Assembly: GCA_035771165.1 (NCBI GenBank)
Contig: JAWNZC010000320.1
Span: 62,001-126,000, forward strand
Source: Paragorgia papillata
Lineage: Eukaryota > Cnidaria > Anthozoa > Scleralcyonacea > Coralliidae
Reading direction: 5' to 3'
DNA: 64,000 nt
The translations under genes were made by a program, and so were the position numbers. Shown one piece after another: positions 1-64,000 of the stretch (position 1 is its first letter; every line of letters begins with the position of its first letter). The notes under the pieces are model-generated. The model had not been told where the DNA came from. It made no database searches and saw only the letters and a program-made list of their open reading frames with translations.

Positions 1-3000
1 CCCGGCCATGCGACAAAATTATAAGATTTTTTGACAACTCCAACGCTGAGAGAAAATTTTGAGATTTTTTGACCACCCCGGCCATGCGACAAAAGTTTAA
101 GATTTTTTGACTACTCCAGGCCTGACACAAAATTTTGAGATTTTTTAACCACCCCGGCCATGCCACAAAATTTAAAGATTTTTTGACAACTCCAACCCTG
201 AGACAAAATTTTGAGATTTTTTGACCACCTCGGTCATGCGACAAAATTTTGAGATTTTTCGAACAACTCGGGGATGCGACAAAATTTTGAGATTTCTTGA
301 CCACTCCAGCCCTGAGACAAAATTTTGAGATTTTTGACCACTCCAGCCATGAGAAAAAATTTTGAGATTTTTTTACCACTCCAGCCCTGCGACAAAATTT
401 TGAGATTTTTTGACCACCCCGGCCATGCGACAAAATTATAAGATTTTTTGACAACTCCAACCCTGAGAGAAAATTTTGAGATTTTTTGACCACCCCGGCC
501 ATGCGACAAAAGTTTAAGATTTTTTGACTACTCCAGGCCTGAGACAAAATTTTGAGATTTTTTGACCACCTCGGTGATGCGACAAAATTTTGAGATTTTT
601 CGAACAACTCGGGCATGCGACAAAATTTTGAGATTTTTTGACCACTCCAGCCCTGAGACAAAATTTTGAGATTTTTGACCACTCCAGCCATGAGACAAAA
701 TTTTGAGATTTTTTCACCACTCCAGCCCTGCGACAAAATTTTGAGATTTTTTGACCACCCCGGCCATGCGACAAAATTTTGAGATTTTTCGAACAACTCG
801 GGGATGCGACAAAATTTTGAGATTTCTTGACCACTCCAGCCCTGAGACAAAATTTTGAGATTTTTGACCACTCCAGCCATGAGAAAAAATTTTGAGATTT
901 TTTTACCACTCCAGCCCTGCGACAAAATTTTGAGATTTTTTGACCACCCCGGCCATGCGACAAAATTATAAGATTTTTTGACAACTCCAACCCTGAGAGA
1001 AAATTTTGAGATTTTTTGACCACCCCGGCCATGCGACAAAAGTTTAAGATTTTTTGACTACTCCAGGCCTGAGACAAAATTTTGAGATTTTTTGACCACC
1101 TCGGTGATGCGACAAAATTTTGAGATTTTTCGAACAACTCGGGCATGCGACAAAATTTTGAGATTTTTTGACCACTCCAGCCCTGAGACAAAATTTTGAG
1201 ATTTTTGACCACTCCAGCCATGAGACAAAATTTTGAGATTTTTTCACCACTCCAGCCCTGCGACAAAATTTTGAGATTTTTTGACCACCCCGGCCATGCG
1301 ACAAAATTTTGAGATTTTTTGACCACCCCGGCCATGCGACAAAATTATAAGATTTTTTGACAACTCCAACGCTGAGAGAAAATTTTGAGATTTTTTGACC
1401 ACCCCGGCCATGCGACAAAATTTAAACATTTTTTGACAACTCCAACCCTGAGACAAAATTTTGAGATTTTTTGACCACCTCGGTCATGCGACAAAATTTT
1501 GAGATTTTTCGAACAACTCGGGGATGCGACAAAATTTTGAGATTTTTTGACCACTCCAGCCCTGAGACAAAATTTTGAGATTTTTGACCACTCCAGGCAT
1601 GAGAAAAAATTTTGAGATTTTTTCACCACTCCAGCCCTGCGACAAAATTTTGAGATTTTTTGACCACCCCGGCCATGCGACAAAATTATAAGATTTTTTG
1701 ACCACTCCAGCCCTGAGACAAAATTTTGAGATTTTTGACCACTCCAGCCATGAGAAAAAATTTTGAGATTTTTTCACCACTCCAGCCCTGCGACAAAATT
1801 TTGAGATTTTTTGACCACCCCAGCCATGCGACAAAATTATAAGATTTTTTGACAACTCCAACCCTGAGAGAAAATTTTGAGATTTTTTGACCACCCGGCC
1901 ATGCGACAAAAGTTTAAGATTTTTTGACTACTCCAGGCCTGAGACAAAATTTTGAGATTTTTTAACCACCCCGGCCATGCCACAAAATTTTAAGATTTTT
2001 TGACAACTCCAACCCTGAGACAAAATTTTGAGATTTTTTGACCACCTCGGTCATGCGACAAAATTTTGAGATTTTTCGAACAACTCGGGCATGCGACAAA
2101 ATTTTGAGATTTTTTGACCACTCCAGCCCTGAGACAAAATTTTGAGATTTTTGACCACTCCAGCCATGAGACAAAATTTTGAGATTTTTTCACCACTCCA
2201 GCCCTGCGACAAAATTTTGAGATTTTTTGACCACCCCGGCTATGCGACAAAAGTTTAAGATTTTTTGACTACTCCAGGCCTGACACCAAAATTTTGCGAT
2301 TTTTTAACCACCCGGGCCATGCGACAAAATTTTAAGATTTTTTGACAACTCCAACCCTGAGACAAAATTTTGAGATTTTTTGACCACCCCGGCCATGCGA
2401 CAAAATTTTGAGATTTTTTGACCACTCCAGCCATGAGACAAAATTTGGAAATTTTTTCACCACTCCAGCCCTGCGACAAAATTTTGAGATTTTTTGACCA
2501 CCCCGGCCATGCGACAAAATTTTGAAATTTTTTGAGCACTGCAGCCCTGCGACAAAATTTTGAGATTTTTTGACCAACCCGGCCCTGCCACAAAATTTTG
2601 AGATTTTTTGACCACCCCGGCCATGCGACAAAATTATAAGATTTTTTGACAACTCCAACGCTGAGAGAAAATTTTGAGATTTTTTGACCACCCCGGCCAT
2701 GCGACAAAAGTTTAAGATTTTTTGACTACTCCAGGCCTGACACAAAATTTTGAGATTTTTTGACCACCTCGGTCATGCGACAAAATTTTGAGATTTTTCG
2801 AACAACTCGGGCATGCGACAAAATTTTGAGATTTTTTGACCACTCCAGCCCTGAGACAAAATTTTGAGATTTTTGACCACTCCAGCCATGCGACAAAATT
2901 TTGAGATTTTTTGACCACTGCAGCCCTGCGACAAAATTTTGAGATTTTTTGACCACCCCGGCCATGCGACAAAATTATAAGATTTTTTGACAACTCCAAC

Positions 3001-4860
3001 CCTGAGAGAAAATTTTGAGATTTTTTGACCACCCTGGCTATGCGACAAAAGTTTAAGATTTTTTGACTACTCTAGGCCTGACACCAAAATTTTGAGATTT
3101 TTTAACCACCCGGGCCATGCGACAAAATTTTAAGATTTTTTGACAACTCCAACCCTGAGACAAAATTTTGAGATTTTTTGACCACCCCGGCCATGCGACA
3201 AAATTTTGAGATTTTTTGACCACTCCAGCCATGAGACAAAATTTGGAAATTTTTTCACCACTCCAGCCCTGCGACAAAATTTTGAGATTTTTTGACCACC
3301 CCGGCCATGCGACAAAATTTTGAGATTTTTTGACCACTGCAGCCCTGCGACAAAATTTTGAGATTTTTTGACCAAGCCGGCCCTGCCACAAAATTTTGAG
3401 ATTTTTTGACCACCCCGGCCATGCGACAAAATTATAAGATTTTTTGACAACTCCAACGCTGAGAGAAAATTTTGAGATTTTTTGACCACCCCGGCCATGC
3501 GACAAAAGTTTAAGATTTTTTGACTACTCCAGGCCTGACACAAAATTTTGAGATTTTTTAACCACCCCGGCCATGCCACAAAATTTAAAGATTTTTTGAC
3601 AACTCCAACCCTGAGACAAAATTTTGAGATTTTTTGACCACCTCGGTCATGCGACAAAATTTTGAGATTTTTCGAACAACTCGGGGATGCGACAAAATTT
3701 TGAGATTTCTTGACCACTCCAGCCCTGAGACAAAATTTTGAGATTTTTGACCACTCCAGCCATGAGAAAAAATTTTGAGATTTTTTTACCACTCCAGCCC
3801 TGCGACAAAATTTTGAGATTTTTTGACCACCCCGGCCATGCGACAAAATTATAAGATTTTTTGACAACTCCAACCCTGAGAGAAAATTTTGAGATTTTTT
3901 GACCACCCCGGCCATGCGACAAAAGTTTAAGATTTTTTGACTACTCCAGGCCTGAGACAAAATTTTGAGATTTTTTGACCACCTCGGTGATGCGACAAAA
4001 TTTTGAGATTTTTCGAACAACTCGGGCATGCGACAAAATTTTGAGATTTTTTGACCACTCCAGCCCTGAGACAAAATTTTGAGATTTTTGACCACTCCAG
4101 CCATGAGACAAAATTTTGAGATTTTTTCACCACTCCAGCCCTGCGACAAAATTTTGAGATTTTTTGACCACCCCGGCCATGCGACAAAATTTTGAGATTT
4201 TTTGACCACCCCGGCCATGCGACAAAATTATAAGATTTTTTGACAACTCCAACGCTGAGAGAAAATTTTGAGATTTTTTGACCACCCCGGCCATGCGACA
4301 AAAGTTTAAGATTTTTTGACTACTCCAGGCCTGACACAAAATTTTGAGATTTTTTGACAACTCCAACCATGAGACAAAATTTTGAGATTTTTTGACCACC
4401 TCGGGCATGCGACAAAATTTTGAGATTTTTTGACCACTCCAGCCCTGAGACAAAATTTTGAGATTTTTGACCACTCCAGCCATGAGACAAAATTTTGGGT
4501 TTTTTGACCACTCCAGCCCTGGGACAAAATTTTGATATTTTCTGACCACCCGGGCCCTGGGACAAAATTTTGAGATATTTTGACCACCCGGGCCATGCGA
4601 CAAAATTTTGAGATTTTTTGACCACCCCGCCTCTGCGACAAAACTTTGAGTTTTTTTTATCACCCCGGCCATGCGGAAAATTTTGAGATTTTTTAACCAT
4701 CCCGACCCTGCGAAAAAATTTTAAGATTTTTTGACCACCACGGCCCTGCGACAAAATTGTGAGGTTTTCTTACCACCCCGGCAGTGCGACAAAATTTTGA
4801 GATTTTTGACCACACCAGCCCTGCATCAAACTTTGGAAATTTTTTGACCACGCAGGCCAT
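1..4860. repeat. 37/38-bp tandem satellite with higher-order structure
   Basis: About 125 head-to-tail copies of a 37- or 38-bp unit. Each unit combines a variable part (CCCGGCCATGCGA or CTCCAGCCCTGAGA type) with a near-constant AAAATTTTGAGATTTTTTGA part. Blocks repeat at larger scale: 1 to about 700 is essentially identical to 3414 to about 4100 (offset 3413), and a roughly 530-bp block is tandemly duplicated near 234-1300. Long minus-strand open frames run through the array only because the unit lacks stops; they are not genes. Confidence 0.95.
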
Positions 4861-5197
4861 GGGTTGGAGTTGTCAAAAAATCTTATAATTTTGTCGCATG
4901 GCCGGGGTGATTAAAAAATCTCAAAATTTTGTGTCAGGCCTGGAGTAATCAGAAAATCTTAAACTTTTCTCGCATGGCCGGGGCGGTCAAAAAATCTCAA
5001 AATTTTGTGTCAGGCCTGGAGTAGTCGAAAAATCTTAGAATTTTGTCACAGGGCCGGGGTGGTCAAAAAATCTCAAAATTTTCTTCAGGGCTGGAGTGGT
5101 CAAAAAATCTCAAAATTTTCTCTCAGGGCTGGAGTGGTCAAAAAATCTTAAAATTTTGTCGCATGGCTGGAGTGGTCAAAAAATCTCAAAATTTTGT
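4861..5197. repeat. Inverted block of the 38-bp satellite
   Basis: At about 4861 the satellite flips orientation. The units now read TTGTCGCATGGCCGGGGTG and so on, the complement of the preceding array. The block runs to about 5197 and passes without spacer into the 20-bp minisatellite. The units just before the switch (4480-4860) are the most diverged of the array, as expected at an array edge or inversion breakpoint. Confidence 0.9.
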
Positions 5198-5332
5198 GGA
5201 ACAGAGAGCATCAGAGTGGAAAAGAAAGGACCAGAGAGCACGAGAGTGGAACAGAAAGCACCAGAAGGGAACGGAAACCACCAGAGTGGAACGGAAAGTA
5301 CCATGGTGGAACAAGAAACACCAGAGTGGAAC
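5198..5332. repeat. 20-bp minisatellite, left short array
   Basis: Roughly seven imperfect copies of AGAGTGGAACAGAAAGCACC, directly abutting the 38-bp satellite. It is the same family as the arrays at 5711-6093 and 52432-60822. It is interrupted on the right by a truncated LINE. Confidence 0.9.
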
Positions 5333-5710
5333 AGATAGATAGATAGTTTATTAAAAATCCATATATTGCAGTCAAAGACTGAATTACATATGCAGTTAAA
5401 TTACAAAAATGAAAACTCTATTAAATGTATAAATAGTATTAAAAAAAAGCTATTTACATGTAATGACTATTTGAATAGTGAATAATAAAGGACTTCCGAT
5501 AGGGATCGGTACGACAATTAGGTACATTAAAAGTTCTATTTCTCCTTAATCGGGCCGAGTATGAGCTGGCTAGTGGAGGTAAGAGATCTGCAAGTTTGTG
5601 TTCCTTGTCTTTAAAAATGTCATTAAATAGTTTAAGTGAAAGAGCCTCCCGTCTGGCATAAAGTGTGGAGACACCAGTTATCTCCAGCGCCTCATTGTAA
5701 TTAAGGCCTG
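5333..5710 (-). mobile_element. 5'-truncated non-LTR retrotransposon (LINE) tail
   Basis: A 378-bp stretch splits the 20-bp minisatellite. On the minus strand it begins inside a reverse-transcriptase C-terminal region, reaches a stop at 5454, then has a short 3' UTR. It ends in a tetranucleotide tail, GATA repeats on the + strand at 5333-5345, typical of some LINE 3' ends. 5' truncation and insertion into a tandem array fit target-primed reverse transcription. A clear target-site duplication cannot be identified because the flanks are themselves repetitive. Confidence 0.75.
5454..5705 (-). pseudogene. C-terminal fragment of LINE reverse transcriptase
   Basis: About 83 codons ending at a normal stop. 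The segment has the look of the carboxy end of CR1/L2/Rex-like LINE ORF2: a LNYNEALEITGV stretch, an ARREALSLKLF helix, an NVPNCRTD motif and a final RKSFI segment. All catalytic RT and endonuclease parts are missing, so this is a dead 5'-truncated copy. The open frame continues upstream into the minisatellite, but that part is not LINE sequence. The clade assignment is from memory and tentative. Confidence 0.7.
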
Positions 5711-6093
5711 GCGAGAGTGGAACAGAGAGCACCAGAGTGGAACAGAGAGTGGAACAGAGAGCACCAGAGTGGAACAAAGAGAACAAGAGTGGAACAGAGA
5801 GCACCAGAGTGGAACAGAGAGCACCAGAGTGGAACAGAAAGCACCAGAGTGGAACAGAGAGAACAAGAGTGGAACAGAAAGCACCAGAGTGGAAAGGAAA
5901 GCACCAGAGTGGAACAGAAAGCTCCAGAGTGGAACAGAGAGCACCAGAGATCACGAGAGTGGAACAGAAAGCACCAGAGTGGAACAGAGAACACAAGAGT
6001 GGAACAAAAGGCACCAGAGTGGAAAGGAAAGCACCAGATTGGAACAGAAAGCTCCAGAGTGGAACAGAGAGCACCAGAGAGCACGAGAGTGGA
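5711..6093. repeat. 20-bp minisatellite, right part of the split array
   Basis: About 19 copies of the AGAGTGGAACAGAGAGCACC unit on the other side of the truncated LINE. All three forward frames stay open because 20 bp is not a multiple of 3 and the unit has no stop; the predicted repeat peptides are spurious. Confidence 0.93.
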
Positions 6094-6129
6094 AATATAA
6101 TATAATATAAACAATAATCCCAAAACAAG

Positions 6130-6546
6130 ATGGAGTCGCAAGAAAATGTAGAAAGTCTTGATCTCCATGCCTCTGGTTCTGAAACCGAACGCGGAGAGGG
6201 ATTCAGGAATGGCTCACTTGTTTATATGAAGAGTACAGCAGAGAAGCAGTGGCTTAAAGCCGTAAGTAAAGCGAGAAGGAAGCCAAATTACGGCATTTCT
6301 TCCATGGATTCTATTTTCGAGGAAGTGATTGGAAACAAACTCGAGTTAGCCGGCCCTCTGATAGATGGATATCTACAAGAGATAGGGAAGTCGCTGAGAG
6401 CTAAGCTTTCAAAATCAAAAGCAACTGGCCTCATGAATCCCGTTACCTTATATATGCCTTGGCCAGTGTTTCTCCATATTCTCACACTATTGCGTGGATA
6501 CTCTGCCCATATTCATACAAAGCGTGACGGGTCCAACATTTTATAA
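6130..6546 (+). CDS. Unrecognised protein, first open segment
   Basis: An ATG-initiated frame of 138 codons. A TATAATATAA stretch sits about 25-35 bp upstream (6096-6110), immediately after the minisatellite. The product starts acidic (MESQENVESLDL), has a basic middle and ends with a hydrophobic segment around MPWPVFLHILTLL. I recognise no family. The frame closes with TAA at 6544, but a different frame opens about 30 bp later and continues in protein-like sequence, so this may be the 5' part of one frameshifted or spliced gene. It lies outside element A. Confidence 0.4.
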   Translation: MESQENVESLDLHASGSETERGEGFRNGSLVYMKSTAEKQWLKAVSKARRKPNYGISSMDSIFEEVIGNKLELAGPLIDGYLQEIGKSLRAKLSKSKATGLMNPVTLYMPWPVFLHILTLLRGYSAHIHTKRDGSNIL

Positions 6547-6575
6547 CTGTCATAAACAAGGATACAATCAAAAAG

Positions 6576-6833
6576 TTGTTCTCGCCAGAAAGGTTCGCTG
6601 GGGAAACGTTTTTTGCGTATAGGCACTTCAGGAAAGTACAGAGTGAAGAATCCGATAAGCTGGTATCCATGTACAATGGAAGATCTGCGATTGTGGTATC
6701 TGAGGTAACCCCCTTTTGTATGGACTACACGATGAAAAAACAGCGTGCTACAATAACATTTTACATCCAACGATATTCTGCAGACGACTATGCCATTGAC
6801 ACAAGTCTGCAGTCGTTGATGAATCGTCAATAA
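6576..6833 (+). CDS. Unrecognised protein, second open segment
   Basis: An 85-codon open frame without an ATG at its start; the first in-frame ATG is near 6669. The upstream part (LFSPERFAGETFFAYRHFRK) looks protein-like and stays open back to about 6547, which suggests it continues the preceding segment after a frameshift or intron. It ends with TAA at 6831-6833. No known domain is recognised. Confidence 0.3.
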   Translation: MFSPERFAGETFFAYRHFRKVQSEESDKLVSMYNGRSAIVVSEVTPFCMDYTMKKQRATITFYIQRYSADDYAIDTSLQSLMNRQ

Positions 6834-6916
6834 GAACGATACATCTCCAAAAACATTTTTTATTGTAATCAAATGAAGTTTACACTATGTATCAATATAT
6901 TTCTTACCTGTCTTAA

Positions 6917-6964
6917 CAACGATCACCCCTGATGAAGACACTAGATCGGAGTGTCGAAACGTTG
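6917..6964 (+). other. Hammerhead-core-like hairpin
   Basis: The sequence contains CTGATGA (6929-6935), then a GACAC/GTGTC stem (6937-6941 with 6951-6955), then GAAAC (6956-6960). This is the conserved hammerhead order CUGAUGA-stem II-GAAA. An outer CAACG/CGTTG pairing (6917-6921 with 6960-6964) could act as stem III. No room exists for a normal stem I, so catalysis is doubtful. Similar motifs are known at ends of Penelope-like elements and retrozymes. The rest of 6838-7247 holds AT-rich sequence and a small GGGCACTGCCC hairpin, with no gene. Confidence 0.45.
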
Positions 6965-7540
6965 GGTCTTGAACAGTAACTTTTTAAGCTACGTTCAAAA
7001 ACTTTTAAGCCAGAGTAGCGTTAAACTATGTCTGATTCTTCACCTGGCTGCGTTGGGAATTTATTTGTTAAATATATTTCTGTTATTAATTAGCATGACC
7101 AATGTAATGTTTAGGTACTATGACAGTTGATAAATAAATATTTTCAGGGCACTGCCCTTCAGATTTAAGGAGGGACAATACCCTGAACAATTATTATTTA
7201 TTTATTAAATGTTATAAAATCAAAAAGTTGTTGTTTGATATATGTATACCGTCAGTAGGTTACCCACAGCTATAGAACACTGAGTCAGCATTTTTCCAGG
7301 AGCTCTTACTCCTGTCAATTAGTTACCAGGGCTGTCCGCGTGAGTCCTGTGCGCGCGCATGTGAACCGGAAATACGTGTTTGAATAGAGAAACCGGTTTT
7401 TGACAAGTATGATTGTTGTCAGAGAATGGTTTAAATTAATAAGGAAGCTGTTTAATGAAACAAACGTGCAATGCTTACAGTCATTGTTTATTTAGTCAGT
7501 GTGTTTGTGAACTGGTTGAAGAAACGTGGTAAAGAGAAGC

Positions 7541-8026
7541 ATGGCACATCTGTTTGAGCAAATGTATGTTGACGAAGTTGATTTTGATGACATTCTAACT
7601 TTTGAGCAGATTATTGATCTCGTTTCTACCGAGTTTGTCCATAGACAGATTGAAGAGTTGGAGGAGCTAGTGACATGTGCCAATGAGATGGAGTTGGAGA
7701 TGGAGGAGGTGGATCGTAATCAATGGACTACCATGAGAGAGCGTTGTGAAATTTCTGATGAAGAGTATCGTTGGATGGCCTACACAGACCAAGCTATTTC
7801 AATGATTGACCGTGAAGATATTTGGAGGGCAATCGTGGAGGCCTGCAGGATTTTATCGTTTCCTAGTCCTTCCACTTTATGCAGACAATATTTTGACAGT
7901 TTATTTAATCTGAGCTGGTTTATTTGGTCTAAGATGTACGCTGAGACATCAAGAACAATGAACATTAATAACTTAATGGACTATATAATGTGTACATGCA
8001 AACTTAAGTGCCATTCAACTGTGTAA
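7541..8026 (+). CDS. Hypothetical acidic protein of the element A terminal repeat
   Basis: 161 residues from ATG 7541 (MAHLFEQMYVDEVDF) to TAA. Rich in Glu/Asp in the first 90 residues (EELEELVT, EMELEMEEVD) and likely largely helical. A WMAYTDQAISMID segment lies in the middle and a Cys-containing tail at the end. An AATAAA signal follows at about 8035. It lies about 290 bp inside A's left end. The inverted copy in the right terminal repeat (42112-42480) is frameshifted after about residue 117. No family is recognised. The reading frame is intact here, but there is no independent evidence of expression. Confidence 0.5.
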   Translation: MAHLFEQMYVDEVDFDDILTFEQIIDLVSTEFVHRQIEELEELVTCANEMELEMEEVDRNQWTTMRERCEISDEEYRWMAYTDQAISMIDREDIWRAIVEACRILSFPSPSTLCRQYFDSLFNLSWFIWSKMYAETSRTMNINNLMDYIMCTCKLKCHSTV

Positions 8027-9390
8027 TTAAAATTGTGTGAATAAAAATGTTTTTAAAAACCTAATGCATTGGCCTACTTTCTTCATGCTATACATTGTTG
8101 CTTGTGGCGACAGTGGTGTACGGTTTAGGGAAAATTTTCAAATGGGGACTTGTTACAGCAGATCACAAAGTGACAGAGCCAAGATAATGCAAAGACTTGC
8201 GAGTATTGTTTTGTTCGAAACAGAGATAAAGTCTTAAAATGCAAACTCTTAATCTTGTATAAAGTACGATGTTGAAATGTGGCTTGATTCATGTAATATT
8301 CGTAAACATATGATGAAATAAAACTTGATTCAATACTGCGACTGGTCTAATTTTTTTATATCATATTTGAACGAAGAAAGTTAATTAGTCAATATTGTGA
8401 TTTAGCAAAGTTTATATAATTAACTTCTGGCTTATTGTCTATGTGATTTTGTGAATTTTGTTAACCCACTACGCTTTGGGAAATACGCACTATTCCACCA
8501 AATGGGAAATTGGACATGATTAATGGGGAATATAAAAATATTACCTATGCTAGATAACCTAAACTGTACTTGGAATATTTGCATTGAAACAGAAAACCGA
8601 TTAAATTCTATGACTGCATCCATGTCTCATTTGTACAATCCCGAGAGAAAATAACATGTACACTTTTTGAACATTTTATTGAAATCGTTACAAGGGAATA
8701 AGTTGTATAAGCAACAAATCAATCGGTGTAAGCGGAGGAGTTGAGAAATCTGAAAGCTAGATAAAAAATGGCAATCCTTAATTGACGTAAAGTGAATAGG
8801 GGGATGATTTCGTATACCAAGCAAACACTAAAACCTTCAGTGTACTTATTTAATGTGGAAAAGGGGTACATAGACACATTTTGAGAAAGATAACACTTTC
8901 CATTCGGAATGAATTTGTAAAATGCGTTACTAACCTTAGAAGACTTTACATGTTACACGGTTTATTAGTGGGAGAAGGTCATTTGTATAAACTTGTGAAA
9001 TGTTACACCATCCTCGTAGAAAGAATTGTTATCCAACATCCAAATTGGTACAGAGAATCCATAAAAGTTGATTCATTGCAAATGCGACTAGGCAGTGCGG
9101 TGGAAGAACTGTGAAAGACGATTGACATGGCACCAAACAAAACGAATTCAGACTGACGCTAATTTGAAATGCAAAAATCTTTCGTTTGCGATAAAACAAT
9201 GCCATGGTTGATATAATGACTTTTCTTTTGTTTTTGAAAAGAATGAAGGTATTAGCAGTGTTGCGTAATTGCTTTTTTACCCTGCACGAAAATTTATAGC
9301 GAAGCTTTGGCCCTGCTTTTTTTTGTGGGAAAATATCTGTTTTGCCGATATTGAACGTACAGGAACGTTGAACGTATAGTTTTTCATTTC
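8027..9390. other. Terminal-repeat DNA without a convincing gene
   Basis: Holds only short open frames, the best being 77 codons at 8881-9114 with no initiating ATG. They recur in the right terminal repeat simply because the DNA is copied. 8190-8450 is paralogous to 12390-12720: both contain GCGAGTATTGTTTTGTTCG and end with a GATGAAATAAA polyadenylation-type sequence. This block is therefore a displaced copy of the 3' end of the 12039 gene. A block at about 9150-9290 similarly matches 13577-13710. Confidence 0.6.
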
Positions 9391-11850
9391 AACGCAACAA
9401 AGGTTAAGACGTTATCTTGTACTTATGAAGCATTTCGTTGATGGGGGTACAAAATGCAAATTCGGATCGAAGACTTTCTATTGGAAATAAACGTGGGATA
9501 ATGTCGTTTAGTGTTTTAGCATTCGCTCCTGTGTCCGTAAGACATTTCTTTGTTGACACGTTGTTTTTGCGAATTGTCCTGTCACACTGAAAAATTTTTA
9601 CATACTTGATATATTTTTTGATTGTTCATAGTTATACTGAATAAATTTCTACGTAATAAATTTCAGTGTGAAACCTCTAAACTTTGGACATGACAGTTGT
9701 TCGTTGTTTCTTGTGAATAACGAAATGTTAGTATTTTAGTTTTTTGAATTACTCACTATATGAAACTGGGAAAATATCAATAGTGCAATGTTTGCTATTG
9801 ATGACTGTACTAAATTAGCATTAGGTGTATAAGTGTAATATTTAATGACATCCCGTCTCAAAGTTGCATGAAATAAATTACTGTTTTCATTATTTACTAA
9901 AATTTTACACGGGTATATTTTGATTTCGTTTCTCGGTTGTATATACATCTTCTGAAACGATCGTATTTTATCATGTGTAACCACAAATCATATATGCTTG
10001 AATCCGCTGAGTGCTCAGTATACATGATCTAAATATTCAAACGTGAAGTGCTTAGTTATTATGATACAAGAGACTTGTACTTTCATGTTCAGTCCAAATT
10101 GTGACATTCTTTTATTCTGTTGAAATCGCAACAAAGGCTAAGACGTTATCTTGTACTTATAAAGCATTTCGTTGATGGGGGTACAAAATGCAAATTCGGA
10201 TCGAAGACCATTACCAGAAATTTGGGATATTTTGCGGCCACGTTCGTAGCCAGTAGTTACTCCCATGATAATAATATACAGTAAATATTTTGCGAAAATG
10301 CAAACGGCTGCTTAGAACAAAGATCGCCTCTGCTTTCAAAGTAAACAAGCATGGCTGCAGGCTGCTCGAAAGAGAAGAGACCTGCGTGGCTTCGTCGTTT
10401 GTCCTTCTGGCAGCTCAACTCCACGTTTAGACATAACGACCTCCTGCTGATAGACGAAATCGGAGTTTCGACTGTGCATACAATCTGAGTCGGGATAAAA
10501 CGTAGTTCGTTTATAGCACGAGGCTGAAGCAGCCGCAGTAAACATAACATTTCTGATTTCAGAAACCTTTTAATGCTTGGATATTCTATAAGGATAAAAT
10601 TTGCTTCTCAATTATCCTTGACAATAATCCTAAACGTAGTGTCTAAAAATAATGAACTCAAAACATGAAAAAATAGTCCCAGCCTATGTTATCTTCCCGT
10701 TATGCTTTAATAGACACGATGTAATTTGCACAGGGGCCCAAATTGAAAAGGAAACTAATTTGCATGTGGGCCTAAATCAAACTACGATTTGGTGTATTGC
10801 TCAAACACACTGTAAAAAAGTTTAAAGGCTTTGGGAACCGCAATGTTGTTAGATACGGAGATATTTACGAGTTATATTAGCAGTTCGAACATTGCTAAAT
10901 ACATAGCAAGCTCCGCACTTTGCATCGTTCGCAAGGAAAGTGGTTTATTTGGCAGATTTGTATCGCATGTTTAGCAGGATTAATATGGCTTACATAACAG
11001 AATGAGTCAAATAAGCAGCGTAAATAAATCGATGTTGGGAACCGTACCGAACTGTGTATTTCGGTAAGCGAACATTTTTTATTATAACGTTTCCTTACTT
11101 AACTCTTAACAGGAATCGAGCTCCGCAACCGAGAAGTCTATGTCCCTAGTAGGATAAATTTTAAAATTTACGATTTTACTGTATTATACCTTATACGATT
11201 TGGCCGTCATGTTTAATGGCCTATATGCGCCCGCGCGATGCCATCTTGTCCCAAATTTCTGGTAATGCTTTCTATTGGAAATAAACGTGGGATAATGTCG
11301 TTTAGTGTTTTAGCATTCGCTCCTGTGTCCGTAAGACATTTCTTTGTTGACACGTTGTTTTTGCGAGTTGTCCTGTCACACTGAAAACATTTTACATACT
11401 TGATATATTTTTTGATTGTTCATAGTTATACTGAATAAATTTCTACGTAATAAATTTCAGTGTGAAACCTCTAAACTTTGGACATGACAGTTGTTCGTTG
11501 TTTCTTGTGAACAACGAAATGTTAGTATTTTAGTTTCTTGAATGACTGTACTAAATTAGCATTAGGTGTACAAGTGTAATATTTAATGACATCCCGTTTC
11601 TTTAGTTGCATAAAATAAATTACTGTTTTCATTATTTACTAAAATTTTACACGGGTATATTTTGATTTCATATCTTCTGAAACGATCATATTTTATCATG
11701 TGTAACCACAAGTCATATATGCTTGAATCCGCTGAGTGCTCAGTATACATGATCTAAATATTCAAACGTGAAGTGCTTAGTTATTATGATACAAGAGACT
11801 TGTACTTTCATGTTCAGTCCAAATTGTGACATTCTTTTATTCTGTTGAAA
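9391..11850 (+). repeat. Tandem duplication inside the left terminal repeat
   Basis: A unit starting CGCAACAAAGG and ending TCTGTTGAAAT occurs at about 9391-10126 and again at 10127-11850. The second copy carries a 1.06-kb insertion and lacks about 70 bp present in the first. The right terminal repeat has one copy only, so the duplication happened in this arm after the arms were established. Short minus-strand frames here (9736-9984) start with non-ATG codons and are not credible genes. Confidence 0.85.
10209..11267. mobile_element. 1.06-kb non-autonomous DNA transposon with terminal inverted repeats
   Basis: CATTACCAGAAATTTGGGA at 10209 and its exact complement ending at 11267 bound a segment absent from both the first tandem copy (9460-9480) and the right terminal repeat (near 40545), which give two empty sites. 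The target duplication is at most 1 bp (C), so the superfamily is unclear. It contains no transposase frame; the 97-codon minus frame at 10257-10550 shows no domain. It is therefore MITE-like. Confidence 0.8.
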
Positions 11851-12038
11851 TCTGGTTTTGTCATAAGTCATGGCATAATTGTCTAACAATCCACGTAGCG
11901 GTAATAGGTTTAATGGAAATTTGTAGAAATGTTTGAGACCATTTTAAAAGAGTCAGAAAATGAAAAAAAACCCTAGTTGTTTTGTCACAAGTGATTAGAA
12001 CACAACTTCAAAGTTTTGTAAGGAGAACACTGTAAACG

Positions 12039-12455
12039 ATGGCAAGTAACATGTGTGAAGTACCTGGCGATGTTGGTGATGAAGGAAGATTTCTGAGTCA
12101 TCGACAGAAGGTGATTGAAGACAAACTATTAAATTGTTATGCCGACGAAGTTGCTTCAAACATATCAGGCTTGGTATTGAAGAATTGTAATGGCTGTCGT
12201 ATTGACCATCCTTCACAGAGGCAACACGACTGTTTAATGAAGGAATCAAACGAACGAATTTGGTTGTACTTTGACGTGGCGCTGGAAACAGTTTTTGAAG
12301 CGAAAATTGTCGAAAAGTTTATGAACTCTTTACATGACATGAAACCACAAGTTAATGGACTTGAACTGCTAAAATATACTTGCAAAGACTGGCGAGTATT
12401 GTTTTGTTCGAAACAGAGACAAAGTCTTAAAATGCGAACTCTTAATCTTGTATAA
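12039..12455 (+). CDS. HPSQ-motif Cys/His protein (element A version)
   Basis: 138 residues from ATG 12039. The central motif C50-x2-C53-x3-H57-P-S-Q-x2-H63-x-C65 is a probable zinc-binding knuckle. A second Cys pair (C115, C123) lies near the C-terminus. The first 45 residues look helical, and the SNERIWLYFDVALE segment after the knuckle matches DERIWIEFNEAMQ in the C-element protein at 31857-32357. The two are therefore homologous across elements, although this one lacks the C-terminal module of the C protein. Its 3' end and downstream polyadenylation region are duplicated at 8190-8345. I recall the HPSQ signature in other invertebrate mobile-element proteins but know no function. Confidence 0.65.
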   Translation: MASNMCEVPGDVGDEGRFLSHRQKVIEDKLLNCYADEVASNISGLVLKNCNGCRIDHPSQRQHDCLMKESNERIWLYFDVALETVFEAKIVEKFMNSLHDMKPQVNGLELLKYTCKDWRVLFCSKQRQSLKMRTLNLV

Positions 12456-12469
12456 AGTACAATGTTGAA

Positions 12470-14720
12470 ATGTGTCCTGAGCCATGTAATATTCCTAAAC
12501 ATATGATGAAATAAACAAAACCTGATTTAATATACTATGACTGGTCTAATTTTGTTAAACTATGGGGTAACCCGCTTATTGATGCGAATGTTGTTGTTTT
12601 TTCCAAGTTATATTTTGAACATTCATGTACATGTACAAATTTGAACGAAGAAAGGTAATTATAGTCAATATTGTGATTTAGCAAAGTGCATATCATTAGC
12701 TTTTGACTAATTGTTTATACATCAGACATATACATTGTCCGTCAACAATGGTTACGAGGTAGGTTTCGATCGAGGTGAGGGGATATCCGGTCAAATTGTT
12801 AGCCCTTGTTCCTAATGTCATTATGGTATTTTCCCAGTAATTACTTACCAGATGTTTGCAAAATTTTAACATTAAATCTGTTGCACTTTGAAGTGGATAT
12901 AATTTGAACCTTAAGTTAGTGTATACGTTAATGTATACAAAAGACGCCATTATATACATGTCGACTATAAGCATTATAGTATTTGTTGATGATGTTGAAA
13001 TTGTGTCTTGGTTCTCAGTAAACGTTTATCTCGCCAATATTTTTAACTGTATTCTTGAGAATAAAACTGTTTAACGTCGGTTTTATCGTTCTTAACTGCG
13101 TATACTATTGCACTGTCGTCAAATAGACAATTGGAAAAAAATATGCGACAACTTTGTTTGGAACAAAGACATATTGTCTTAAGCGTAAAACTCGGAATAT
13201 TGTATATAATATTTGTGCGTACTGTTACACTAATGCCAAGGAGACATCGTAGGAAAAAAGAGACATGTAAACTTGTATCGGTATTACAGATGTACTTAGC
13301 CTTAGGAATATGAAAGATACTGTATATTAGATTATTGAACCGACCATACACTGAACTCTCACTTATTTGAATGTAGAATTAGGTCATTCACCAACCTTTT
13401 CAGTTCCTGTCGCTTGCTTTCAGCGGAAAACAATCCTTCGAGTTAAATCGCGATGACGGAAAGCGAATTGTCTGATTCACATATTGACACAGCAAATATG
13501 TCAGGTTTCGGAGTACGGAAGATCCCTGAACAAGTTTGAAAAGTGCGCCAATATATTTGAAACAAGAAAAACGATAATTTGAAATGCAGATTTTTTTCGT
13601 TGCTAATACAAACAATGCTTGGTATTTTATATAATGACCTTTTGTTTAACGAAGATTAAGGCATTAATGTTCTTGGCTAATTGTTTTGGTAAATTGCACG
13701 AACAGTTGTTTCCTGTCTATTTTCCTATAGTCAAAATGTTAAAAACATTATCGTTTTACAACGCAAGATTATGCATGTGTGAAATATTTAACGTCTTGAA
13801 TCCTCGTCATGAATCCTCATGTACTCTGATGTGCTCGTAAGATGTTTCTTTCTTTACATTACCTTCTCGTGAATTGATATTTCCGAAGTTCAGTTTTATG
13901 ACTGTAAACACTGACCAACACTTGCATGTACATTAGTTTAATAGGACTAAGGCGGACAGTTTGATTATTTGTGTACTTAATTGGGAATAAGTGAACAGTA
14001 TACAAATGTATACACTTTATACAAAAATATGTTTCACGTTAAAAAAAATATTTCAACACATATAAACTTGTGATGAACTTAAACACTTTACGGGTGGAAA
14101 ACTTTTTCCAATACGAGAAAGTGTTTGCAATTTTTGATCGAAACAATATTTTGTTATCTTGGGTTCTTCGTTGAGCCTGTATATGTTTTTTATTTGTTAT
14201 GAAGATCCTGTTTAGTCTTCGTATGATTCTTACTATTTTGGCCCGGAGCGGTCCCGATGGTCCGGCACATCACTTCCTTACCACAGATTGTGTCGAGACA
14301 TGTTACATTTCTCCCCATGTAAACTGTGTTTCTTACGGGTATTGGTGCAAAGTTCAGGCAACAGAAACTTTAGTCTAAAAACCCGTTGTATTCAATCTGC
14401 AAGTGTTGCGGGTTAGGTTTGAACATGCTTCGGACAAGAACAGGCATGTCCACCATACGTCATACTGTACTCCGGTGAACTTGCCCATTTATTATAGAAG
14501 TGCCCTCATGTCTGACATTTATCTGTTAATTTACATTGCAAAACATACTAATCATTGTATCTATATGTTATATCATTTTGAAATAAAAAATGAACTCGCT
14601 TATGTCTCGTTCATGTGTTCTCCGTTTGTTGTAATGAGTGAATAAAACTAAAAAATCACATTGTTATGAAATTTAAACAAGGTGTACGACATGAAACGTT
14701 ATAAGCGTGTAAACATTTGA
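12470..14720. other. Element A interior without a convincing gene
   Basis: AT-rich sequence. 12470-12720 and 13577-13710 are diverged direct copies of terminal-repeat blocks near 8260-8450 and 9150-9290, so roughly 12.0-13.7 kb is an old tandem paralog of 7.5-9.3 kb. Small frames (13131-13313, 14403-14645) lack supported starts or domains and are not annotated. Confidence 0.5.
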
Positions 14721-14723
14721 AAA

Positions 14724-15262
14724 AACGGTGAGGAAAGAGTTCCCATGCATAATCAATTTCACTTCTTTAACCATTAAAAAGTTATGTGACATATTTTTTC
14801 AATGTCAAAGAAAAATCATGAAGTCAAGTGTTAACCGAGAAGGAAAAAAGACAAATGAATTTTTTTTGTACGAGTATTTCGTTGTACCCTTTTTAAATTG
14901 TTTGGTGTTTCCCTTAAGAACGGTTAGTTTTAAAATCTTGTCTTATTTAGATATATTATGCCCCGATTAGGCCCTAATTGGCCCTGTCTATACTTTTATG
15001 GCCTGAACTACATGCGAAGACAATAAAATTGTCTAAAACGGCGAGGAAAGAGTTCCCATTCATACAATTTCATTTCTTTAATCAAGTTAAAAAGTTATGT
15101 GACATTTTTTCGATAATAAAGAGAAATCATGAAGTCAAGTGTTGACCGACAAGGTAAAAGACAAATGAGGGGTTTTTTTTTGTACGAGTATTTCGTTGTA
15201 CCCTTTTTAAGTTTTGGTGGTTCTCAAAAGAACCGTTAGTTTTAAAATATTGTCTTAATTAA
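14724..15262. repeat. Two-copy direct repeat of about 230 bp
   Basis: 14724-14950 and 15037-15262 are diverged direct copies. Both carry GAGGAAAGAGTTCCCAT, a T-rich run, TACGAGTATTTCGTTGTACC and a TTAGTTTTAAAAT end. The 87 bp between them differ. No coding potential is visible. The second copy abuts the 3' end of the minus-strand nuclease-like gene. Confidence 0.8.
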
Positions 15263-15284
15263 ATGTTGGATGTCTTCGTTGTCG

Positions 15285-15803
15285 CTATAACCATCTTCCA
15301 AAAACTTCAACTTCTACTTTTGGGCAGTGAGAAAATGCGTTCACCTTGGTATGATTTCCACATGTCTCTTGCCATACTAAATCCTCCATCAACATTGTTG
15401 CTTTTGGACAGCCAAACATTTCCAAATCCAAAGACGGTATCCCAAGACGTCTCAAAACATCACGCTCCAGGTGACCACCTTTATAGGCGATTGCCGAATT
15501 TTGGCCGATCTTAATTTTGGAGTAGAACTGGACGATTATGTTCTCCAAGCAGTCGATCTTCAAAGATCTTGTTGTATTCGGAGGAACGTCTAAAGGTAAA
15601 TGGTGCACATTCTCCTGTACCCATTTACAGCTAAGCCTGTCCTTCCCCGACAAATCACTCCACGTTTTTTCAATGTCAAAGAAAAATGACAAAGCTTCGC
15701 CGTCTCCAGTTATCCAAAGACCAAGTTCTTTACAGTAGAACTTTTTACCTATGTTAAAACCATCCATGTCCATTATAGCGACAACGTTGTCTAACTTTGT
15801 CAT
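15285..15803 (-). CDS. DEDD-like (RNase H-fold) nuclease-like protein
   Basis: 172 residues from the first ATG (15803); a longer frame would need a TTG start. Acidic pair D12/D14 in IMDMDGF near the N-terminus. A middle block AYKGGHLERDVL with E113, followed by IPSLDLEMFGCPK. A C-terminal CGNH...HCPKVEVEVF segment with H151, H159, E163 and E165. This order of acidic N-terminal strand, middle Glu/Asp and late His/acidic block is what I expect of DEDD-type 3'-5' exonuclease folds. I recall this family widely in invertebrate genomes without a confirmed activity. It is transcribed toward 15285; a TATATA-like stretch lies about 45 bp upstream. The role in A is unknown: replication, repair or host-nucleic-acid processing are possible. 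Confidence 0.6.
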   Translation of the reverse strand: MTKLDNVVAIMDMDGFNIGKKFYCKELGLWITGDGEALSFFFDIEKTWSDLSGKDRLSCKWVQENVHHLPLDVPPNTTRSLKIDCLENIIVQFYSKIKIGQNSAIAYKGGHLERDVLRRLGIPSLDLEMFGCPKATMLMEDLVWQETCGNHTKVNAFSHCPKVEVEVFGRWL

Positions 15804-16083
15804 GTTTGCACTGTACAAAGTTTCGCACGAAAAAAGAAATTATGGTATATAAATATGAAGAGAGATAGAGAGAGCGTCTGAATAGAGATGTTGGGTTGCT
15901 GCAGGAACTTTTATACTGTAGTAGAAAGCATAGGAAGTGCGCATGTCAAAAAAGACAAAAGAATATTTTAAAAAATACACAGAAACTTCTAAACAAGTTA
16001 TATATCGCATGCAGAGGGCTTATACGGGGCTTATATAACAATACAAGTGCCCGTAAGTGACAGGTCGGGTCAACGTCTAAAAC

Positions 16084-16542
16084 ATGGGTCGTACACGTAG
16101 AAACTGTCCTGTTTTTGACTGTGGAAGTACTAATCTCGCTAGGTTATCAAACCATTTGGATCAAATACATGGCATGGACATAGAAGAGAGACAAAAATGG
16201 CTAAAATGGTGCAAAATGGGGCTATGTTTACCCCGACAAAGTGAAGAAAACATTACAGATGAACAGGGGGTAGATATAGAGGAAACATTGGAGAAACGTC
16301 TAAAGCACCAAGAAGAAATGGAAACAAAGTTTTATACTTATTTAAAAGAACAGAACGGGAAAATAGCAATAAGTGAACCGAGACGAACGTCTAAACGTGA
16401 GACAGGGGAAACACAGGAGTTAGATCACAAAAGTATACAGTCGACAGTTGCAAGAAGTGGTTTTGCTATTAGACACATTTTTACTAACATACTTTTTTAT
16501 TTAATGAACTTTTTATGTACACGCTTATTACAGAAAACATGA
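16084..16542 (+). CDS. C2HC/C2H2-type zinc-finger protein with hydrophobic tail
   Basis: 152 residues from ATG 16084, with a TATATAA box at about 16032-16038. The N-terminus is basic (MGRTRRN) followed by a finger C8-x4-C13...H23-x5-H29, then a WLKWCKMGL helix, a charged helix with EKRLKHQEEMETKFYTYLKEQ, and a hydrophobic C-terminus around IFTNILFYLMNFL that could span a membrane. A homologous copy in opposite orientation (18375-18755) has an in-frame stop. Similar short CxxxxC fingers are common in invertebrate element-borne genes. A DNA-binding role is inferred only from the finger. Confidence 0.6.
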   Translation: MGRTRRNCPVFDCGSTNLARLSNHLDQIHGMDIEERQKWLKWCKMGLCLPRQSEENITDEQGVDIEETLEKRLKHQEEMETKFYTYLKEQNGKIAISEPRRTSKRETGETQELDHKSIQSTVARSGFAIRHIFTNILFYLMNFLCTRLLQKT

Positions 16543-16589
16543 TAGATTATAAAAAAAAGTAACATTTTGTTGGTAATATTTTGAGAGTG

Positions 16590-16865
16590 TCAAATTGTTA
16601 AGCCTTGACTAGAGTTTGATGGCAATTCGTTATCCCATTCTATTACAAAATTAAGAATATCTTGTTCGGTCCACCCAGACATGAGTTCGAGACACAAATA
16701 TTCTTCACAGGGTTTAGGCTCCATGAGATAACAGTGAACGTTCAGCAGATCCAAGTGGCGGATGAGAGCTGCTTGCTGTTGTTCTTCGTTAAACACAAAC
16801 ATTTCTTCTAAAAATTCCAGTTCTTCTTCAGTTTTACAATCGTCAATCAGTATCTTCAGGTCCAT
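16590..16865 (-). CDS. Small acidic hypothetical protein
   Basis: 91 residues from ATG 16865 (MDLKILIDDCKTEEELEFL). Strongly acidic, predicted mostly helical, with a C-terminal SGWTEQDILNFVIEWDNELP stretch. A TATATAA sequence about 115 bp upstream on the minus strand may be its promoter. It converges tail-to-tail with the zinc-finger gene, 47 bp apart. No family recognised. Confidence 0.4.
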   Translation of the reverse strand: MDLKILIDDCKTEEELEFLEEMFVFNEEQQQAALIRHLDLLNVHCYLMEPKPCEEYLCLELMSGWTEQDILNFVIEWDNELPSNSSQGLTI

Positions 16866-17265
16866 CTTCTATTCACGAAAAAGAAATAATCAGTACAGTC
16901 AACGGGGAACATTCATTAGAGTCGACACCTCAGTATAACACCAAAAGAAAAACGTACCGAATTTGTGCACTTGAACTATTATATAGTCGAACCTTGGTCG
17001 GATCTAGTCTTTAGCAAAATATTCTCGTTCTCGTTTGGTCCAGCTGCCGTGCAAATATTACCACATTACAAAGTATATATAGGGGATTAAGCTTTTATTG
17101 CATGCGATATATAACCTGTTTGTCCTATACTAATTTTCAATTAACATAATAATGAATAAAACCATAACACGTTTTTTCCTGTTTGACATTTTCAAACGGT
17201 ATAAAATATAGGGGCGGTAGTTGAAAACAGTCAGTTATTTTGCTTGTTGTCATTTGGAGACAAAC

Positions 17266-17733
17266 ATGACTTCAATGAGTAATGCTTGTTATGTTCCACC
17301 ATTTGTTTCCCGTGAAGTGCTTTATAACAATGTTTTAAGGCTCCGTTATCTAAGAACAGGAGTTGATAGCAAAGAAGTGATTTTCGAAGTAGTCAAGAAA
17401 GGATATCCGAATATTGTTGGTGCACGCTACTTAAGAACATATGTTGGGAATGATGAAGTTAAACCCAGTGATTTACACAAAATTGTTTATTTTGATGCTG
17501 AATTGAAGTTGACTGTAAAGGAGGAAGAGCCAAAAAAGAAGAAAAAGCGGCCGACTAGGAAAAGGAAAGGTGGAAAAAGAAGAAATGAGAGAATAGTGAA
17601 GGTGATGGGCACTATAAACGTTAGAACATTTACTCGGACATCTATAAAAAGAAAAACTTCTGTGTCTACAACAGCGACAAGTAGAAAGAAGCCTGTAGCA
17701 ATGACAGTATCTGAAGTGATACAGATTGACTGA
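17266..17733 (+). CDS. Basic nucleoprotein-like hypothetical protein
   Basis: 155 residues from the first ATG (17266); the frame extends upstream only through a TTG. A TATAAAAT box lies at 17200-17207, 66 bp before the ATG. Residues 20-90 form a compact part with two YLRT repeats (RLRYLRTGVDSKEV and ARYLRTYVGNDEV), which suggests internal duplication. From about residue 100 it is highly basic (KKKKKRPTRKRKGGKRR), a probable nuclear localisation or DNA-binding tail, then a Thr/Ser/Lys tail. A core or DNA-condensing role is possible by composition only. Confidence 0.45.
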   Translation: MTSMSNACYVPPFVSREVLYNNVLRLRYLRTGVDSKEVIFEVVKKGYPNIVGARYLRTYVGNDEVKPSDLHKIVYFDAELKLTVKEEEPKKKKKRPTRKRKGGKRRNERIVKVMGTINVRTFTRTSIKRKTSVSTTATSRKKPVAMTVSEVIQID

Positions 17734-17916
17734 ATAAGATACATCATGTAACTGTATTGATTTTAATTTAAATGTGTTTGAAATATGTTCAAATCTAAGC
17801 AACATTAAAATGACTATTTTATATTTTACACACTTTGTTTTTGCTTCTGTCTCGAATTTCATTAAAGCGCCATGGTATAGTGCGAATCGTAAAAAAAATA
17901 AAATCACCTATACAAA

Positions 17917-18156
17917 ATGAAATCAGCCGAACCAAGTATGATTTTCCAGAGTGATTTTGACAGTAAATGTATACATTTTGCAAGAGTAGTGAATTGTACA
18001 TTCATACTTGAGGAAAACCAGTTTTGGAGTAATCGCGCGCGCTGCAAGCACTTCAAACTATTCTTTTTTGAACGAGAATTTTTAATAACTAAACGACATC
18101 ATCTTTTACAAAAATTGGAATATTGTAATCACGACTTTACATTAGATTTGTCTTAG
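17917..18156 (+). CDS. Weak small open frame
   Basis: 79 residues from ATG 17917, basic and aromatic-rich, with no recognisable domain. It lies between two better-supported genes of element A. Length and composition do not exceed chance strongly, so it is listed only because it has an ATG and fills a 600-bp gap. Confidence 0.15.
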   Translation: MKSAEPSMIFQSDFDSKCIHFARVVNCTFILEENQFWSNRARCKHFKLFFFEREFLITKRHHLLQKLEYCNHDFTLDLS

Positions 18157-18374
18157 GTTGACATCAAATATGTAACAACTAACCTCAATAACTGATGACC
18201 TATAGCAATCCCCCAAATCGTTCACATCTGATATATGGTACATGTAAAACACAATCTGACAGTTTTCATTTTTCCAGATGTGATACTCTGTATCATAATT
18301 TGAAGTCATAATTTCGCCAGATGTGTAACCTTATGGAAAAAAGAATCTAATTCAAATGCATGCAGGTAATACAT

Positions 18375-18755
18375 CTAATAGGTGAACCACGTGCACGAGT
18401 TGTCGACTATACTTTTGCAATTCTGTGTTTCATCTATTTCGTGTTTTCGAATCCGTCCTGATTTAGTTGTTGCGATTTTCCCGTTCTGTTCTTTCAAATA
18501 AGCATAAAACTTTGTTTCTATTTCTTCTTGGCGCTTTAGAAGTTTCTCCACACTTCTCTCCAAACTTGGCCAGTTTTCGTCTGTATCATTATTTTCATTT
18601 CGTCGGGGTATACACAGTTCCATTTTACTCCATTTTCACCATTTACTTCTTTCCTCTCTGTCCATTCCATGTATCTGATCTAGGTGGTTTGCTAATCTAG
18701 CAAGGTTAGTACTTCTACAACCAAAGACAGGACAGTTTCTGCGTGTACGTCCCAT
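18375..18755 (-). pseudogene. Inverted, nonsense-mutated paralog of the 16084 zinc-finger gene
   Basis: On the minus strand an ATG at 18755 opens MGRTRRNCPVFGC, nearly identical to the 16084 gene. The frame meets a TGA near 18647 just after the SKW corresponding to QKW, and then continues in the same frame to 18375 with the homologous charged helix (EKLLKRQEEIETKFYAYLKE). An ATATAAAG sequence about 55 bp upstream mirrors the promoter of the intact copy. The C-terminal hydrophobic tail is absent. One nonsense codon makes this a probable pseudogene, unless translation restarts at the Met of MELCIPRR (18623). Confidence 0.75.
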
Positions 18756-19496
18756 GTTTTACTCGGCGCTGATCTATAGTGAGATGACTGTTATAGGCTA
18801 CTCTTTATATTGTTTTAGACCGTGTTGTTAGGTCAGATGTTCTCTATACAGACTGCTACATCTAGACCAAGGAACGCTAATTTTGTCTTTGGTACCCCAG
18901 TTTCTCGTTTAAGAAATTGTACAAATATTTTACACAGTCTCTTTGCGTCGTAAAAGACTATGAAAGTAAATGAGGGCAATGTGAGCAATGATCGACAGAA
19001 CTCCATGCACGAAAGTATCATTTATAATCTTTATGGACCACCCCAAAACAAAAACGCACGCTGTGTTCTTTTTTCTTGACATGGTATTTATATTTCAAGG
19101 ACGGTATTCGTGTAATTAATCCCTACTAATAAAAAAGCGGTTTGCCGCGTTTATATGTTTTTTACTAATACGCTTTCGTATATAGGTGAACAACTATTTG
19201 CACGCAGACGGTCGAAACTTTGTCCAGATAATGGGTTCTCGTGCAAAAGAGAAACGCGTATCCGTACGAATATATACTTGGATAAAAAATTGTCTGTTAC
19301 TATGTAAACTAGGCCAAATGTTTGAAAACGAATTAGTCGTTTGATCATACCGGTATAATTGCGTTTTAACTGAGCAATAGAGTGAAGTGTTAGCTAGATA
19401 AGGTGGGGTCGTAAGAACATCTTGTCCAGGCTATACAATTATTCCTTTACTGCAACTCATTCTTCAAAGATGCTCATGCATATTTGTAAGTTTCAG
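18756..19496. other. Intergenic stretch of element A
   Basis: AT-rich, with only short non-ATG or overlapping frames and no recognisable repeat. The segment just before 19497 may contain an upstream exon of the LRR transmembrane gene. ATG codons at 19470 and 19476 precede a GTAAG at about 19486, but the fragment would be very short, so I do not call it. Confidence 0.4.
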
Positions 19497-20173
19497 TATT
19501 GCGTTTGCCACTGTTGGTATTTTTGCCTGTGCTATCGGGGCAGAGTGTCTGTAAAGAAATGCGACAAATCGGGGTGGTTGATTGTACGGATCTTGGACTA
19601 GTTCGACTACCAGCCCTCTTTCCCAACCTAGGTCTTGTTATTCTCCGTGAAAACCCTATTAAATGTAAGCCGTTGCATTTTTCGAGGGTGAGGATAAAAG
19701 CAGACTGCGCTGCAATGTCAAAGACGGAAACTTTGACACCAACAGCAAGACACACTCATGCCGGACTGGTTTACTCGTTCCTCAGACTGGAATACAGTTT
19801 TACTTTATTTACGGCCTGTTTAAATGTCAACAATATCACGCTTGGTGTACGCCCTACGAGATTCCGACCAGACTCAGTAAGCAAGAGCGTTGAGAAAACT
19901 GAAGAAGAGAGAACCATGAAGGGCGACCACGCTAGAAGAAGAAGAAAGATTATTTTTGTTACGGTTGGATGTTTACTTGGGCTGGCACTGATTTTTATTA
20001 TAACCGCGTGCCTTGTTCGATTTAGGACATTCATCTGCAAGAAGACAAATGTTTCCCAACCACCTATGGAAATGATCAATCGGGGTGAGGGTATCGACAG
20101 TTTGGGATCAAACAATAGTGAAGAACTAAGCAGTGATAGTAGTGTCTTGTACACTGTCAAACATTCAACGTGA
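19497..20173 (+). CDS. Single-LRR type I membrane protein (probable 3' exon)
   Basis: About 225 codons open from a TTTCAG splice acceptor at 19491-19496 to TGA. There is no ATG at the start; the first internal ATG is 19560, so an upstream exon is likely. Order of parts: a hydrophobic leader-like stretch (LPLLVFLPVLSG), a Cys-flanked leucine-rich segment (VDCTDLGLVRLP then FPNLGLVILRENPIKC), a membrane-proximal spacer, a basic RRRRK stop-transfer, a transmembrane helix (IIFVTVGCLLGLALIFIITA), and a Ser/Asn-rich cytoplasmic tail. An AATAAA lies at about 20525. It looks like a captured or trapped host receptor-like gene inside element A; function unknown. Confidence 0.55.
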
Positions 20174-20935
20174 GGAACAGCTGAACATGCAGGGGGTACG
20201 TTTACACAAGTGGAGCGATTTAGTTATGGTTACTTATGTTGAAAAACTGCATGTGTATACTGGTTTATAAACTGGTTTATAACATAAGGGAAACGGTTTT
20301 TGGGTATTATATTATGTTAAATTGTTGTTTTTGTATATTTTATGATAAATTGTTGTTGTCATATATAGACAATCGATAATATGTAACTTTGGTACTTATC
20401 GGTTAGTTTACTTTTTGTCTACGGACCCTCCTGCAGTAGCCAGCGTCACAGGATTCGCGGGGCAAAAAGGTGCGGGGCGGAAAGGCAAGTAGAGTCTATA
20501 TGCATGCATGCATCAGTGAATATAAATAAAGTTTACCTTACCTTACCTTAAATCGCCTTTCTATATTTATCTCAATTATTTGCAATTCAGCAATGTTCGT
20601 GACAACTAATGATAATGAAGAATTCATAAAAAAACAACTCTTTATTAAAAATAATAAAGTATCGTATATCGCTGTGATGTTAGATTCGATTTAAAACTTC
20701 GTTCGGCCACCGAATTTTTTTAAACTATTTGATCATTCTCTAACTCAGTGCGCAGTACCTGACGATTGATGGAGTAGGACTCCGAAACGTCGTACAAAAA
20801 TAAAGTTTTACTTTTTGAAAAGCCTTTGGTCGTTAATATGTTTGTGGAATTTTACATTCTCAAACAGTAATACGCTGTCTATAAAGCCTGTAAAAATCTT
20901 AATGAACTCACTTCAATCCCTGCTATTAGGCGGTG
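20174..20935. other. 3' flank with a second hammerhead-like hairpin
   Basis: Contains the likely 3' UTR of the LRR gene and a retroelement-like tail near 20690-20830. Around 20770-20800 a GACG...CGTC outer stem encloses GATTGATGGAGT, AGG and ACTCCGAAAC, a degenerate version of the CUGAUGA-stem-GAAAC hairpin at 6917-6964. No coding sequence. It ends with GCGGTG (20930-20935), the target duplication of element B. Confidence 0.4.
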
Positions 20936-20991
20936 AGTAGGTAACCCCCCCCCCCCCATATACGGACCAAAGGGATGCCGCCTCATTAAAT

Positions 20992-21045
20992 ATTCGGTGT
21001 GACGCACGGTGTGATGCACGGTGTGACTCACGAATGACTCACGCC
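20992..21045. promoter_or_regulatory. Terminal TGACTCA/TGACGCA heptamer array of B
   Basis: Just inside the poly-C and the conserved AAAGGGATGCCGCCTCATTA block are consecutive GTGTGACGCACG, GTGTGATGCACG, GTGTGACTCACG and AATGACTCACG units. TGACTCA is the consensus AP-1 site and TGACGCA a bZIP-like variant (established). The same array recurs, inverted, at about 27070-27123 and at the ends of C and D. Probable enhancer or origin-proximal element; function inferred. Confidence 0.55.
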
Positions 21046-21082
21046 TGGGACATGATTGGGCAAGATAGGATTATATTTTTAG

Positions 21083-21590
21083 GACCTAGATATTCAAACA
21101 GAGTAAGTCATCCTAGAATTATTGCTAACTAAACCCTAGTTCATGAGCGAGGAAATTGTAGGAAGATAGAATGAGGAATCACTTCGAGAAGTCGTGAAAA
21201 GAACGATTTTAAGTGTCGAAATATGAACTAAAGGCAAAGCGATTTATTACTTTGAAAGCGTTGCTAGGTTAACTGGAGTACAAACAGAGTAAGTCATCCT
21301 AGTGATTACTGCTAACTAAACCCTTGTTTATAAGCGAGTAAATCGTAGGAAGATAGAATGAAGAATCACTTTAAGAAGTCATGAAAAGAACGATTTTAAA
21401 TGTCGAAATATAAAGGCAAAGCGATTTATTACTTTGAAAGCGTTGCTACGCTTTCTGTTACTAAGTGTGATATTTGCATATTTATCCTGAGTGCACGTGC
21501 AGGAGACAAAAGAGAAACTCATTAGGGTCACTAAGGAGATTAAGCGCTTGGGCAAGTCTAGTCAAGAGAGTCATTAGCAACACGCGTACA
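21083..21590. repeat. Subterminal repeat block of B
   Basis: Two tandem copies of a roughly 190-bp unit (about 21083-21283 and 21284-21455). Each has AGGAATCACTT, AAAAGAACGATTTTAA and GCGATTTATTACTTTGAAAG elements. They are followed by a module containing GTGCACGTGCAGGAGACAAA and ATTAAGCGCTTGGGCAAG (about 21496-21590). The inverted counterpart is about 26525-27030. The same modules occur in C and D and at 48900-48965. Non-coding and conserved across elements, so a cis-acting role is likely. Confidence 0.75.
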
Positions 21591-21631
21591 TGTAATACAG
21601 AATTTAAAATATTTTATTGAGAAATATATCT

Positions 21632-22306
21632 TTACACAAAAAACTCTTGATTATTTAGTGATCTATCGGTAACACTAGCATATGGGCATACAGTACATCT
21701 TATAATCCGAAGGCATGGATCATGAGCCTTGAATTCTGTACCACAAACATTACATATCAGATTTCGATTAACGCATTTGTTAAAATATTTCCACAAACAC
21801 TTAGGACACTCAATTACATGTGTAAAATTAACAGGATTCTGACAACGTTCGCAATCAACAGGTTCGTCAATTATAGAATTTTCTGATTCTATTTCGGTGT
21901 AGTCCTTATCGTTTTCTGAATCTTCTTCGCAGGAAGTTTCTTCGTTTTCGCTCTCTGATTCTGTTTCTTCTTCTGCCTGCGCCAACATTGTTAGCACTCG
22001 AACATTTTCGATAAGGTTTTTGTCAATGTTAATGTCGGCGAGTCCTTTTACAAATACGTTTAAACCAGCTGGTTCGGGAATTCCTGAGAAGTAAGGTGAT
22101 ACACAGTATTCTACCAATTCGGCTATTTTTGTGTTTGGTATAGTTCTTCCTTGATACACAATTTCTCCTTTGGGATTCCATGTTAAGTTGACATAGGAGG
22201 CGAGTAAACTATTCAACAAAGAGGACGCGTTCGCTTCATCGACTCCGTAGTCAAAATGTGACAGTATTTCTTTAACACGAAAATCGTCATGCAATCTTTC
22301 TCCCAT
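21632..22306 (-). CDS. Acidic zinc-ribbon protein (left-arm copy)
   Basis: 224 residues from ATG 22306. Residues 1-110 are a globular part with a GIPEPAGLNVFV segment. Residues 112-150 are a Glu/Ser/Asp run (EEETESESENEETSCEEDSE). The C-terminus carries about ten cysteines in CxxC pairs (CERCQNP, CPKCLW, CNVCGT, CTVCPY), a probable zinc-ribbon or treble-clef domain. It differs from the right-arm copy at one residue (R versus I in YQGxTIPN). TATAAAA lies 44-50 bp upstream, overlapping the stop of the pX-like gene. An AATAAA follows the stop. Function not recognised. Confidence 0.6.
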   Translation of the reverse strand: MGERLHDDFRVKEILSHFDYGVDEANASSLLNSLLASYVNLTWNPKGEIVYQGRTIPNTKIAELVEYCVSPYFSGIPEPAGLNVFVKGLADINIDKNLIENVRVLTMLAQAEEETESESENEETSCEEDSENDKDYTEIESENSIIDEPVDCERCQNPVNFTHVIECPKCLWKYFNKCVNRNLICNVCGTEFKAHDPCLRIIRCTVCPYASVTDRSLNNQEFFV

Positions 22307-22352
22307 AGTGTTCAGGGTTCGAATGATGGTCTTTAAAAAAATATCGTTCTTT

Positions 22353-22670
22353 TTATATTAGTTCTGCGAGTCCTTCTAAAACTGCACCAAGTAGGACATT
22401 AAGAAATCCTTCACCTTTTTGAACCAGTATCTCTTTTTTTCTCATAAAACTACTTCGGGGACTAGCCAAAGTTGATATGTCGTCGCTATAAGGCCTAACG
22501 ACTTCAAGCAAAGCAGGTGATAATTGATATTGCGTTGACCAAAAGTTCAACATACAATCACAAATGCATCTAATTTGCTCAGGGCTAGCAGTCTCCAACC
22601 AACCTCGCTGTTGAATAGGTTCACTTGTACATAAAAGTTCAAGAAACGGTTTGTGCTTTTTGATCAACAT
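22353..22670 (-). CDS. pX-like virion peptide homolog (left-arm copy)
   Basis: 105 residues from ATG 22670. Recognised features of small pX-like proteins of Polinton and adintovirus relatives: a KKHKPFLELL start, an ASPEQIRCICDCMLN helix, and a basic then Gly/Leu amphipathic C-terminus (RKKEILVQKGEGFL, LLGAVLEGLAEL). In the related family the end is a QKGGGFL-type segment thought to be membrane-active or DNA-associated (from memory). It differs from the right copy by A instead of P in LLGxVLEG. It is 46 bp upstream of the zinc-ribbon gene on the same strand. Confidence in homology is good, in function moderate. Confidence 0.65.
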   Translation of the reverse strand: MLIKKHKPFLELLCTSEPIQQRGWLETASPEQIRCICDCMLNFWSTQYQLSPALLEVVRPYSDDISTLASPRSSFMRKKEILVQKGEGFLNVLLGAVLEGLAELI

Positions 22671-22734
22671 CTCTATTTGACAGTCAGTGTCTAAATGAGG
22701 AAAACGCTACCAAAACACATATTTTAAGAGGGGG

Positions 22735-22870
22735 GAGGAGGAGGAGAAGGAGGAGGAGGAGAAGGAGGAATATTTTAAGAGGGGGGAGGAGGAGGAGAAG
22801 GAGGAGGAGGAGAAAGAGGAGGAGGAGGAGAAAGAGGAGGAGGAGGAGAAAGAGGAGGAGGAGGAGGAGC
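22735..22870. repeat. Homopurine GGAGGAGAAAGA tract, left arm of B
   Basis: About 135 bp of almost pure purine on the + strand (GGAGGAGGAGAAAGAGG units) between the pX-like gene and the ATPase fragment. Such mirror-type purine tracts can form triplex DNA. The poly-Leu/Ser frames across it are spurious. Confidence 0.9.
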
Positions 22871-22952
22871 AAATAGACACACACACATACAAAAGCATTT
22901 AGCTTAAAATATTTATTTCGGTTTTCGCTCAAACATATACATATCAAAAGTT

Positions 22953-23663
22953 TTAGTAAGGTCTGCTTCTTAGATTATATTTAGGCGTTTTTATTTTAAA
23001 AGTAGCGTGATAGTCTTTATTGTCTTCTGGTGATAATTGTGATACATCTTCTTTTGTCATGGGTAAATATTTTGATCGAGTCATCAATAGATGATGTTCA
23101 TACTCTTCTCTATCATCTGGGGTCATCTTTGCCAAGTCGCTTTCTTTCCAATCCGAAGAGCTTTCCCAGTTATGAAAGAAATTATGTTTAAGCGTTGGTT
23201 GTTCAACGGTGGGAGGCGGTGTTACAAAATAGGTTTTAGGTGTAGCGGGAGCTGTAGGGAAACTCCACGGAAGATCGTCAGTTTCTTGCTTTATCTTTGG
23301 TGTCAAATTTTCTGAAGTTTTTGGTGGCTGAGTTTGAAGATTAGTCAGAGGTTGAGACTGATTCTGCAGTTGGTTTTGAAACGTCAGAAAACGTCCTAAC
23401 TGATTGGAGTAGAGTATGCTCTTTTCTTCAGGTGTTAACTGTGGCGCTTGTACAATATCTTGCATTTTTTGTTCTGTATTGTACATGGCATTAACGATTG
23501 GAGGTAATTGATAGGATTGCTTTTGTATGAAACTACCCAGCTGTTGCTGCAGGCTGGAGCTATTTTCTCCGGGTAGAACATTGGTCTTGAGGCGGTGATC
23601 GTCGTCCGTAGTCGGCTTTAGATCAAGCATTAAATAACCATGAGGGCGACTTGTGGCTTCCTC
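22953..23663 (-). pseudogene. 3' half of the B packaging ATPase (truncated left-arm copy)
   Basis: Corresponds to residues about 213-448 of the intact ATPase at 23811-25157 and ends at the same stop. It starts exactly where the palindrome arm ends (about 23663) and runs upstream into the central homopurine tract, so it lacks the zinc finger, Walker A and Walker B and cannot be an active ATPase. A frame remains open through the purine tract but begins with meaningless Ser/Phe repeats. Confidence 0.85.
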
Positions 23664-23745
23664 GGAGGAGAAAGAGGAGGAGGAGAAAGAGGAGGAGGAG
23701 GAGGAGGAGAAAGAGGAGGAGGAGGAGAAAGAGGAGGAGGAGAAA
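23664..23745. repeat. Central homopurine tract at the B palindrome junction
   Basis: GGAGGAGAAAGAGG-type repeat exactly at the point where the left arm stops. Element D also has a purine/pyrimidine tract of the same type at its centre, so the tract may mark the fold-over or breakpoint site of the palindrome. Confidence 0.85.
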
Positions 23746-23810
23746 GATAAATATATAATACGAAATTCTCTAGAAGTATTTATTCTGCTCATGCTCTTCA
23801 ACGAGTGAGC

Positions 23811-25157
23811 ATGTCTTATGCCTGCAGCACTTGTGGAAAAACGTTTTCAACACTATTCAACATGCAACGTCATATAAAAAATTCCCATAAAAACAGTACT
23901 TATTCAAGACCAGCACATCTTCTCACTGACGCAACAGTCATGCAGCATCCTTTCACATGGATTGTTGCAGGGTGTACTCAGAGCGGCAAAACAGTATGGG
24001 TGAAGACACTTCTGGAAAACGCCAAAACTACGATTAATCCTCCTCCCGAACGTATCATTTGGTGTTATGGACAGTGGCAGCCCCTGTATTTAGAAATGAT
24101 CAAGACAATACCAGGCATTGAGCTTAACGAAGGCATACCCTCTGATATAGACTCTGATAATTTTCTTGATGTTTCTAAGCGAAACCTTATTGTTCTTGAC
24201 GATCTCATGGATCAGTCAGGAAGAGATAAACGTATTGCTAGTTTATTTACTAAGGGAAGTCATCACCGGAATCTCTCCGTGATCTATATTGTTCAGAACA
24301 TATTTCACCAAGGAAAGGAAACCAGAAACATCAGCCTCAACGCACACTATATCGTACTATTCAAGTCTCCGAGGGATAAGCAACAAATTTCTGTCTTGGC
24401 ACGGCAGGTGAACCCAGGTCATGTCCATGAATTTATGAAGAGTTACGAGGAAGCCACAAGTCGCCCTCATGGTTATTTAATGCTTGATCTAAAGCCGACT
24501 ACGGACGACGATCACCGCCTCAAGACCAATGTTCTACCCGGAGAAAATAGCTCCAGCCTGCAGCAACAGCTGGGTAGTTTCATACAAAAGCAATCCTATC
24601 AATTACCTCCAATCGTTAATGCCATGTACAATACAGAACAAAAAATGCAAGATATTGTACAAGCGCCACAGTTAACACCTGAAGAAAAGAGCATACTCTA
24701 CTCCAATCAGTTAGGACGTTTTCTGACGTTTCAAAACCAACTGCAGAATCAGTCTCAACCTCTGACTAATCTTCAAACTCAGCCACCAAAAACTTCAGAA
24801 AATTTGACACCAAAGATAAAGCAAGAAACTGACGATCTTCCGTGGAGTTTCCCTACAGCTCCCGCTACACCTAAAACCTATTTTGTAACACCGCCTCCCA
24901 CCGTTGAACAACCAACGCTTAAACATAATTTCTTTCATAACTGGGAAAGCTCTTCGGATTGGAAAGAAAGCGACTTGGCAAAGATGACCCCAGATGATAG
25001 AGAAGAGTATGAACATCATCTATTGATGACTCGATCAAAATATTTACCCATGACAAAAGAAGATGTATCACAATTATCACCAGAAGACAATAAAGACTAT
25101 CACGCTACTTTTAAAATAAAAACGCCTAAATATAATCTAAGAAGCAGACCTTACTAA
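23811..25157 (+). CDS. A32-type DNA-packaging ATPase with N-terminal C2H2 finger
   Basis: 448 residues from ATG 23811. A C2H2 finger at C5-x2-C8-x12-H21-x4-H26. An FtsK/HerA-A32 ATPase core follows: Walker A GCTQSGKT (54-61), PPPERIIWCYGQWQPLY, Walker B NLIVLDD (125-131), then SHHRNLSVIYIVQN (150-163) and ATSRPHGYLMLDLKPTT. This order matches packaging ATPases of Polintons, adintoviruses and NCLDV relatives, which pump DNA into capsids. Residues 245-448 are a Gln/Pro-rich extension with an EEKSILYSNQLGRFLTFQ motif and a basic KYNLRSRP end. TATATAATA lies 51-59 bp upstream. Upstream genes on the same strand: none; downstream are the pX-like and zinc-ribbon genes. Confidence 0.85.
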   Translation: MSYACSTCGKTFSTLFNMQRHIKNSHKNSTYSRPAHLLTDATVMQHPFTWIVAGCTQSGKTVWVKTLLENAKTTINPPPERIIWCYGQWQPLYLEMIKTIPGIELNEGIPSDIDSDNFLDVSKRNLIVLDDLMDQSGRDKRIASLFTKGSHHRNLSVIYIVQNIFHQGKETRNISLNAHYIVLFKSPRDKQQISVLARQVNPGHVHEFMKSYEEATSRPHGYLMLDLKPTTDDDHRLKTNVLPGENSSSLQQQLGSFIQKQSYQLPPIVNAMYNTEQKMQDIVQAPQLTPEEKSILYSNQLGRFLTFQNQLQNQSQPLTNLQTQPPKTSENLTPKIKQETDDLPWSFPTAPATPKTYFVTPPPTVEQPTLKHNFFHNWESSSDWKESDLAKMTPDDREEYEHHLLMTRSKYLPMTKEDVSQLSPEDNKDYHATFKIKTPKYNLRSRPY

Positions 25158-25239
25158 AACTTTTGATATGTATATGTTTGAGCGAAAACCGAAATAAATA
25201 TTTTAAGCTAAATGCTTTTGTATGTGTGTGTGTCTATTT

Positions 25240-25386
25240 GCTCCTCCTCCTCCTCCTCTTTCTCCTCCTCCTCCTCTTTCTCCTCCTCCTCCTCTTTCTC
25301 CTCCTCCTCCTCCTTCTCCTCCTCCTCCCCCCTATTAAAATATTCCTCCTTCTCCTCCTCCTCCTTCTCCTCCTCCTCCCCCCTCT
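25240..25386. repeat. Homopyrimidine TCCTCCTCTTTC tract, right arm of B
   Basis: Inverted counterpart of the tract at 22735-22870, between the ATPase stop and the pX-like gene. Slight length differences between the arms are the commonest difference seen here, as expected of slippage-prone DNA. Confidence 0.9.
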
Positions 25387-25442
25387 TAAAATATGTGTTT
25401 TGGTAGCGTTTTCCTCATTTAGACACTGACTGTCAAATAGAG

Positions 25443-25760
25443 ATGTTGATCAAAAAGCACAAACCGTTTCTTGAACTTTTATGTACAAGTGAACCTATTC
25501 AACAGCGAGGTTGGTTGGAGACTGCTAGCCCTGAGCAAATTAGATGCATTTGTGATTGTATGTTGAACTTTTGGTCAACGCAATATCAATTATCACCTGC
25601 TTTGCTTGAAGTCGTTAGGCCTTATAGCGACGACATATCAACTTTGGCTAGTCCCCGAAGTAGTTTTATGAGAAAAAAAGAGATACTGGTTCAAAAAGGT
25701 GAAGGATTTCTTAATGTCCTACTTGGTCCAGTTTTAGAAGGACTCGCAGAACTAATATAA
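25443..25760 (+). CDS. pX-like virion peptide homolog (right-arm copy)
   Basis: 105 residues from ATG 25443. Same architecture as the left copy: helix-rich N-terminus with ASPEQIRCICDCMLN and a C-terminal RKKEILVQKGEGFL then LLGPVLEGLAEL. The right copy keeps a proline at the position where related peptides usually have one, so it probably represents the ancestral state and the left copy the mutant. The stop codon overlaps the TATA box of the next gene. Confidence 0.68.
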   Translation: MLIKKHKPFLELLCTSEPIQQRGWLETASPEQIRCICDCMLNFWSTQYQLSPALLEVVRPYSDDISTLASPRSSFMRKKEILVQKGEGFLNVLLGPVLEGLAELI

Positions 25761-25805
25761 AAACAACGATATTTTTTAAAGACCATCATTCGAACCCTGA
25801 ACACT

Positions 25806-26480
25806 ATGGGAGAAAGGTTACATGACGATTTTCGTGTTAAAGAAATACTGTCACATTTTGACTACGGAGTCGATGAAGCGAACGCGTCCTCTTTGTTGAA
25901 TAGTTTACTCGCCTCCTATGTCAACTTAACATGGAATCCCAAAGGAGAAATTGTGTATCAAGGAATAACTATACCAAACACAAAAATAGCCGAATTGGTA
26001 GAATACTGTGTATCACCTTACTTCTCAGGAATTCCCGAACCAGCTGGTTTAAACGTATTTGTAAAAGGACTCGCCGACATTAACATTGACAAAAACCTTA
26101 TCGAAAATGTTCGAGTGCTAACAATGTTGGCGCAGGCAGAAGAAGAAACAGAATCAGAGAGCGAAAACGAAGAAACTTCCTGCGAAGAAGATTCAGAAAA
26201 CGATAAGGACTACACCGAAATAGAATCAGAAAATTCTATAATTGACGAACCTGTTGATTGCGAACGTTGTCAGAATCCTGTTAATTTTACACATGTAATT
26301 GAGTGTCCTAAGTGTTTGTGGAAATATTTTAACAAATGCGTTAATCGAAATCTGATATGTAATGTTTGTGGTACAGAATTCAAGGCTCATGATCCATGCC
26401 TTCGGATTATAAGATGTACTGTATGCCCATATGCTAGTGTTACCGATAGATCACTAAATAATCAAGAGTTTTTTGTGTAA
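25806..26480 (+). CDS. Acidic zinc-ribbon protein (right-arm copy)
   Basis: 224 residues from ATG 25806, 45 bp after the pX-like gene, with TATAAAAA at 25756. Globular N-terminal half, acidic Glu/Ser linker, and a Cys-rich C-terminal domain of CxxC pairs with one His-containing HDPC segment. It ends in QEFFV, and a CAATAAAATATTTTA polyadenylation-type site follows within 25 bp. The tight ATPase-pX-like-zinc-ribbon order on one strand resembles a late-gene block of a DNA virus (inference). Confidence 0.6.
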   Translation: MGERLHDDFRVKEILSHFDYGVDEANASSLLNSLLASYVNLTWNPKGEIVYQGITIPNTKIAELVEYCVSPYFSGIPEPAGLNVFVKGLADINIDKNLIENVRVLTMLAQAEEETESESENEETSCEEDSENDKDYTEIESENSIIDEPVDCERCQNPVNFTHVIECPKCLWKYFNKCVNRNLICNVCGTEFKAHDPCLRIIRCTVCPYASVTDRSLNNQEFFV

Positions 26481-27186
26481 AGATATATTTCTCAATAAAA
26501 TATTTTAAATTCTGTATTACATGTACGCGTGTTGCTAATGACTCTCTTGACTAGACTTGCCCAAGCGCTTAATCTCCTTAGTGACCCTAATGAGTTTCTC
26601 TTTTGTCTCCTGCACGTGCACTCAGGATAAATATGCAAATATCACACTTAGTAACAGAAAGCGTAGCAACGCTTTCAAAGTAATAAATCGCTTTGCCTTT
26701 ATATTTCGACATTTAAAATCGTTCTTTTCATGACTTCTTAAAGTGATTCTTCATTCTATCTTCCTACGATTTACTCGCTTATAAACAAGGGTTTAGTTAG
26801 CAGTAATCACTAGGATGACTTACTCTGTTTGTACTCCAGTTAACCTAGCAACGCTTTCAAAGTAATAAATCGCTTTGCCTTTAGTTCATATTTCGACACT
26901 TAAAATCGTTCTTTTCACGACTTCTCGAAGTGATTCCTCATTCTATCTTCCTATAATTTCCTCGCTCATGAACTAGGGTTTAGTTAGCAATAATTCTAGG
27001 ATGACTTACTCTGTTTGAATATCTAGGTCCTAAAAATATAATCCTATCTTGCCCAATCATGTCCCAGGCGTGAGTCATTCGTGAGTCACACCGTGCATCA
27101 CACCGTGCGTCACACCGAATATTTAATGAGGCGGCATCCCTTTGGTCCGTATATGGGGGGGGGGGGGGGGGTTACCTACTGCGGTG

Positions 27187-27289
27187 AGACAAAAGGTCTC
27201 CGAGGTCCGTTGCCTACAACGAAACATTTTAAAACGGTAAGTTAACCGATTAAATGTTGTCTAGTAAGCTTGATTCAAAGATATCCAAT
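27187..27289. other. 103-bp remnant of element A between B and C
   Basis: Unique sequence between the B and C target duplications (AGACAAAAGGTC to ATATCCAAT). It shows that two independent insertions landed about 100 bp apart in the A interior. No gene. Confidence 0.8.
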
Positions 27290-27349
27290 CACAACAGTAG
27301 GTAACCCCCCCCCCCCATCCACCTCCCAAAGGGATGCCGCCTCATTAAA

Positions 27350-27426
27350 TATTCGGTGTGATGCACGGTGTGACGCACGGTGTGACGCCCGGAAGTAATT
27401 AGCACACATAGAGTGGGTGATATAAA
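27350..27426 (+). promoter_or_regulatory. Terminal bZIP-like array and TATA box before the GRF gene
   Basis: Three CGGTGTGAxGCACGG-type units (about 27354-27391) lie inside the conserved terminal block, followed by TATAAA at 27421-27426, 58 bp before the GRF-protein ATG. The mirror copy has TATAAA at about 38991-38996 on the minus strand. The arrangement places the element terminus itself as promoter of the first inward gene. Confidence 0.6.
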
Positions 27427-27483
27427 CCCAGGGTTACTTCAGTTGCTTCACTCGTGGCTCTGGTTAAGTACAACATCGTTACA

Positions 27484-28116
27484 ATGGAATGTCTACATGG
27501 TGAATCTGCGTCTGTCTCAACAACAAGGAATGGCACCTTTTGGTTCTGTGGACAGAAACCTAGTTGTGAGTTCTTTTGCCCAGAAGAAGATTGCTACATG
27601 TTTGGAAAAGCCGTAGCCTCCTTCCATGAAAGTGAATGTATACATCCAAGGTGCCATGGCCATGGACGACTAGCACAGATGCGAATGGTTAAAGATAAGA
27701 TGAAGGAAAGTTACGGGAGACCATACTTTGTTTGCTCCGCACGAGGAAATCCCTGTTCGTTTTGGCAATGGGCTGATGTCTTCGAGGGTATCAAACCAAT
27801 ATGTCGACATGGTCTGATTTGTCGTACTAGCAAAGTCAAGAAAGAAGGTCCTAATCAAGGTCGATTATTTTACTTGTGTCTCCACGAGAGAGAAAACTGC
27901 TGTGACTTTTTCGAATGGAAACCGGAAGAAGATCCCCTTGAACCATTTTCCACTGTTCTGTTTAGTATGCCACCATCTTACAGATATACAGTCAAAAAGA
28001 CTGGAGAGACATTCACGAGCCATGAAACTGATCATAAGAAAGCCTACGAAGAGTACCTTTTTCAAAAGTCGGTAAATGACTTGACTATAGACTTGGAAAA
28101 ACTGAACATTTGCTGA
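27484..28116 (+). CDS. Triple GRF zinc-finger protein (left-arm copy)
   Basis: 210 residues from ATG 27484. Three GRF-like fingers: residues 3-31 (CLHG ... FWFC ... CEFFC), 57-96 (CHGHGRLAQ, YGRPYFVC, CSFWQW) and 107-145 (CRHGL, NQGRLFYLC, CDFFEWKPEE). GRF fingers bind single-stranded nucleic acid in APE2, NEIL3 and TOP3A (established). Residues 158-195 form a module (LFSMPPSYRYTVKKTG, then FTSH ... AYEEYLFQKS) shared with the HPSQ protein of the same element. TATA box 58 bp upstream and AATAAATATA after the stop. An ssDNA-binding role in replication or packaging is plausible but inferred. Confidence 0.75.
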   Translation: MECLHGESASVSTTRNGTFWFCGQKPSCEFFCPEEDCYMFGKAVASFHESECIHPRCHGHGRLAQMRMVKDKMKESYGRPYFVCSARGNPCSFWQWADVFEGIKPICRHGLICRTSKVKKEGPNQGRLFYLCLHERENCCDFFEWKPEEDPLEPFSTVLFSMPPSYRYTVKKTGETFTSHETDHKKAYEEYLFQKSVNDLTIDLEKLNIC

Positions 28117-28288
28117 ACATGTATAATTTTGTATTCTAATTATCTATCTAATAAATATATGTTTATACCTGACTTTTTTTTTTTCCGTGATTCATTTATC
28201 TCCAACTTTGGTTATAAATGTTGTGTTTTGTCTTATATAAGGCTAATAGTTGTTGAGCAATACGTTCCATTTTTTGTTCGGAGGTAAA

Positions 28289-28425
28289 CCCTAGTTCATG
28301 AGCGAGGAAATTGTAGGAAGATAGAATGAGGAATCACTTCGAGAAGTCGTGAAAAGAACGATTTTAAGTGTCGAAATATGAACTAAAGGCAATGCGATTT
28401 ATTACTTTGAAAGCGTTGCTAGGTT
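28289..28425. repeat. Subterminal repeat block of C
   Basis: Copy of the B/D module with GAGGAATCACTTCGAGAAGT, AAAAGAACGATTTTAAGTG and TTACTTTGAAAGCGTTGCTA. It is cut by the Crypton-like insertion immediately after GCTAGGTT. The inverted counterpart in the right arm, about 37994-38134, is uninterrupted and defines the empty site. Confidence 0.8.
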
Positions 28426-30457
28426 TTAAGAAATACCAAATGATTTTCCGTGCAGGATACTCTGATCCAAACACGCGGGAAGTTGCGAGACTTAAGAAAA
28501 GCGTAACAAAACACGAGCCGCTAGGCGAGTGTTTTTAGCTTTTCGAAAGTCGAGCAACTTCCCAAGTGTTTGGATCAGAGTATCCTGCACGGAAAATCAT
28601 TTGGTATTTCTTTTATAAAATAACGACACAGAAATAACGATGAAGTTTATTTAAAAAAGAATGGATGAAGAGTGTAATTCTCCCAAAAAGTATCAACTAC
28701 CAATCAGAGAACCGGAATACTCAGTGGACCCCCAACATGTCAATCAATCGCCTTCGAACGACTGACAAAAAAAATATCGTCGTGCTGAGAAACAAGTTAG
28801 GTTATAAATACAACGTTTTCAGTAACAATATAATAACAGGGATACAGTATTAAATTCATTGTGGTAGATTAAAATTGACATGTACGTTTCCAATTGAACA
28901 ACTGTTGAACAGAGAGCCAAAGTTTGGAAAATTTTCGACCTGAACATTTGAAGACTGCGAACAGTGCGAAGCGAAGCTGGTTGTTGTCGTGGCCGAAGCT
29001 GTAGAAGCATTTGAGTTGAGAAGACTGTCATCCTGGATACGCCTTCGTTGGGCTGCTGGATTGGAGTAAAAATGACCAGTTTCATCACCAAGAGCTTGCG
29101 AGAGAACATCGCTGCAGCGTTTAAGCTGGGATGTGGATGGCCGTCGGTTGTAGTGTTGAAGTGACTGCTCATTTCGATGGCCTGAAATCGACATAATGTG
29201 TCGGTTGGTCAAGCCAGCATTTGACCAAAGGGTAATTGAAGTCGCTCTTACACAGTGGTTTGTGTAGATCGTGGACAAACCAGCAGCATTGCTTATGGTC
29301 TTCATCATTTCGCCAAGCTTGTTGACGCCAAGGGGACGATTTTCGTACCAAGTTGCATCGGTTGACTTCCACTGTCGCTTCGGGTACTGAAACAATGCTT
29401 GACATTGTGGATTTAACTTGCTGATGTACAGCTTCAAGGCACTATACCCATCATTTTCTTCCTTTGTCTTGTACATTCGACCCAGGTGTTGGAAGCTCTC
29501 TGTATCGTTTATTCCTCCAGGATGGTTTTTGGAGGCTTCACAGTGTGTCATCGTCACATACTCTTCGCCTGTTGGGTCTTGTGTAAACACGAAGCTGTCT
29601 TTTGTCAAACTTCTTTGTCCTTCGCGGCCACGTCGGCACCAGAATAACACCGTGTGAAACCACACATTCCACAACAGTCCAAGGGGATTTGACGAATCAA
29701 ATACACCACTTGTTTTGAGCTTTTCCAGGTCTTCGGGCTCAAGCGGAGGTTTGTGCTTTACATTTTGTTTACCTTCTTTTTTGAGGGATTTAATTTTTGC
29801 GTTGAGGACCACGTTAGACCTCTTGAATTCTGGGTTACCAGTTATCGTGACGCCTTTGTTGTGTGGTGGGGAGTTCAGATATCTCTCCAGACCATTTCTT
29901 ATACCCAATAGAGTTGACCTACTGTAGTCTTCGCCGTTGAGGTTTTTCACTTCTGCATAAAACAAACGTAGGTAGCTGTCCAGTGTGTTGTTGTCCATTT
30001 CATGCAATTCGCTTGTAATGTGACGAATTTTGGCCCATTCTTTAAAATGAATATGTTTATTTACTTTAATAAGTGTTCAGTGGTCATGGGATTTATTAAA
30101 CTGTTTAAAATTTTACTGTAGCTTCTTAAATGGAAAATGACAATCTTTCAAATAAACATACCTTTAAAAATGTTGACAGCGTAGATTGTTTTGTATTTTG
30201 TGTTTTGGGCTACCGAATTTTCGACCAACTCGTCAACGTCTTTCTCCGTAGTTAAAACGAATCTTTGTTTTATATTGTTGTCATCAATTTTAGATTCATT
30301 TAAGGTATTCTCATTGTCAAATTCAAAATTCTCAAAAATATTTTCGTCTGACATTTTTGAAAAGCCGCTAAGGCGGGAATTTTCCGTGCAGGATACTCTG
30401 ATCCTGCACGGTTATTGACCAATCAGAGCACGCGTAGTATAAATGTTATTTTATAAA
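28426..30457 (-). mobile_element. Crypton-like tyrosine-recombinase element inserted in the left arm of C
   Basis: 2.03 kb present only in the left arm; the right arm shows GCTAGGTT directly joined to AAATAATTCGTCG. Its left 190 bp fold on themselves (AAGAAATACC ... GGTATTTCTT, enclosing two copies of TCCGTGCAGGATACTCTGAT). The right end carries the same TCCGTGCAGGATACTCTGAT word at 30381-30400. A further pair, TTTTATAAAATAAC and its complement, lies at 28610 and 30446. No clear target duplication, as expected for tyrosine-recombinase integration. The single gene encodes a full YR protein with one intron. Confidence 0.75.
28856..30354 (-). CDS. Crypton-type (DUF3504-like) tyrosine recombinase, two exons
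   Basis: Exon 1 is 30162-30354 from ATG 30354; exon 2 is 28856-30039. The intron of 122 nt has AAAG|GTATG and TTTTAAAG| borders, and splicing joins the frame as NIFK-E-WAKIR. Total about 458 residues. The N-terminal YAVNIFKEWAK and SYLRLFYAEVK segments are the SAM-like core-binding region. The catalytic domain keeps the tetrad: Arg in FWCRRGREGQRSL, H-x-x-R in NHCVRATS, His in SISGHRNEQS, and Tyr in LQHYNRR. This family includes Cryptons and the domesticated DUF3504 proteins (KCTD1, ZMYM, QRICH1 lineages). The intact frame suggests recent activity. Confidence 0.8.
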
Positions 30458-30469
30458 AATAATTCGTCG

Positions 30470-30686
30470 CTATGATTTAGTATGTTATAAGATTTTCGCA
30501 CGTGCAGAACACAAAAGGGAAAAGTCATTAAAGTTACTAATGCCCAAAACATAACCAGATTTGCATATAAGTAGAATATTTAATTCATTTTAGGGGATGT
30601 CATGAGTTGTGTGTGGATAACAAGGGGTATTAATGTGTGGGCATGTTCAGGCCAAAATATGATTAGCGGGGGCGTTACCATGGAGA
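30470..30686. repeat. Second subterminal module of C
   Basis: Non-coding block with CGCACGTGCAGAACACAAAA, ATTAAAGTTACTAATG and TTTGCATATAAGTAGAATATT. It is related to the GCACGTGCAGGAGACAAA module of B and D. The inverted copy is about 37775-37985. Confidence 0.6.
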
Positions 30687-30899
30687 ATGTACAGCGTCGC
30701 GTCGTCTCATAAGGCAGAATTCAAAGTATTCAGTTTAAAATATTTATTTCTTGGTCCAAAAAATCAAAGCGTAGTCGAAAGTGTTATCGTATTTGAAGAA
30801 AACACAGTTAATCAACCTGTTGGAGACAGTCCTGTTGTTAGTTTGGCAAGCGAAGAGTGTGTAAATGATTCTAGCTTCCCCTTAACCTTAGCTGGATAG
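30687..30899 (+). CDS. Weak 70-residue ORF of C (left arm)
   Basis: ATG 30687 to TAG; no domain. Its DNA, but not its frame, is conserved in the isolated element fragment at 49062-49340, where small indels disrupt it. That argues against strong coding constraint. The right-arm copy at 37549-37761 is open only because the arms are recent duplicates. Confidence 0.2.
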   Translation: MYSVASSHKAEFKVFSLKYLFLGPKNQSVVESVIVFEENTVNQPVGDSPVVSLASEECVNDSSFPLTLAG

Positions 30900-31020
30900 A
30901 GTAAATGATGCCTTCAATGAAGAAACCGTTCGGTAAGCTGTTCGAAAGATATTGAAACACTTTCTTTCAAAAGTTTGTATAAGCACTAATGTTTCTGTTT
31001 CGATTAAATGATTAACATAT

Positions 31021-31242
31021 CTAAAACTGCTTAGTCTCTTCGTATAACATATCCTTTGACTGTTCGAATATCCACTGGATATAAGCCTCGGGAAATCGTA
31101 CTAGCGTAGATTCTCTTCTTTTCCTTCTTTTCTCCAGTTGCATATTAGCATAAATTGTTAACCAATATGATATTTTATCGTTACGATAAGAGCACCGTTT
31201 TCCAAATGTCTGCTTTTCATTCAGACACCAAGGCTCTATCAC
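31021..31242 (-). CDS. Small basic ORF of C (left arm), possible 3' exon
   Basis: 73 open codons with no ATG at the start (first ATG at residue 34). Contains EKRRKRRESTLVRFPEAYIQ. It starts 12 bp after the stop of the 58-residue frame on the same strand, so the two may be parts of one spliced or frameshifted product. No family recognised. Confidence 0.25.
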   Translation of the reverse strand: MIEPWCLNEKQTFGKRCSYRNDKISYWLTIYANMQLEKRRKRRESTLVRFPEAYIQWIFEQSKDMLYEETKQF

Positions 31243-31254
31243 TTTGTCTTCACT

Positions 31255-31431
31255 TTATATGACCATTTTCTGTAGTGTCTTTCTTTTCTTTAGTTTTAAG
31301 AGTGTATATGCTCGAAGTAATTGTGTGTTTAAATCTTCGTCCCTGCGATTTTCTATAAGCTGATGATCCCGTAGGTAAAGTCGAAGGTTTATCGCTCGTC
31401 TCCATTCTTTATTTTCTTCTTCACTCATCAT
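31255..31431 (-). CDS. Small charged ORF of C (left arm)
   Basis: 58 residues from ATG 31431 (MMSEEENKEWRRAINLRL), mixed charge, predicted helical, ending KLKKRKTLQKMVI. The frame is open upstream of the ATG to about 31527 without another ATG, so an upstream exon is possible. The right-arm copy is 37017-37193. Function unknown. Confidence 0.3.
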   Translation of the reverse strand: MMSEEENKEWRRAINLRLYLRDHQLIENRRDEDLNTQLLRAYTLLKLKKRKTLQKMVI

Positions 31432-31856
31432 GAAGAAAAACACCGCAACAACTAAACCTTTGTTGACAACAAGCAGTAACCATTGATTACTAATACTTAG
31501 ATTGAGGAGATGTCTTCGAAAGTTCAAAATCGTTGTGTAAACACGGAACGGTTTGCCGTACTCGTAAAGTCAATCGAGAAGTCGCGAGTATGAGGAATTG
31601 AATCGAGAAACTGTAAGAGCGTAAGGTACAGACGAAATATTATTTGTCTATAGAATGGCTGAGTGTAATGTTTAAGTCCATGTACACTATTGGTGTTAAT
31701 GACTCATTAGCAATTTAAACAAAAGAACGTGTCTGCGCGAGTTTGGGCGACGTCAGAGCTTAGACAAAGAAATCCTAATTAATATGCTTATTCACGGCGT
31801 CGGTTTTCTCGGCGTATCATTTGCTTGCTATTTGCTGTTGGAGTAAGACCGCAGAG

Positions 31857-32357
31857 ATGGAGGGTTTATATGAAAAATTGTTTTCAATGTTCGAAGCTAT
31901 TTACAATGAAACTTTGTTGGAAGAATATTCGAAGCTTTGTCATGAAAAATGCTACGGTTGTAGGACTAACCATCCTAGTCAGAAACAACACAGTTGCCTA
32001 ACAGATGATGAGCAATGGAGATCGTGCTACGAAGAGACCAGGACAAACGTCGACGAACGTATCTGGATAGAGTTCAACGAAGCGATGCAGGCGTTGAAAT
32101 TACGAAACCAAAGAGACAATAATAAATACTCTCAAGACGCTACAGAGACAGTGGTTGTGCCGGTGGAAATTGACGACTCGCCAAATATTCTTTCTATATC
32201 TGTTCTGTTTAGCTGTCCATTAAAGTATCTGTACCAAGTAAAAGACACTGGTGTAAAATTTACGAGTACGATAAAGAATCCTCGGGAGGCTTACGAGGAG
32301 TATCTTCTTGAAAAGTCTAGAAACTTAACGACGAAAAGCAATCTGAACTATATGTGA
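31857..32357 (+). CDS. HPSQ-motif Cys/His protein (left-arm copy, motif intact)
   Basis: 166 residues from ATG 31857. Cys/His knuckle C32-x2-C35-x3-H39-P-S-Q-x3-H45-x-C47, followed by a DERIWIEFNEAMQALK helix homologous to the element A protein at 12039. Residues 116-153 (VLFSCPLKYLYQVKDTG, then FTST ... AYEEYLLEKS) are the same C-terminal module as in the GRF protein. This links two otherwise different proteins of one element, presumably through a common partner or localisation signal. It differs from the right copy at four or more residues, including C47, which is mutated there. Confidence 0.68.
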   Translation: MEGLYEKLFSMFEAIYNETLLEEYSKLCHEKCYGCRTNHPSQKQHSCLTDDEQWRSCYEETRTNVDERIWIEFNEAMQALKLRNQRDNNKYSQDATETVVVPVEIDDSPNILSISVLFSCPLKYLYQVKDTGVKFTSTIKNPREAYEEYLLEKSRNLTTKSNLNYM

Positions 32358-33053
32358 ACTAATGCTATATGTGTTATAAGAACATTATCGAGTTAATCCA
32401 AAGTTAAATTATGTTTTAAGTTAAATAAAATTTCTTGGACTATTTAGTGTGTAAGAAAGATGTGTAATTTTATATATGTGAAATTTTATCTGAAGAGAAA
32501 TTAATAAAGACATATGAGCAACATTATAATAGTTCTTTGTAGTTTATTTTTATATTATAACAAATTACAGTGTACATATTGACAGCTAATTATTTACATA
32601 AACAAATGTTTTTAAATAAACTGTCCTGCGTTTACCGTTTCTTCTAGCGCACCCACTTCTTATAGATAATGTTTGTTTCTCTGTTTTGCATAATATAACT
32701 CGACAAGACCCTTTATACGAGAGTTGATAAGCGGTAACTTATACATTTAACATGTACCAAAGGAATATCAGAAAGACATACGCATTATTTGTAAATACTT
32801 TATTTAAATTCAGCATAGTACAGAAGATAATGTTTCAACGATTCAACAGCAACTTTAATTCTTATAATTGGTGTCATTCCAATACTAGGGCGTTTAGGTT
32901 GATTGTAGGAATACACTAGTTTTTTGTAATAATGGTTTCTTTCGTTTGATGAAATCTAAACATATATTCAAAATGCACAGTCCTATATAGCCTTTAATAA
33001 ACCATTATCAGTATGTCTCAATGTCGCTTTTCTCAGGTATTCAGCACTTATTC
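32358..33053. other. Non-coding spacer between convergent C genes (left arm)
   Basis: AT-rich sequence with two AATAAA-type signals (about 32425, 32505). A 70-bp block (GCGCACCCACTTCTTATAGA, TCTGTTTTGCATAATATAAC) at 32640-32705 recurs in both arms of element D. No gene. Confidence 0.55.
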
Positions 33054-33866
33054 TTATACCCTGGGTTGATATACATAATGTGTATCAGTCGGAAATATCC
33101 CGGATCTTACTCGGATTTCATCGGGACATGTCGGCGTGAGATCGACAAACAGGTAAGAATATGGCTCTTTGGTTGCCATCTGGTAGGCTTGCTGGAAAAA
33201 CTTTGTGTTGTCGGGATACAACTGTTTGGCAAGATGAGTCACTTGACTTGCATCACGAACATTTTTTGTTAGGACAAAGTAACTAGCGTTGAGAGAGATG
33301 GTACGATGGTCTTTGCTTTGATGAAACAAATTTTGCACAATATAAATCACGCTGAGATTACCATGATGGGATTTCTTCGTGAACAGTTTGGCAATAATCG
33401 TATCTTTTTCACCCATCATATCATCAATGATAAATAGATTTCTTATTTGGGGATTAATACTATCCAATATAGATTCGGATAAACCTTGCACAAACTGAAT
33501 CCCAGGAATAAGAAGTTCCATTTTAGCAAACGTGTCTTGGTACTCAGAATAAAAATAAATTATATTTTCTGGGACAGGGTCGATCATGATTTGGGCGTTG
33601 GCTAATAATTCCTTGACAAAGGTTGTCTTCCCAGTCTTGGTCCCTCCAGAGACCAAGAGTCCAAAGGGATGTGTTAATTGTATGGAGTATGTCTTTTTGT
33701 TGTCTTGGTAATTCGATGCGTTTCCATCAAATGGAGAATACTTAAATGTAGAATCAGTAGACATCGTTTGTATTGGCCGATCTCCCCCATGCAGGACCTT
33801 TACGTGACGTTGTAAATTTAACTGTCTTGAAAAGCTCTTTCCGCAAATATTACCAGCGCTAGGCAT
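33054..33866 (-). CDS. A32-type packaging ATPase of C (left-arm copy, zinc-finger Cys lost)
   Basis: 270 residues from ATG 33866. Walker A GGTKTGKT (74-81), Walker B LFIIDD (144-149), SHHGNLSVIYIVQN (167-180) and a final YLFVDLTPT block. The N-terminal finger should be C5-x2-C8-x12-H21-x4-H26, but here residue 5 is Gly (MPSAGNICG), so the finger is probably non-functional in this copy while the ATPase core is intact. It lies head-to-head with the right copy across the central minisatellite, each transcribed outward. Confidence 0.8.
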   Translation of the reverse strand: MPSAGNICGKSFSRQLNLQRHVKVLHGGDRPIQTMSTDSTFKYSPFDGNASNYQDNKKTYSIQLTHPFGLLVSGGTKTGKTTFVKELLANAQIMIDPVPENIIYFYSEYQDTFAKMELLIPGIQFVQGLSESILDSINPQIRNLFIIDDMMGEKDTIIAKLFTKKSHHGNLSVIYIVQNLFHQSKDHRTISLNASYFVLTKNVRDASQVTHLAKQLYPDNTKFFQQAYQMATKEPYSYLFVDLTPTCPDEIRVRSGIFPTDTHYVYQPRV

Positions 33867-34029
33867 GTTCACACAACAACTCTCAAACTACTTGTGAAAA
33901 TTTATGTGAGAAAAGTAAGATTATATCCTTGGGTTTCTTCTCTAATGCATGTGGGGATACCAAAACGAACCAAGGCGCATGCATAGCTGGACGTCACTTG
34001 GACGTTACGTAGACGCCGCCTCCAAGGGA

Positions 34030-34412
34030 TTAACTCATGAGTAACTCGTGAGTAAATGAGTAACTCGTGAGTAAATGAGTAACTCATGAGTTACTCATGA
34101 GTAACTCGTGAGTAAATGAGTAACTCATGAGTTACTCATGAGTAAATGAGTAACTCGTGAGTAAATGAGTAACTCATGAGTTACTCATGAGTAACTCATG
34201 AGTAAATGAGTTACTCATGAGTAACTCATCACGAGTTACTCATTTACTCATGAGTCATGAGTTACTCATGAGTAACTCATGAGTTACTTATTTACTCACG
34301 AGTTGCTCATTTACTCATGAGTAACTCGCGAGTTACTCACGAGTTACTCATGAGTAACTCATGAGTTACTCATTTACTCACGAGTTACTCATTTACTCAC
34401 GAGTTACTCATG
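34030..34412. repeat. Self-complementary minisatellite at the centre of C
   Basis: About 380 bp made of ACTCATGAGT, AACTCGTGAG and TAAATGAG words. ACTCATGAGT is its own complement, so the tract can fold at many registers and forms the axis of the 9.8-kb palindrome (about 34224). Confidence 0.92.
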
Positions 34413-34581
34413 AGTTAATCCCTTGGAGGCGGCGTCTACGTAACGTCCAAGTGACGTCCAGCTATGCATGCGCCTTGGTTCGTTTTGGTATCCCCACATG
34501 CATTAGAGAAGAAACCCAAGGATATAATCTTACTTTTCTCACATAAATTTTCACAAGTAGTTTGAGAGTTGTTGTGTGAAC

Positions 34582-35394
34582 ATGCCTAGCGCTTGTAATA
34601 TTTGCGGAAAGAGCTTTTCAAGACAGTTAAATTTACAACGTCACGTAAAGGTCCTGCATGGGGGAGATCGGCCAATACAAACGATGTCTACTGATTCTAC
34701 ATTTAAGTATTCTCCATTTGATGGAAACGCATCGAATTACCAAGACAACAAAAAGACATACTCCATACAATTAACACATCCCTTTGGACTCTTGGTCTCT
34801 GGAGGGACCAAGACTGGGAAGACAACCTTTGTCAAGGAATTATTAGCCAACGCCCAAATCATGATCGACCCTGTCCCAGAAAATATAATTTATTTTTATT
34901 CTGAGTACCAAGACACGTTTGCTAAAATGGAACTTCTTATTCCTGGGATTCAGTTTGTGCAAGGTTTATCCGAATCTATATTGGATAGTATTAATCCCCA
35001 AATAAGAAATCTATTTATCATTGATGATATGATGGGTGAAAAAGATACGATTATTGCCAAACTGTTCACGAAGAAATCCCATCATGGTAATCTCAGCGTG
35101 ATTTATATTGTGCAAAATTTGTTTCATCAAAGCAAAGACCATCGTACCATCTCTCTCAACGCTAGTTACTTTGTCCTAACAAAAAATGTTCGTGATGCAA
35201 GTCAAGTGACTCATCTTGCCAAACAGTTGTATCCCGACAACACAAAGTTTTTCCAGCAAGCCTACCAGATGGCAACCAAAGAGCCATATTCTTACCTGTT
35301 TGTCGATCTCACGCCGACATGTCCCGATGAAATCCGAGTAAGATCCGGGATATTTCCGACTGATACACATTATGTATATCAACCCAGGGTATAA
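34582..35394 (+). CDS. A32-type packaging ATPase of C (right-arm copy, finger intact)
   Basis: 270 residues from ATG 34582, with TATAAT 57 bp upstream. C2H2 finger complete (C5, C8, H21, H26), then linker, Walker A GGTKTGKT (74-81), DPVPENIIYFYSEYQ, Walker B LFIIDD (144-149), SHHGNLSVIYIVQN and YSYLFVDLTPT. Compared with the B ATPase it lacks the 200-residue Gln/Pro-rich extension and is clearly diverged, so B and C stem from different parent elements. Role: motor for loading DNA into capsids (family knowledge); no capsid gene is in the window. Confidence 0.83.
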   Translation: MPSACNICGKSFSRQLNLQRHVKVLHGGDRPIQTMSTDSTFKYSPFDGNASNYQDNKKTYSIQLTHPFGLLVSGGTKTGKTTFVKELLANAQIMIDPVPENIIYFYSEYQDTFAKMELLIPGIQFVQGLSESILDSINPQIRNLFIIDDMMGEKDTIIAKLFTKKSHHGNLSVIYIVQNLFHQSKDHRTISLNASYFVLTKNVRDASQVTHLAKQLYPDNTKFFQQAYQMATKEPYSYLFVDLTPTCPDEIRVRSGIFPTDTHYVYQPRV

Positions 35395-36090
35395 GAATAA
35401 GTGCTGAATACCTGAGAAAAGCGACATTGAGACATACTGATAATGGTTTATTAAAGGCTATATAGGACTGTGCATTTTGAATATATGTTTAGATTTCATC
35501 AAACGAAAGAAACCATTATTACAAAAAACTAGTGTATTCCTACAATCAACCTAAACGCCCTAGTATTGGAATGACACCAATTATAAGAATTAAAGTTGCT
35601 GTTGAATCGTTGAAACATTATCTTCTGTACTATGCTGAATTTAAATAAAGTATTTACAAATAATGCGTATGTCTTTCTGATATTCCTTTGGTACATGTTA
35701 AATGTATAAGTTACCGCTTATCAACTCTCGTATAAAGGGTCTTGTCGAGTTATATTATGCAAAACAGAGAAACAAACATTATCTATAAGAAGTGGGTGCG
35801 CTAGAAGAAACGGTAAACGCAGGACAGTTTATTTAAAAACATTTGTTTATGTAAATAATTAGCTGTCAATATGTACACTGTAATTTGTTATAATATAAAA
35901 ATAAACTACAAAGAACTATTATAATGTTGCTCATATGTCTTTATTAATTTCTCTTCAGATAAAATTTCACATATATAAAATTACACATCTTTCTTACACA
36001 CTAAATAGTCCAAGAAATTTTATTTAACTTAAAACATAATTTAACTTTGGATTAACTCGATAATGTTCTTATAACACATATAGCATTAGT

Positions 36091-36591
36091 TCACATATAG
36101 TTCAGATTGCTTTTCGTCGTTAAGTTTCTAGACTTTTCAAGAAGATACTCCTCGTAAGCCTCCCAAGGATTCTTTATCGTACTCGTAAATTTTACACCAG
36201 TGTCTTTTACTTGGTACAGATACTTTAATGGACAGCTAAACAGAACAGATATAGAAAGAATATTTGGCGAGTCGTCAATTTCCACCGGCACAACCACTGT
36301 CTCTGTAGCGTCTTGAGAGTGTTTATTATTGTCTCTTTGGTTTCGTAATTTCAACGCCTGCATCGCTTCGTTGAACTCTATCCAGATACGTTCGTCGACG
36401 TTTGTCCTGGTCTCTTCGTAGCACGATCTCCATTGCTCATCATCTGTTAGGAAACTGTGTTGTTTCTGACTAGGATGGTTAGTCCTACAACCGTAGCATT
36501 TTTCATGACAAAGCTTCGAATATTCTTCCCACAAAGTTTCATTGTAAATAGCTTCGAACATTGAAAACAATTTTTCATATAAACCCTCCAT
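36091..36591 (-). CDS. HPSQ-motif protein (right-arm copy, motif Cys lost)
   Basis: 166 residues from ATG 36591. Same as 31857-32357 except for at least L20W, C47F, Y91H and R143W. C47F removes the last Cys of the knuckle (HPSQKQHSF), and R143W alters the shared C-terminal module. The frame is open, but the protein is probably impaired. It converges on the right-arm ATPase gene. Confidence 0.62.
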   Translation of the reverse strand: MEGLYEKLFSMFEAIYNETLWEEYSKLCHEKCYGCRTNHPSQKQHSFLTDDEQWRSCYEETRTNVDERIWIEFNEAMQALKLRNQRDNNKHSQDATETVVVPVEIDDSPNILSISVLFSCPLKYLYQVKDTGVKFTSTIKNPWEAYEEYLLEKSRNLTTKSNLNYM

Positions 36592-37016
36592 CTCTGCGGT
36601 CTTACTCCAACAGCAAATAGCAAGCAAATGATACGCCGAGAAAACCGACGCCGTGAATAAGCATATTAATTAGGATTTCTTTGTCTAAGCTCTGACGTCG
36701 CCCAAACTCGCGCAGACACGTTCTTTTGTTTAAATTGCTAATGAGTCATTAACACCAATAGTGTACATGGACTTAAACATTACACTCAGCCATTCTATAG
36801 ACAAATAATATTTCGTCTGTACCTTACGCTCTTACAGTTTCTCGATTCAATTCCTCATACTCGCGACTTCTCGATTGACTTTACGAGTACGGCAAACCGT
36901 TCCGTGTTTACACAACGATTTTGAACTTTCGAAGACATCTCCTCAATCTAAGTATTAATAATCAATGGTTACTGCTTGTTGTCAACAAAGGTTTAGTTGT
37001 TGCGGTGTTTTTCTTC

Positions 37017-37193
37017 ATGATGAGTGAAGAAGAAAATAAAGAATGGAGACGAGCGATAAACCTTCGACTTTACCTACGGGATCATCAGCTTATAGAAAAC
37101 CGCAGGGACGAAGATTTAAACACACAATTACTTCGAGCATATACACTCTTAAAACTAAAGAAAAGAAAGACACTACAGAAAATGGTCATATAA
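37017..37193 (+). CDS. Small charged ORF of C (right arm)
   Basis: Inverted copy of the 58-residue frame at 31255-31431, starting MMSEEENKEW; identical in the called part. Unknown function. Confidence 0.3.
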   Translation: MMSEEENKEWRRAINLRLYLRDHQLIENRRDEDLNTQLLRAYTLLKLKKRKTLQKMVI

Positions 37194-37205
37194 AGTGAAG
37201 ACAAA

Positions 37206-37427
37206 GTGATAGAGCCTTGGTGTCTGAATGAAAAGCAGACATTTGAAAAACGGTGCTCTTATCGTAACGATAAAATATCATATTGGTTAACAATTTATGC
37301 TAATATGCAACTGGAGAAAAGAAGGAAAAGAAGAGAATCTACGCTAGTACGATTTCCCGAGGCTTATATCCAGTGGATATTCGAACAGTCAAAGGATATG
37401 TTATACGAAGAGACTAAGCAGTTTTAG
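37206..37427 (+). CDS. Small basic ORF of C (right arm)
   Basis: Inverted copy of 31021-31242, with one difference (G to E in QTFxKRCSY). No initiating ATG at its start. Possible 3' part of the preceding small gene. Confidence 0.25.
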   Translation: MIEPWCLNEKQTFEKRCSYRNDKISYWLTIYANMQLEKRRKRRESTLVRFPEAYIQWIFEQSKDMLYEETKQF

Positions 37428-37548
37428 ATATGTTAATCATTTAATCGAAACAGAAACATTAGTGCTTATACAAACTTTTGAAAGAAAGTGTTTCAATATC
37501 TTTCGAACAGCTTACCGAACGGTTTCTTCATTGAAGGCATCATTTACT

Positions 37549-37761
37549 CTATCCAGCTAAGGTTAAGGGGAAGCTAGAATCATTTACACACTCTTCGCTT
37601 GCCAAACTAACAACAGGACTGTCTCCAACAGGTTGATTAACTGTGTTTTCTTCAAATACGATAACACTTTCGACTATGCTTTGATTTTTTGGACCAAGAA
37701 ATAAATATTTTAAACTGAATACTTTGAATTCTGCCTTATGAGACGACGCGACGCTGTACAT
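37549..37761 (-). CDS. Weak 70-residue ORF of C (right arm)
   Basis: Inverted copy of 30687-30899 with one substitution (V to I). No domain, and its frame is disrupted in the related fragment at 49062-49340. Confidence 0.18.
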   Translation of the reverse strand: MYSVASSHKAEFKVFSLKYLFLGPKNQSIVESVIVFEENTVNQPVGDSPVVSLASEECVNDSSFPLTLAG

Positions 37762-38300
37762 TCTCCATGGTAACGCCCCCGCTAATCATATTTTGGCCTG
37801 AACATGCCCACACATTAATACCCCTTGTTATCCACACACAACTCATGACATCCCCTAAAATGAATTAAATATTCTACTTATATGCAAATCTGGTTATGTT
37901 TTGGGCATTAGTAACTTTAATGACTTTTCCCTTTTGTGTTCTGCACGTGCGAAAATCTTATAACATACTAAATCATAGCGACGAATTATTTAACCTAGCA
38001 ACGCTTTCAAAGTAATAAATCGCTTTGCCTTTAGTTCTTATTTCGACACTTAAAATCGTTCTTTTCACGACTTCTCGAAGTGATTCCTCATTCTATCTTC
38101 CTACAATTTCCTCGCTCATGAACTAGGGTTTACCTCCGAACAAAAAATGGAACGTATTGCTCAACAACTATTAGCCTTATATAAGACAAAACACAACATT
38201 TATAACCAAAGTTGGAGATAAATGAATCACGAAAAAAAAAGAAGTCAGGTATAAACATATATTTATTAGATAGATAATTAGAATACAAAATTATACATGT

Positions 38301-38933
38301 TCAGCAAATGTTCAGTTTTTCCAAGTCTATAGTCAAGTCATTTACCGACTTTTGAAAAAGGTACTCTTCGTATGCTTTCTTATGATCAGTTTCATGGCTC
38401 GTGAATGTCTCTCCAGTCTTTTTGACTGTATATCTGTAAGATGGTGGCATACTAAACAGAACAGTGGAAAATGGTTCAAGGGGATCTTCTTCCGGTTTCC
38501 ATTCGAAAAAGTCACAGCAGTTTTCTCTCTCGTGGGGACACAAGTAAAATAATCGACCTTGATTAGGACCTTCTTTCTTGACTTTGCTAGTACGACAAAT
38601 CAGACCATGTCGACATATTGGTTTGATACCCTCGAAGACATCAGCCCATTGCCAAAACGAACAGGGATTTCCTCGTGCGGAGCAAACAAAGTATGGTCTC
38701 CCGTAACTTTCCTTCATCTTATCTTTAACCATTCGCATCTGTGCTAGTCGTCCATGGCCATGGCACCTTGGATGTATACATTCACTTTCATGGAAGGAGG
38801 CTACGGCTTTTCCAAACATGTAGCAATCTTCTTCTGGGCAAAAGAACTCACAACTAGGTTTCTGTACACAGAACCAAAAGGTGCCATTCCTTGTTGTTGA
38901 GACAGACGCAGATTCACCATGTAGACATTCCAT
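38301..38933 (-). CDS. Triple GRF zinc-finger protein (right-arm copy)
   Basis: 210 residues from ATG 38933. Differs from the left copy at G23V (just after the second metal-ligand Cys of finger 1) and L133P (inside finger 3, FYLCPHE). All metal-ligand Cys/His residues are retained. TATAAA lies about 58 bp upstream on the minus strand. Same three-finger plus C-terminal-module architecture as 27484-28116. Confidence 0.73.
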   Translation of the reverse strand: MECLHGESASVSTTRNGTFWFCVQKPSCEFFCPEEDCYMFGKAVASFHESECIHPRCHGHGRLAQMRMVKDKMKESYGRPYFVCSARGNPCSFWQWADVFEGIKPICRHGLICRTSKVKKEGPNQGRLFYLCPHERENCCDFFEWKPEEDPLEPFSTVLFSMPPSYRYTVKKTGETFTSHETDHKKAYEEYLFQKSVNDLTIDLEKLNIC

Positions 38934-39125
38934 TGTAACGATGTTGTACTTAACCAGAGCCACGAGTGAAGCAACTGAAGTAACCCTGGGTTTATATCAC
39001 CCACTCTATGTGTGCTAATTACTTCCGGGCGTCACACCGTGCGTCACACCGTGCATCACACCGAATATTTAATGAGGCGGCATCCCTTTGGGAGGTGGAT
39101 GGGGGGGGGGTTACCTACTCACAAC

Positions 39126-39836
39126 GAACTACTTATGTCATTGCTAGTAGCTAGATCACAGAACATGAATAAAAATTAAAGGACGTTGTCGTCGTTGAGG
39201 TTGATTGTGTACGTTGTTAATATGCATGCTTGGAAATATACGACCCATGCAAGACTTAAAAACGTTGGTTCACATTTTACTTTTACAAATAATAATTGAA
39301 AATAATATGAATTATTCGTCCACTCATACGCTAAATTCCGTTAACAAACTAAATGCCATTTTGAAACACGTCTTGGGTTATTTGAAGATTCGTGTGCCAT
39401 CGAGTTATTCATAAATTATATACTTTACAAGCGTACAAATGTTCCAATTGCACGAGCGTCAATTTAAACCAAAACATTAGATTTTGAATGGAATAAAATC
39501 CATTCGTGGCATATGCAAGGGGGGGGGGGGGTGTGTGGACCTGGACATGTACATCTAGGGCAAGGAACAATCAAAATGTCTTGGTATATAGTTCGGGCCA
39601 ACGGGCCTAATCGGTCCGTAATATGACAAATAACTACTCCGAGGAAACCCGAAACATGTTTATCTTTATACCGATCGATGTTAATTTAATGTAAATAAAA
39701 CAAAAGTAAAACATGTGTATAAGACTTATTATAAACAAATACAATTTGTACAAAATAACAAAGAAACTTAACGTCTTACGGTTATATACAGAAGAAATAT
39801 GATGAGTTAGATAAGTCTAAATATAAAGCAATGACC
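39126..39836. other. Element A interior between C and the right terminal repeat
   Basis: AT-rich sequence with a short ORF (39205-39414, no supported start) and a poly-G run at 39521. I see nothing else in it. Confidence 0.5.
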
Positions 39837-42767
39837 ATTACCGCTACGTAGATTGTTAGACAATTATGCCATGACTTATGATAAAACCAGATTTCAACAG
39901 AATAAAAGAATGTCACAATTTGGACTGAACATGAAAGTACAAGTCTCTTGTATCATAATAACTAAGCACTTCACGTTTGAATATTTAGATCATGTATACT
40001 GAGCACTCAGCGGATTCAAGCATATATGATTTGTGGTTACACATGATAAAATACGATCGTTTCAGAAGATGTATATACAACCGAGAAACGAAATCAAAAT
40101 ATACCCGTGTAAAATTTTAGTAAATAATGAAAACAGTAATTTATTTCATGCAACTTTGAGACGGGATGTCATTAAATATTACACTTATACACCTAATGCT
40201 AATTTAGTACAGTCATCAATAGCAAACATTGCACTATTGATATTTTCCCAGTTTCATATAGTGAGTAATTCAAAAAACTAAAATACTAACATTTCGTTAT
40301 TCACAAGAAACAACGAAAAACTGTCATGTCCAAAGTTTAGAGGTTTCACACTGAAATTTATTACGTAGAAATTTATTCAGTATAACTATGAACAATCAAA
40401 AAATATATCAAGTATGTAAAAATTTTTCAGTGTGACAGGACAATTCGCAAAAACAACGTGTCAACAAAGAAATGTCTTACGGACACAGGAGCGAATGCTA
40501 AAACACTAAACGACATTATCCCACGTTTATTTCCAATAGAAAGTCTTCGATCCGAATTTGCATTTTGTACCCCCATCAACGAAATGCTTCATAAGTACAA
40601 GATAACGTCTTAGCCTTTGTTGCGTTGAAATGAAAAACTATACGTTCAACGTTCCTGTACGTTCAATATCGGCAAAACAGATATTTTCCCACAAAAAAAA
40701 GCAGGGCCAAAGCTTCGCTATAAATTTTCGTGCATGGTAAAAAAGCAATTACGCAACACTGGTAATACCTTCATTCTTTTAAAAAACAAAAGAAAAGTCA
40801 ATATATCAACCATGGCATTGTTTTATCGCAAACGAAAGACTTTTGCATTTCAAATTAGCGTCAGTCTGAATTCGCTTTTGTTTGGCGCCATGTCAATCGT
40901 CTTTCACAGTTCTTCCACAGCACTGCCTAGTCGCATTTGCAATGAATCAACTTTTATGGATTCTCTGTACCAATTTGGATGTTGGATAACAATTCTTTCT
41001 ACGAGGATGGTGTAACATTTCACAAGTTTATACAAATGACCTTCTCCCACTAATAAACCGTGTAACATGTAAAGTCTTCTAAGGTTAGTAACGCATTTTA
41101 CAAATTCATTCCGAATGGAAAGTGTTATCTTTCTCAAAATGTGTCTATGTACCCCTTTTCCACATCAAATAAGTACACTGAAGGTATTAGTGTTTGCTTG
41201 GTATACGAAATCATCCCCCTATTCACTTTACGTCAATTAAGGATTATCACTTTTTATCTAGCTATCAGATTTTTCAAGTCCTCCGCTTACACCGATTGAT
41301 TTGTTGCTTATACAACTTATTCCCTTGTAACGATTTCAATAAAATGTTCAAAAAGTGTACGTGTTATTTTCTCTCGGGATTGTACGAATGAGACATGGAT
41401 GCAGTCATAGAATTTAATCGGTTTTCAGTTTCAATGCAAATATTCCAAGTACAGTTTAGGTTATCTAGTATAAGTAATATTTTTATATTCCCCATTAATC
41501 ATGTCCAATTTCCCCCTTGGTGGAATAGTGCGTATTTCCCAAAGCGTAGTGGGTTAACAATGTTAACAAAATCACATAGACAATAAGCCAGAAGTTAATG
41601 ATATGAACTTTGCCAAATCACAACATTGACTAATTAACTTTCTTCGTTCAAATATGATATAAAAAAAATTTAGACCAGTCGCAGTATTGAATCAAGTTTT
41701 ATTTCATCATATGTTTACGAATATTACATGAATCAAGCCACATTTCAGCATCGTACTTTATACAAGATTAAGAGTTTGCATTTTAAGACTTTGTCTCTGT
41801 TTCGAACAAAACAATACTCGCAAGTCTTTGCATTATCTTGGCTCTGTCATTTTGTGATCTGCTATAACAAGTCCCCATTTGAAAATTTTCCCTAAACCGT
41901 ACACCACTGTCGCCACAAGCAACAATGTATAGTATGAAGAAAGTAGACCAATGCATTAGATTTTTAAAAACTTTTTTATTCACACAATTTTAATTACACA
42001 GTTGAATGGCACTTAAGTTTGCATGTACACATTATATAGTCCATTAAGTTATTAATGTTCATCGTTCTTGAGGTCTCAGCGTACATCTTAGACCAAATAA
42101 ACTAGCTCAGATTAAATAAACCTGTCAAAATATTGTCTGCATAAAGTGGAAGGACTAGGAAACGATAAAATCGTGCAGGCCTCCACGATTGCCCTCCAAA
42201 TATCTTCACGGTCAATCATTGAAATAGCTTGGTCTGTGTAGGCCATCCAACGATACTCTTCATCAGAAATTTCACAGGGCTCTCTCATGGTAGTCCATTG
42301 ATTACCATCCACCTCCTCCATCTCCAACTCCATCTCCTTGGCAAATGTCACTAGCTCCTCCAACTCTTCAATCTGTCTATGGACAAACTCGGTATAAACG
42401 AGATCAATAATCTGCTCAAAAGTTAGAATTTCCTCAAAATCAACTTCGTCTACATACATTTGCTCAAACAGATGTGCCATGCTTCTCTTTACCACGTTTC
42501 TTCAACCAGTTCACAAACACACTGACTAAATAAACAGTGACCGTAAGCATTGCACGTTTGTTTCATTAAACAGCTTCTTTATTAATTTAAACCATTGTCT
42601 GACAAGAATCATACTTGTCAAAAACCGGTTTCTCTATTCAAACACGTATTTCCGGTTCACATGCGCGCGCACAGGACTCACTCGGACAGCCCTGGTAACT
42701 AATTGACAGGGGTAAGAGCTCCTGGAAAAATGCTGACTCAGTGTTCTATAGCTGTGGGTAACCTACT
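39837..42767 (-). repeat. Element A right inverted terminal repeat
   Basis: Complement of the left repeat without the tandem duplication or the 1.06-kb insertion, so it preserves the simpler ancestral state. It contains the frameshifted copy of the 7541 gene. The small frame at 40033-40281 and others correspond to those in the left repeat and start with non-ATG codons. Confidence 0.9.
42112..42480 (-). pseudogene. Frameshifted copy of the element A terminal-repeat gene
   Basis: Starts at ATG 42480 (MAHLFEQMYVDEVDF) and follows the 7541-8026 protein for about 117 residues with about eight substitutions. An extra G in the GACAG/GTTTATT region shifts the frame and the protein ends at RFI. A TAG also replaces the Trp codon of the original frame downstream. 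The left copy therefore is the only full-length one. Confidence 0.7.
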
Positions 42768-42773
42768 ACCGTC

Positions 42774-43095
42774 GGTTGCATCTAAGGATGGACACCACTA
42801 ATGAAAAACATGTTCTACGCCGACATCAAACTTCTATGTTTAGGCTGCGCATGTGACATGTTTGCTTGTTCGAACGCCAAATTTGGGTAATGAATTTATC
42901 ATGGCCAGTCGATTGACAATTGAGGAGACTTTGAGCTCAATAGACGAGTGAAATAAATGAGTGAAAGGACCGTTGGGCTCAGAGACAGTTTGAAAATGTA
43001 AAATCAAAGAAGTTCTGCGTATAAACATAGAAGTCTGACGTCAGCGTAGATCATGTTTTTTCGTTGGTGGTGTCCATCCATAGATGCAACCGAAG
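42774..43095. mobile_element. Foldback (inverted-repeat) element, target of element A
   Basis: About 70-bp arms: 42774-42842 starting GGTTGCATCTAAGGATGG, and the complement at 43024-43094 (GGTTGCATCTATGGATGG read on the minus strand), with a 180-bp loop. A TA microsatellite follows at 43099-43118. On the other side of A the flank reads ATATATGTATACCGTC, matching the complement of the right edge (TATATATACCTTC). A therefore inserted inside the outer end of this element's left arm. Confidence 0.7.
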
Positions 43096-43249
43096 GTATA
43101 TATATATATATATATAACAGTAACGATGTCTTATATCGACGTTTCAAACAGTGCTTAATATCTCGGGAGATAGAGCGATATATATGTAAGATAACTAAAG
43201 GGTGTTCATTATTACTCAGGAGTTTCACGCCCGTAGACGATCTTCAGAC

Positions 43250-43735
43250 AACTAAGCACAAGGCGAATGTAAATGAGCACCATGCGAATGTAAATGAGCA
43301 CAATGCTAGCGCAATGAGTATAATGCGAATGTGAATAAGCAAAATGCGCACGCAATGAGCATAATGCGAATGTGAATGAGCAAAATGCGCAAGCATGATG
43401 AGGATAATGCGAATATGAATGAGCATAATGCGAATGAAAAAAATGCGAATGAGCATTATGCTCATTGCCTGCGCATTTTGCTCATTTACATTCGCATTGT
43501 GCTCATTTATATTCGCATTGTTTTTCCTTAAGTCCCCGGGACTCAGATAGATATACCTTACACCCTTAAGTCCCCTGATGAGCATAATGCGAATGCGAAT
43601 GACCATAATGCGAATGAGAAAAATACGAATGAGCAAAATGCGCACGCAATGAGCATAATACGAATGTGAATGAGCAAAATACGCACGCAATGAGCATAAT
43701 GCGAATGTGAATGAGCAATGAAAATTCTAAGCGAA
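43250..43735. repeat. Minisatellite of GAGCATAATGCGAATG-type units, partly inverted
   Basis: Imperfect 20-22-bp repeats (AATGCGAATGTGAATGAGCA and AATGCGCACGCAATGAGCAT) run forward at 43250-43455 and 43575-43735 and inverted at 43450-43525, separated by a short unique sequence. The array is followed closely by element D. Peptides read from it are spurious. Confidence 0.85.
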
Positions 43736-43867
43736 ATGTGCGAATATATGTCTAAAAATCTTACCAAGCGCATGTGGGAGCATTAAAACATAATGCGCAT
43801 GAGTGGATGACCCCCCCCCCCCCCCATATACCGTCCAAAGGGATGCCGCCTCATTAATATTGAGCAT

Positions 43868-43932
43868 GACTCACGTATGACTCACACATGACTCACGCAT
43901 GACTCACGGTGTGACGCACGGTGTGACGCACG
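43868..43932. promoter_or_regulatory. Terminal TGACTCA array of D
   Basis: Four TGACTCA heptamers (CATGACTCACG, TATGACTCACA, CATGACTCACG, CATGACTCACG), then two GTGTGACGCACG units within 65 bp, just inside the poly-C and AAAGGGATGCCGCCTCATTA block. The count is higher than in B or C. The right end has a reduced, mutated version (47110-47165). Confidence 0.55.
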
Positions 43933-45272
43933 AAAGTAATAAAGGTGAGGAGCAGCGTGCTAATTAACGGCTTGTCTTACGAATACCCATGCTTGTACGG
44001 TTTCTTATAGCGCACCCACTTCTTATAGATATCGCTTGTTTCTCTGTTTTGCATAATATAACTCGTGACACGTAGGTACAAAGAGCATGCGTACAGTAAG
44101 CTTTAACGAAATAGACGTTCTTTACAAGGAACGAGAGAGAAATTGATAGAGACACTTTATATTTTTTATCTGAAACCTTGTCTGGAGGAATAGAGAGAGT
44201 TTTGAACAGCCTAAATGTCTGAATCGGCTGAGATAACGTATAGACTTGAATTAATAGTATATCATGAATATTATATTTTTAGAACCTAAATATTCAAAGA
44301 GAGTAAGTCATCCTAGAATCATTACTAACTAAACTCTCGTTTATAAAGCAAGTCAAGATATCGTAAGAAGAACTTAAGATATATTTTAGATGAGGAATCA
44401 CTTCGAGAAGTCACGAAAAGAACGATTTTAAGTGTCGAAATATAAACTAAAGGCAAAGCGATTTATTACTTTGAAAGCGTTGCTACGCTGTCTGTTACTA
44501 AGTGTGATATTTGCATATTTATCATCAGTGCACGTGCAGGAGACAAAAGCGAAACTTCATAGGGGTCATTACGGAGATTAAGCGCTTAGGCAAGTCTAGG
44601 CGAGAAGGTCATTAACAGTGTTACCATAGCAAAACCGCGTCGCGTCCTTCATTCGTCTCAGGCTCCTTTGGGACCCTCTACTGTTACTCAACCCCCCGTG
44701 TAATACGTCACAACCGATAGCTCTCCGACTAATTCCCGAAGGTCGTCATTATCAAAAGATGCTCGACTTATATAGGTAATAGGAACCAAATTTCATTTAT
44801 GCACTTTACCTTACTGATCGACAGTCAGCAGTTGTGGGGCATGTTATAATATTCAAACAGAATAAGTCATCCAAGAATCATTGCTTACTAAACCCTTGTT
44901 TATAAGTGAAGAAATCGTGAGAAGATAGAATGAGGAATCAGTTTAAGCCGTATGTAAGAAGACCTTAAGATACTTCGGAATTTTACAGAGCTTTGTTAAA
45001 TAATTCGATGCTATGGTTTGGCATTTATAAGAAAATCAGACTCGCACGCGTAGAACGCAAAGGAGAAAAGCCATTAGAAACTCATTAAATGTTACTAATC
45101 AGCAAAACACCCCAGATTTTGTTATATGGTAGAACATTTAATTGTTTTGGTGGGTTAAAGGAGGATAACAGGGGGCATGAGGAGGTATTAATGCGTGGGC
45201 ATGTTCGGGCGTGAAGGTTATTAGCAGTGTTACCATAGCGAAACAGCCTGGGGGTAACCCCAAAACACCCCC

Positions 45273-45685
45273 GTTCTCCTCCTCCTCTTTCTCCTCCTCT
45301 TTCTCCTCCTCCCCCTTTTTCTCCTCCTCTTTCTCCTCCTCCTCTTTCTCCTCCTCCTCCTCCTCTTTCTCATCCTCCTCCTCCTCTTTCGCCTCCTCCT
45401 CATCTTTCTCCTCCTCCTCCTCCTCCTCTTTTTTCCTCCTCCTCATCTTTCTCCTCTTTCTCCTCCTCCTCCTCTTTCTCCTTCTCCTCCTCCTCCTCTT
45501 TCTCCTCCTCTTTCTCCTCCTGCTCCTCTTTCTCCTCCAACTCCTCTTTGTCCTCCTCCTCCTCTTTCTCCTCCTCCTCCTCTTTCTCCTCCTCCTCCTC
45601 CTCCTCTTTCTCCTCCTCCTCCTCTTTCTCCTCCTCCGCCTCTTTCTCCTCCTCCGCCTCTTTCTCCTCCTCTTTCTCCCCTCTG
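45273..45685. repeat. Central homopyrimidine tract of D
   Basis: About 410 bp of TCCTCCTCCTCTTTC-type repeat at the palindrome centre, the same repeat type found at the junction of B. Strand-asymmetric and probably triplex-forming. Open frames on both strands are artefacts of composition. Confidence 0.92.
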
Positions 45686-47294
45686 GGAAGATTAAATATT
45701 CTACCATATACGCAAATCCGGGGTGTTTTGCTGATTAGTAACATTTAATGAGTTTCTAATGGCTTTTCTCCTTTGCGTTCTACGCTTGCGAGTCTGATTT
45801 TTTTATAAATAACAAACCATAGCATCGAATTATTTAACCAAGCTCTGTAAAATTCGGAAGTAGACTCCGACAATAAAATGTATTTAGACTAACAACTCGC
45901 TAAGAGTTATCTTCGAAAGCGAACCTTGATGAACTTTGCACAGTTCTTAAACGTATAAACACAACAAAGCGAACCAAATATCTAATATAATATTCAGATA
46001 CAAGCTTTATATTGCTATTTGCCAGTGTTAATACGCTTTAAACCCCTTAGCTCGCGGCTTTTCGAATTGATTCCTCACACTATCTTAAGTTCTTCTTACA
46101 TACGGCTTAAAGTGATTCCTCATTCTATCTTCTCACGATTTCTTCACTTTTAAACAAGGGTTTAGTAAGCAATGATTCTAGGATGACTTATTCTGTTTGA
46201 ATATTATAACATGCCCCACAACTGCTGACTGTCGATCAGTAAGGTAAAGTGCAAAAAATGAAATTTGGTTCCTATTACCTATATAAGTCGAGCATCTCTT
46301 TTTCGGGAATTGGTCGGAGAGCTATCGGTTGTGACGTATTACACGGGGGGTTGAGTAACAGTAGAGGGTCCCAAAGGAGCCTGAGACGAATGAAGGACGC
46401 GACGCGGTTTTGCTATGGTAACACTGTTAATTATCTTCTCGCCTAGACTTGCCTAAGCGCTTAATCTCCTTAATGACCCCTATGGAGTTTCTCTTTTGTC
46501 TCCTGCACGTGCACTGATGATAAATATGCAAATATCACACTTAGTAACAGAAAGCGTAGCAACGCTTTCAAAGTAATAAATCGCTTTGGCTTTAGTTTAT
46601 ATTTCGACACTTGAAATCGTTCTTTTCATGACTTCTCGAAATGATTCCTCATCTAAAATATATCTTAAGTTCTTCTTACGATATCTTGACTTGCTTTATA
46701 AACGAGAGTTTAGTTATTAATGATTCTAGGATGACTTACTCTCTTTGAATATTTAGGTTCTAAAAATATAATACTCATGATATACTATTAATTCAAGTCT
46801 ATACGTTATCTCAGCCGATTCTGACATTTAGGCTGTCCAAAACTCACTCTATTCCTCGAGACAAGGTTTCAGATAAAAAATATAAAGTGTCTCTATCAAT
46901 TTCTCTCTCGTTCCTTGTAAAGAACGTCTATTTCGTTTAACCTTACTGTACGCATGCTCTTTGTACCTACGTGTCACGAGGTATATTATGCAAAACAGAG
47001 AAACAAACGATATCTATAAAAAGTGGGTGCGCTAGAAGAAACCGTAGAAGCATGGGTATACGTAAGACAAGCCGTTAATTAGCGCGCTGCTCCTCACCTT
47101 TATTTCTTTCGTGCGTCACACTGTGATGCACACCGTGCGTCACACCGTGAGTCATGTGTGAGTCATTTTTGGACGGTATATGGGGGCGGGGGTCATCTAC
47201 TCGCATGCTCTCAGTACACTACATTATGACGTTAGTTGGGTATGCCCGTTCCTGCCCACAGTAAGTACCTTGTTGCTAGGATGCAAAATCAACA

Positions 47295-47380
47295 CAGCTG
47301 ACGTGAATAAATTAACATATAACTTTAAAATGCTTATGTCAGCGGTGGTGCAAAAAGCACCACCGGCACCACCGGACTCA
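47295..47380. repeat. Direct repeat interrupted by a MITE-bounded insertion
   Basis: AACACAGCTGAC ... AAGCACCACCGGCACC ... CCGGACTCA matches 49357-49445 as a diverged direct copy. Here it is cut after CCGGACTCA by the insertion 47381-48678, after which CAGAACCCC resumes, as in the uninterrupted copy. Confidence 0.7.
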
Positions 47381-48678
47381 CAATCTTGGACAAAAGTATT
47401 CGGACACAACAACACATTCTTCACTCATTCTGCTTCAGCGGGTTCTCCAACGATCGATGCCTAGCAACCCCCTCCTCCCTTTCAATGTTGTTCACTGTAT
47501 CAAATATAATGTATTTTCACGCATATTTGCCATTTATATCCGTCAACATTGATTAGGGGGAGGGGTTTTGTTGCTATATGTAAATTTTTGCGTAAACTTG
47601 GACGTGCGCGTGGCGCGTCCCAATGACTTTTGTCCAAGATTGTCTGCAAGCGATTTTTGGAAAATATGTTGATTGACAGTGTCAGTGAATTTTAAAATGT
47701 CCCTAATTTAATTAAATATACCTTAAGCAAGGACTAAATATTGAAATAAATGTTTTTACCGAATTACTCGTGTTTGTGATTAATTAGCTATTCCGAAGTA
47801 TTGTTTAACAATACCGTTTAAACAATTATAATAATTATTCATGTATGTTAATTAGCGGTACACACGGTACACACTTGTGCGACGTTATTATGTAAAAGAA
47901 CAGAGTTAAAAATCCTTTTATATATCGGTGCACAAGTGTGTACCGTCTTACACAAAATCTAAACTAATATTACAACACTTGCCTCAATATACGGCAGTAC
48001 AACAACAGCATTTCACTTACATTTCTGCATACATTGTGCATATTCTCTAAACTATAAGTGTACACTACATAGGCACCACAAAGGCGAAACATTAAATTGC
48101 CGTGTGAAGTTAATATAATTCCACGTTGACTGAAACACAACATGTATACATGCGGGTGCATATTGCGCCAAGGAACAACAGCATTTCCCACATTATTTCC
48201 CTATTCTCCCTTGGTGGAATCACAATTCTTGAACAAACAATTCAGAAATTCCTCAAAACATTTATATTATTTTAATTTTTTGGCACAAAAAAAAACGTAA
48301 TACAACAACAATTAACATAATTTAACCAATCAACTGAGATTATACACTTTTAATGGCCGTTTGAGTAAAAAATAAGGCATTATTGACAGACACATTTCGC
48401 AGACAATCTTGGACAAAAGTATTCGGACACAACAACACATTCTTCACTTATAACATTTCATTCTGCTTCAGCGGGTTCTCCTTGAACGATCGATGCCTAG
48501 CAACCCCCTCCTCCCTTTCAATGTTGTTCACTGTATCAAATATAATGTATTTTCACGCATATTTGCCATTTATATCCGTCAACATTGATTAGGGGGAGGG
48601 GTTTTGTTGCTATATGTAAATTTTTGCGTAAACATGAACGTGCGCGTGGCGCGTCCCAATGACTTTTGTCCAAGATTG
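47381..48678. mobile_element. Composite insertion bounded by two MITE copies
   Basis: Two direct copies of a 262-276-bp MITE (47381-47642 and 48403-48678), each bounded by CAATCTTGGACAAAAGT and its complement, flank a 760-bp spacer. The spacer's own edges are TCTGC(A/G) inverted. The uninterrupted copy at 49445 (GGACTCAGAACCCC) shows that everything from the first to the second MITE arrived between CA and CA, a 2-bp duplication, so the pair may have moved as a unit. The spacer has a hairpin (GGTACACACTTGTGC with its complement, 47873-47943) and no gene. Confidence 0.65.
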
Positions 48679-48689
48679 CAGAACCCCCA

Positions 48690-48766
48690 CTCACGATAGT
48701 CTTAGGACTTAGGACTATAGTCCCAGGACTTAGGACTATAGTCTTAGGACTTAGAACTATATAGTC
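48690..48766. repeat. Short tandem repeat of TAGTCTTAGGACT
   Basis: About four imperfect copies of a 19-22-bp unit (TTAGGACTTAGGACTATAGTC). Non-coding. Confidence 0.8.
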
Positions 48767-48779
48767 TTAAATAAATTAT

Positions 48780-49345
48780 TTTATACCAAACGCTTTGAAT
48801 TACTTATTCTCTGCGGTGAGTTGCATGTACATATTTCTATGGTTACAGCTCTGCCCGAACAAGTCCCATTGTTTTATTCATGCACTTAATCCCCTAATAC
48901 CCTTGATGAGTTTTTTTTTGTCTCCTGCAGGTGCACTCAGGATAAATATGCAAATATCAGCCTTAGCAACATTAGTTAACAAGTTGCTTGACGACGTTAA
49001 TAAAATAGCCGAGTCAGAGGTTTAACCCATGACAGTTTATATTCTGGCAAACCCCTATGTGTTTCGAACAGCTTACCGAACGGTTTCTTCATCCAAGGCA
49101 TCATTTACTTTATCCAGCTAAGGTTAGGGGGAAGCTAGAATCATTTACACACTCGTCGCTTGCCAAACTAACAACAGGACTGTCTTCAACAGGCTGATTA
49201 ACTGTGTTTTCTTCAAATACGATAACACTTTCGACTATTCTTTTTGATTTTTTGGACCAAGAAATAAATATTTTAAACTGAATACTTTGAATTCTGCCTT
49301 ATGAGACGACGCGATGATGTTCATTCTCCATGGTTAAACGAACGC
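48780..49345. repeat. Isolated chimeric fragment of B/C-type elements
   Basis: 48900-48965 matches the GCACTCAGGATAAATATGCA module of B and D. 49062-49340 matches C at 37505-37780, including TTACCGAACGGTTTCTTCAT. In C these modules are not adjacent in this form, so this is a relic of another family member or a recombinant. The ORF of C across this DNA is disrupted by indels here. Confidence 0.7.
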
Positions 49346-49456
49346 CTCGCCTAAACACAGCTGACATGAATAAATTAACATAAAACCTTAAAATGCTTAT
49401 GTCAGCGGTGGTGCAAAGAGCACCACCGGCACCGCCGGACTCAGAACCCCTCTTCC

Positions 49457-51261
49457 CTATACTACTAAGCTGGGTACATAGTTAGCACGGAGAAGTTGCC
49501 AACATTTGCCAGTGTTGTCCACTTTAGTTGACCTGTTTGTCAGTGCTAGGTCATTCTTCACTGCTGCATGTTTGGCTTCTTTGGCCTGCAATGAAATTGT
49601 GCCATATCCCACTTGATACTTATAATACAGCTGGAAAGCATGATAAGGGATTGCATATGCAGGATAAAATAAGCACATTAAATTAAAATACATCTTACAA
49701 TTTTCATCAAGCTCTAGTAGCTCGGCTGGCGTTGACAATAGCTTATTAAATACAGCACAGGCATTCCTCAGATAGTGAACAATTCTACACAATGCTAGCC
49801 TTTTTATTGATTGTTCTTGTGATTCATCGGGAGTCTGTAAATTATCTACTAAGCGATATGCATAGTGTGCTAGTGCAATAACCTGCAGTCCAATAAGTCT
49901 TGTAGGAATCTTGTTGTATCTCTTATTTACATCAGAATGGTGCTCTTTTATATTACCCACAAGGTAACGTAGTCCGCATCCAGCTGTTGGTGTTGATGCA
50001 TCAACCAGAATTTCTGTGCTTCCACTTGGTATCTCACTGGAAGGAGGCACATCAGCAATTGTATGTGAAACAGACACAGGTGCGCCTAAAACCAGAATGA
50101 AATCATCGAATTTGCCTCTTCGTAGAGCTTCTAAATAAGTAATGTTTAAAAGTTGCTGCCAAGCATTTATTTCGCAGTGGAGTGGTTCTGGTCTTTGTAT
50201 TTGTACAAATATTCCAACACGAGGAGGGCCCAGTTGACGAATACCATTCTCGGCCATGTAGGCTAGCTTCTTGGAGTGCTTCGGTTCCTCTTTCAATTTA
50301 TCTGGGAGTGATGAGACGTAGCTATTCATCTTTTTGACATGTGCTTCCCTAATGTCATTAGTGTACGGTTTCCAAGTGTCGTTTTCGGCAAACCCAATAG
50401 ATCCACCCATAGTTGAGATGTTGCTTTTGCTGACATTTGCATATGGGGAGGGGTATGTGGCAGCCTGGTTCAATTCATTATTTGACCAACTTTGCCATGA
50501 CATGTCAGCACTTGGTTGGAACTCTACTGTGCAATGCTTTCCACCAATTGTTAACCGATTTCCTTCTAACATTGCCATCTCGTCAGTGTGCTGCTTCCAA
50601 AGATCTTCTAGAACTTGGTGTTTCTCTCCCAAACTCACGCAATGCAGTAGGTACTGATAGTCTCTACTTCGAACACGGTCTCCTAAGTTCCACAAGGTCA
50701 AACTCCCTATGGACATGGTTAGCTGACTTGTCTCAGGAGCACCATCATCAGAAAATTGGAAAATAAGATGATTTTCCATTTCATTGAACAAAATAAGCTT
50801 ATTGGCTAGATGTGGTACACGGATGTGCAGGTTAGCAATCATGAAAATCAGGCAAGTGATTTGAGACTCCGGGTGCACCAGGAATCTGATCGACATGACC
50901 GATGTGCAGATCCTTCACAAAGTTTTCAACATACTTACTCGACACTGGCTGAGGGTGTCTTAAATCTAATCACAGGCAGTTGATGTTTCTTGGTAGCCAA
51001 ACCTCCTTTTCTGCATTGAAGTACGATGACTGGGTTTTAAAAACAAGTGTAAACTTTCTTCTGGATAAAAAATGCTGGTACTTTAAAGCCAGGGCATGTT
51101 TCATAGCTTCAGGAGAAAGTTGGTAATCTTTCATGGATTTCCCAAACAATTGTTGGAGGTGCTTTCCTTTTTTATACCCAATCATTAACTCACTGATCAG
51201 TTGTGCCTCTGCATTAGCTGTAATGTAATCCCATGCACCATAGAAAGAACCAACCTACATG

Positions 51262-51308
<47 letters not shown>

Positions 51309-52280
51309 CTTTTAATAATAGCAATATTGATACTAAAAATTCCCTAAATTCAAATATATACTGTACACAACAACAGTATCCGGGTAACAGTATCCATATA
51401 CAACCATCAACATATGCGTAAATATAAACATTTCAAAATAATCCTCAGTACATGCAGCTATAAACAAAACTTCATGATAATTTAGATATTCTGTTTAGAT
51501 TTGTAAACTCAAAACATGGGATTAATTAATTTCCCCTAAAAATTTAGTTCCCACCTCTCCTCCATGTATAAATGTAAGTGCCTTCTCAGTCTCTTTTCTT
51601 CTTCGGTATCTAGTACTAGAACTGGAGTCGTTGATCATATCTTTAGATGCGCTGTTATTCACTCTTTTGGACTTTGAAAACTGTTTATGGTCTAGTCCAA
51701 GTGAGGAAACCATACATTTGACCTGTTCATACTGTTGTATTTGCACTGACAGTTCCCTTTTCATCGTTTCAACATGCTTGTTTCTCTCCTCGATTGCTTT
51801 GGGTAAACTAGCCAATTCTAAATCTAACGAGTTGAAAGAACATGCAGTATTTGGATGACTTAATTAAACCTGGTATAATAATAAAAGCCCAAATAATATA
51901 TAAAATATATAAAGTAATAACTCATCGAGACAACTATAAATGTGTAACTACGAAGTTAGAATACAATTTGCATACGATCGTAGACTATTGATGTGAATTA
52001 AATAAAAAAGTTTACCTTTCTCGTCTAAGCTCGTTTCGTACTCGGATTTCGTGTTGCCCATTTCTTCTTCACAAGCACGTAGACGAGAAGATGTTGATTC
52101 ATATTCCTCGCCTAAACGGTGGTCTTCTCTCTTTCTTTTGTGCGTATTAATAACAGGCGACGATTCCCAAAAGGCCACCAATGCTTTTTCGTTGTTGCAT
52201 CGTCCCTTATGGCCATTTAACTTCGAACATTTTCGCCTTCGTTTCCATTGAACTTCGATACCCTGAGACGCAGCAGCCAT
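49457..52280 (-). pseudogene. Three-exon pseudogene, possible DDE/RNase H-fold transposase-like protein
   Basis: Exon 1 52016-52280 from ATG 52280; exon 2 51555-51823; exon 3 51254-49457. The splice borders AAAG|GTAAAC, GTTAG|AT, GAG|GTGGG and GTAG|GTTGG keep the frame. The product would be about 775 residues: a Cys/His-containing basic start (KRRRKCSKLNGHKGRC), a coiled-coil middle, and a large C-terminal domain. Exon 3 has a TGA at 50970 and a frameshift near 50860. The C-terminal domain has FSDDGAPE, TVEFQPSADMSWQSW, ATYPSPYANV, EPLHCEINAWQQLLN and QAKEAKHAAVK blocks. Their order faintly recalls the RAG1/Transib core (acidic residues, then a final Glu in a helix). I recall intact relatives in other invertebrates. 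A TAA microsatellite sits in intron 2. Confidence 0.55.
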
Positions 52281-52431
52281 CTTCGATTTACGCACACACT
52301 ATTATGTTGGTATTTTGATTTACCTACATCTTATTTTATGTTTCAAAAACAGCTTAACGAATCTATTGGGTTATATAACGATAAATCTCAATAATTCGTT
52401 TTGTTGAGTAGCTGTACAATGTGTAATTCAA
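52281..52431. other. Short promoter-proximal flank
   Basis: AT-rich 150 bp between the pseudogene's ATG and the minisatellite. No feature beyond a possible AT-rich promoter. Confidence 0.4.
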
Positions 52432-55400
52432 GAGACACCAAAAAGCACCAGAGTGAAACAGAGAGCACCAGAGTAGAATAAAAAGCACCGAAGTGGAACA
52501 GAAAGCCCCAAGTAGAACAGTGTGAACAAGAGTGGACCAGTAAGAACCAAAGTGGAACAGAAAGCACTGGAGTGGAACAGATTGCAACAGAGTGGAACAG
52601 AAAGCACCAGAGTGGAATAGATTGCACCAGAGTGACACAGAAAGCATCCGAGCGGAACAGAAACCGCCAAAGTGGAACACGGAGCACCAGAGTGGAACAG
52701 AGAGCACCAGATTGAAATAGAGTACACCAGAGTAGAACAGAACGCGGTTGAGCGGAACAGAGTGCACCAGATTGAAGCAGAAAGCACCCGAGTGAAACAC
52801 AGATCACCAGAGTGGAACAGAAAGCAACAGAGTGGAACAGAGAGCACCAAAGTGGAAGGGGAAGCACCGGAGTGGAACAGAGTGCATCAGAGTGGCACAG
52901 AAAGCACAAGAGTGAAACAGAGAGCAACAGAGTGGAACAGAAATCACAAGAGTGGAAAAGAATGCAGCAAAGTGAAAAATAGATATCCAGAGTGGAACAA
53001 AAAGCACCAGAGTGGAACAGAATGCTCCAGAGTGGAACAGATTGCACCAGAGTGAAACAGACTGAACCAAAGTGAACCAGAGAGCACAGGAGTGAAACAG
53101 AAAGCACCAGAGTGGAACAGAAGGCACCCGAGCGGAAACGAAAGCACCAAACTAGAACACGGAGCACCAGAGTGGAGCGGAGAACAGCGAAGAGGAACAG
53201 AGTGCGCCAGAGCAGAACAGAGCGCGTTTGAGTGGAACAGAGTGCATCAGAGTGGAACAGAAAGCACCAGAGTGGAACATAGAGCGCCAGAGTGGAACAG
53301 ACAACATCAGTGATGAAATACGAGCACCAGAGTGGAAAAGAAAGCACCAGAGTGGAAAAGAGTGCATCATATAGGAACAGAAAGCACCAGAATGAAACAG
53401 AGAGCAGCAGAGTAGAACAAAAAGCACCGGAGTGGAACATAAAGCCCCACGTAGAACAGTGTGAACAAGAGTGAAACAGTAAGAAACAAAGTGGAACAGA
53501 AAGCAACAGAGTGGAACAGAGAGCCCCAGATTGGAACAGACAGCAACCGAGTGGAGCAGAGTGCACCAGAGTGGAACAGAAAGCGCGATAGTAGTGGAAC
53601 AGCAAGCACCGGAGTGGAACAGATTGCAACAGAGTGGAACAGAAAGCACCAGAGTGAAATAGAGAGCAGCAAAGTGGAACAGGGAACGCCAGAGTGGAAC
53701 AGAAAGCACCAGAGTGGAACAGAAAGCACCAGAGTGGAACAGATTGCACCAGAGTGAAACAGAATGCGCGAGAGTGAACCAGAGAGCACCAGAGAGCACC
53801 AGAGTGGAACAGAAAGCACCAGAGTGGAACAGAAAGCACTATATGAGTGTAACAGAAAGCACCAATATGGAACACGGAGCACCAGAGTGGAACGGAGAAA
53901 ACTAGAGACGAACAGAGTGCACCAAAGTACAACAGCATGCGCTTGAGTGGAACAGAGTGCATCAGAATGGAGCAGAAAGCACCAGAGTGAAACACGCAGC
54001 ACCAGAGTGGAACAGGGTGCACCAGACTGAAACAGAGTGCACCAGAGTAGAACAGAACACGCTTGAGTGGATCAGAGTGCACCAGAGTGGAACAGAAAGA
54101 ACCAGAGTAGAACAGAGTGCACCAGAGTGGAACCGAAGGCATCAGTGTGGAACAGAAAGCATCAGAGTGGAATAGAAAGCGGAGAAGTGGAACAGTGAAC
54201 AGCAGAGTGGAACAGAAAGCACCAGAATGGAACAAAAAGCCCCAAGTAGAAAAGTGTGCACCAGAGTGGAACAGTAAGCACCAAACTGGGACAGAGAGCA
54301 CCAGAGTGGAATAGAGTGGAACAGAGACAACCAGATTGGTACAGAAAGCACAAGAGTGGAACAGAGTTCACCAGAGTGGAACAGAAAGAACCAGAGTAGA
54401 ACAGAGTGCACCCGAGTGGAACAGAAGGCATCATCGTGGAACAGAAAGCATCAGAGTGGAATAGAAAGCAGCGAAGTGGAACAGTGAACACCCGAGTGGA
54501 ACAGAAAGCACGAGAGCGGAACAGAAAGCCCCAGTAGAACAGAGTGCACCAGAGTAGAACAGAAGGCGTCAGCGTGAAAAAGAGAGCTCCAGAATAGAAC
54601 AGGGATCATCATAGTGGAACAGAGAACACCAAAGTGGAACACAAAGCACCAAAGTCGAACAGAAAGTGAGTAGAACTGAGAACACCAGAGTGGAACAGAA
54701 GGCACCAGAATGAAACAGAGAGTACCGGAGTGGAAAATATAGCACCAAAGTGGAATAGGGATCACCAGAGTGAAACAGAGAACACAAGAGTGGATCAAAG
54801 ATCACCAGAGTAGAACAGAGAACACCAGAGTGGAACACAGTGCACCAAAGTGTAAACGAAAGCACCAGAGTGGAAGAGAAAACACCAGAGTGGAACAGAA
54901 TGAAACAGAGTTGTACAGAGAGCACCAGAGTTGAACAGGGAACACCAGAGTGGAACACAGAAAACCAGAGTGGAATAAAGAGCACCAGAGTGGAACAGAA
55001 AGCACCATAGTGGAACAGAGTGCACCAGAGTGAACCTGAAAGCACCAGCGTGGAACAGAGTGCACCAGAGTGAAACAGGAAGCACCAGAGTGAGACATGG
55101 AGCACCAGAGTGGAACAGAAAGCACCAGTGTTGACCAGAGAGCACCAGAGTGGAATAAATAGCACCAGATTGGAACAGATAGCACCGGAATGGAACAGAG
55201 AGCACCATAGTGGAAAAGAGAGCACCAGAATGGAACAGGGCGCACCATGCATATTGGAACAGAAATCTCTAGAGTGGAACACAGAGCACCAGATTCGGAC
55301 AGAAAGCACCAAAAAGGACGAGGTAGCAATGTAGTGGAACTGAGAACACCAGAGTGGAACAGAAAGCACCAGAATGAAACAGAGAGCACCAGAGTTTAAA

Positions 55401-58400
55401 ATATAGCAACGGAGTGGAACAGAAAACACCAGAGTGGAACAGAGTGCACCAAAGTGTAAAAGGAAGTACCAGAGTGAAACATAAAGGACCAGAGTGAAAC
55501 ATAGAGCACCAGAGTTGAACAGGGAGCACCAGAGTGAAACAGAGTGGACCAGAGTGGAACAAAGAGCATCAGAGTGGAACAGAGAACACCAGAGTTGAAC
55601 AGAGAGTACCAGAGTGGAACAGAGAATAACATAGTACAACATATTGGAACAGAATGCACGAGAGTAGAACAGAGTGCACCACAGTGGAACAGAAGACATT
55701 GGCGTTAAATATAGATCACCAGAGTGGAACAGAGAGCACCAGAGCGGAACAGAATGCAACAGTGTTGAAAAGATAGCACCAGAGTGGAGCAAAAAGCATC
55801 AGAGTGGAATGGAGTGCACCAGAGTGGAACAGAGAACACCAGAGTGGATAAAATATCACCAGAGTGGAACAGAAAGCACCGAAATGGAACAGAGAGCACC
55901 AGAGTGATAAAAAATAGCACCAGAATGGAACAGGGATCATCATAGTGGGACAGAGAATACCAAAGTGGAACACAAAGCACCAGAGTCGAACAGAAAGCAC
56001 CCAAATGGAACAGGTAGCACCCGAGTAGAACTGAGAACACCAGAGTGGAACAGAAAGCAACAGATTGAAACAGAGAGTACCGGAGTGGAAAATATAGCAC
56101 CAAAGTGGAATAGGGATCACCAGAGTGGAACAGAGAACACAAGAGTGGATCAAAGATCACCAGAGTAGAACAAAAAACACCAGAGTGGAACAGAGTGCAC
56201 TAAATTGTAAACGAAAGCACCAGAGTGGAAGAGAAAACACCAGAGTGGAACAGAAAGAAACAGAGTTGTACTGAGAGCAGCAGAGTTGAATAGGGAACAC
56301 CAGAGTGGAACACAGAAAACCAGAGTGAAATAAAGAGCACCTGAATGGAACAGAAAGCACCATAGTGGAACAGAGTGCACCAGAGTGAACCTGAAAGCAC
56401 CAGCGTGGAACAGAGTGCACCAGAGTGAAACAGAAAGCACCAGAGTGAGACATAGAGCACCAGAGTGGAACAGAAAGCACCAGTGTTGACCAGAGAGCAC
56501 CAGAGTGGAATAAATAGCACCAGAGTGGAACAGATAGCACCGGAATGGAACAGAGAGCACCATAGTGGAAAAAAGAGCACCAGAATGGAACAGGGATCAC
56601 CATATTGGAACAGAAATCTCTAGAGTGGGACACAGAGCACCAGATTCGGACAGAAAGCACCAAAAAGGAAGAGGTAGCAGCGGAGTGGAACTAAGAACAC
56701 CAGAGTGGAACTGAAAGCCCCAGAATGAAACAGAGAGCTCCAGAGTGGAAAATATAGCACCAGAGTGGAACAGAAAACTCCAGAGTGGAACAGAGTGCAC
56801 CAAAGTGTAAAAGGAAGTACCGGAGTGAAACATAAAGGACCAGAGTGAAACATAGCACACCAGAGTTGAACAGGGAGCACCAGAGTGAAACAGAGTGCAC
56901 CATATTGGAACAGGGTGCATCATAGAGGAACAGAAAGCACCAGAGTGAAACAGAGAGGACCAGATTAGAATAAAAAGCACCGGAGTGGAACAGAAAGCCC
57001 CATGTAGAACAGTGTGAACAAGAGTGGAACAGTAAGCACCAAAGTGGAAAAGAAAGCAACAGAGTGTAACAGAGAGCCCCAGAGTGGAACAGAAAGCACG
57101 CGATTGGAGCAGAGTGCACCAGAGTAAAACAGAAACCACCAGAGTGAAACAGAGTGCACCAGAGTCGTAGAAAAAGAACCAGAGTGGAAGAGAAAGCAAC
57201 AGGGTGGAACAGAGAGCCCCAGAGTGGAACAGAAAGCTCCAGCGTGGAGCAGAGTGCACCAGAGTGAAACAGAAAGCACGAGAGTGGAAATAAAAGCACC
57301 AGAGTGGAATAGAAAGCAGCAAAGTGGAACAGAGAACGCCAGAGTGGAACAGAAAGCAACAGAGTGGAACAGATTGTTCCAGAGTGAAACATAATGCACC
57401 AGAGTGGACCAGAAAGCACCAGAATGGAACAGAAAGCACCAGAGTGGAACAGAAAGCACCAGAGTGGAACATAGAGCGCCAGAGTTGAACTGACAACATC
57501 AGTGTTGAAATACGAGCACCAGAGTGTAAAAGAAAGCACCAGAGTGAAACAGAGTGCACCAGAGTCGTAGAAAAAGCACCAGAGTGGTAGAGAAAGCAAC
57601 AGGGTGGAACAGAGAGCCCCAGAGTGGAACAGAAAGCTCCAGCGTGGAGCAGAGTGCACCAGAGTGAAACAGAAAGCACAAGAGTGGAAAACAAAAGCAC
57701 CAGAGTGGAATAGAAAGCAGCAAAGTGGAACAGAGAATGCCAGAGTGGAACAGAAAGCTCCAGCGTGGAGCAGAGTGCACCAGAGTGAAACAGAGTGCAT
57801 CATAGAGGAACGGAAAGCACCAGAGTGAAACAGAGAGCACCAGAGTAGAAAAAAAAGCAACGGAGTGGAACAGAAAGCCCCAAGTAGAACAGTGTGAACA
57901 AGAGTGGAACAGTAAGAAGCAAAGTGGAACAGAAAGCACTGGAGTGGAACAGATTGCAACAGAGTGGAACAGAAAGCACCAGAGTGGAATAGATTGCACT
58001 AGAGTGAAACAGAAAGCATCCGAGCGGAAACGAAAACGCCAAAGTGGAACACAGATCACCAGAGTGGAACAGAGAGCACCAGATTGAAATAGAGTGCACC
58101 AGAGTAGAACAGAATGCGCTTGAGTGGAACAGACTGCACCAGAGTGAAACAGAAAGCACTCGAGTGAAACACAGATTACCAGAGTGGAACAGAAAGCAAC
58201 AGAGTGGAACAGAGAGCACCAAAGTGGAAGAGGAAGCACCGGAGTGGAACAGAGTGAATCAGAGTGGCACAGAAAGCACAAGAGTGAAACAGAGAGCAAC
58301 AGAGTGGAACAGGGAGCCTCAGAGTGGAACAGAAATCACAAGAGTGGAAAAGAATGCAGCAAAGTGGAAAAGAGAAAGCCAGAGTGGAACAAAAAGCACC

Positions 58401-60822
58401 AGAGTGGAACAGAAACCACCAGAGTGAAACAGAGTGCACCAGAGTCGTAGAAAAAGCACCAGAGTGGAAGAGAAAGCAACAGGGTGGAAGAGAGAGCCCC
58501 AGAGTGGAACAGAAAGCTCCAGCGTGGAGTAGAGTACACCAGAGTGAAACAGAAAGCACGAGAGTGGAAAAAAAAGCACCAGACTGGAATAGAAAGCAGC
58601 AAAGTGGAACAGAGAACGCCGGAGTGGAACAGAAAGCAACAGAGTGGAACAGTTTGCACCAGAGTGAAACATAATGCACCAGAGTGAACCAGAAAGCACC
58701 AGAATGGAACAGAAAGCACCAGAGTGGAACAGAAAGAACCAGAGTGGAACAGAAAGCACCTGAGTGGAACATAGAGCGCCAGAGTTGAACTGACAACATC
58801 AGTGCTGAAATACGAGCACCAGAGTGTAAAAGAAAGCACCAGAGTGGAAACGAGTGCACCAGAGTGAAACAGAAACCACCAGAGTGAAACAGAGTGCACC
58901 AGAGTCGTAGAAAAAGCACCAGAGTGGAAGAGAAAGCAACAGGGTGGAACAGAGAGCCCCAGAGTGGAACAGAAAGCTCCCGCGTGGAGCAGAGTGCACC
59001 AGAGTGAAACAGAGTGCATCATAGAGAAACGGAAAGCACCAGAGTGAAACAGAGAGCACCAGAGTAGAATAAAAAGCACCGGAGTGGAACAGAAAGCCCC
59101 AAGTAGAACAGTGTGAACAAGAGTGGAACAGTAAGAACCAAAGTGGAACAGAAAGCACTGGAGTGGAACAGATTGCAACAGAGTGAAACAGAAAGCATCC
59201 GAGCGGAACAGAAAACGCCAAAGTGGAACACGGAGCACCAGAGTGGAACAGAGAGCACCAGATTGAAATAGAGTGCACCAGAGTAGAACAGAACGCGCTT
59301 GAGTGGAACAGACTGCACCAGAGTGAAACAGAAAGCACCCGAGTGAAACACAGATCACCAGAGTGGAACAGAAAGCACCAGAGTGGAACATAGAGCGCCA
59401 GAGTTGAACAGACAACATCAGTGATGAAATACGAGCACCAGAGTGGAAAAGAAAGCACCAGAGTGGAAAAGAGTGCATCATAGAGGAACAGAAAGCAGGA
59501 AAGTGGAACAGAGAACGCCAGAGTGGAACAGAAAGCACCAGAGTGGAACAGAAAGCACCAGAGTGGAACAGAAAGCACCAGATGAGTGGAACAGAAATCA
59601 CCAATATGGAACACGGAGCACCATAGTGGAACGGGGAAAACTAGAGACGAACAGATTGCACCAAAGTACAACAGCATGCGCGTGAGTGGAACAGAGTGCA
59701 TCAGAATGGAGCAGAAAACACCAGAGTGAAACACGCAGCACCAGAGTGGAACAGGGTCGCACCAGGCTGAAACAGAGTGCACCAGAGTAGAACAGAACAG
59801 GCTTGAGTGGAACAGAGTGCATCAGGGTTGAACAGAAAGCAACAGAGTGCACCAGGTAGACCCAGAATCGAACAGAAAGCAAGAAGTAGAACAGTGTGCA
59901 CCAGAGTGGAACAGTAAGCACCAAAGTCGAACAGAAAGCACGAGAGTGGAAAAAAAGCACCAGAGTGGAATAGAAAGCAGAAAAGTGGAACAGAGAACGG
60001 CAGAGTGGAACAGAAAGCAACAGAGTGGAACCGATTGTGCCAGAGTGAAACATAATGCACCAGAGTGAACCAGAAAGCACCAGAATGGAACAGAAAGCAC
60101 CAGAGTGGAACAGAAAGAACCAAAGTAGAACAGAGTGCACCAGAGTAGAACAGAAGGCATCAGTGTGGAACAGAAAGCATCAGAGTGGAATAGAAAGCAG
60201 AGAAGTGGAACAGTGAACAGCAGAGTGGAACAGAAAGCACCAGAAGGGAACAAAGAGCCCCAAGTAGAAAAGTGTGCCCAAGAGTGGAACAGTAAGCACC
60301 AAACTGGAACAGAGAGCACCAGAGTGGAATAGAGTGGAACAGAGACCACCAGCTTGGTACAGAAAGCACCAGAGTGGAACAGAAAGAACCAGAGTAGAAC
60401 AGAATGCACCAGAGTGGAACAGAAAGCAGCGAAGTGGAACAGTGAACACCCGAGTGGAACAGAAAGCACGAGAGCGGAACAGAAAGCCCCAGTAGAACAG
60501 AGTGCACCAGAGTGGAACAGAAGGCGTCAGCGTGAAAACGAGAGCTCCAGAGTGGAACAGAAAGCACCAGAGTGGAACAGAATGAGCCAGACTGAAACAG
60601 AGAGCACCAGAGTGGAACAGAAGGCACCAGAGTAGAACAGAGTGCGCCAGAGTGCAACAGAAAGCAACCGAGTGGAACAGGCAGCCTCAGAGTGGAGAAG
60701 AATGAACCAGAGTGGAACAGAAGGCACCAGAGTAGAACAGAGTGCGCCAGAGTGCAACAGAAAGCAACAGAGTTGAACAGGCAGCCTCAGAGTGGAGAAG
60801 AATGAACCAGAGTGGAACAGAG
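52432..60822. repeat. 8.4-kb array of the 20-bp minisatellite
   Basis: About 420 imperfect copies of AGAGTGGAACAGAAAGCACC. Higher-order repeats are visible: about 54800-55390 recurs at about 56160-56740, and blocks with AGTAGAACAGTGTGAACAAG recur near 52510, 53450, 57010, 57885 and 59100. Because 20 is not a multiple of 3 and the unit has few stops, each strand yields very long frames (up to 637 codons on the minus strand) reading the same 20-residue peptide repeat; these are not genes. Confidence 0.95.
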
Positions 60823-61413
60823 TGCACCTGGAACGAAATCACGCTACCTTCGGGTAGTTCGTTTAATCCGCCCCTAAACTGAGGGTTTCTCTTTCCTGCA
60901 GCTTGCATCAACTCACGCAACTCCAGGGCAATGAACTTACAAAGATTTTTAATCAATTTAATTCTTAACTTTCTAAATAAACCGGTCGTATTTAATTAAC
61001 TAAATAATTATATAGTAACGAGTTTTTGTCCGTTGTCAGTCGTCTTGTTCGGCTTCTGCCTAGGCTTCTTCTTCACTCTAGAGTCTTCTTTTTCTCCGTT
61101 TTCTTCCACGTGATAAGTTATCTGAACGGGAGGTCTTTTCAGCGTCTAACGTTTGCTGGCTTCCGAGCTTGGCGGTTTCCAAGCAAGTAGAACTCTCGTG
61201 TCTTCCTTTCGCCTAACAACGATGACCTCTCTCTCCTACAGACACTTTCGGACTCTCCTTTTTATCTAAGGCGTTGGGCATTTACATCAACTTGACGTCT
61301 GACAACCCTCTAAGGGATTGTCCTAATTATTATTTTACTTATTTACATGCCTTTTTCTAAACTTAAATATAATTAAAGTACTATTTAAATTTCTAATTTT
61401 CTACCTCGTCACA
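60823..61413 (-). mobile_element. Candidate 3' LTR of the Gypsy element
   Basis: On the minus strand the segment begins TGTGACGAGG at 61413, preceded by a purine-rich AAGTGGGAAGA that could be the polypurine tract, and ends near ...CA at 60823 (or 60829). The minisatellite follows immediately. The other LTR is outside the window, so the boundaries cannot be confirmed. 61414-61628 is non-coding. Confidence 0.5.
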
Positions 61414-61628
61414 TCTTCCCACTTAAGATTAGTATTATTACGTTAGGAATATAATAATCCTATTCTGGCATTAACAATAGCTAAAAAATTATTTTTTTTG
61501 ACTTTATAATAAATCTCTTAAATTTTCTCATTCGGAGCAAGAGCTATAGACACAGTAGACCGGTTGAAAGGGAGATTTCTATCCTACCGAAAGCAACTAA
61601 GGATATGAGTCCCTTTTTCCTCTTTTTT

Positions 61629-62372
61629 TTATCTCACCGTACTCAAGGCATCCACATTCACATGCTCACTCCCTCTCTTGTGTTGCATGATGATGTCATA
61701 CTCTTGTAAGGTTAAACACCACCGAAGAAATGTTCTACTATTCCCTCGTGCTTTATGTAACCAAATTAAGGGATTATGATCTGTCTGAAGGGTAAACTTT
61801 CTACCGTATAAATAATATCTGAACAACTCCACCGCCCAAACTACTCCTAAACACTCTTTCTCTGTGGTGGATAATCTTTCTTCTCGCAATACTAATTTTC
61901 TGCTAGCATAAGCGACGGGATGCTCCTCTCCACTGCTATCGACTTGACTTAAAATAGCACTTAAGCCTCGATCCGAAGCATCTACTTGCAAAATAAAGGG
62001 CTCACCCCAATGAGGTGGCCTTAACACTGGTGCTGTCTGGAGGGCACTCTTTAAATCTCTAAAAGTTTCCTCACAGACTTTATTCCATTCTATTTTGGTA
62101 GGTTTCTTTCCCTTAGTAAGATCAGTTAAAACTAATGCTCTCTCCGAAAATGCTGGAATAAACTTTCTATAATAACCCATTAACCCTAAAAATGATCTCA
62201 CCTGCTTCTTAGTTTCCGGTCTAGGAAAATTCTCTATTGCTCTAACTAAAGCTTCTCGCGGTCGAATACCACCATCTCCAACATTATGACCAACATACTG
62301 AGCTACGGCCATGGCGACCTTGCACTTAGACGGCTTTGCATGCAAGTTAGCTTCCCATAATCGTTGCAACAC
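61629..62372 (-). pseudogene. Gypsy pol: RT thumb and RNase H part
   Basis: 247 open codons ending in ALSTVR and stop. N-terminal LHAKPSKCKVA and FLGLMGYYRKFIP are the RT thumb/connection. The RNase H domain follows, with ILQVDASDRGLSAIL (catalytic Asp), STTEKECLGVVWA (Glu) and LQTDHNPLIWL (Asp). The carboxy end is the normal position for an element whose last domain is RNase H. The upstream RT part is in another frame, separated by a frameshift near 62370, so pol is broken here. Confidence 0.85.
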
Positions 62373-63652
62373 TTGTTCACTTCTCTCACATGCTGCGGAA
62401 AGGATGAAATTGTATCAATCTCTACATCATCTATATAAGCGTCTGCAAAATCCTCTAAACTTTTCAAAACTCTTTCCTTTATCATTCTCTGAAACGTAGC
62501 TGGAGCTGTCTTCATCCCAAATGGCATGACGACAAACTCAAATAAGCCTATGGCTGTAATAAAAGCCGATTTTGGTATATTTGAAAACTCGAGAGGAATT
62601 TGCCAATACCCTTTCGTGAGATCTAAAGTGGTAATATATTTTGCCCTGCCTATCTTATCTAGCATTCGATCCATACGAGGTATAGGGTAAGCATCCATTT
62701 CTGTTATGGAATTTAATTTTCGATAGTCCACGCAAAATCTTATACTACCATCAGGTTTCGGAACTATCACGACTGGTGAGGCCCACGGGCTGGTAGAGGG
62801 TCGTATTATTCCCATCTCTAACATGTTATCGATTTCGGCATTAACACTCATCTCTAACCGTTGTGGCACTTGGTAAGGTCTCGAGCGAGTTGGCGGAGAT
62901 TCACCCGTATTAATTTGATGGGAGATAACGTGCGTACGACTGGGGATCCCTGAAAACACATCGCTATATTTCTCTAACAAAGTCTCAGCTTCAGTTCGTT
63001 GCAACAAATCTAAATGACTAGATATTGCAATATCCCCCCATGATTCCTTATTATTCACTCCAGGCAAATTAACTTCATGGGGTAACAACTCATCTCTCAC
63101 TCCCATTGGCATAACAAGCATAGAAGCTTCTTCTCGGCTCTGCCATCGCGACAGTAAATTGATGTTATATGTCCTAAGTTGTTTCTTAACTTTTCCTGCA
63201 TCCAATTCATACGATTTTCCGTTATTCATAACTCGTATAATTGGATATGGGCCAAACCATTTCGCCTCTGTCTTACTTCCTGGTGTCGGTAATAATACTA
63301 GCACCTTATCACCCACCTGAAAACGTCGTTCCTTAGATTTCTTATCATAAAAACGTTTCTGCTTAGCTTGGGCCTTTTCTACATTCTTCTTAACAAGTTC
63401 CTTCATTTGTCCCATTCGCCTTCGAATATCCATTACATGTGTGATCAAATTTTTATCAGAACTGGTCTGTCCCAACCAACTTTCTTTAACAACAGCCAGA
63501 GGGACCCTAACCATTCTACCATATAACAACTCAAAAGGCGAGCATCCAGTGGTCGGGCAAGGTACCTGTCTATACGCGAACAATAAATAAGGTAAATACT
63601 TATCCCAATCAGTCACCGAGCCACCTGCAAATTTCCTTAACATCGTTTTCAA
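62366..63652 (-). pseudogene. Gypsy pol: integrase C-terminus fused upstream of reverse transcriptase
   Basis: One continuous frame reads first an integrase end (YLPYLLFAYRQVP, SPFELLYGR, then the QVGDKVLVLLPTPGSK and WFGPYPIIRVM GPY/F region). It then passes through a linker (INLLSRWQSREEASM, EVNLPGVN) into RT: SPWASPVVIVPKPDG, FCVDYRKLNSIT, LDLTKGYWQIPL, MPFGMKTAPATFQR and the YIDD box. The order INT-RT-RNase H is that of Ty1/copia and of the Gmr1-like lineage of Ty3/Gypsy elements (established). Because INT and RT are in one uninterrupted frame, this is not two adjacent elements. A frameshift just after YIDD separates it from the RNase H part. Confidence 0.85.
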
Positions 63653-64000
63653 GGTGCCATTAAATGTCTCAACGAGACCATTGGCTTGTGGGTTATATGC
63701 CGATCAATTTAATCAATTTAATAATTATAGATTTGCACCTATTTCTTTCGGTATACCAACGCGGACAAACAGATTAATCAAGGCATCGGCTATTGCCTTC
63801 GAGTGAATTTTCCGTAAAGCAAAAGCCTCTGGATACCTAGTTGCATAATCAACAATCGCTAAAATATACTTATATCCTGTTTTTGTGGCTGGGAGTTCCC
63901 CAACTAAATCTATGGCAATTTTGTTGAACGGTTCAGAAACAACAGGTACAGGAGTTAAGGGTATTCTATTAGCAATTCGTTTTCGAGCAACTAATTGACA
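63653..64000 (-). pseudogene. Gypsy pol: damaged integrase core (continues beyond the window)
   Basis: The minus strand reads an integrase core: IAIDLVGELP with the first catalytic Asp, YKYILAIVDYATRYPEAF, IADALINLFVRVGIPKEI. It then hits stops in a short TTGATTAAATTGATC-rich filler (about 63700-63725). The frame resumes at AYNPQANGLVETFNGTLK with the catalytic Glu region. The segment that should carry the second Asp is missing, replaced by the filler, so this integrase is inactive. It runs off the window edge. Confidence 0.8.

Follow-up and report, generated by a model that had tools for sequence, protein, structure and literature searches.

Polintons (Mavericks) are the closest described relatives of the elements reported here. 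Vertebrate Mavericks, as described (PMC8097293), possess AGT-type ends and perfect 6-bp target site duplications (TSDs). The coral elements share both features, along with an FtsK-type packaging ATPase and ends common to full Polintons of the same genome. Unlike Polintons, however, they include palindromes without recognisable PolB, integrase, protease, or capsid genes, and their ATPase is fused to a C2H2 zinc finger. Snapback (defective interfering) genomes of AAV are described as self-complementary, head-to-head, and either symmetric or asymmetric (PMC8235507), the 3′ kind having a promoter at its centre. The coral palindromes resemble them in form, but recur as integrated copies with one junction at several sites and encode a protein maintained by selection.

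A parallel also exists with SaPI/PICI phage satellites, small elements that use a helper virion and have their own packaging-specificity protein, such as SaPI TerS (PMC6092414). In the coral, by contrast, the host is eukaryotic, the putative helper is a Polinton, the DNA is palindromic, and the motor carries a zinc finger rather than being a small terminase. Virophages and the satellite phages Mulch and Flayer need a helper for functions that they lack, as the palindromes probably do, but are described as encoding their own capsid or encapsidation machinery (PMC10690885), whereas no capsid gene is recognisable in the palindromes. The Tlr elements of Tetrahymena are likewise Polinton-like with a packaging ATPase and no PolB, but are credited with an integrase and capsid proteins (PMC4642659). 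The papers listed from one open-access library name no palindromic Polinton satellite, and none on non-autonomous Polintons or Mavericks was found there under that name; Repbase and most subscription papers lay outside this scope.

Four elements in one window

The window analysed is a stretch of 64,000 nt from Paragorgia papillata (GCA_035771165.1, contig JAWNZC010000320.1, positions 62,001–126,000 of the forward strand). It contains the motifs AGTRGRT and AYCYACT 15 and 12 times, respectively. Perfect 6-bp duplications flank 4 of the 85 possible pairs, which are exactly the elements A, B, C, and D; the chance expectation was 0.009 on average and 1 at most (right flank displaced, 107 displacements). 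The original prediction had named these four elements by such ends and duplications and had placed B and C inside A, and every coordinate pair proved exact. An Rfam search of the window gave 0 matches. The features, in window positions, are as follows.

7254..42767, no strand: element A, older, long terminal inverted repeats (TIRs); ends and TSD ACCGTC
7254..10127, + strand: left TIR of A, ~2.88 kb; 59 mismatches in 2874 (2.05%)
7541..8026: 161-aa ORF in the left TIR of A
12039..12455, + strand: ORF in A; 32% identity over 65 aa to the 166-aa ORF of C (E 9e-9)
39890..42767, - strand: right TIR of A, pairs with the left one
20936..27180, no strand: element B, asymmetric palindrome of 6.2 kb inserted in A; TSD GCGGTG
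20936..23664, - strand: left arm of B; copies of the 224-aa and 105-aa ORFs, truncated 3′ part of the ATPase
23665..24445, + strand: unique loop of B, 0.78 kb; starts in a GGA tract and contains the 5′ part of the ATPase gene
23811..25157, + strand: B ATPase, 448 aa; C2H2 zinc finger, Pox_A32-like packaging ATPase, PX-like tail
25443..25760, + strand: 105-aa ORF of B; inverted copy 22353-22670
25806..26480, + strand: 224-aa ORF of B; inverted copy 21632-22306
27296..39119, no strand: element C, symmetric palindrome inserted in A, centre ~34224; TSD CACAAC
27484..28116, + strand: GRF zinc-finger protein of C, 210 aa (Pfam 6e-20); inverted copy 38301-38933
28426..30456, no strand: 2,031-bp insert acquired later by the left arm of C; DUF3504/tyrosine-recombinase ORF
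31857..32357, + strand: 166-aa ORF of C; inverted copy 36091-36591
33054..33866, - strand: C2H2-ATPase of C, left copy, 270 aa
34028..34420, no strand: palindrome centre of C, array of ACTCATGAGT-like units
34582..35394, + strand: C2H2-ATPase of C, right copy, 270 aa
43802..47201, no strand: element D, older decayed palindrome with a CTC-tract loop; TSD CGCATG

A head-to-head palindrome had been predicted as the integrated form, which is correct for B, C, and D. The arms of B (20936–23664 and 24446–27180) differ at 7 of 2728 positions (0.26%) and make up 87% of the element. Element C measures 9.8 kb without its insert, whose empty site is preserved in the right arm; with the insert set aside, the arms (16 mismatches in 4699, 0.34%) span essentially the whole element. 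In D, the arms have 52 mismatches in 1256 (4.1%) and cover ~74% of the element, around a tract at 45276–45684. Element A, however, is ruled out as a palindrome: its terminal repeats extend over ~2.88 kb, and its 17,433 bp, one third of them repeats, are swollen to 35.5 kb by the nested B and C. The lower arm divergence of B and C relative to A is consistent with this nesting. Their ends match those of A over approximately the first 12 bases only, with one mismatch, and A lacks the GTGTGACGCACG-type subterminal repeats common to B, C, and D.

Packaging-related genes without a recognisable polymerase or integrase, as originally proposed, are found in B and C. In A and D no Polinton core gene was recognised; same-genome Polinton gene queries did not match either element, and six-frame Pfam scans of A (10128–19702) and of the left half of D returned nothing. 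The 172-aa ORF of A had 0 sequence matches in the PDB. The B ATPase matches Pox_A32 (5.8e-7) and zf-C2H2 (5.4e-5) in Pfam and has full-length homologues. Its 105-aa neighbour is homologous to the small ORF adjoining the ATPase in Polintons (E 6e-22 to the P0059 tail, 1.6e-5 to L002), and the 224-aa ORF to part of an annelid Polinton 273-aa PX-like protein (L001_273, E 2.5e-7). Six-frame Pfam scans on parts of C detected no PolB or integrase. The predicted structure of the C ATPase (AlphaFold pLDDT 75) matches RecA/HerA/FtsK-type ATPases in the PDB with low TM-scores; by sequence, nearly all proteins among the PDB matches listed for the ATPases are zinc-finger proteins.

Polintons and palindromes with shared ends

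The B/C end AGTAGGTAACCCCCCCC has 86 exact matches (43 + 43) in the 618-Mb host assembly, compared with 0 for its reversed-sequence control. Convergent pairs picked by eye number 23 and account for 46 of the 86 ends, leaving 40 unpaired; two belong to the window itself, 20 were retrieved for analysis, and the last, C435, which measures 34 kb, was left out. Perfect 6-bp duplications flank 18 of the 20 fetched pairs, and two have no TSDs. The 20 comprise six short-TIR Polintons, nine palindromes, and five elements that are neither clean palindromes nor Polintons. Mirror symmetry is 0.84–1.00 for the palindromes and 0.01–0.03 for the Polintons.

With same-genome queries, PolB, integrase (INT), capsid (MCP), protease, PX, and ATPase all matched in six of six Polintons. 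The ATPase was the sole match in the nine palindromes and in the window; PolB, integrase, capsid, and protease were found in 0 of 9 palindromes and nowhere in the window. Full Polintons of this genome share ends and 6-bp duplications with the palindromes, which confirms the Polinton kinship claimed earlier. Many further genomic copies and, as candidate helpers, six Polintons with polymerase and integrase are present; the original prediction had pointed to both. The GRF protein of C is 87–97% identical to the Polinton terminal gene in five of the six and 66% in the sixth. Scans of IMG/VR with the C ATPase, the B ATPase, the GRF protein, two ATPase alignments, and one end pattern gave no confirmed relative.

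The central junction of B (23630–23700) recurs in C22, C259, and C350, identical over 68–71 bp, and TSDs and flanks differ among the four sites. The palindromes therefore spread as palindromes and are not each formed anew. The flank of the C centre array is common to C190, C232, C324, and C347. C280a, C280b, and C418 have identical flanks and may represent one insertion. Two loci are fuller: C324 combines a C2H2-ATPase with PolB (81% of the PolB query) without an integrase, capsid, or protease match, and in L071 a B-type ATPase adjoins a PolB with 81% identity to Polinton PolB. At least 95 matches to the B-type ATPase exist in the genome, nine of them in already fetched elements; five further sites were examined, within 2.3 kb.

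A packaging ATPase fused to a zinc finger

The C2H2 finger fused to the packaging ATPase was matched in 12 of 14 non-Polinton elements, compared with 0 of 6 Polinton ATPases. In each of the six, the reading frame of the ATPase is interrupted by a stop 14 codons upstream of its start and contains no finger. Immediately upstream of the ATPase, Polintons do encode a zinc-finger-like motif (CPICGK) in a small ORF of its own; what sets the putative satellites apart is therefore the fusion, not the presence of a finger next to the motor. An origin of the C2H2-ATPase by deletion fusion with the N terminus of PolB was rejected, as many full-length homologues exist, and the weak similarity of the finger to that N terminus is at the level given by the C2H2 consensus.

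Phylogenetically, B-type ATPases cluster with C2H2-fused proteins of other origin (support 1.00) and stand away from the six Polintons; such proteins occur, for example, in Oculina patagonica. C-type ATPases form one clade (0.99) nested among the six Polinton ATPases, and the C domain is 90% identical to a same-genome Polinton ATPase. B-type sequences share 42–46% identity with the Polinton query C344, or 59% in the case of C350, where the aligned piece is short.

Between elements, the ATPase domain shows dN/dS of 0.04–0.07 (winC-C190: dS 0.22, dN 0.015, P 5e-13; winB-C280a: dS 0.66, dN 0.032, P 3e-31). By this measure it is under strong purifying selection, with the caveat that the C-type may be mosaic. 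Whole-protein values for the B-type are higher (0.14–0.44). In the 59 codons of the C-type finger and linker, winC and C190 differ by 0 synonymous and 3 non-synonymous changes, which gives no evidence of purifying selection there and hints that the finger region and palindrome centre may have been exchanged recently. Sharing of the C centre is thus weaker proof of descent. The original interpretation is partly supported overall, and beyond the missing polymerase and integrase that it proposed, the palindromes possess a distinct zinc-finger-fused ATPase under purifying selection.

Palindromes as putative satellites of Polintons

We favour, with a probability of about 0.65, the reading that B, C, and related elements live as satellites of Polintons, which replicate and integrate them in trans, while their own ATPase serves for packaging. 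The palindromes have the 6-bp TSDs and AG(T) ends of an autonomous Polinton, but neither PolB and RVE integrase nor capsid and protease. Their ends, common to full Polintons of the same genome, are those of non-autonomous derivatives. They lack genes for spread that co-resident Polintons have, and their own ATPase domain is maintained by selection, with the mosaic caveat. Because they keep the zinc-finger motor but have no recognised replication, integration, or capsid genes, they resemble parasites of a virus more than debris; a dependence on helpers is suggested by the missing genes, and packaging would be selective.

A resident Polinton would supply polymerase, integrase, and virion, with protein-primed replication from the shared ends. 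A replicating strand folding back on itself at a repeat tract would yield a palindrome with two identical ends, which replication from either end would then keep intact. On the model of some phage satellites using their own small terminase, the C2H2-ATPase could replace or compete with the helper motor and direct satellite DNA into helper capsids. More tentatively, and with the odds somewhat against it, these would be the first class of satellites that hijack the packaging of a eukaryotic DNA virus. Their palindromic genomes would retain, as the main tool, a motor bearing its own fast-changing zinc finger, and the finger would re-address helper capsids to satellite DNA. Such satellites would have arisen on two or more occasions, once as an old B-type and once as a C-type acquired from local Polintons.

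The palindromes might instead be defective genomes without an independent existence, generated repeatedly by snap-back as Polintons replicate and inserted by chance. They are self-complementary with one genome end at both sides, their symmetric (C, C234) and asymmetric (B, D) forms mirror the AAV snapback genomes described (PMC8235507), repeat tracts mark the centres of B, C, and D, and in the tree the C-type ATPase falls among those of the local Polintons. Such by-products would, however, lack an independent lineage, whereas one B junction occupies four sites with different TSDs, selection has acted between palindromic elements, and the B-type ATPase is remote from that of Polintons and has a fusion seen in none of the six. 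We regard this explanation as unlikely.

Slightly less likely still is a second, unseen Polinton lineage with a C2H2-ATPase, of which the palindromes would be ordinary non-autonomous elements, the ATPase having no special satellite role. L071 and C324, which hold PolB too, point this way and suggest that a fuller Polinton with a C2H2-ATPase may exist; the C2H2-ATPase proteins found elsewhere, including in Oculina patagonica, may also fit. Yet none of the six Polintons with these ends has the fusion, C324 matches no integrase, capsid, or protease, and loss of the other core genes with the C2H2-ATPase kept recurs in the B-class, the C-class, and C234.

It is improbable that hairpin transcripts of the palindromes feed small-RNA silencing of Polintons, as host or element defence. 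Head-to-head inverted copies would yield double-stranded RNA, and silencing has been proposed for AAV 5′-snapback genomes (PMC8235507). Selection here, however, acts on protein sequence, as the dN/dS of the ATPase domain indicates. Perfect palindromes are a familiar long-read artefact, but an assembly or fold-back read error is extremely improbable given perfect TSDs outside both ends, arms that differ by 0.26–4.1%, an insert confined to a single arm of C, and recurrence of the structure at many sites.

Maverick viral particles are reported as not observed (PMC8097293), and Polinton particles have so far been inferred from genes. Packaging is relevant only where particles exist; if a satellite lineage keeps a packaging motor under selection, that would argue, on separate genetic grounds, that Polinton virions are formed and transmitted. 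The satellite reading would also open to testing the conversion of protein-primed linear genomes into stable palindromes and the existence of packaging pirates of eukaryotic viruses, like those of phages.

Ends, arms, and relative ages of the elements in the window

The original prediction placed four elements with AGTRGRT/AYCYACT ends in the window, and all four coordinate pairs proved exact.

A, 7254-42767: terminal repeats of 2.88 kb flanking a larger unique interior (17.4 kb without B and C); 59/2874 mismatches between arms
B, 20936-27180: asymmetric palindrome with 2.73-kb arms and a 0.78-kb loop; 7/2728 mismatches
C, 27296-39119: symmetric 9.8-kb palindrome whose left arm has gained a 2,031-bp insert; 16/4699 mismatches
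D, 43802-47201: asymmetric palindrome, older; 52/1256 mismatches
ATPase gene of B: 23811..25157 (+)
ATPase genes of C: 33054..33866 (-) and 34582..35394 (+)

Among 85 possible end pairs in the window, only A, B, C, and D are flanked by the perfect 6-bp target duplications claimed for them, against a mean of 0.009 pairs for displaced flanks. The palindromic form held for B, C, and D but not for A, with its terminal repeats. The proposed nesting of B and C within A agrees with the arms: B and C show the lower arm divergence and are therefore younger than A, which fits arms that were symmetric when the element inserted.

The insert of C (28426-30456) is present in one arm only, the other arm representing the empty site; it carries a DUF3504/tyrosine-recombinase, Crypton-like ORF (28856-29998, minus strand) and no clear target duplication around it. 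Beside D, relics of related sequences occupy 47291-49446, of which 49062-49334 matches part of C's arm at 95% identity. A 38-bp satellite, whose orientation flips near 4.86 kb, and a 20-bp satellite that flanks the element cluster on both sides together account for 5-5197, 5196-6094, and 52442-60826. An LTR-type retroelement with reverse transcriptase/RNase H ORFs lies at 61629-63652.

Copies in the host genome and spread of the palindromes

Across the 473 contigs (617.9 Mb) of the host assembly, the end of B and C occurs 86 times. We fetched 20 further convergent end pairs, 18 of which have a perfect 6-bp target duplication, the exceptions being C347 and C376.

Mirror symmetry of the 20 fetched elements
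0.84-1.00 (n = 9): C22, C190, C232, C234, C259, C280a, C280b, C350, C418
0.01-0.03 (n = 6): C82, C87, C206, C311, C344, C376
Other five: C405 0.59, C324 0.31, C473 0.19, C213 0.11, C347 0.02

Gene content, assessed with same-genome queries, runs parallel to this split. The six low-symmetry elements (12-14 kb) are candidates for the helper Polintons that had been postulated: they match polymerase (PolB; 89-100% of the query), integrase, capsid protein (MCP), protease, the Polinton protein PX, and ATPase, several matches being broken into split pieces. In C206, only half of the penton-like query is covered, and the 54-aa query has no match. Pfam searches, run on segments from two of these elements, identified DNA_pol_B_2 in both, and rve plus a chromodomain in the one tested. 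For the nine palindromes, the ATPase is the sole match to the Polinton queries. Partial matches occur in C324 (81% of PolB), C473 (29% of integrase), and C213, C405, and C473 (27% of PX). The fifth element of this group, C347, is chimeric, combining B-class with C190-class arms, and has no target duplication.

The palindromes spread as palindromes. C22 and C259 carry an exact copy of the 71-bp stretch across the central junction of B, and C350 agrees with it perfectly over 68 bp; counting B, this junction occurs at four sites with four different target duplications and flanks. C190 and C232 have the 161-bp flank of C's centre on either side of their own centre (95-96%), and C324 has it on one side (99%, 134 bp). 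We inspected five more B-type sites outside the fetched elements, within 2.3 kb each: two pieces (L067 and L068) repeat the gene arrangement of B, L069 is a diverged version, L070 resembles C405, and the fifth, L071, has PolB adjoining the ATPase. C280a, C280b, and C418 share the same 40-bp flanks, reversed in C280a (pieces L029-L032, L047, and L048), and represent either one insertion later copied segmentally or insertions into one repeat.

Genes of the palindromes and selection on the ATPase

B and C each carry a gene in which a C2H2 finger is fused to a Pox_A32-like ATPase. The predicted structure of the C protein is of RecA/HerA/FtsK type (mean pLDDT 75, finger region <50); among the Foldseek matches listed, E-values are 2e-4 to 3e-6, but TM-scores stay <0.5. 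The additional 105-aa and 224-aa ORFs of B are counterparts of the small ORF and PX-like protein adjoining the ATPase in L001, a Polinton on a symbiont MAG contig (recorded as endosymbiont of the tubeworm Escarpia laminata) that is probably host contamination. C additionally encodes a 166-aa ORF, to which a 138-aa ORF of A is related, and a GRF zinc-finger protein. A 172-aa ORF of A (15285-15803) has an MDMDGF motif and no Pfam or PDB match; its C-terminal part is also present close to each end of C190, C232, and C234. As predicted for polymerase and integrase, same-genome Polinton queries (PolB, integrase, MCP, penton-like, protease, PX; E up to 1e-5) gave no match in the window, though the 224-aa ORF of B does match PX of L001.

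The finger is matched in 12 of the 14 fetched non-Polinton elements, the match being partial in C232 and C280b; the fused frame is interrupted in some, e.g. C259 and C350. In all six Polintons, the match to the fusion begins at the ATPase domain, and a stop lies in the ATPase frame 14 codons ahead of its start methionine; instead, a finger-like CPICGK...H motif occurs in a small ORF of its own that directly precedes the ATPase and is read in a different frame. B-type ATPases cluster with C2H2-fused proteins of other sources (support 1.00), and the five C-type ATPases form a clade (0.99) within the local Polinton ATPases (0.78, 0.85). Because the tree places them apart, the fusion is carried by two separate ATPase lineages. 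The B-type gene, with at least 95 ATPase matches in the host genome, is widespread: some full-length homologues share 57-64% identity with complete coverage, and homologues in corals share 46% over 80%. Two C2H2-ATPases (P0131 and P0137) are 97% identical, each with a longest contig of 101,892 in a public assembly; the pair could be a palindrome in another species.

Comparisons between palindromic elements reveal strong constraint on the ATPase domain (dS 0.22 and dN 0.015 for C-C190; 0.66 and 0.032 for B-C280a; 0.96 and 0.043 for B-C234). The whole B-type protein has a dN/dS of 0.14-0.44 (pairs with >5 differences). Its finger evolves roughly 5 to 37 times faster than the ATPase domain in terms of protein sequence (dN 0.19-0.45, six pairs). 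The finger nevertheless remains under constraint (P 0.0001-0.018), and its Cys/His ligands are conserved in all eight B-type sequences listed. Between B and C280a the gene is mosaic, with a dS of 0.05 in the tail and 0.66 in the ATPase. The C-type finger and linker have no synonymous differences in 59 codons, whereas dS is 0.22 for the ATPase domain; this suggests that the finger end of the gene, perhaps along with the neighboring centre, was exchanged recently.

A probable satellite relationship to resident Polintons

Shared ends, target duplications, palindromic form, one junction present at several sites, the lack of core genes, and a selected ATPase are all observed, and are best explained by satellites to which resident Polintons would supply polymerase and integrase in trans. 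The palindromes may have originated by strand fold-back at repeat tracts, and such tracts lie at their centres (GGA in B, CTC in D, and a ACTCATGAGT array in C). B, C, and D resemble AAV snapback genomes, for which symmetric and asymmetric kinds and a fold-back origin are described (PMC8235507). The satellite's own motor might steer packaging into Polinton capsids, in a manner comparable with SaPI TerS (PMC6092414); this is the least certain part of the mechanism.

Polintons, snapback genomes, and packaging-hijacking satellites have all been described separately; the open-access literature listings searched name no stably spreading palindromic Polinton satellite that has a zinc-finger packaging motor. 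The C2H2-ATPase adjoins PolB in C324 (pieces L035 and L036) and in L071 (G000:C72), which possibly represent a PolB-bearing intermediate class. Because of this adjacency, a fuller Polinton-like ancestor with a C2H2-ATPase may exist or have existed.
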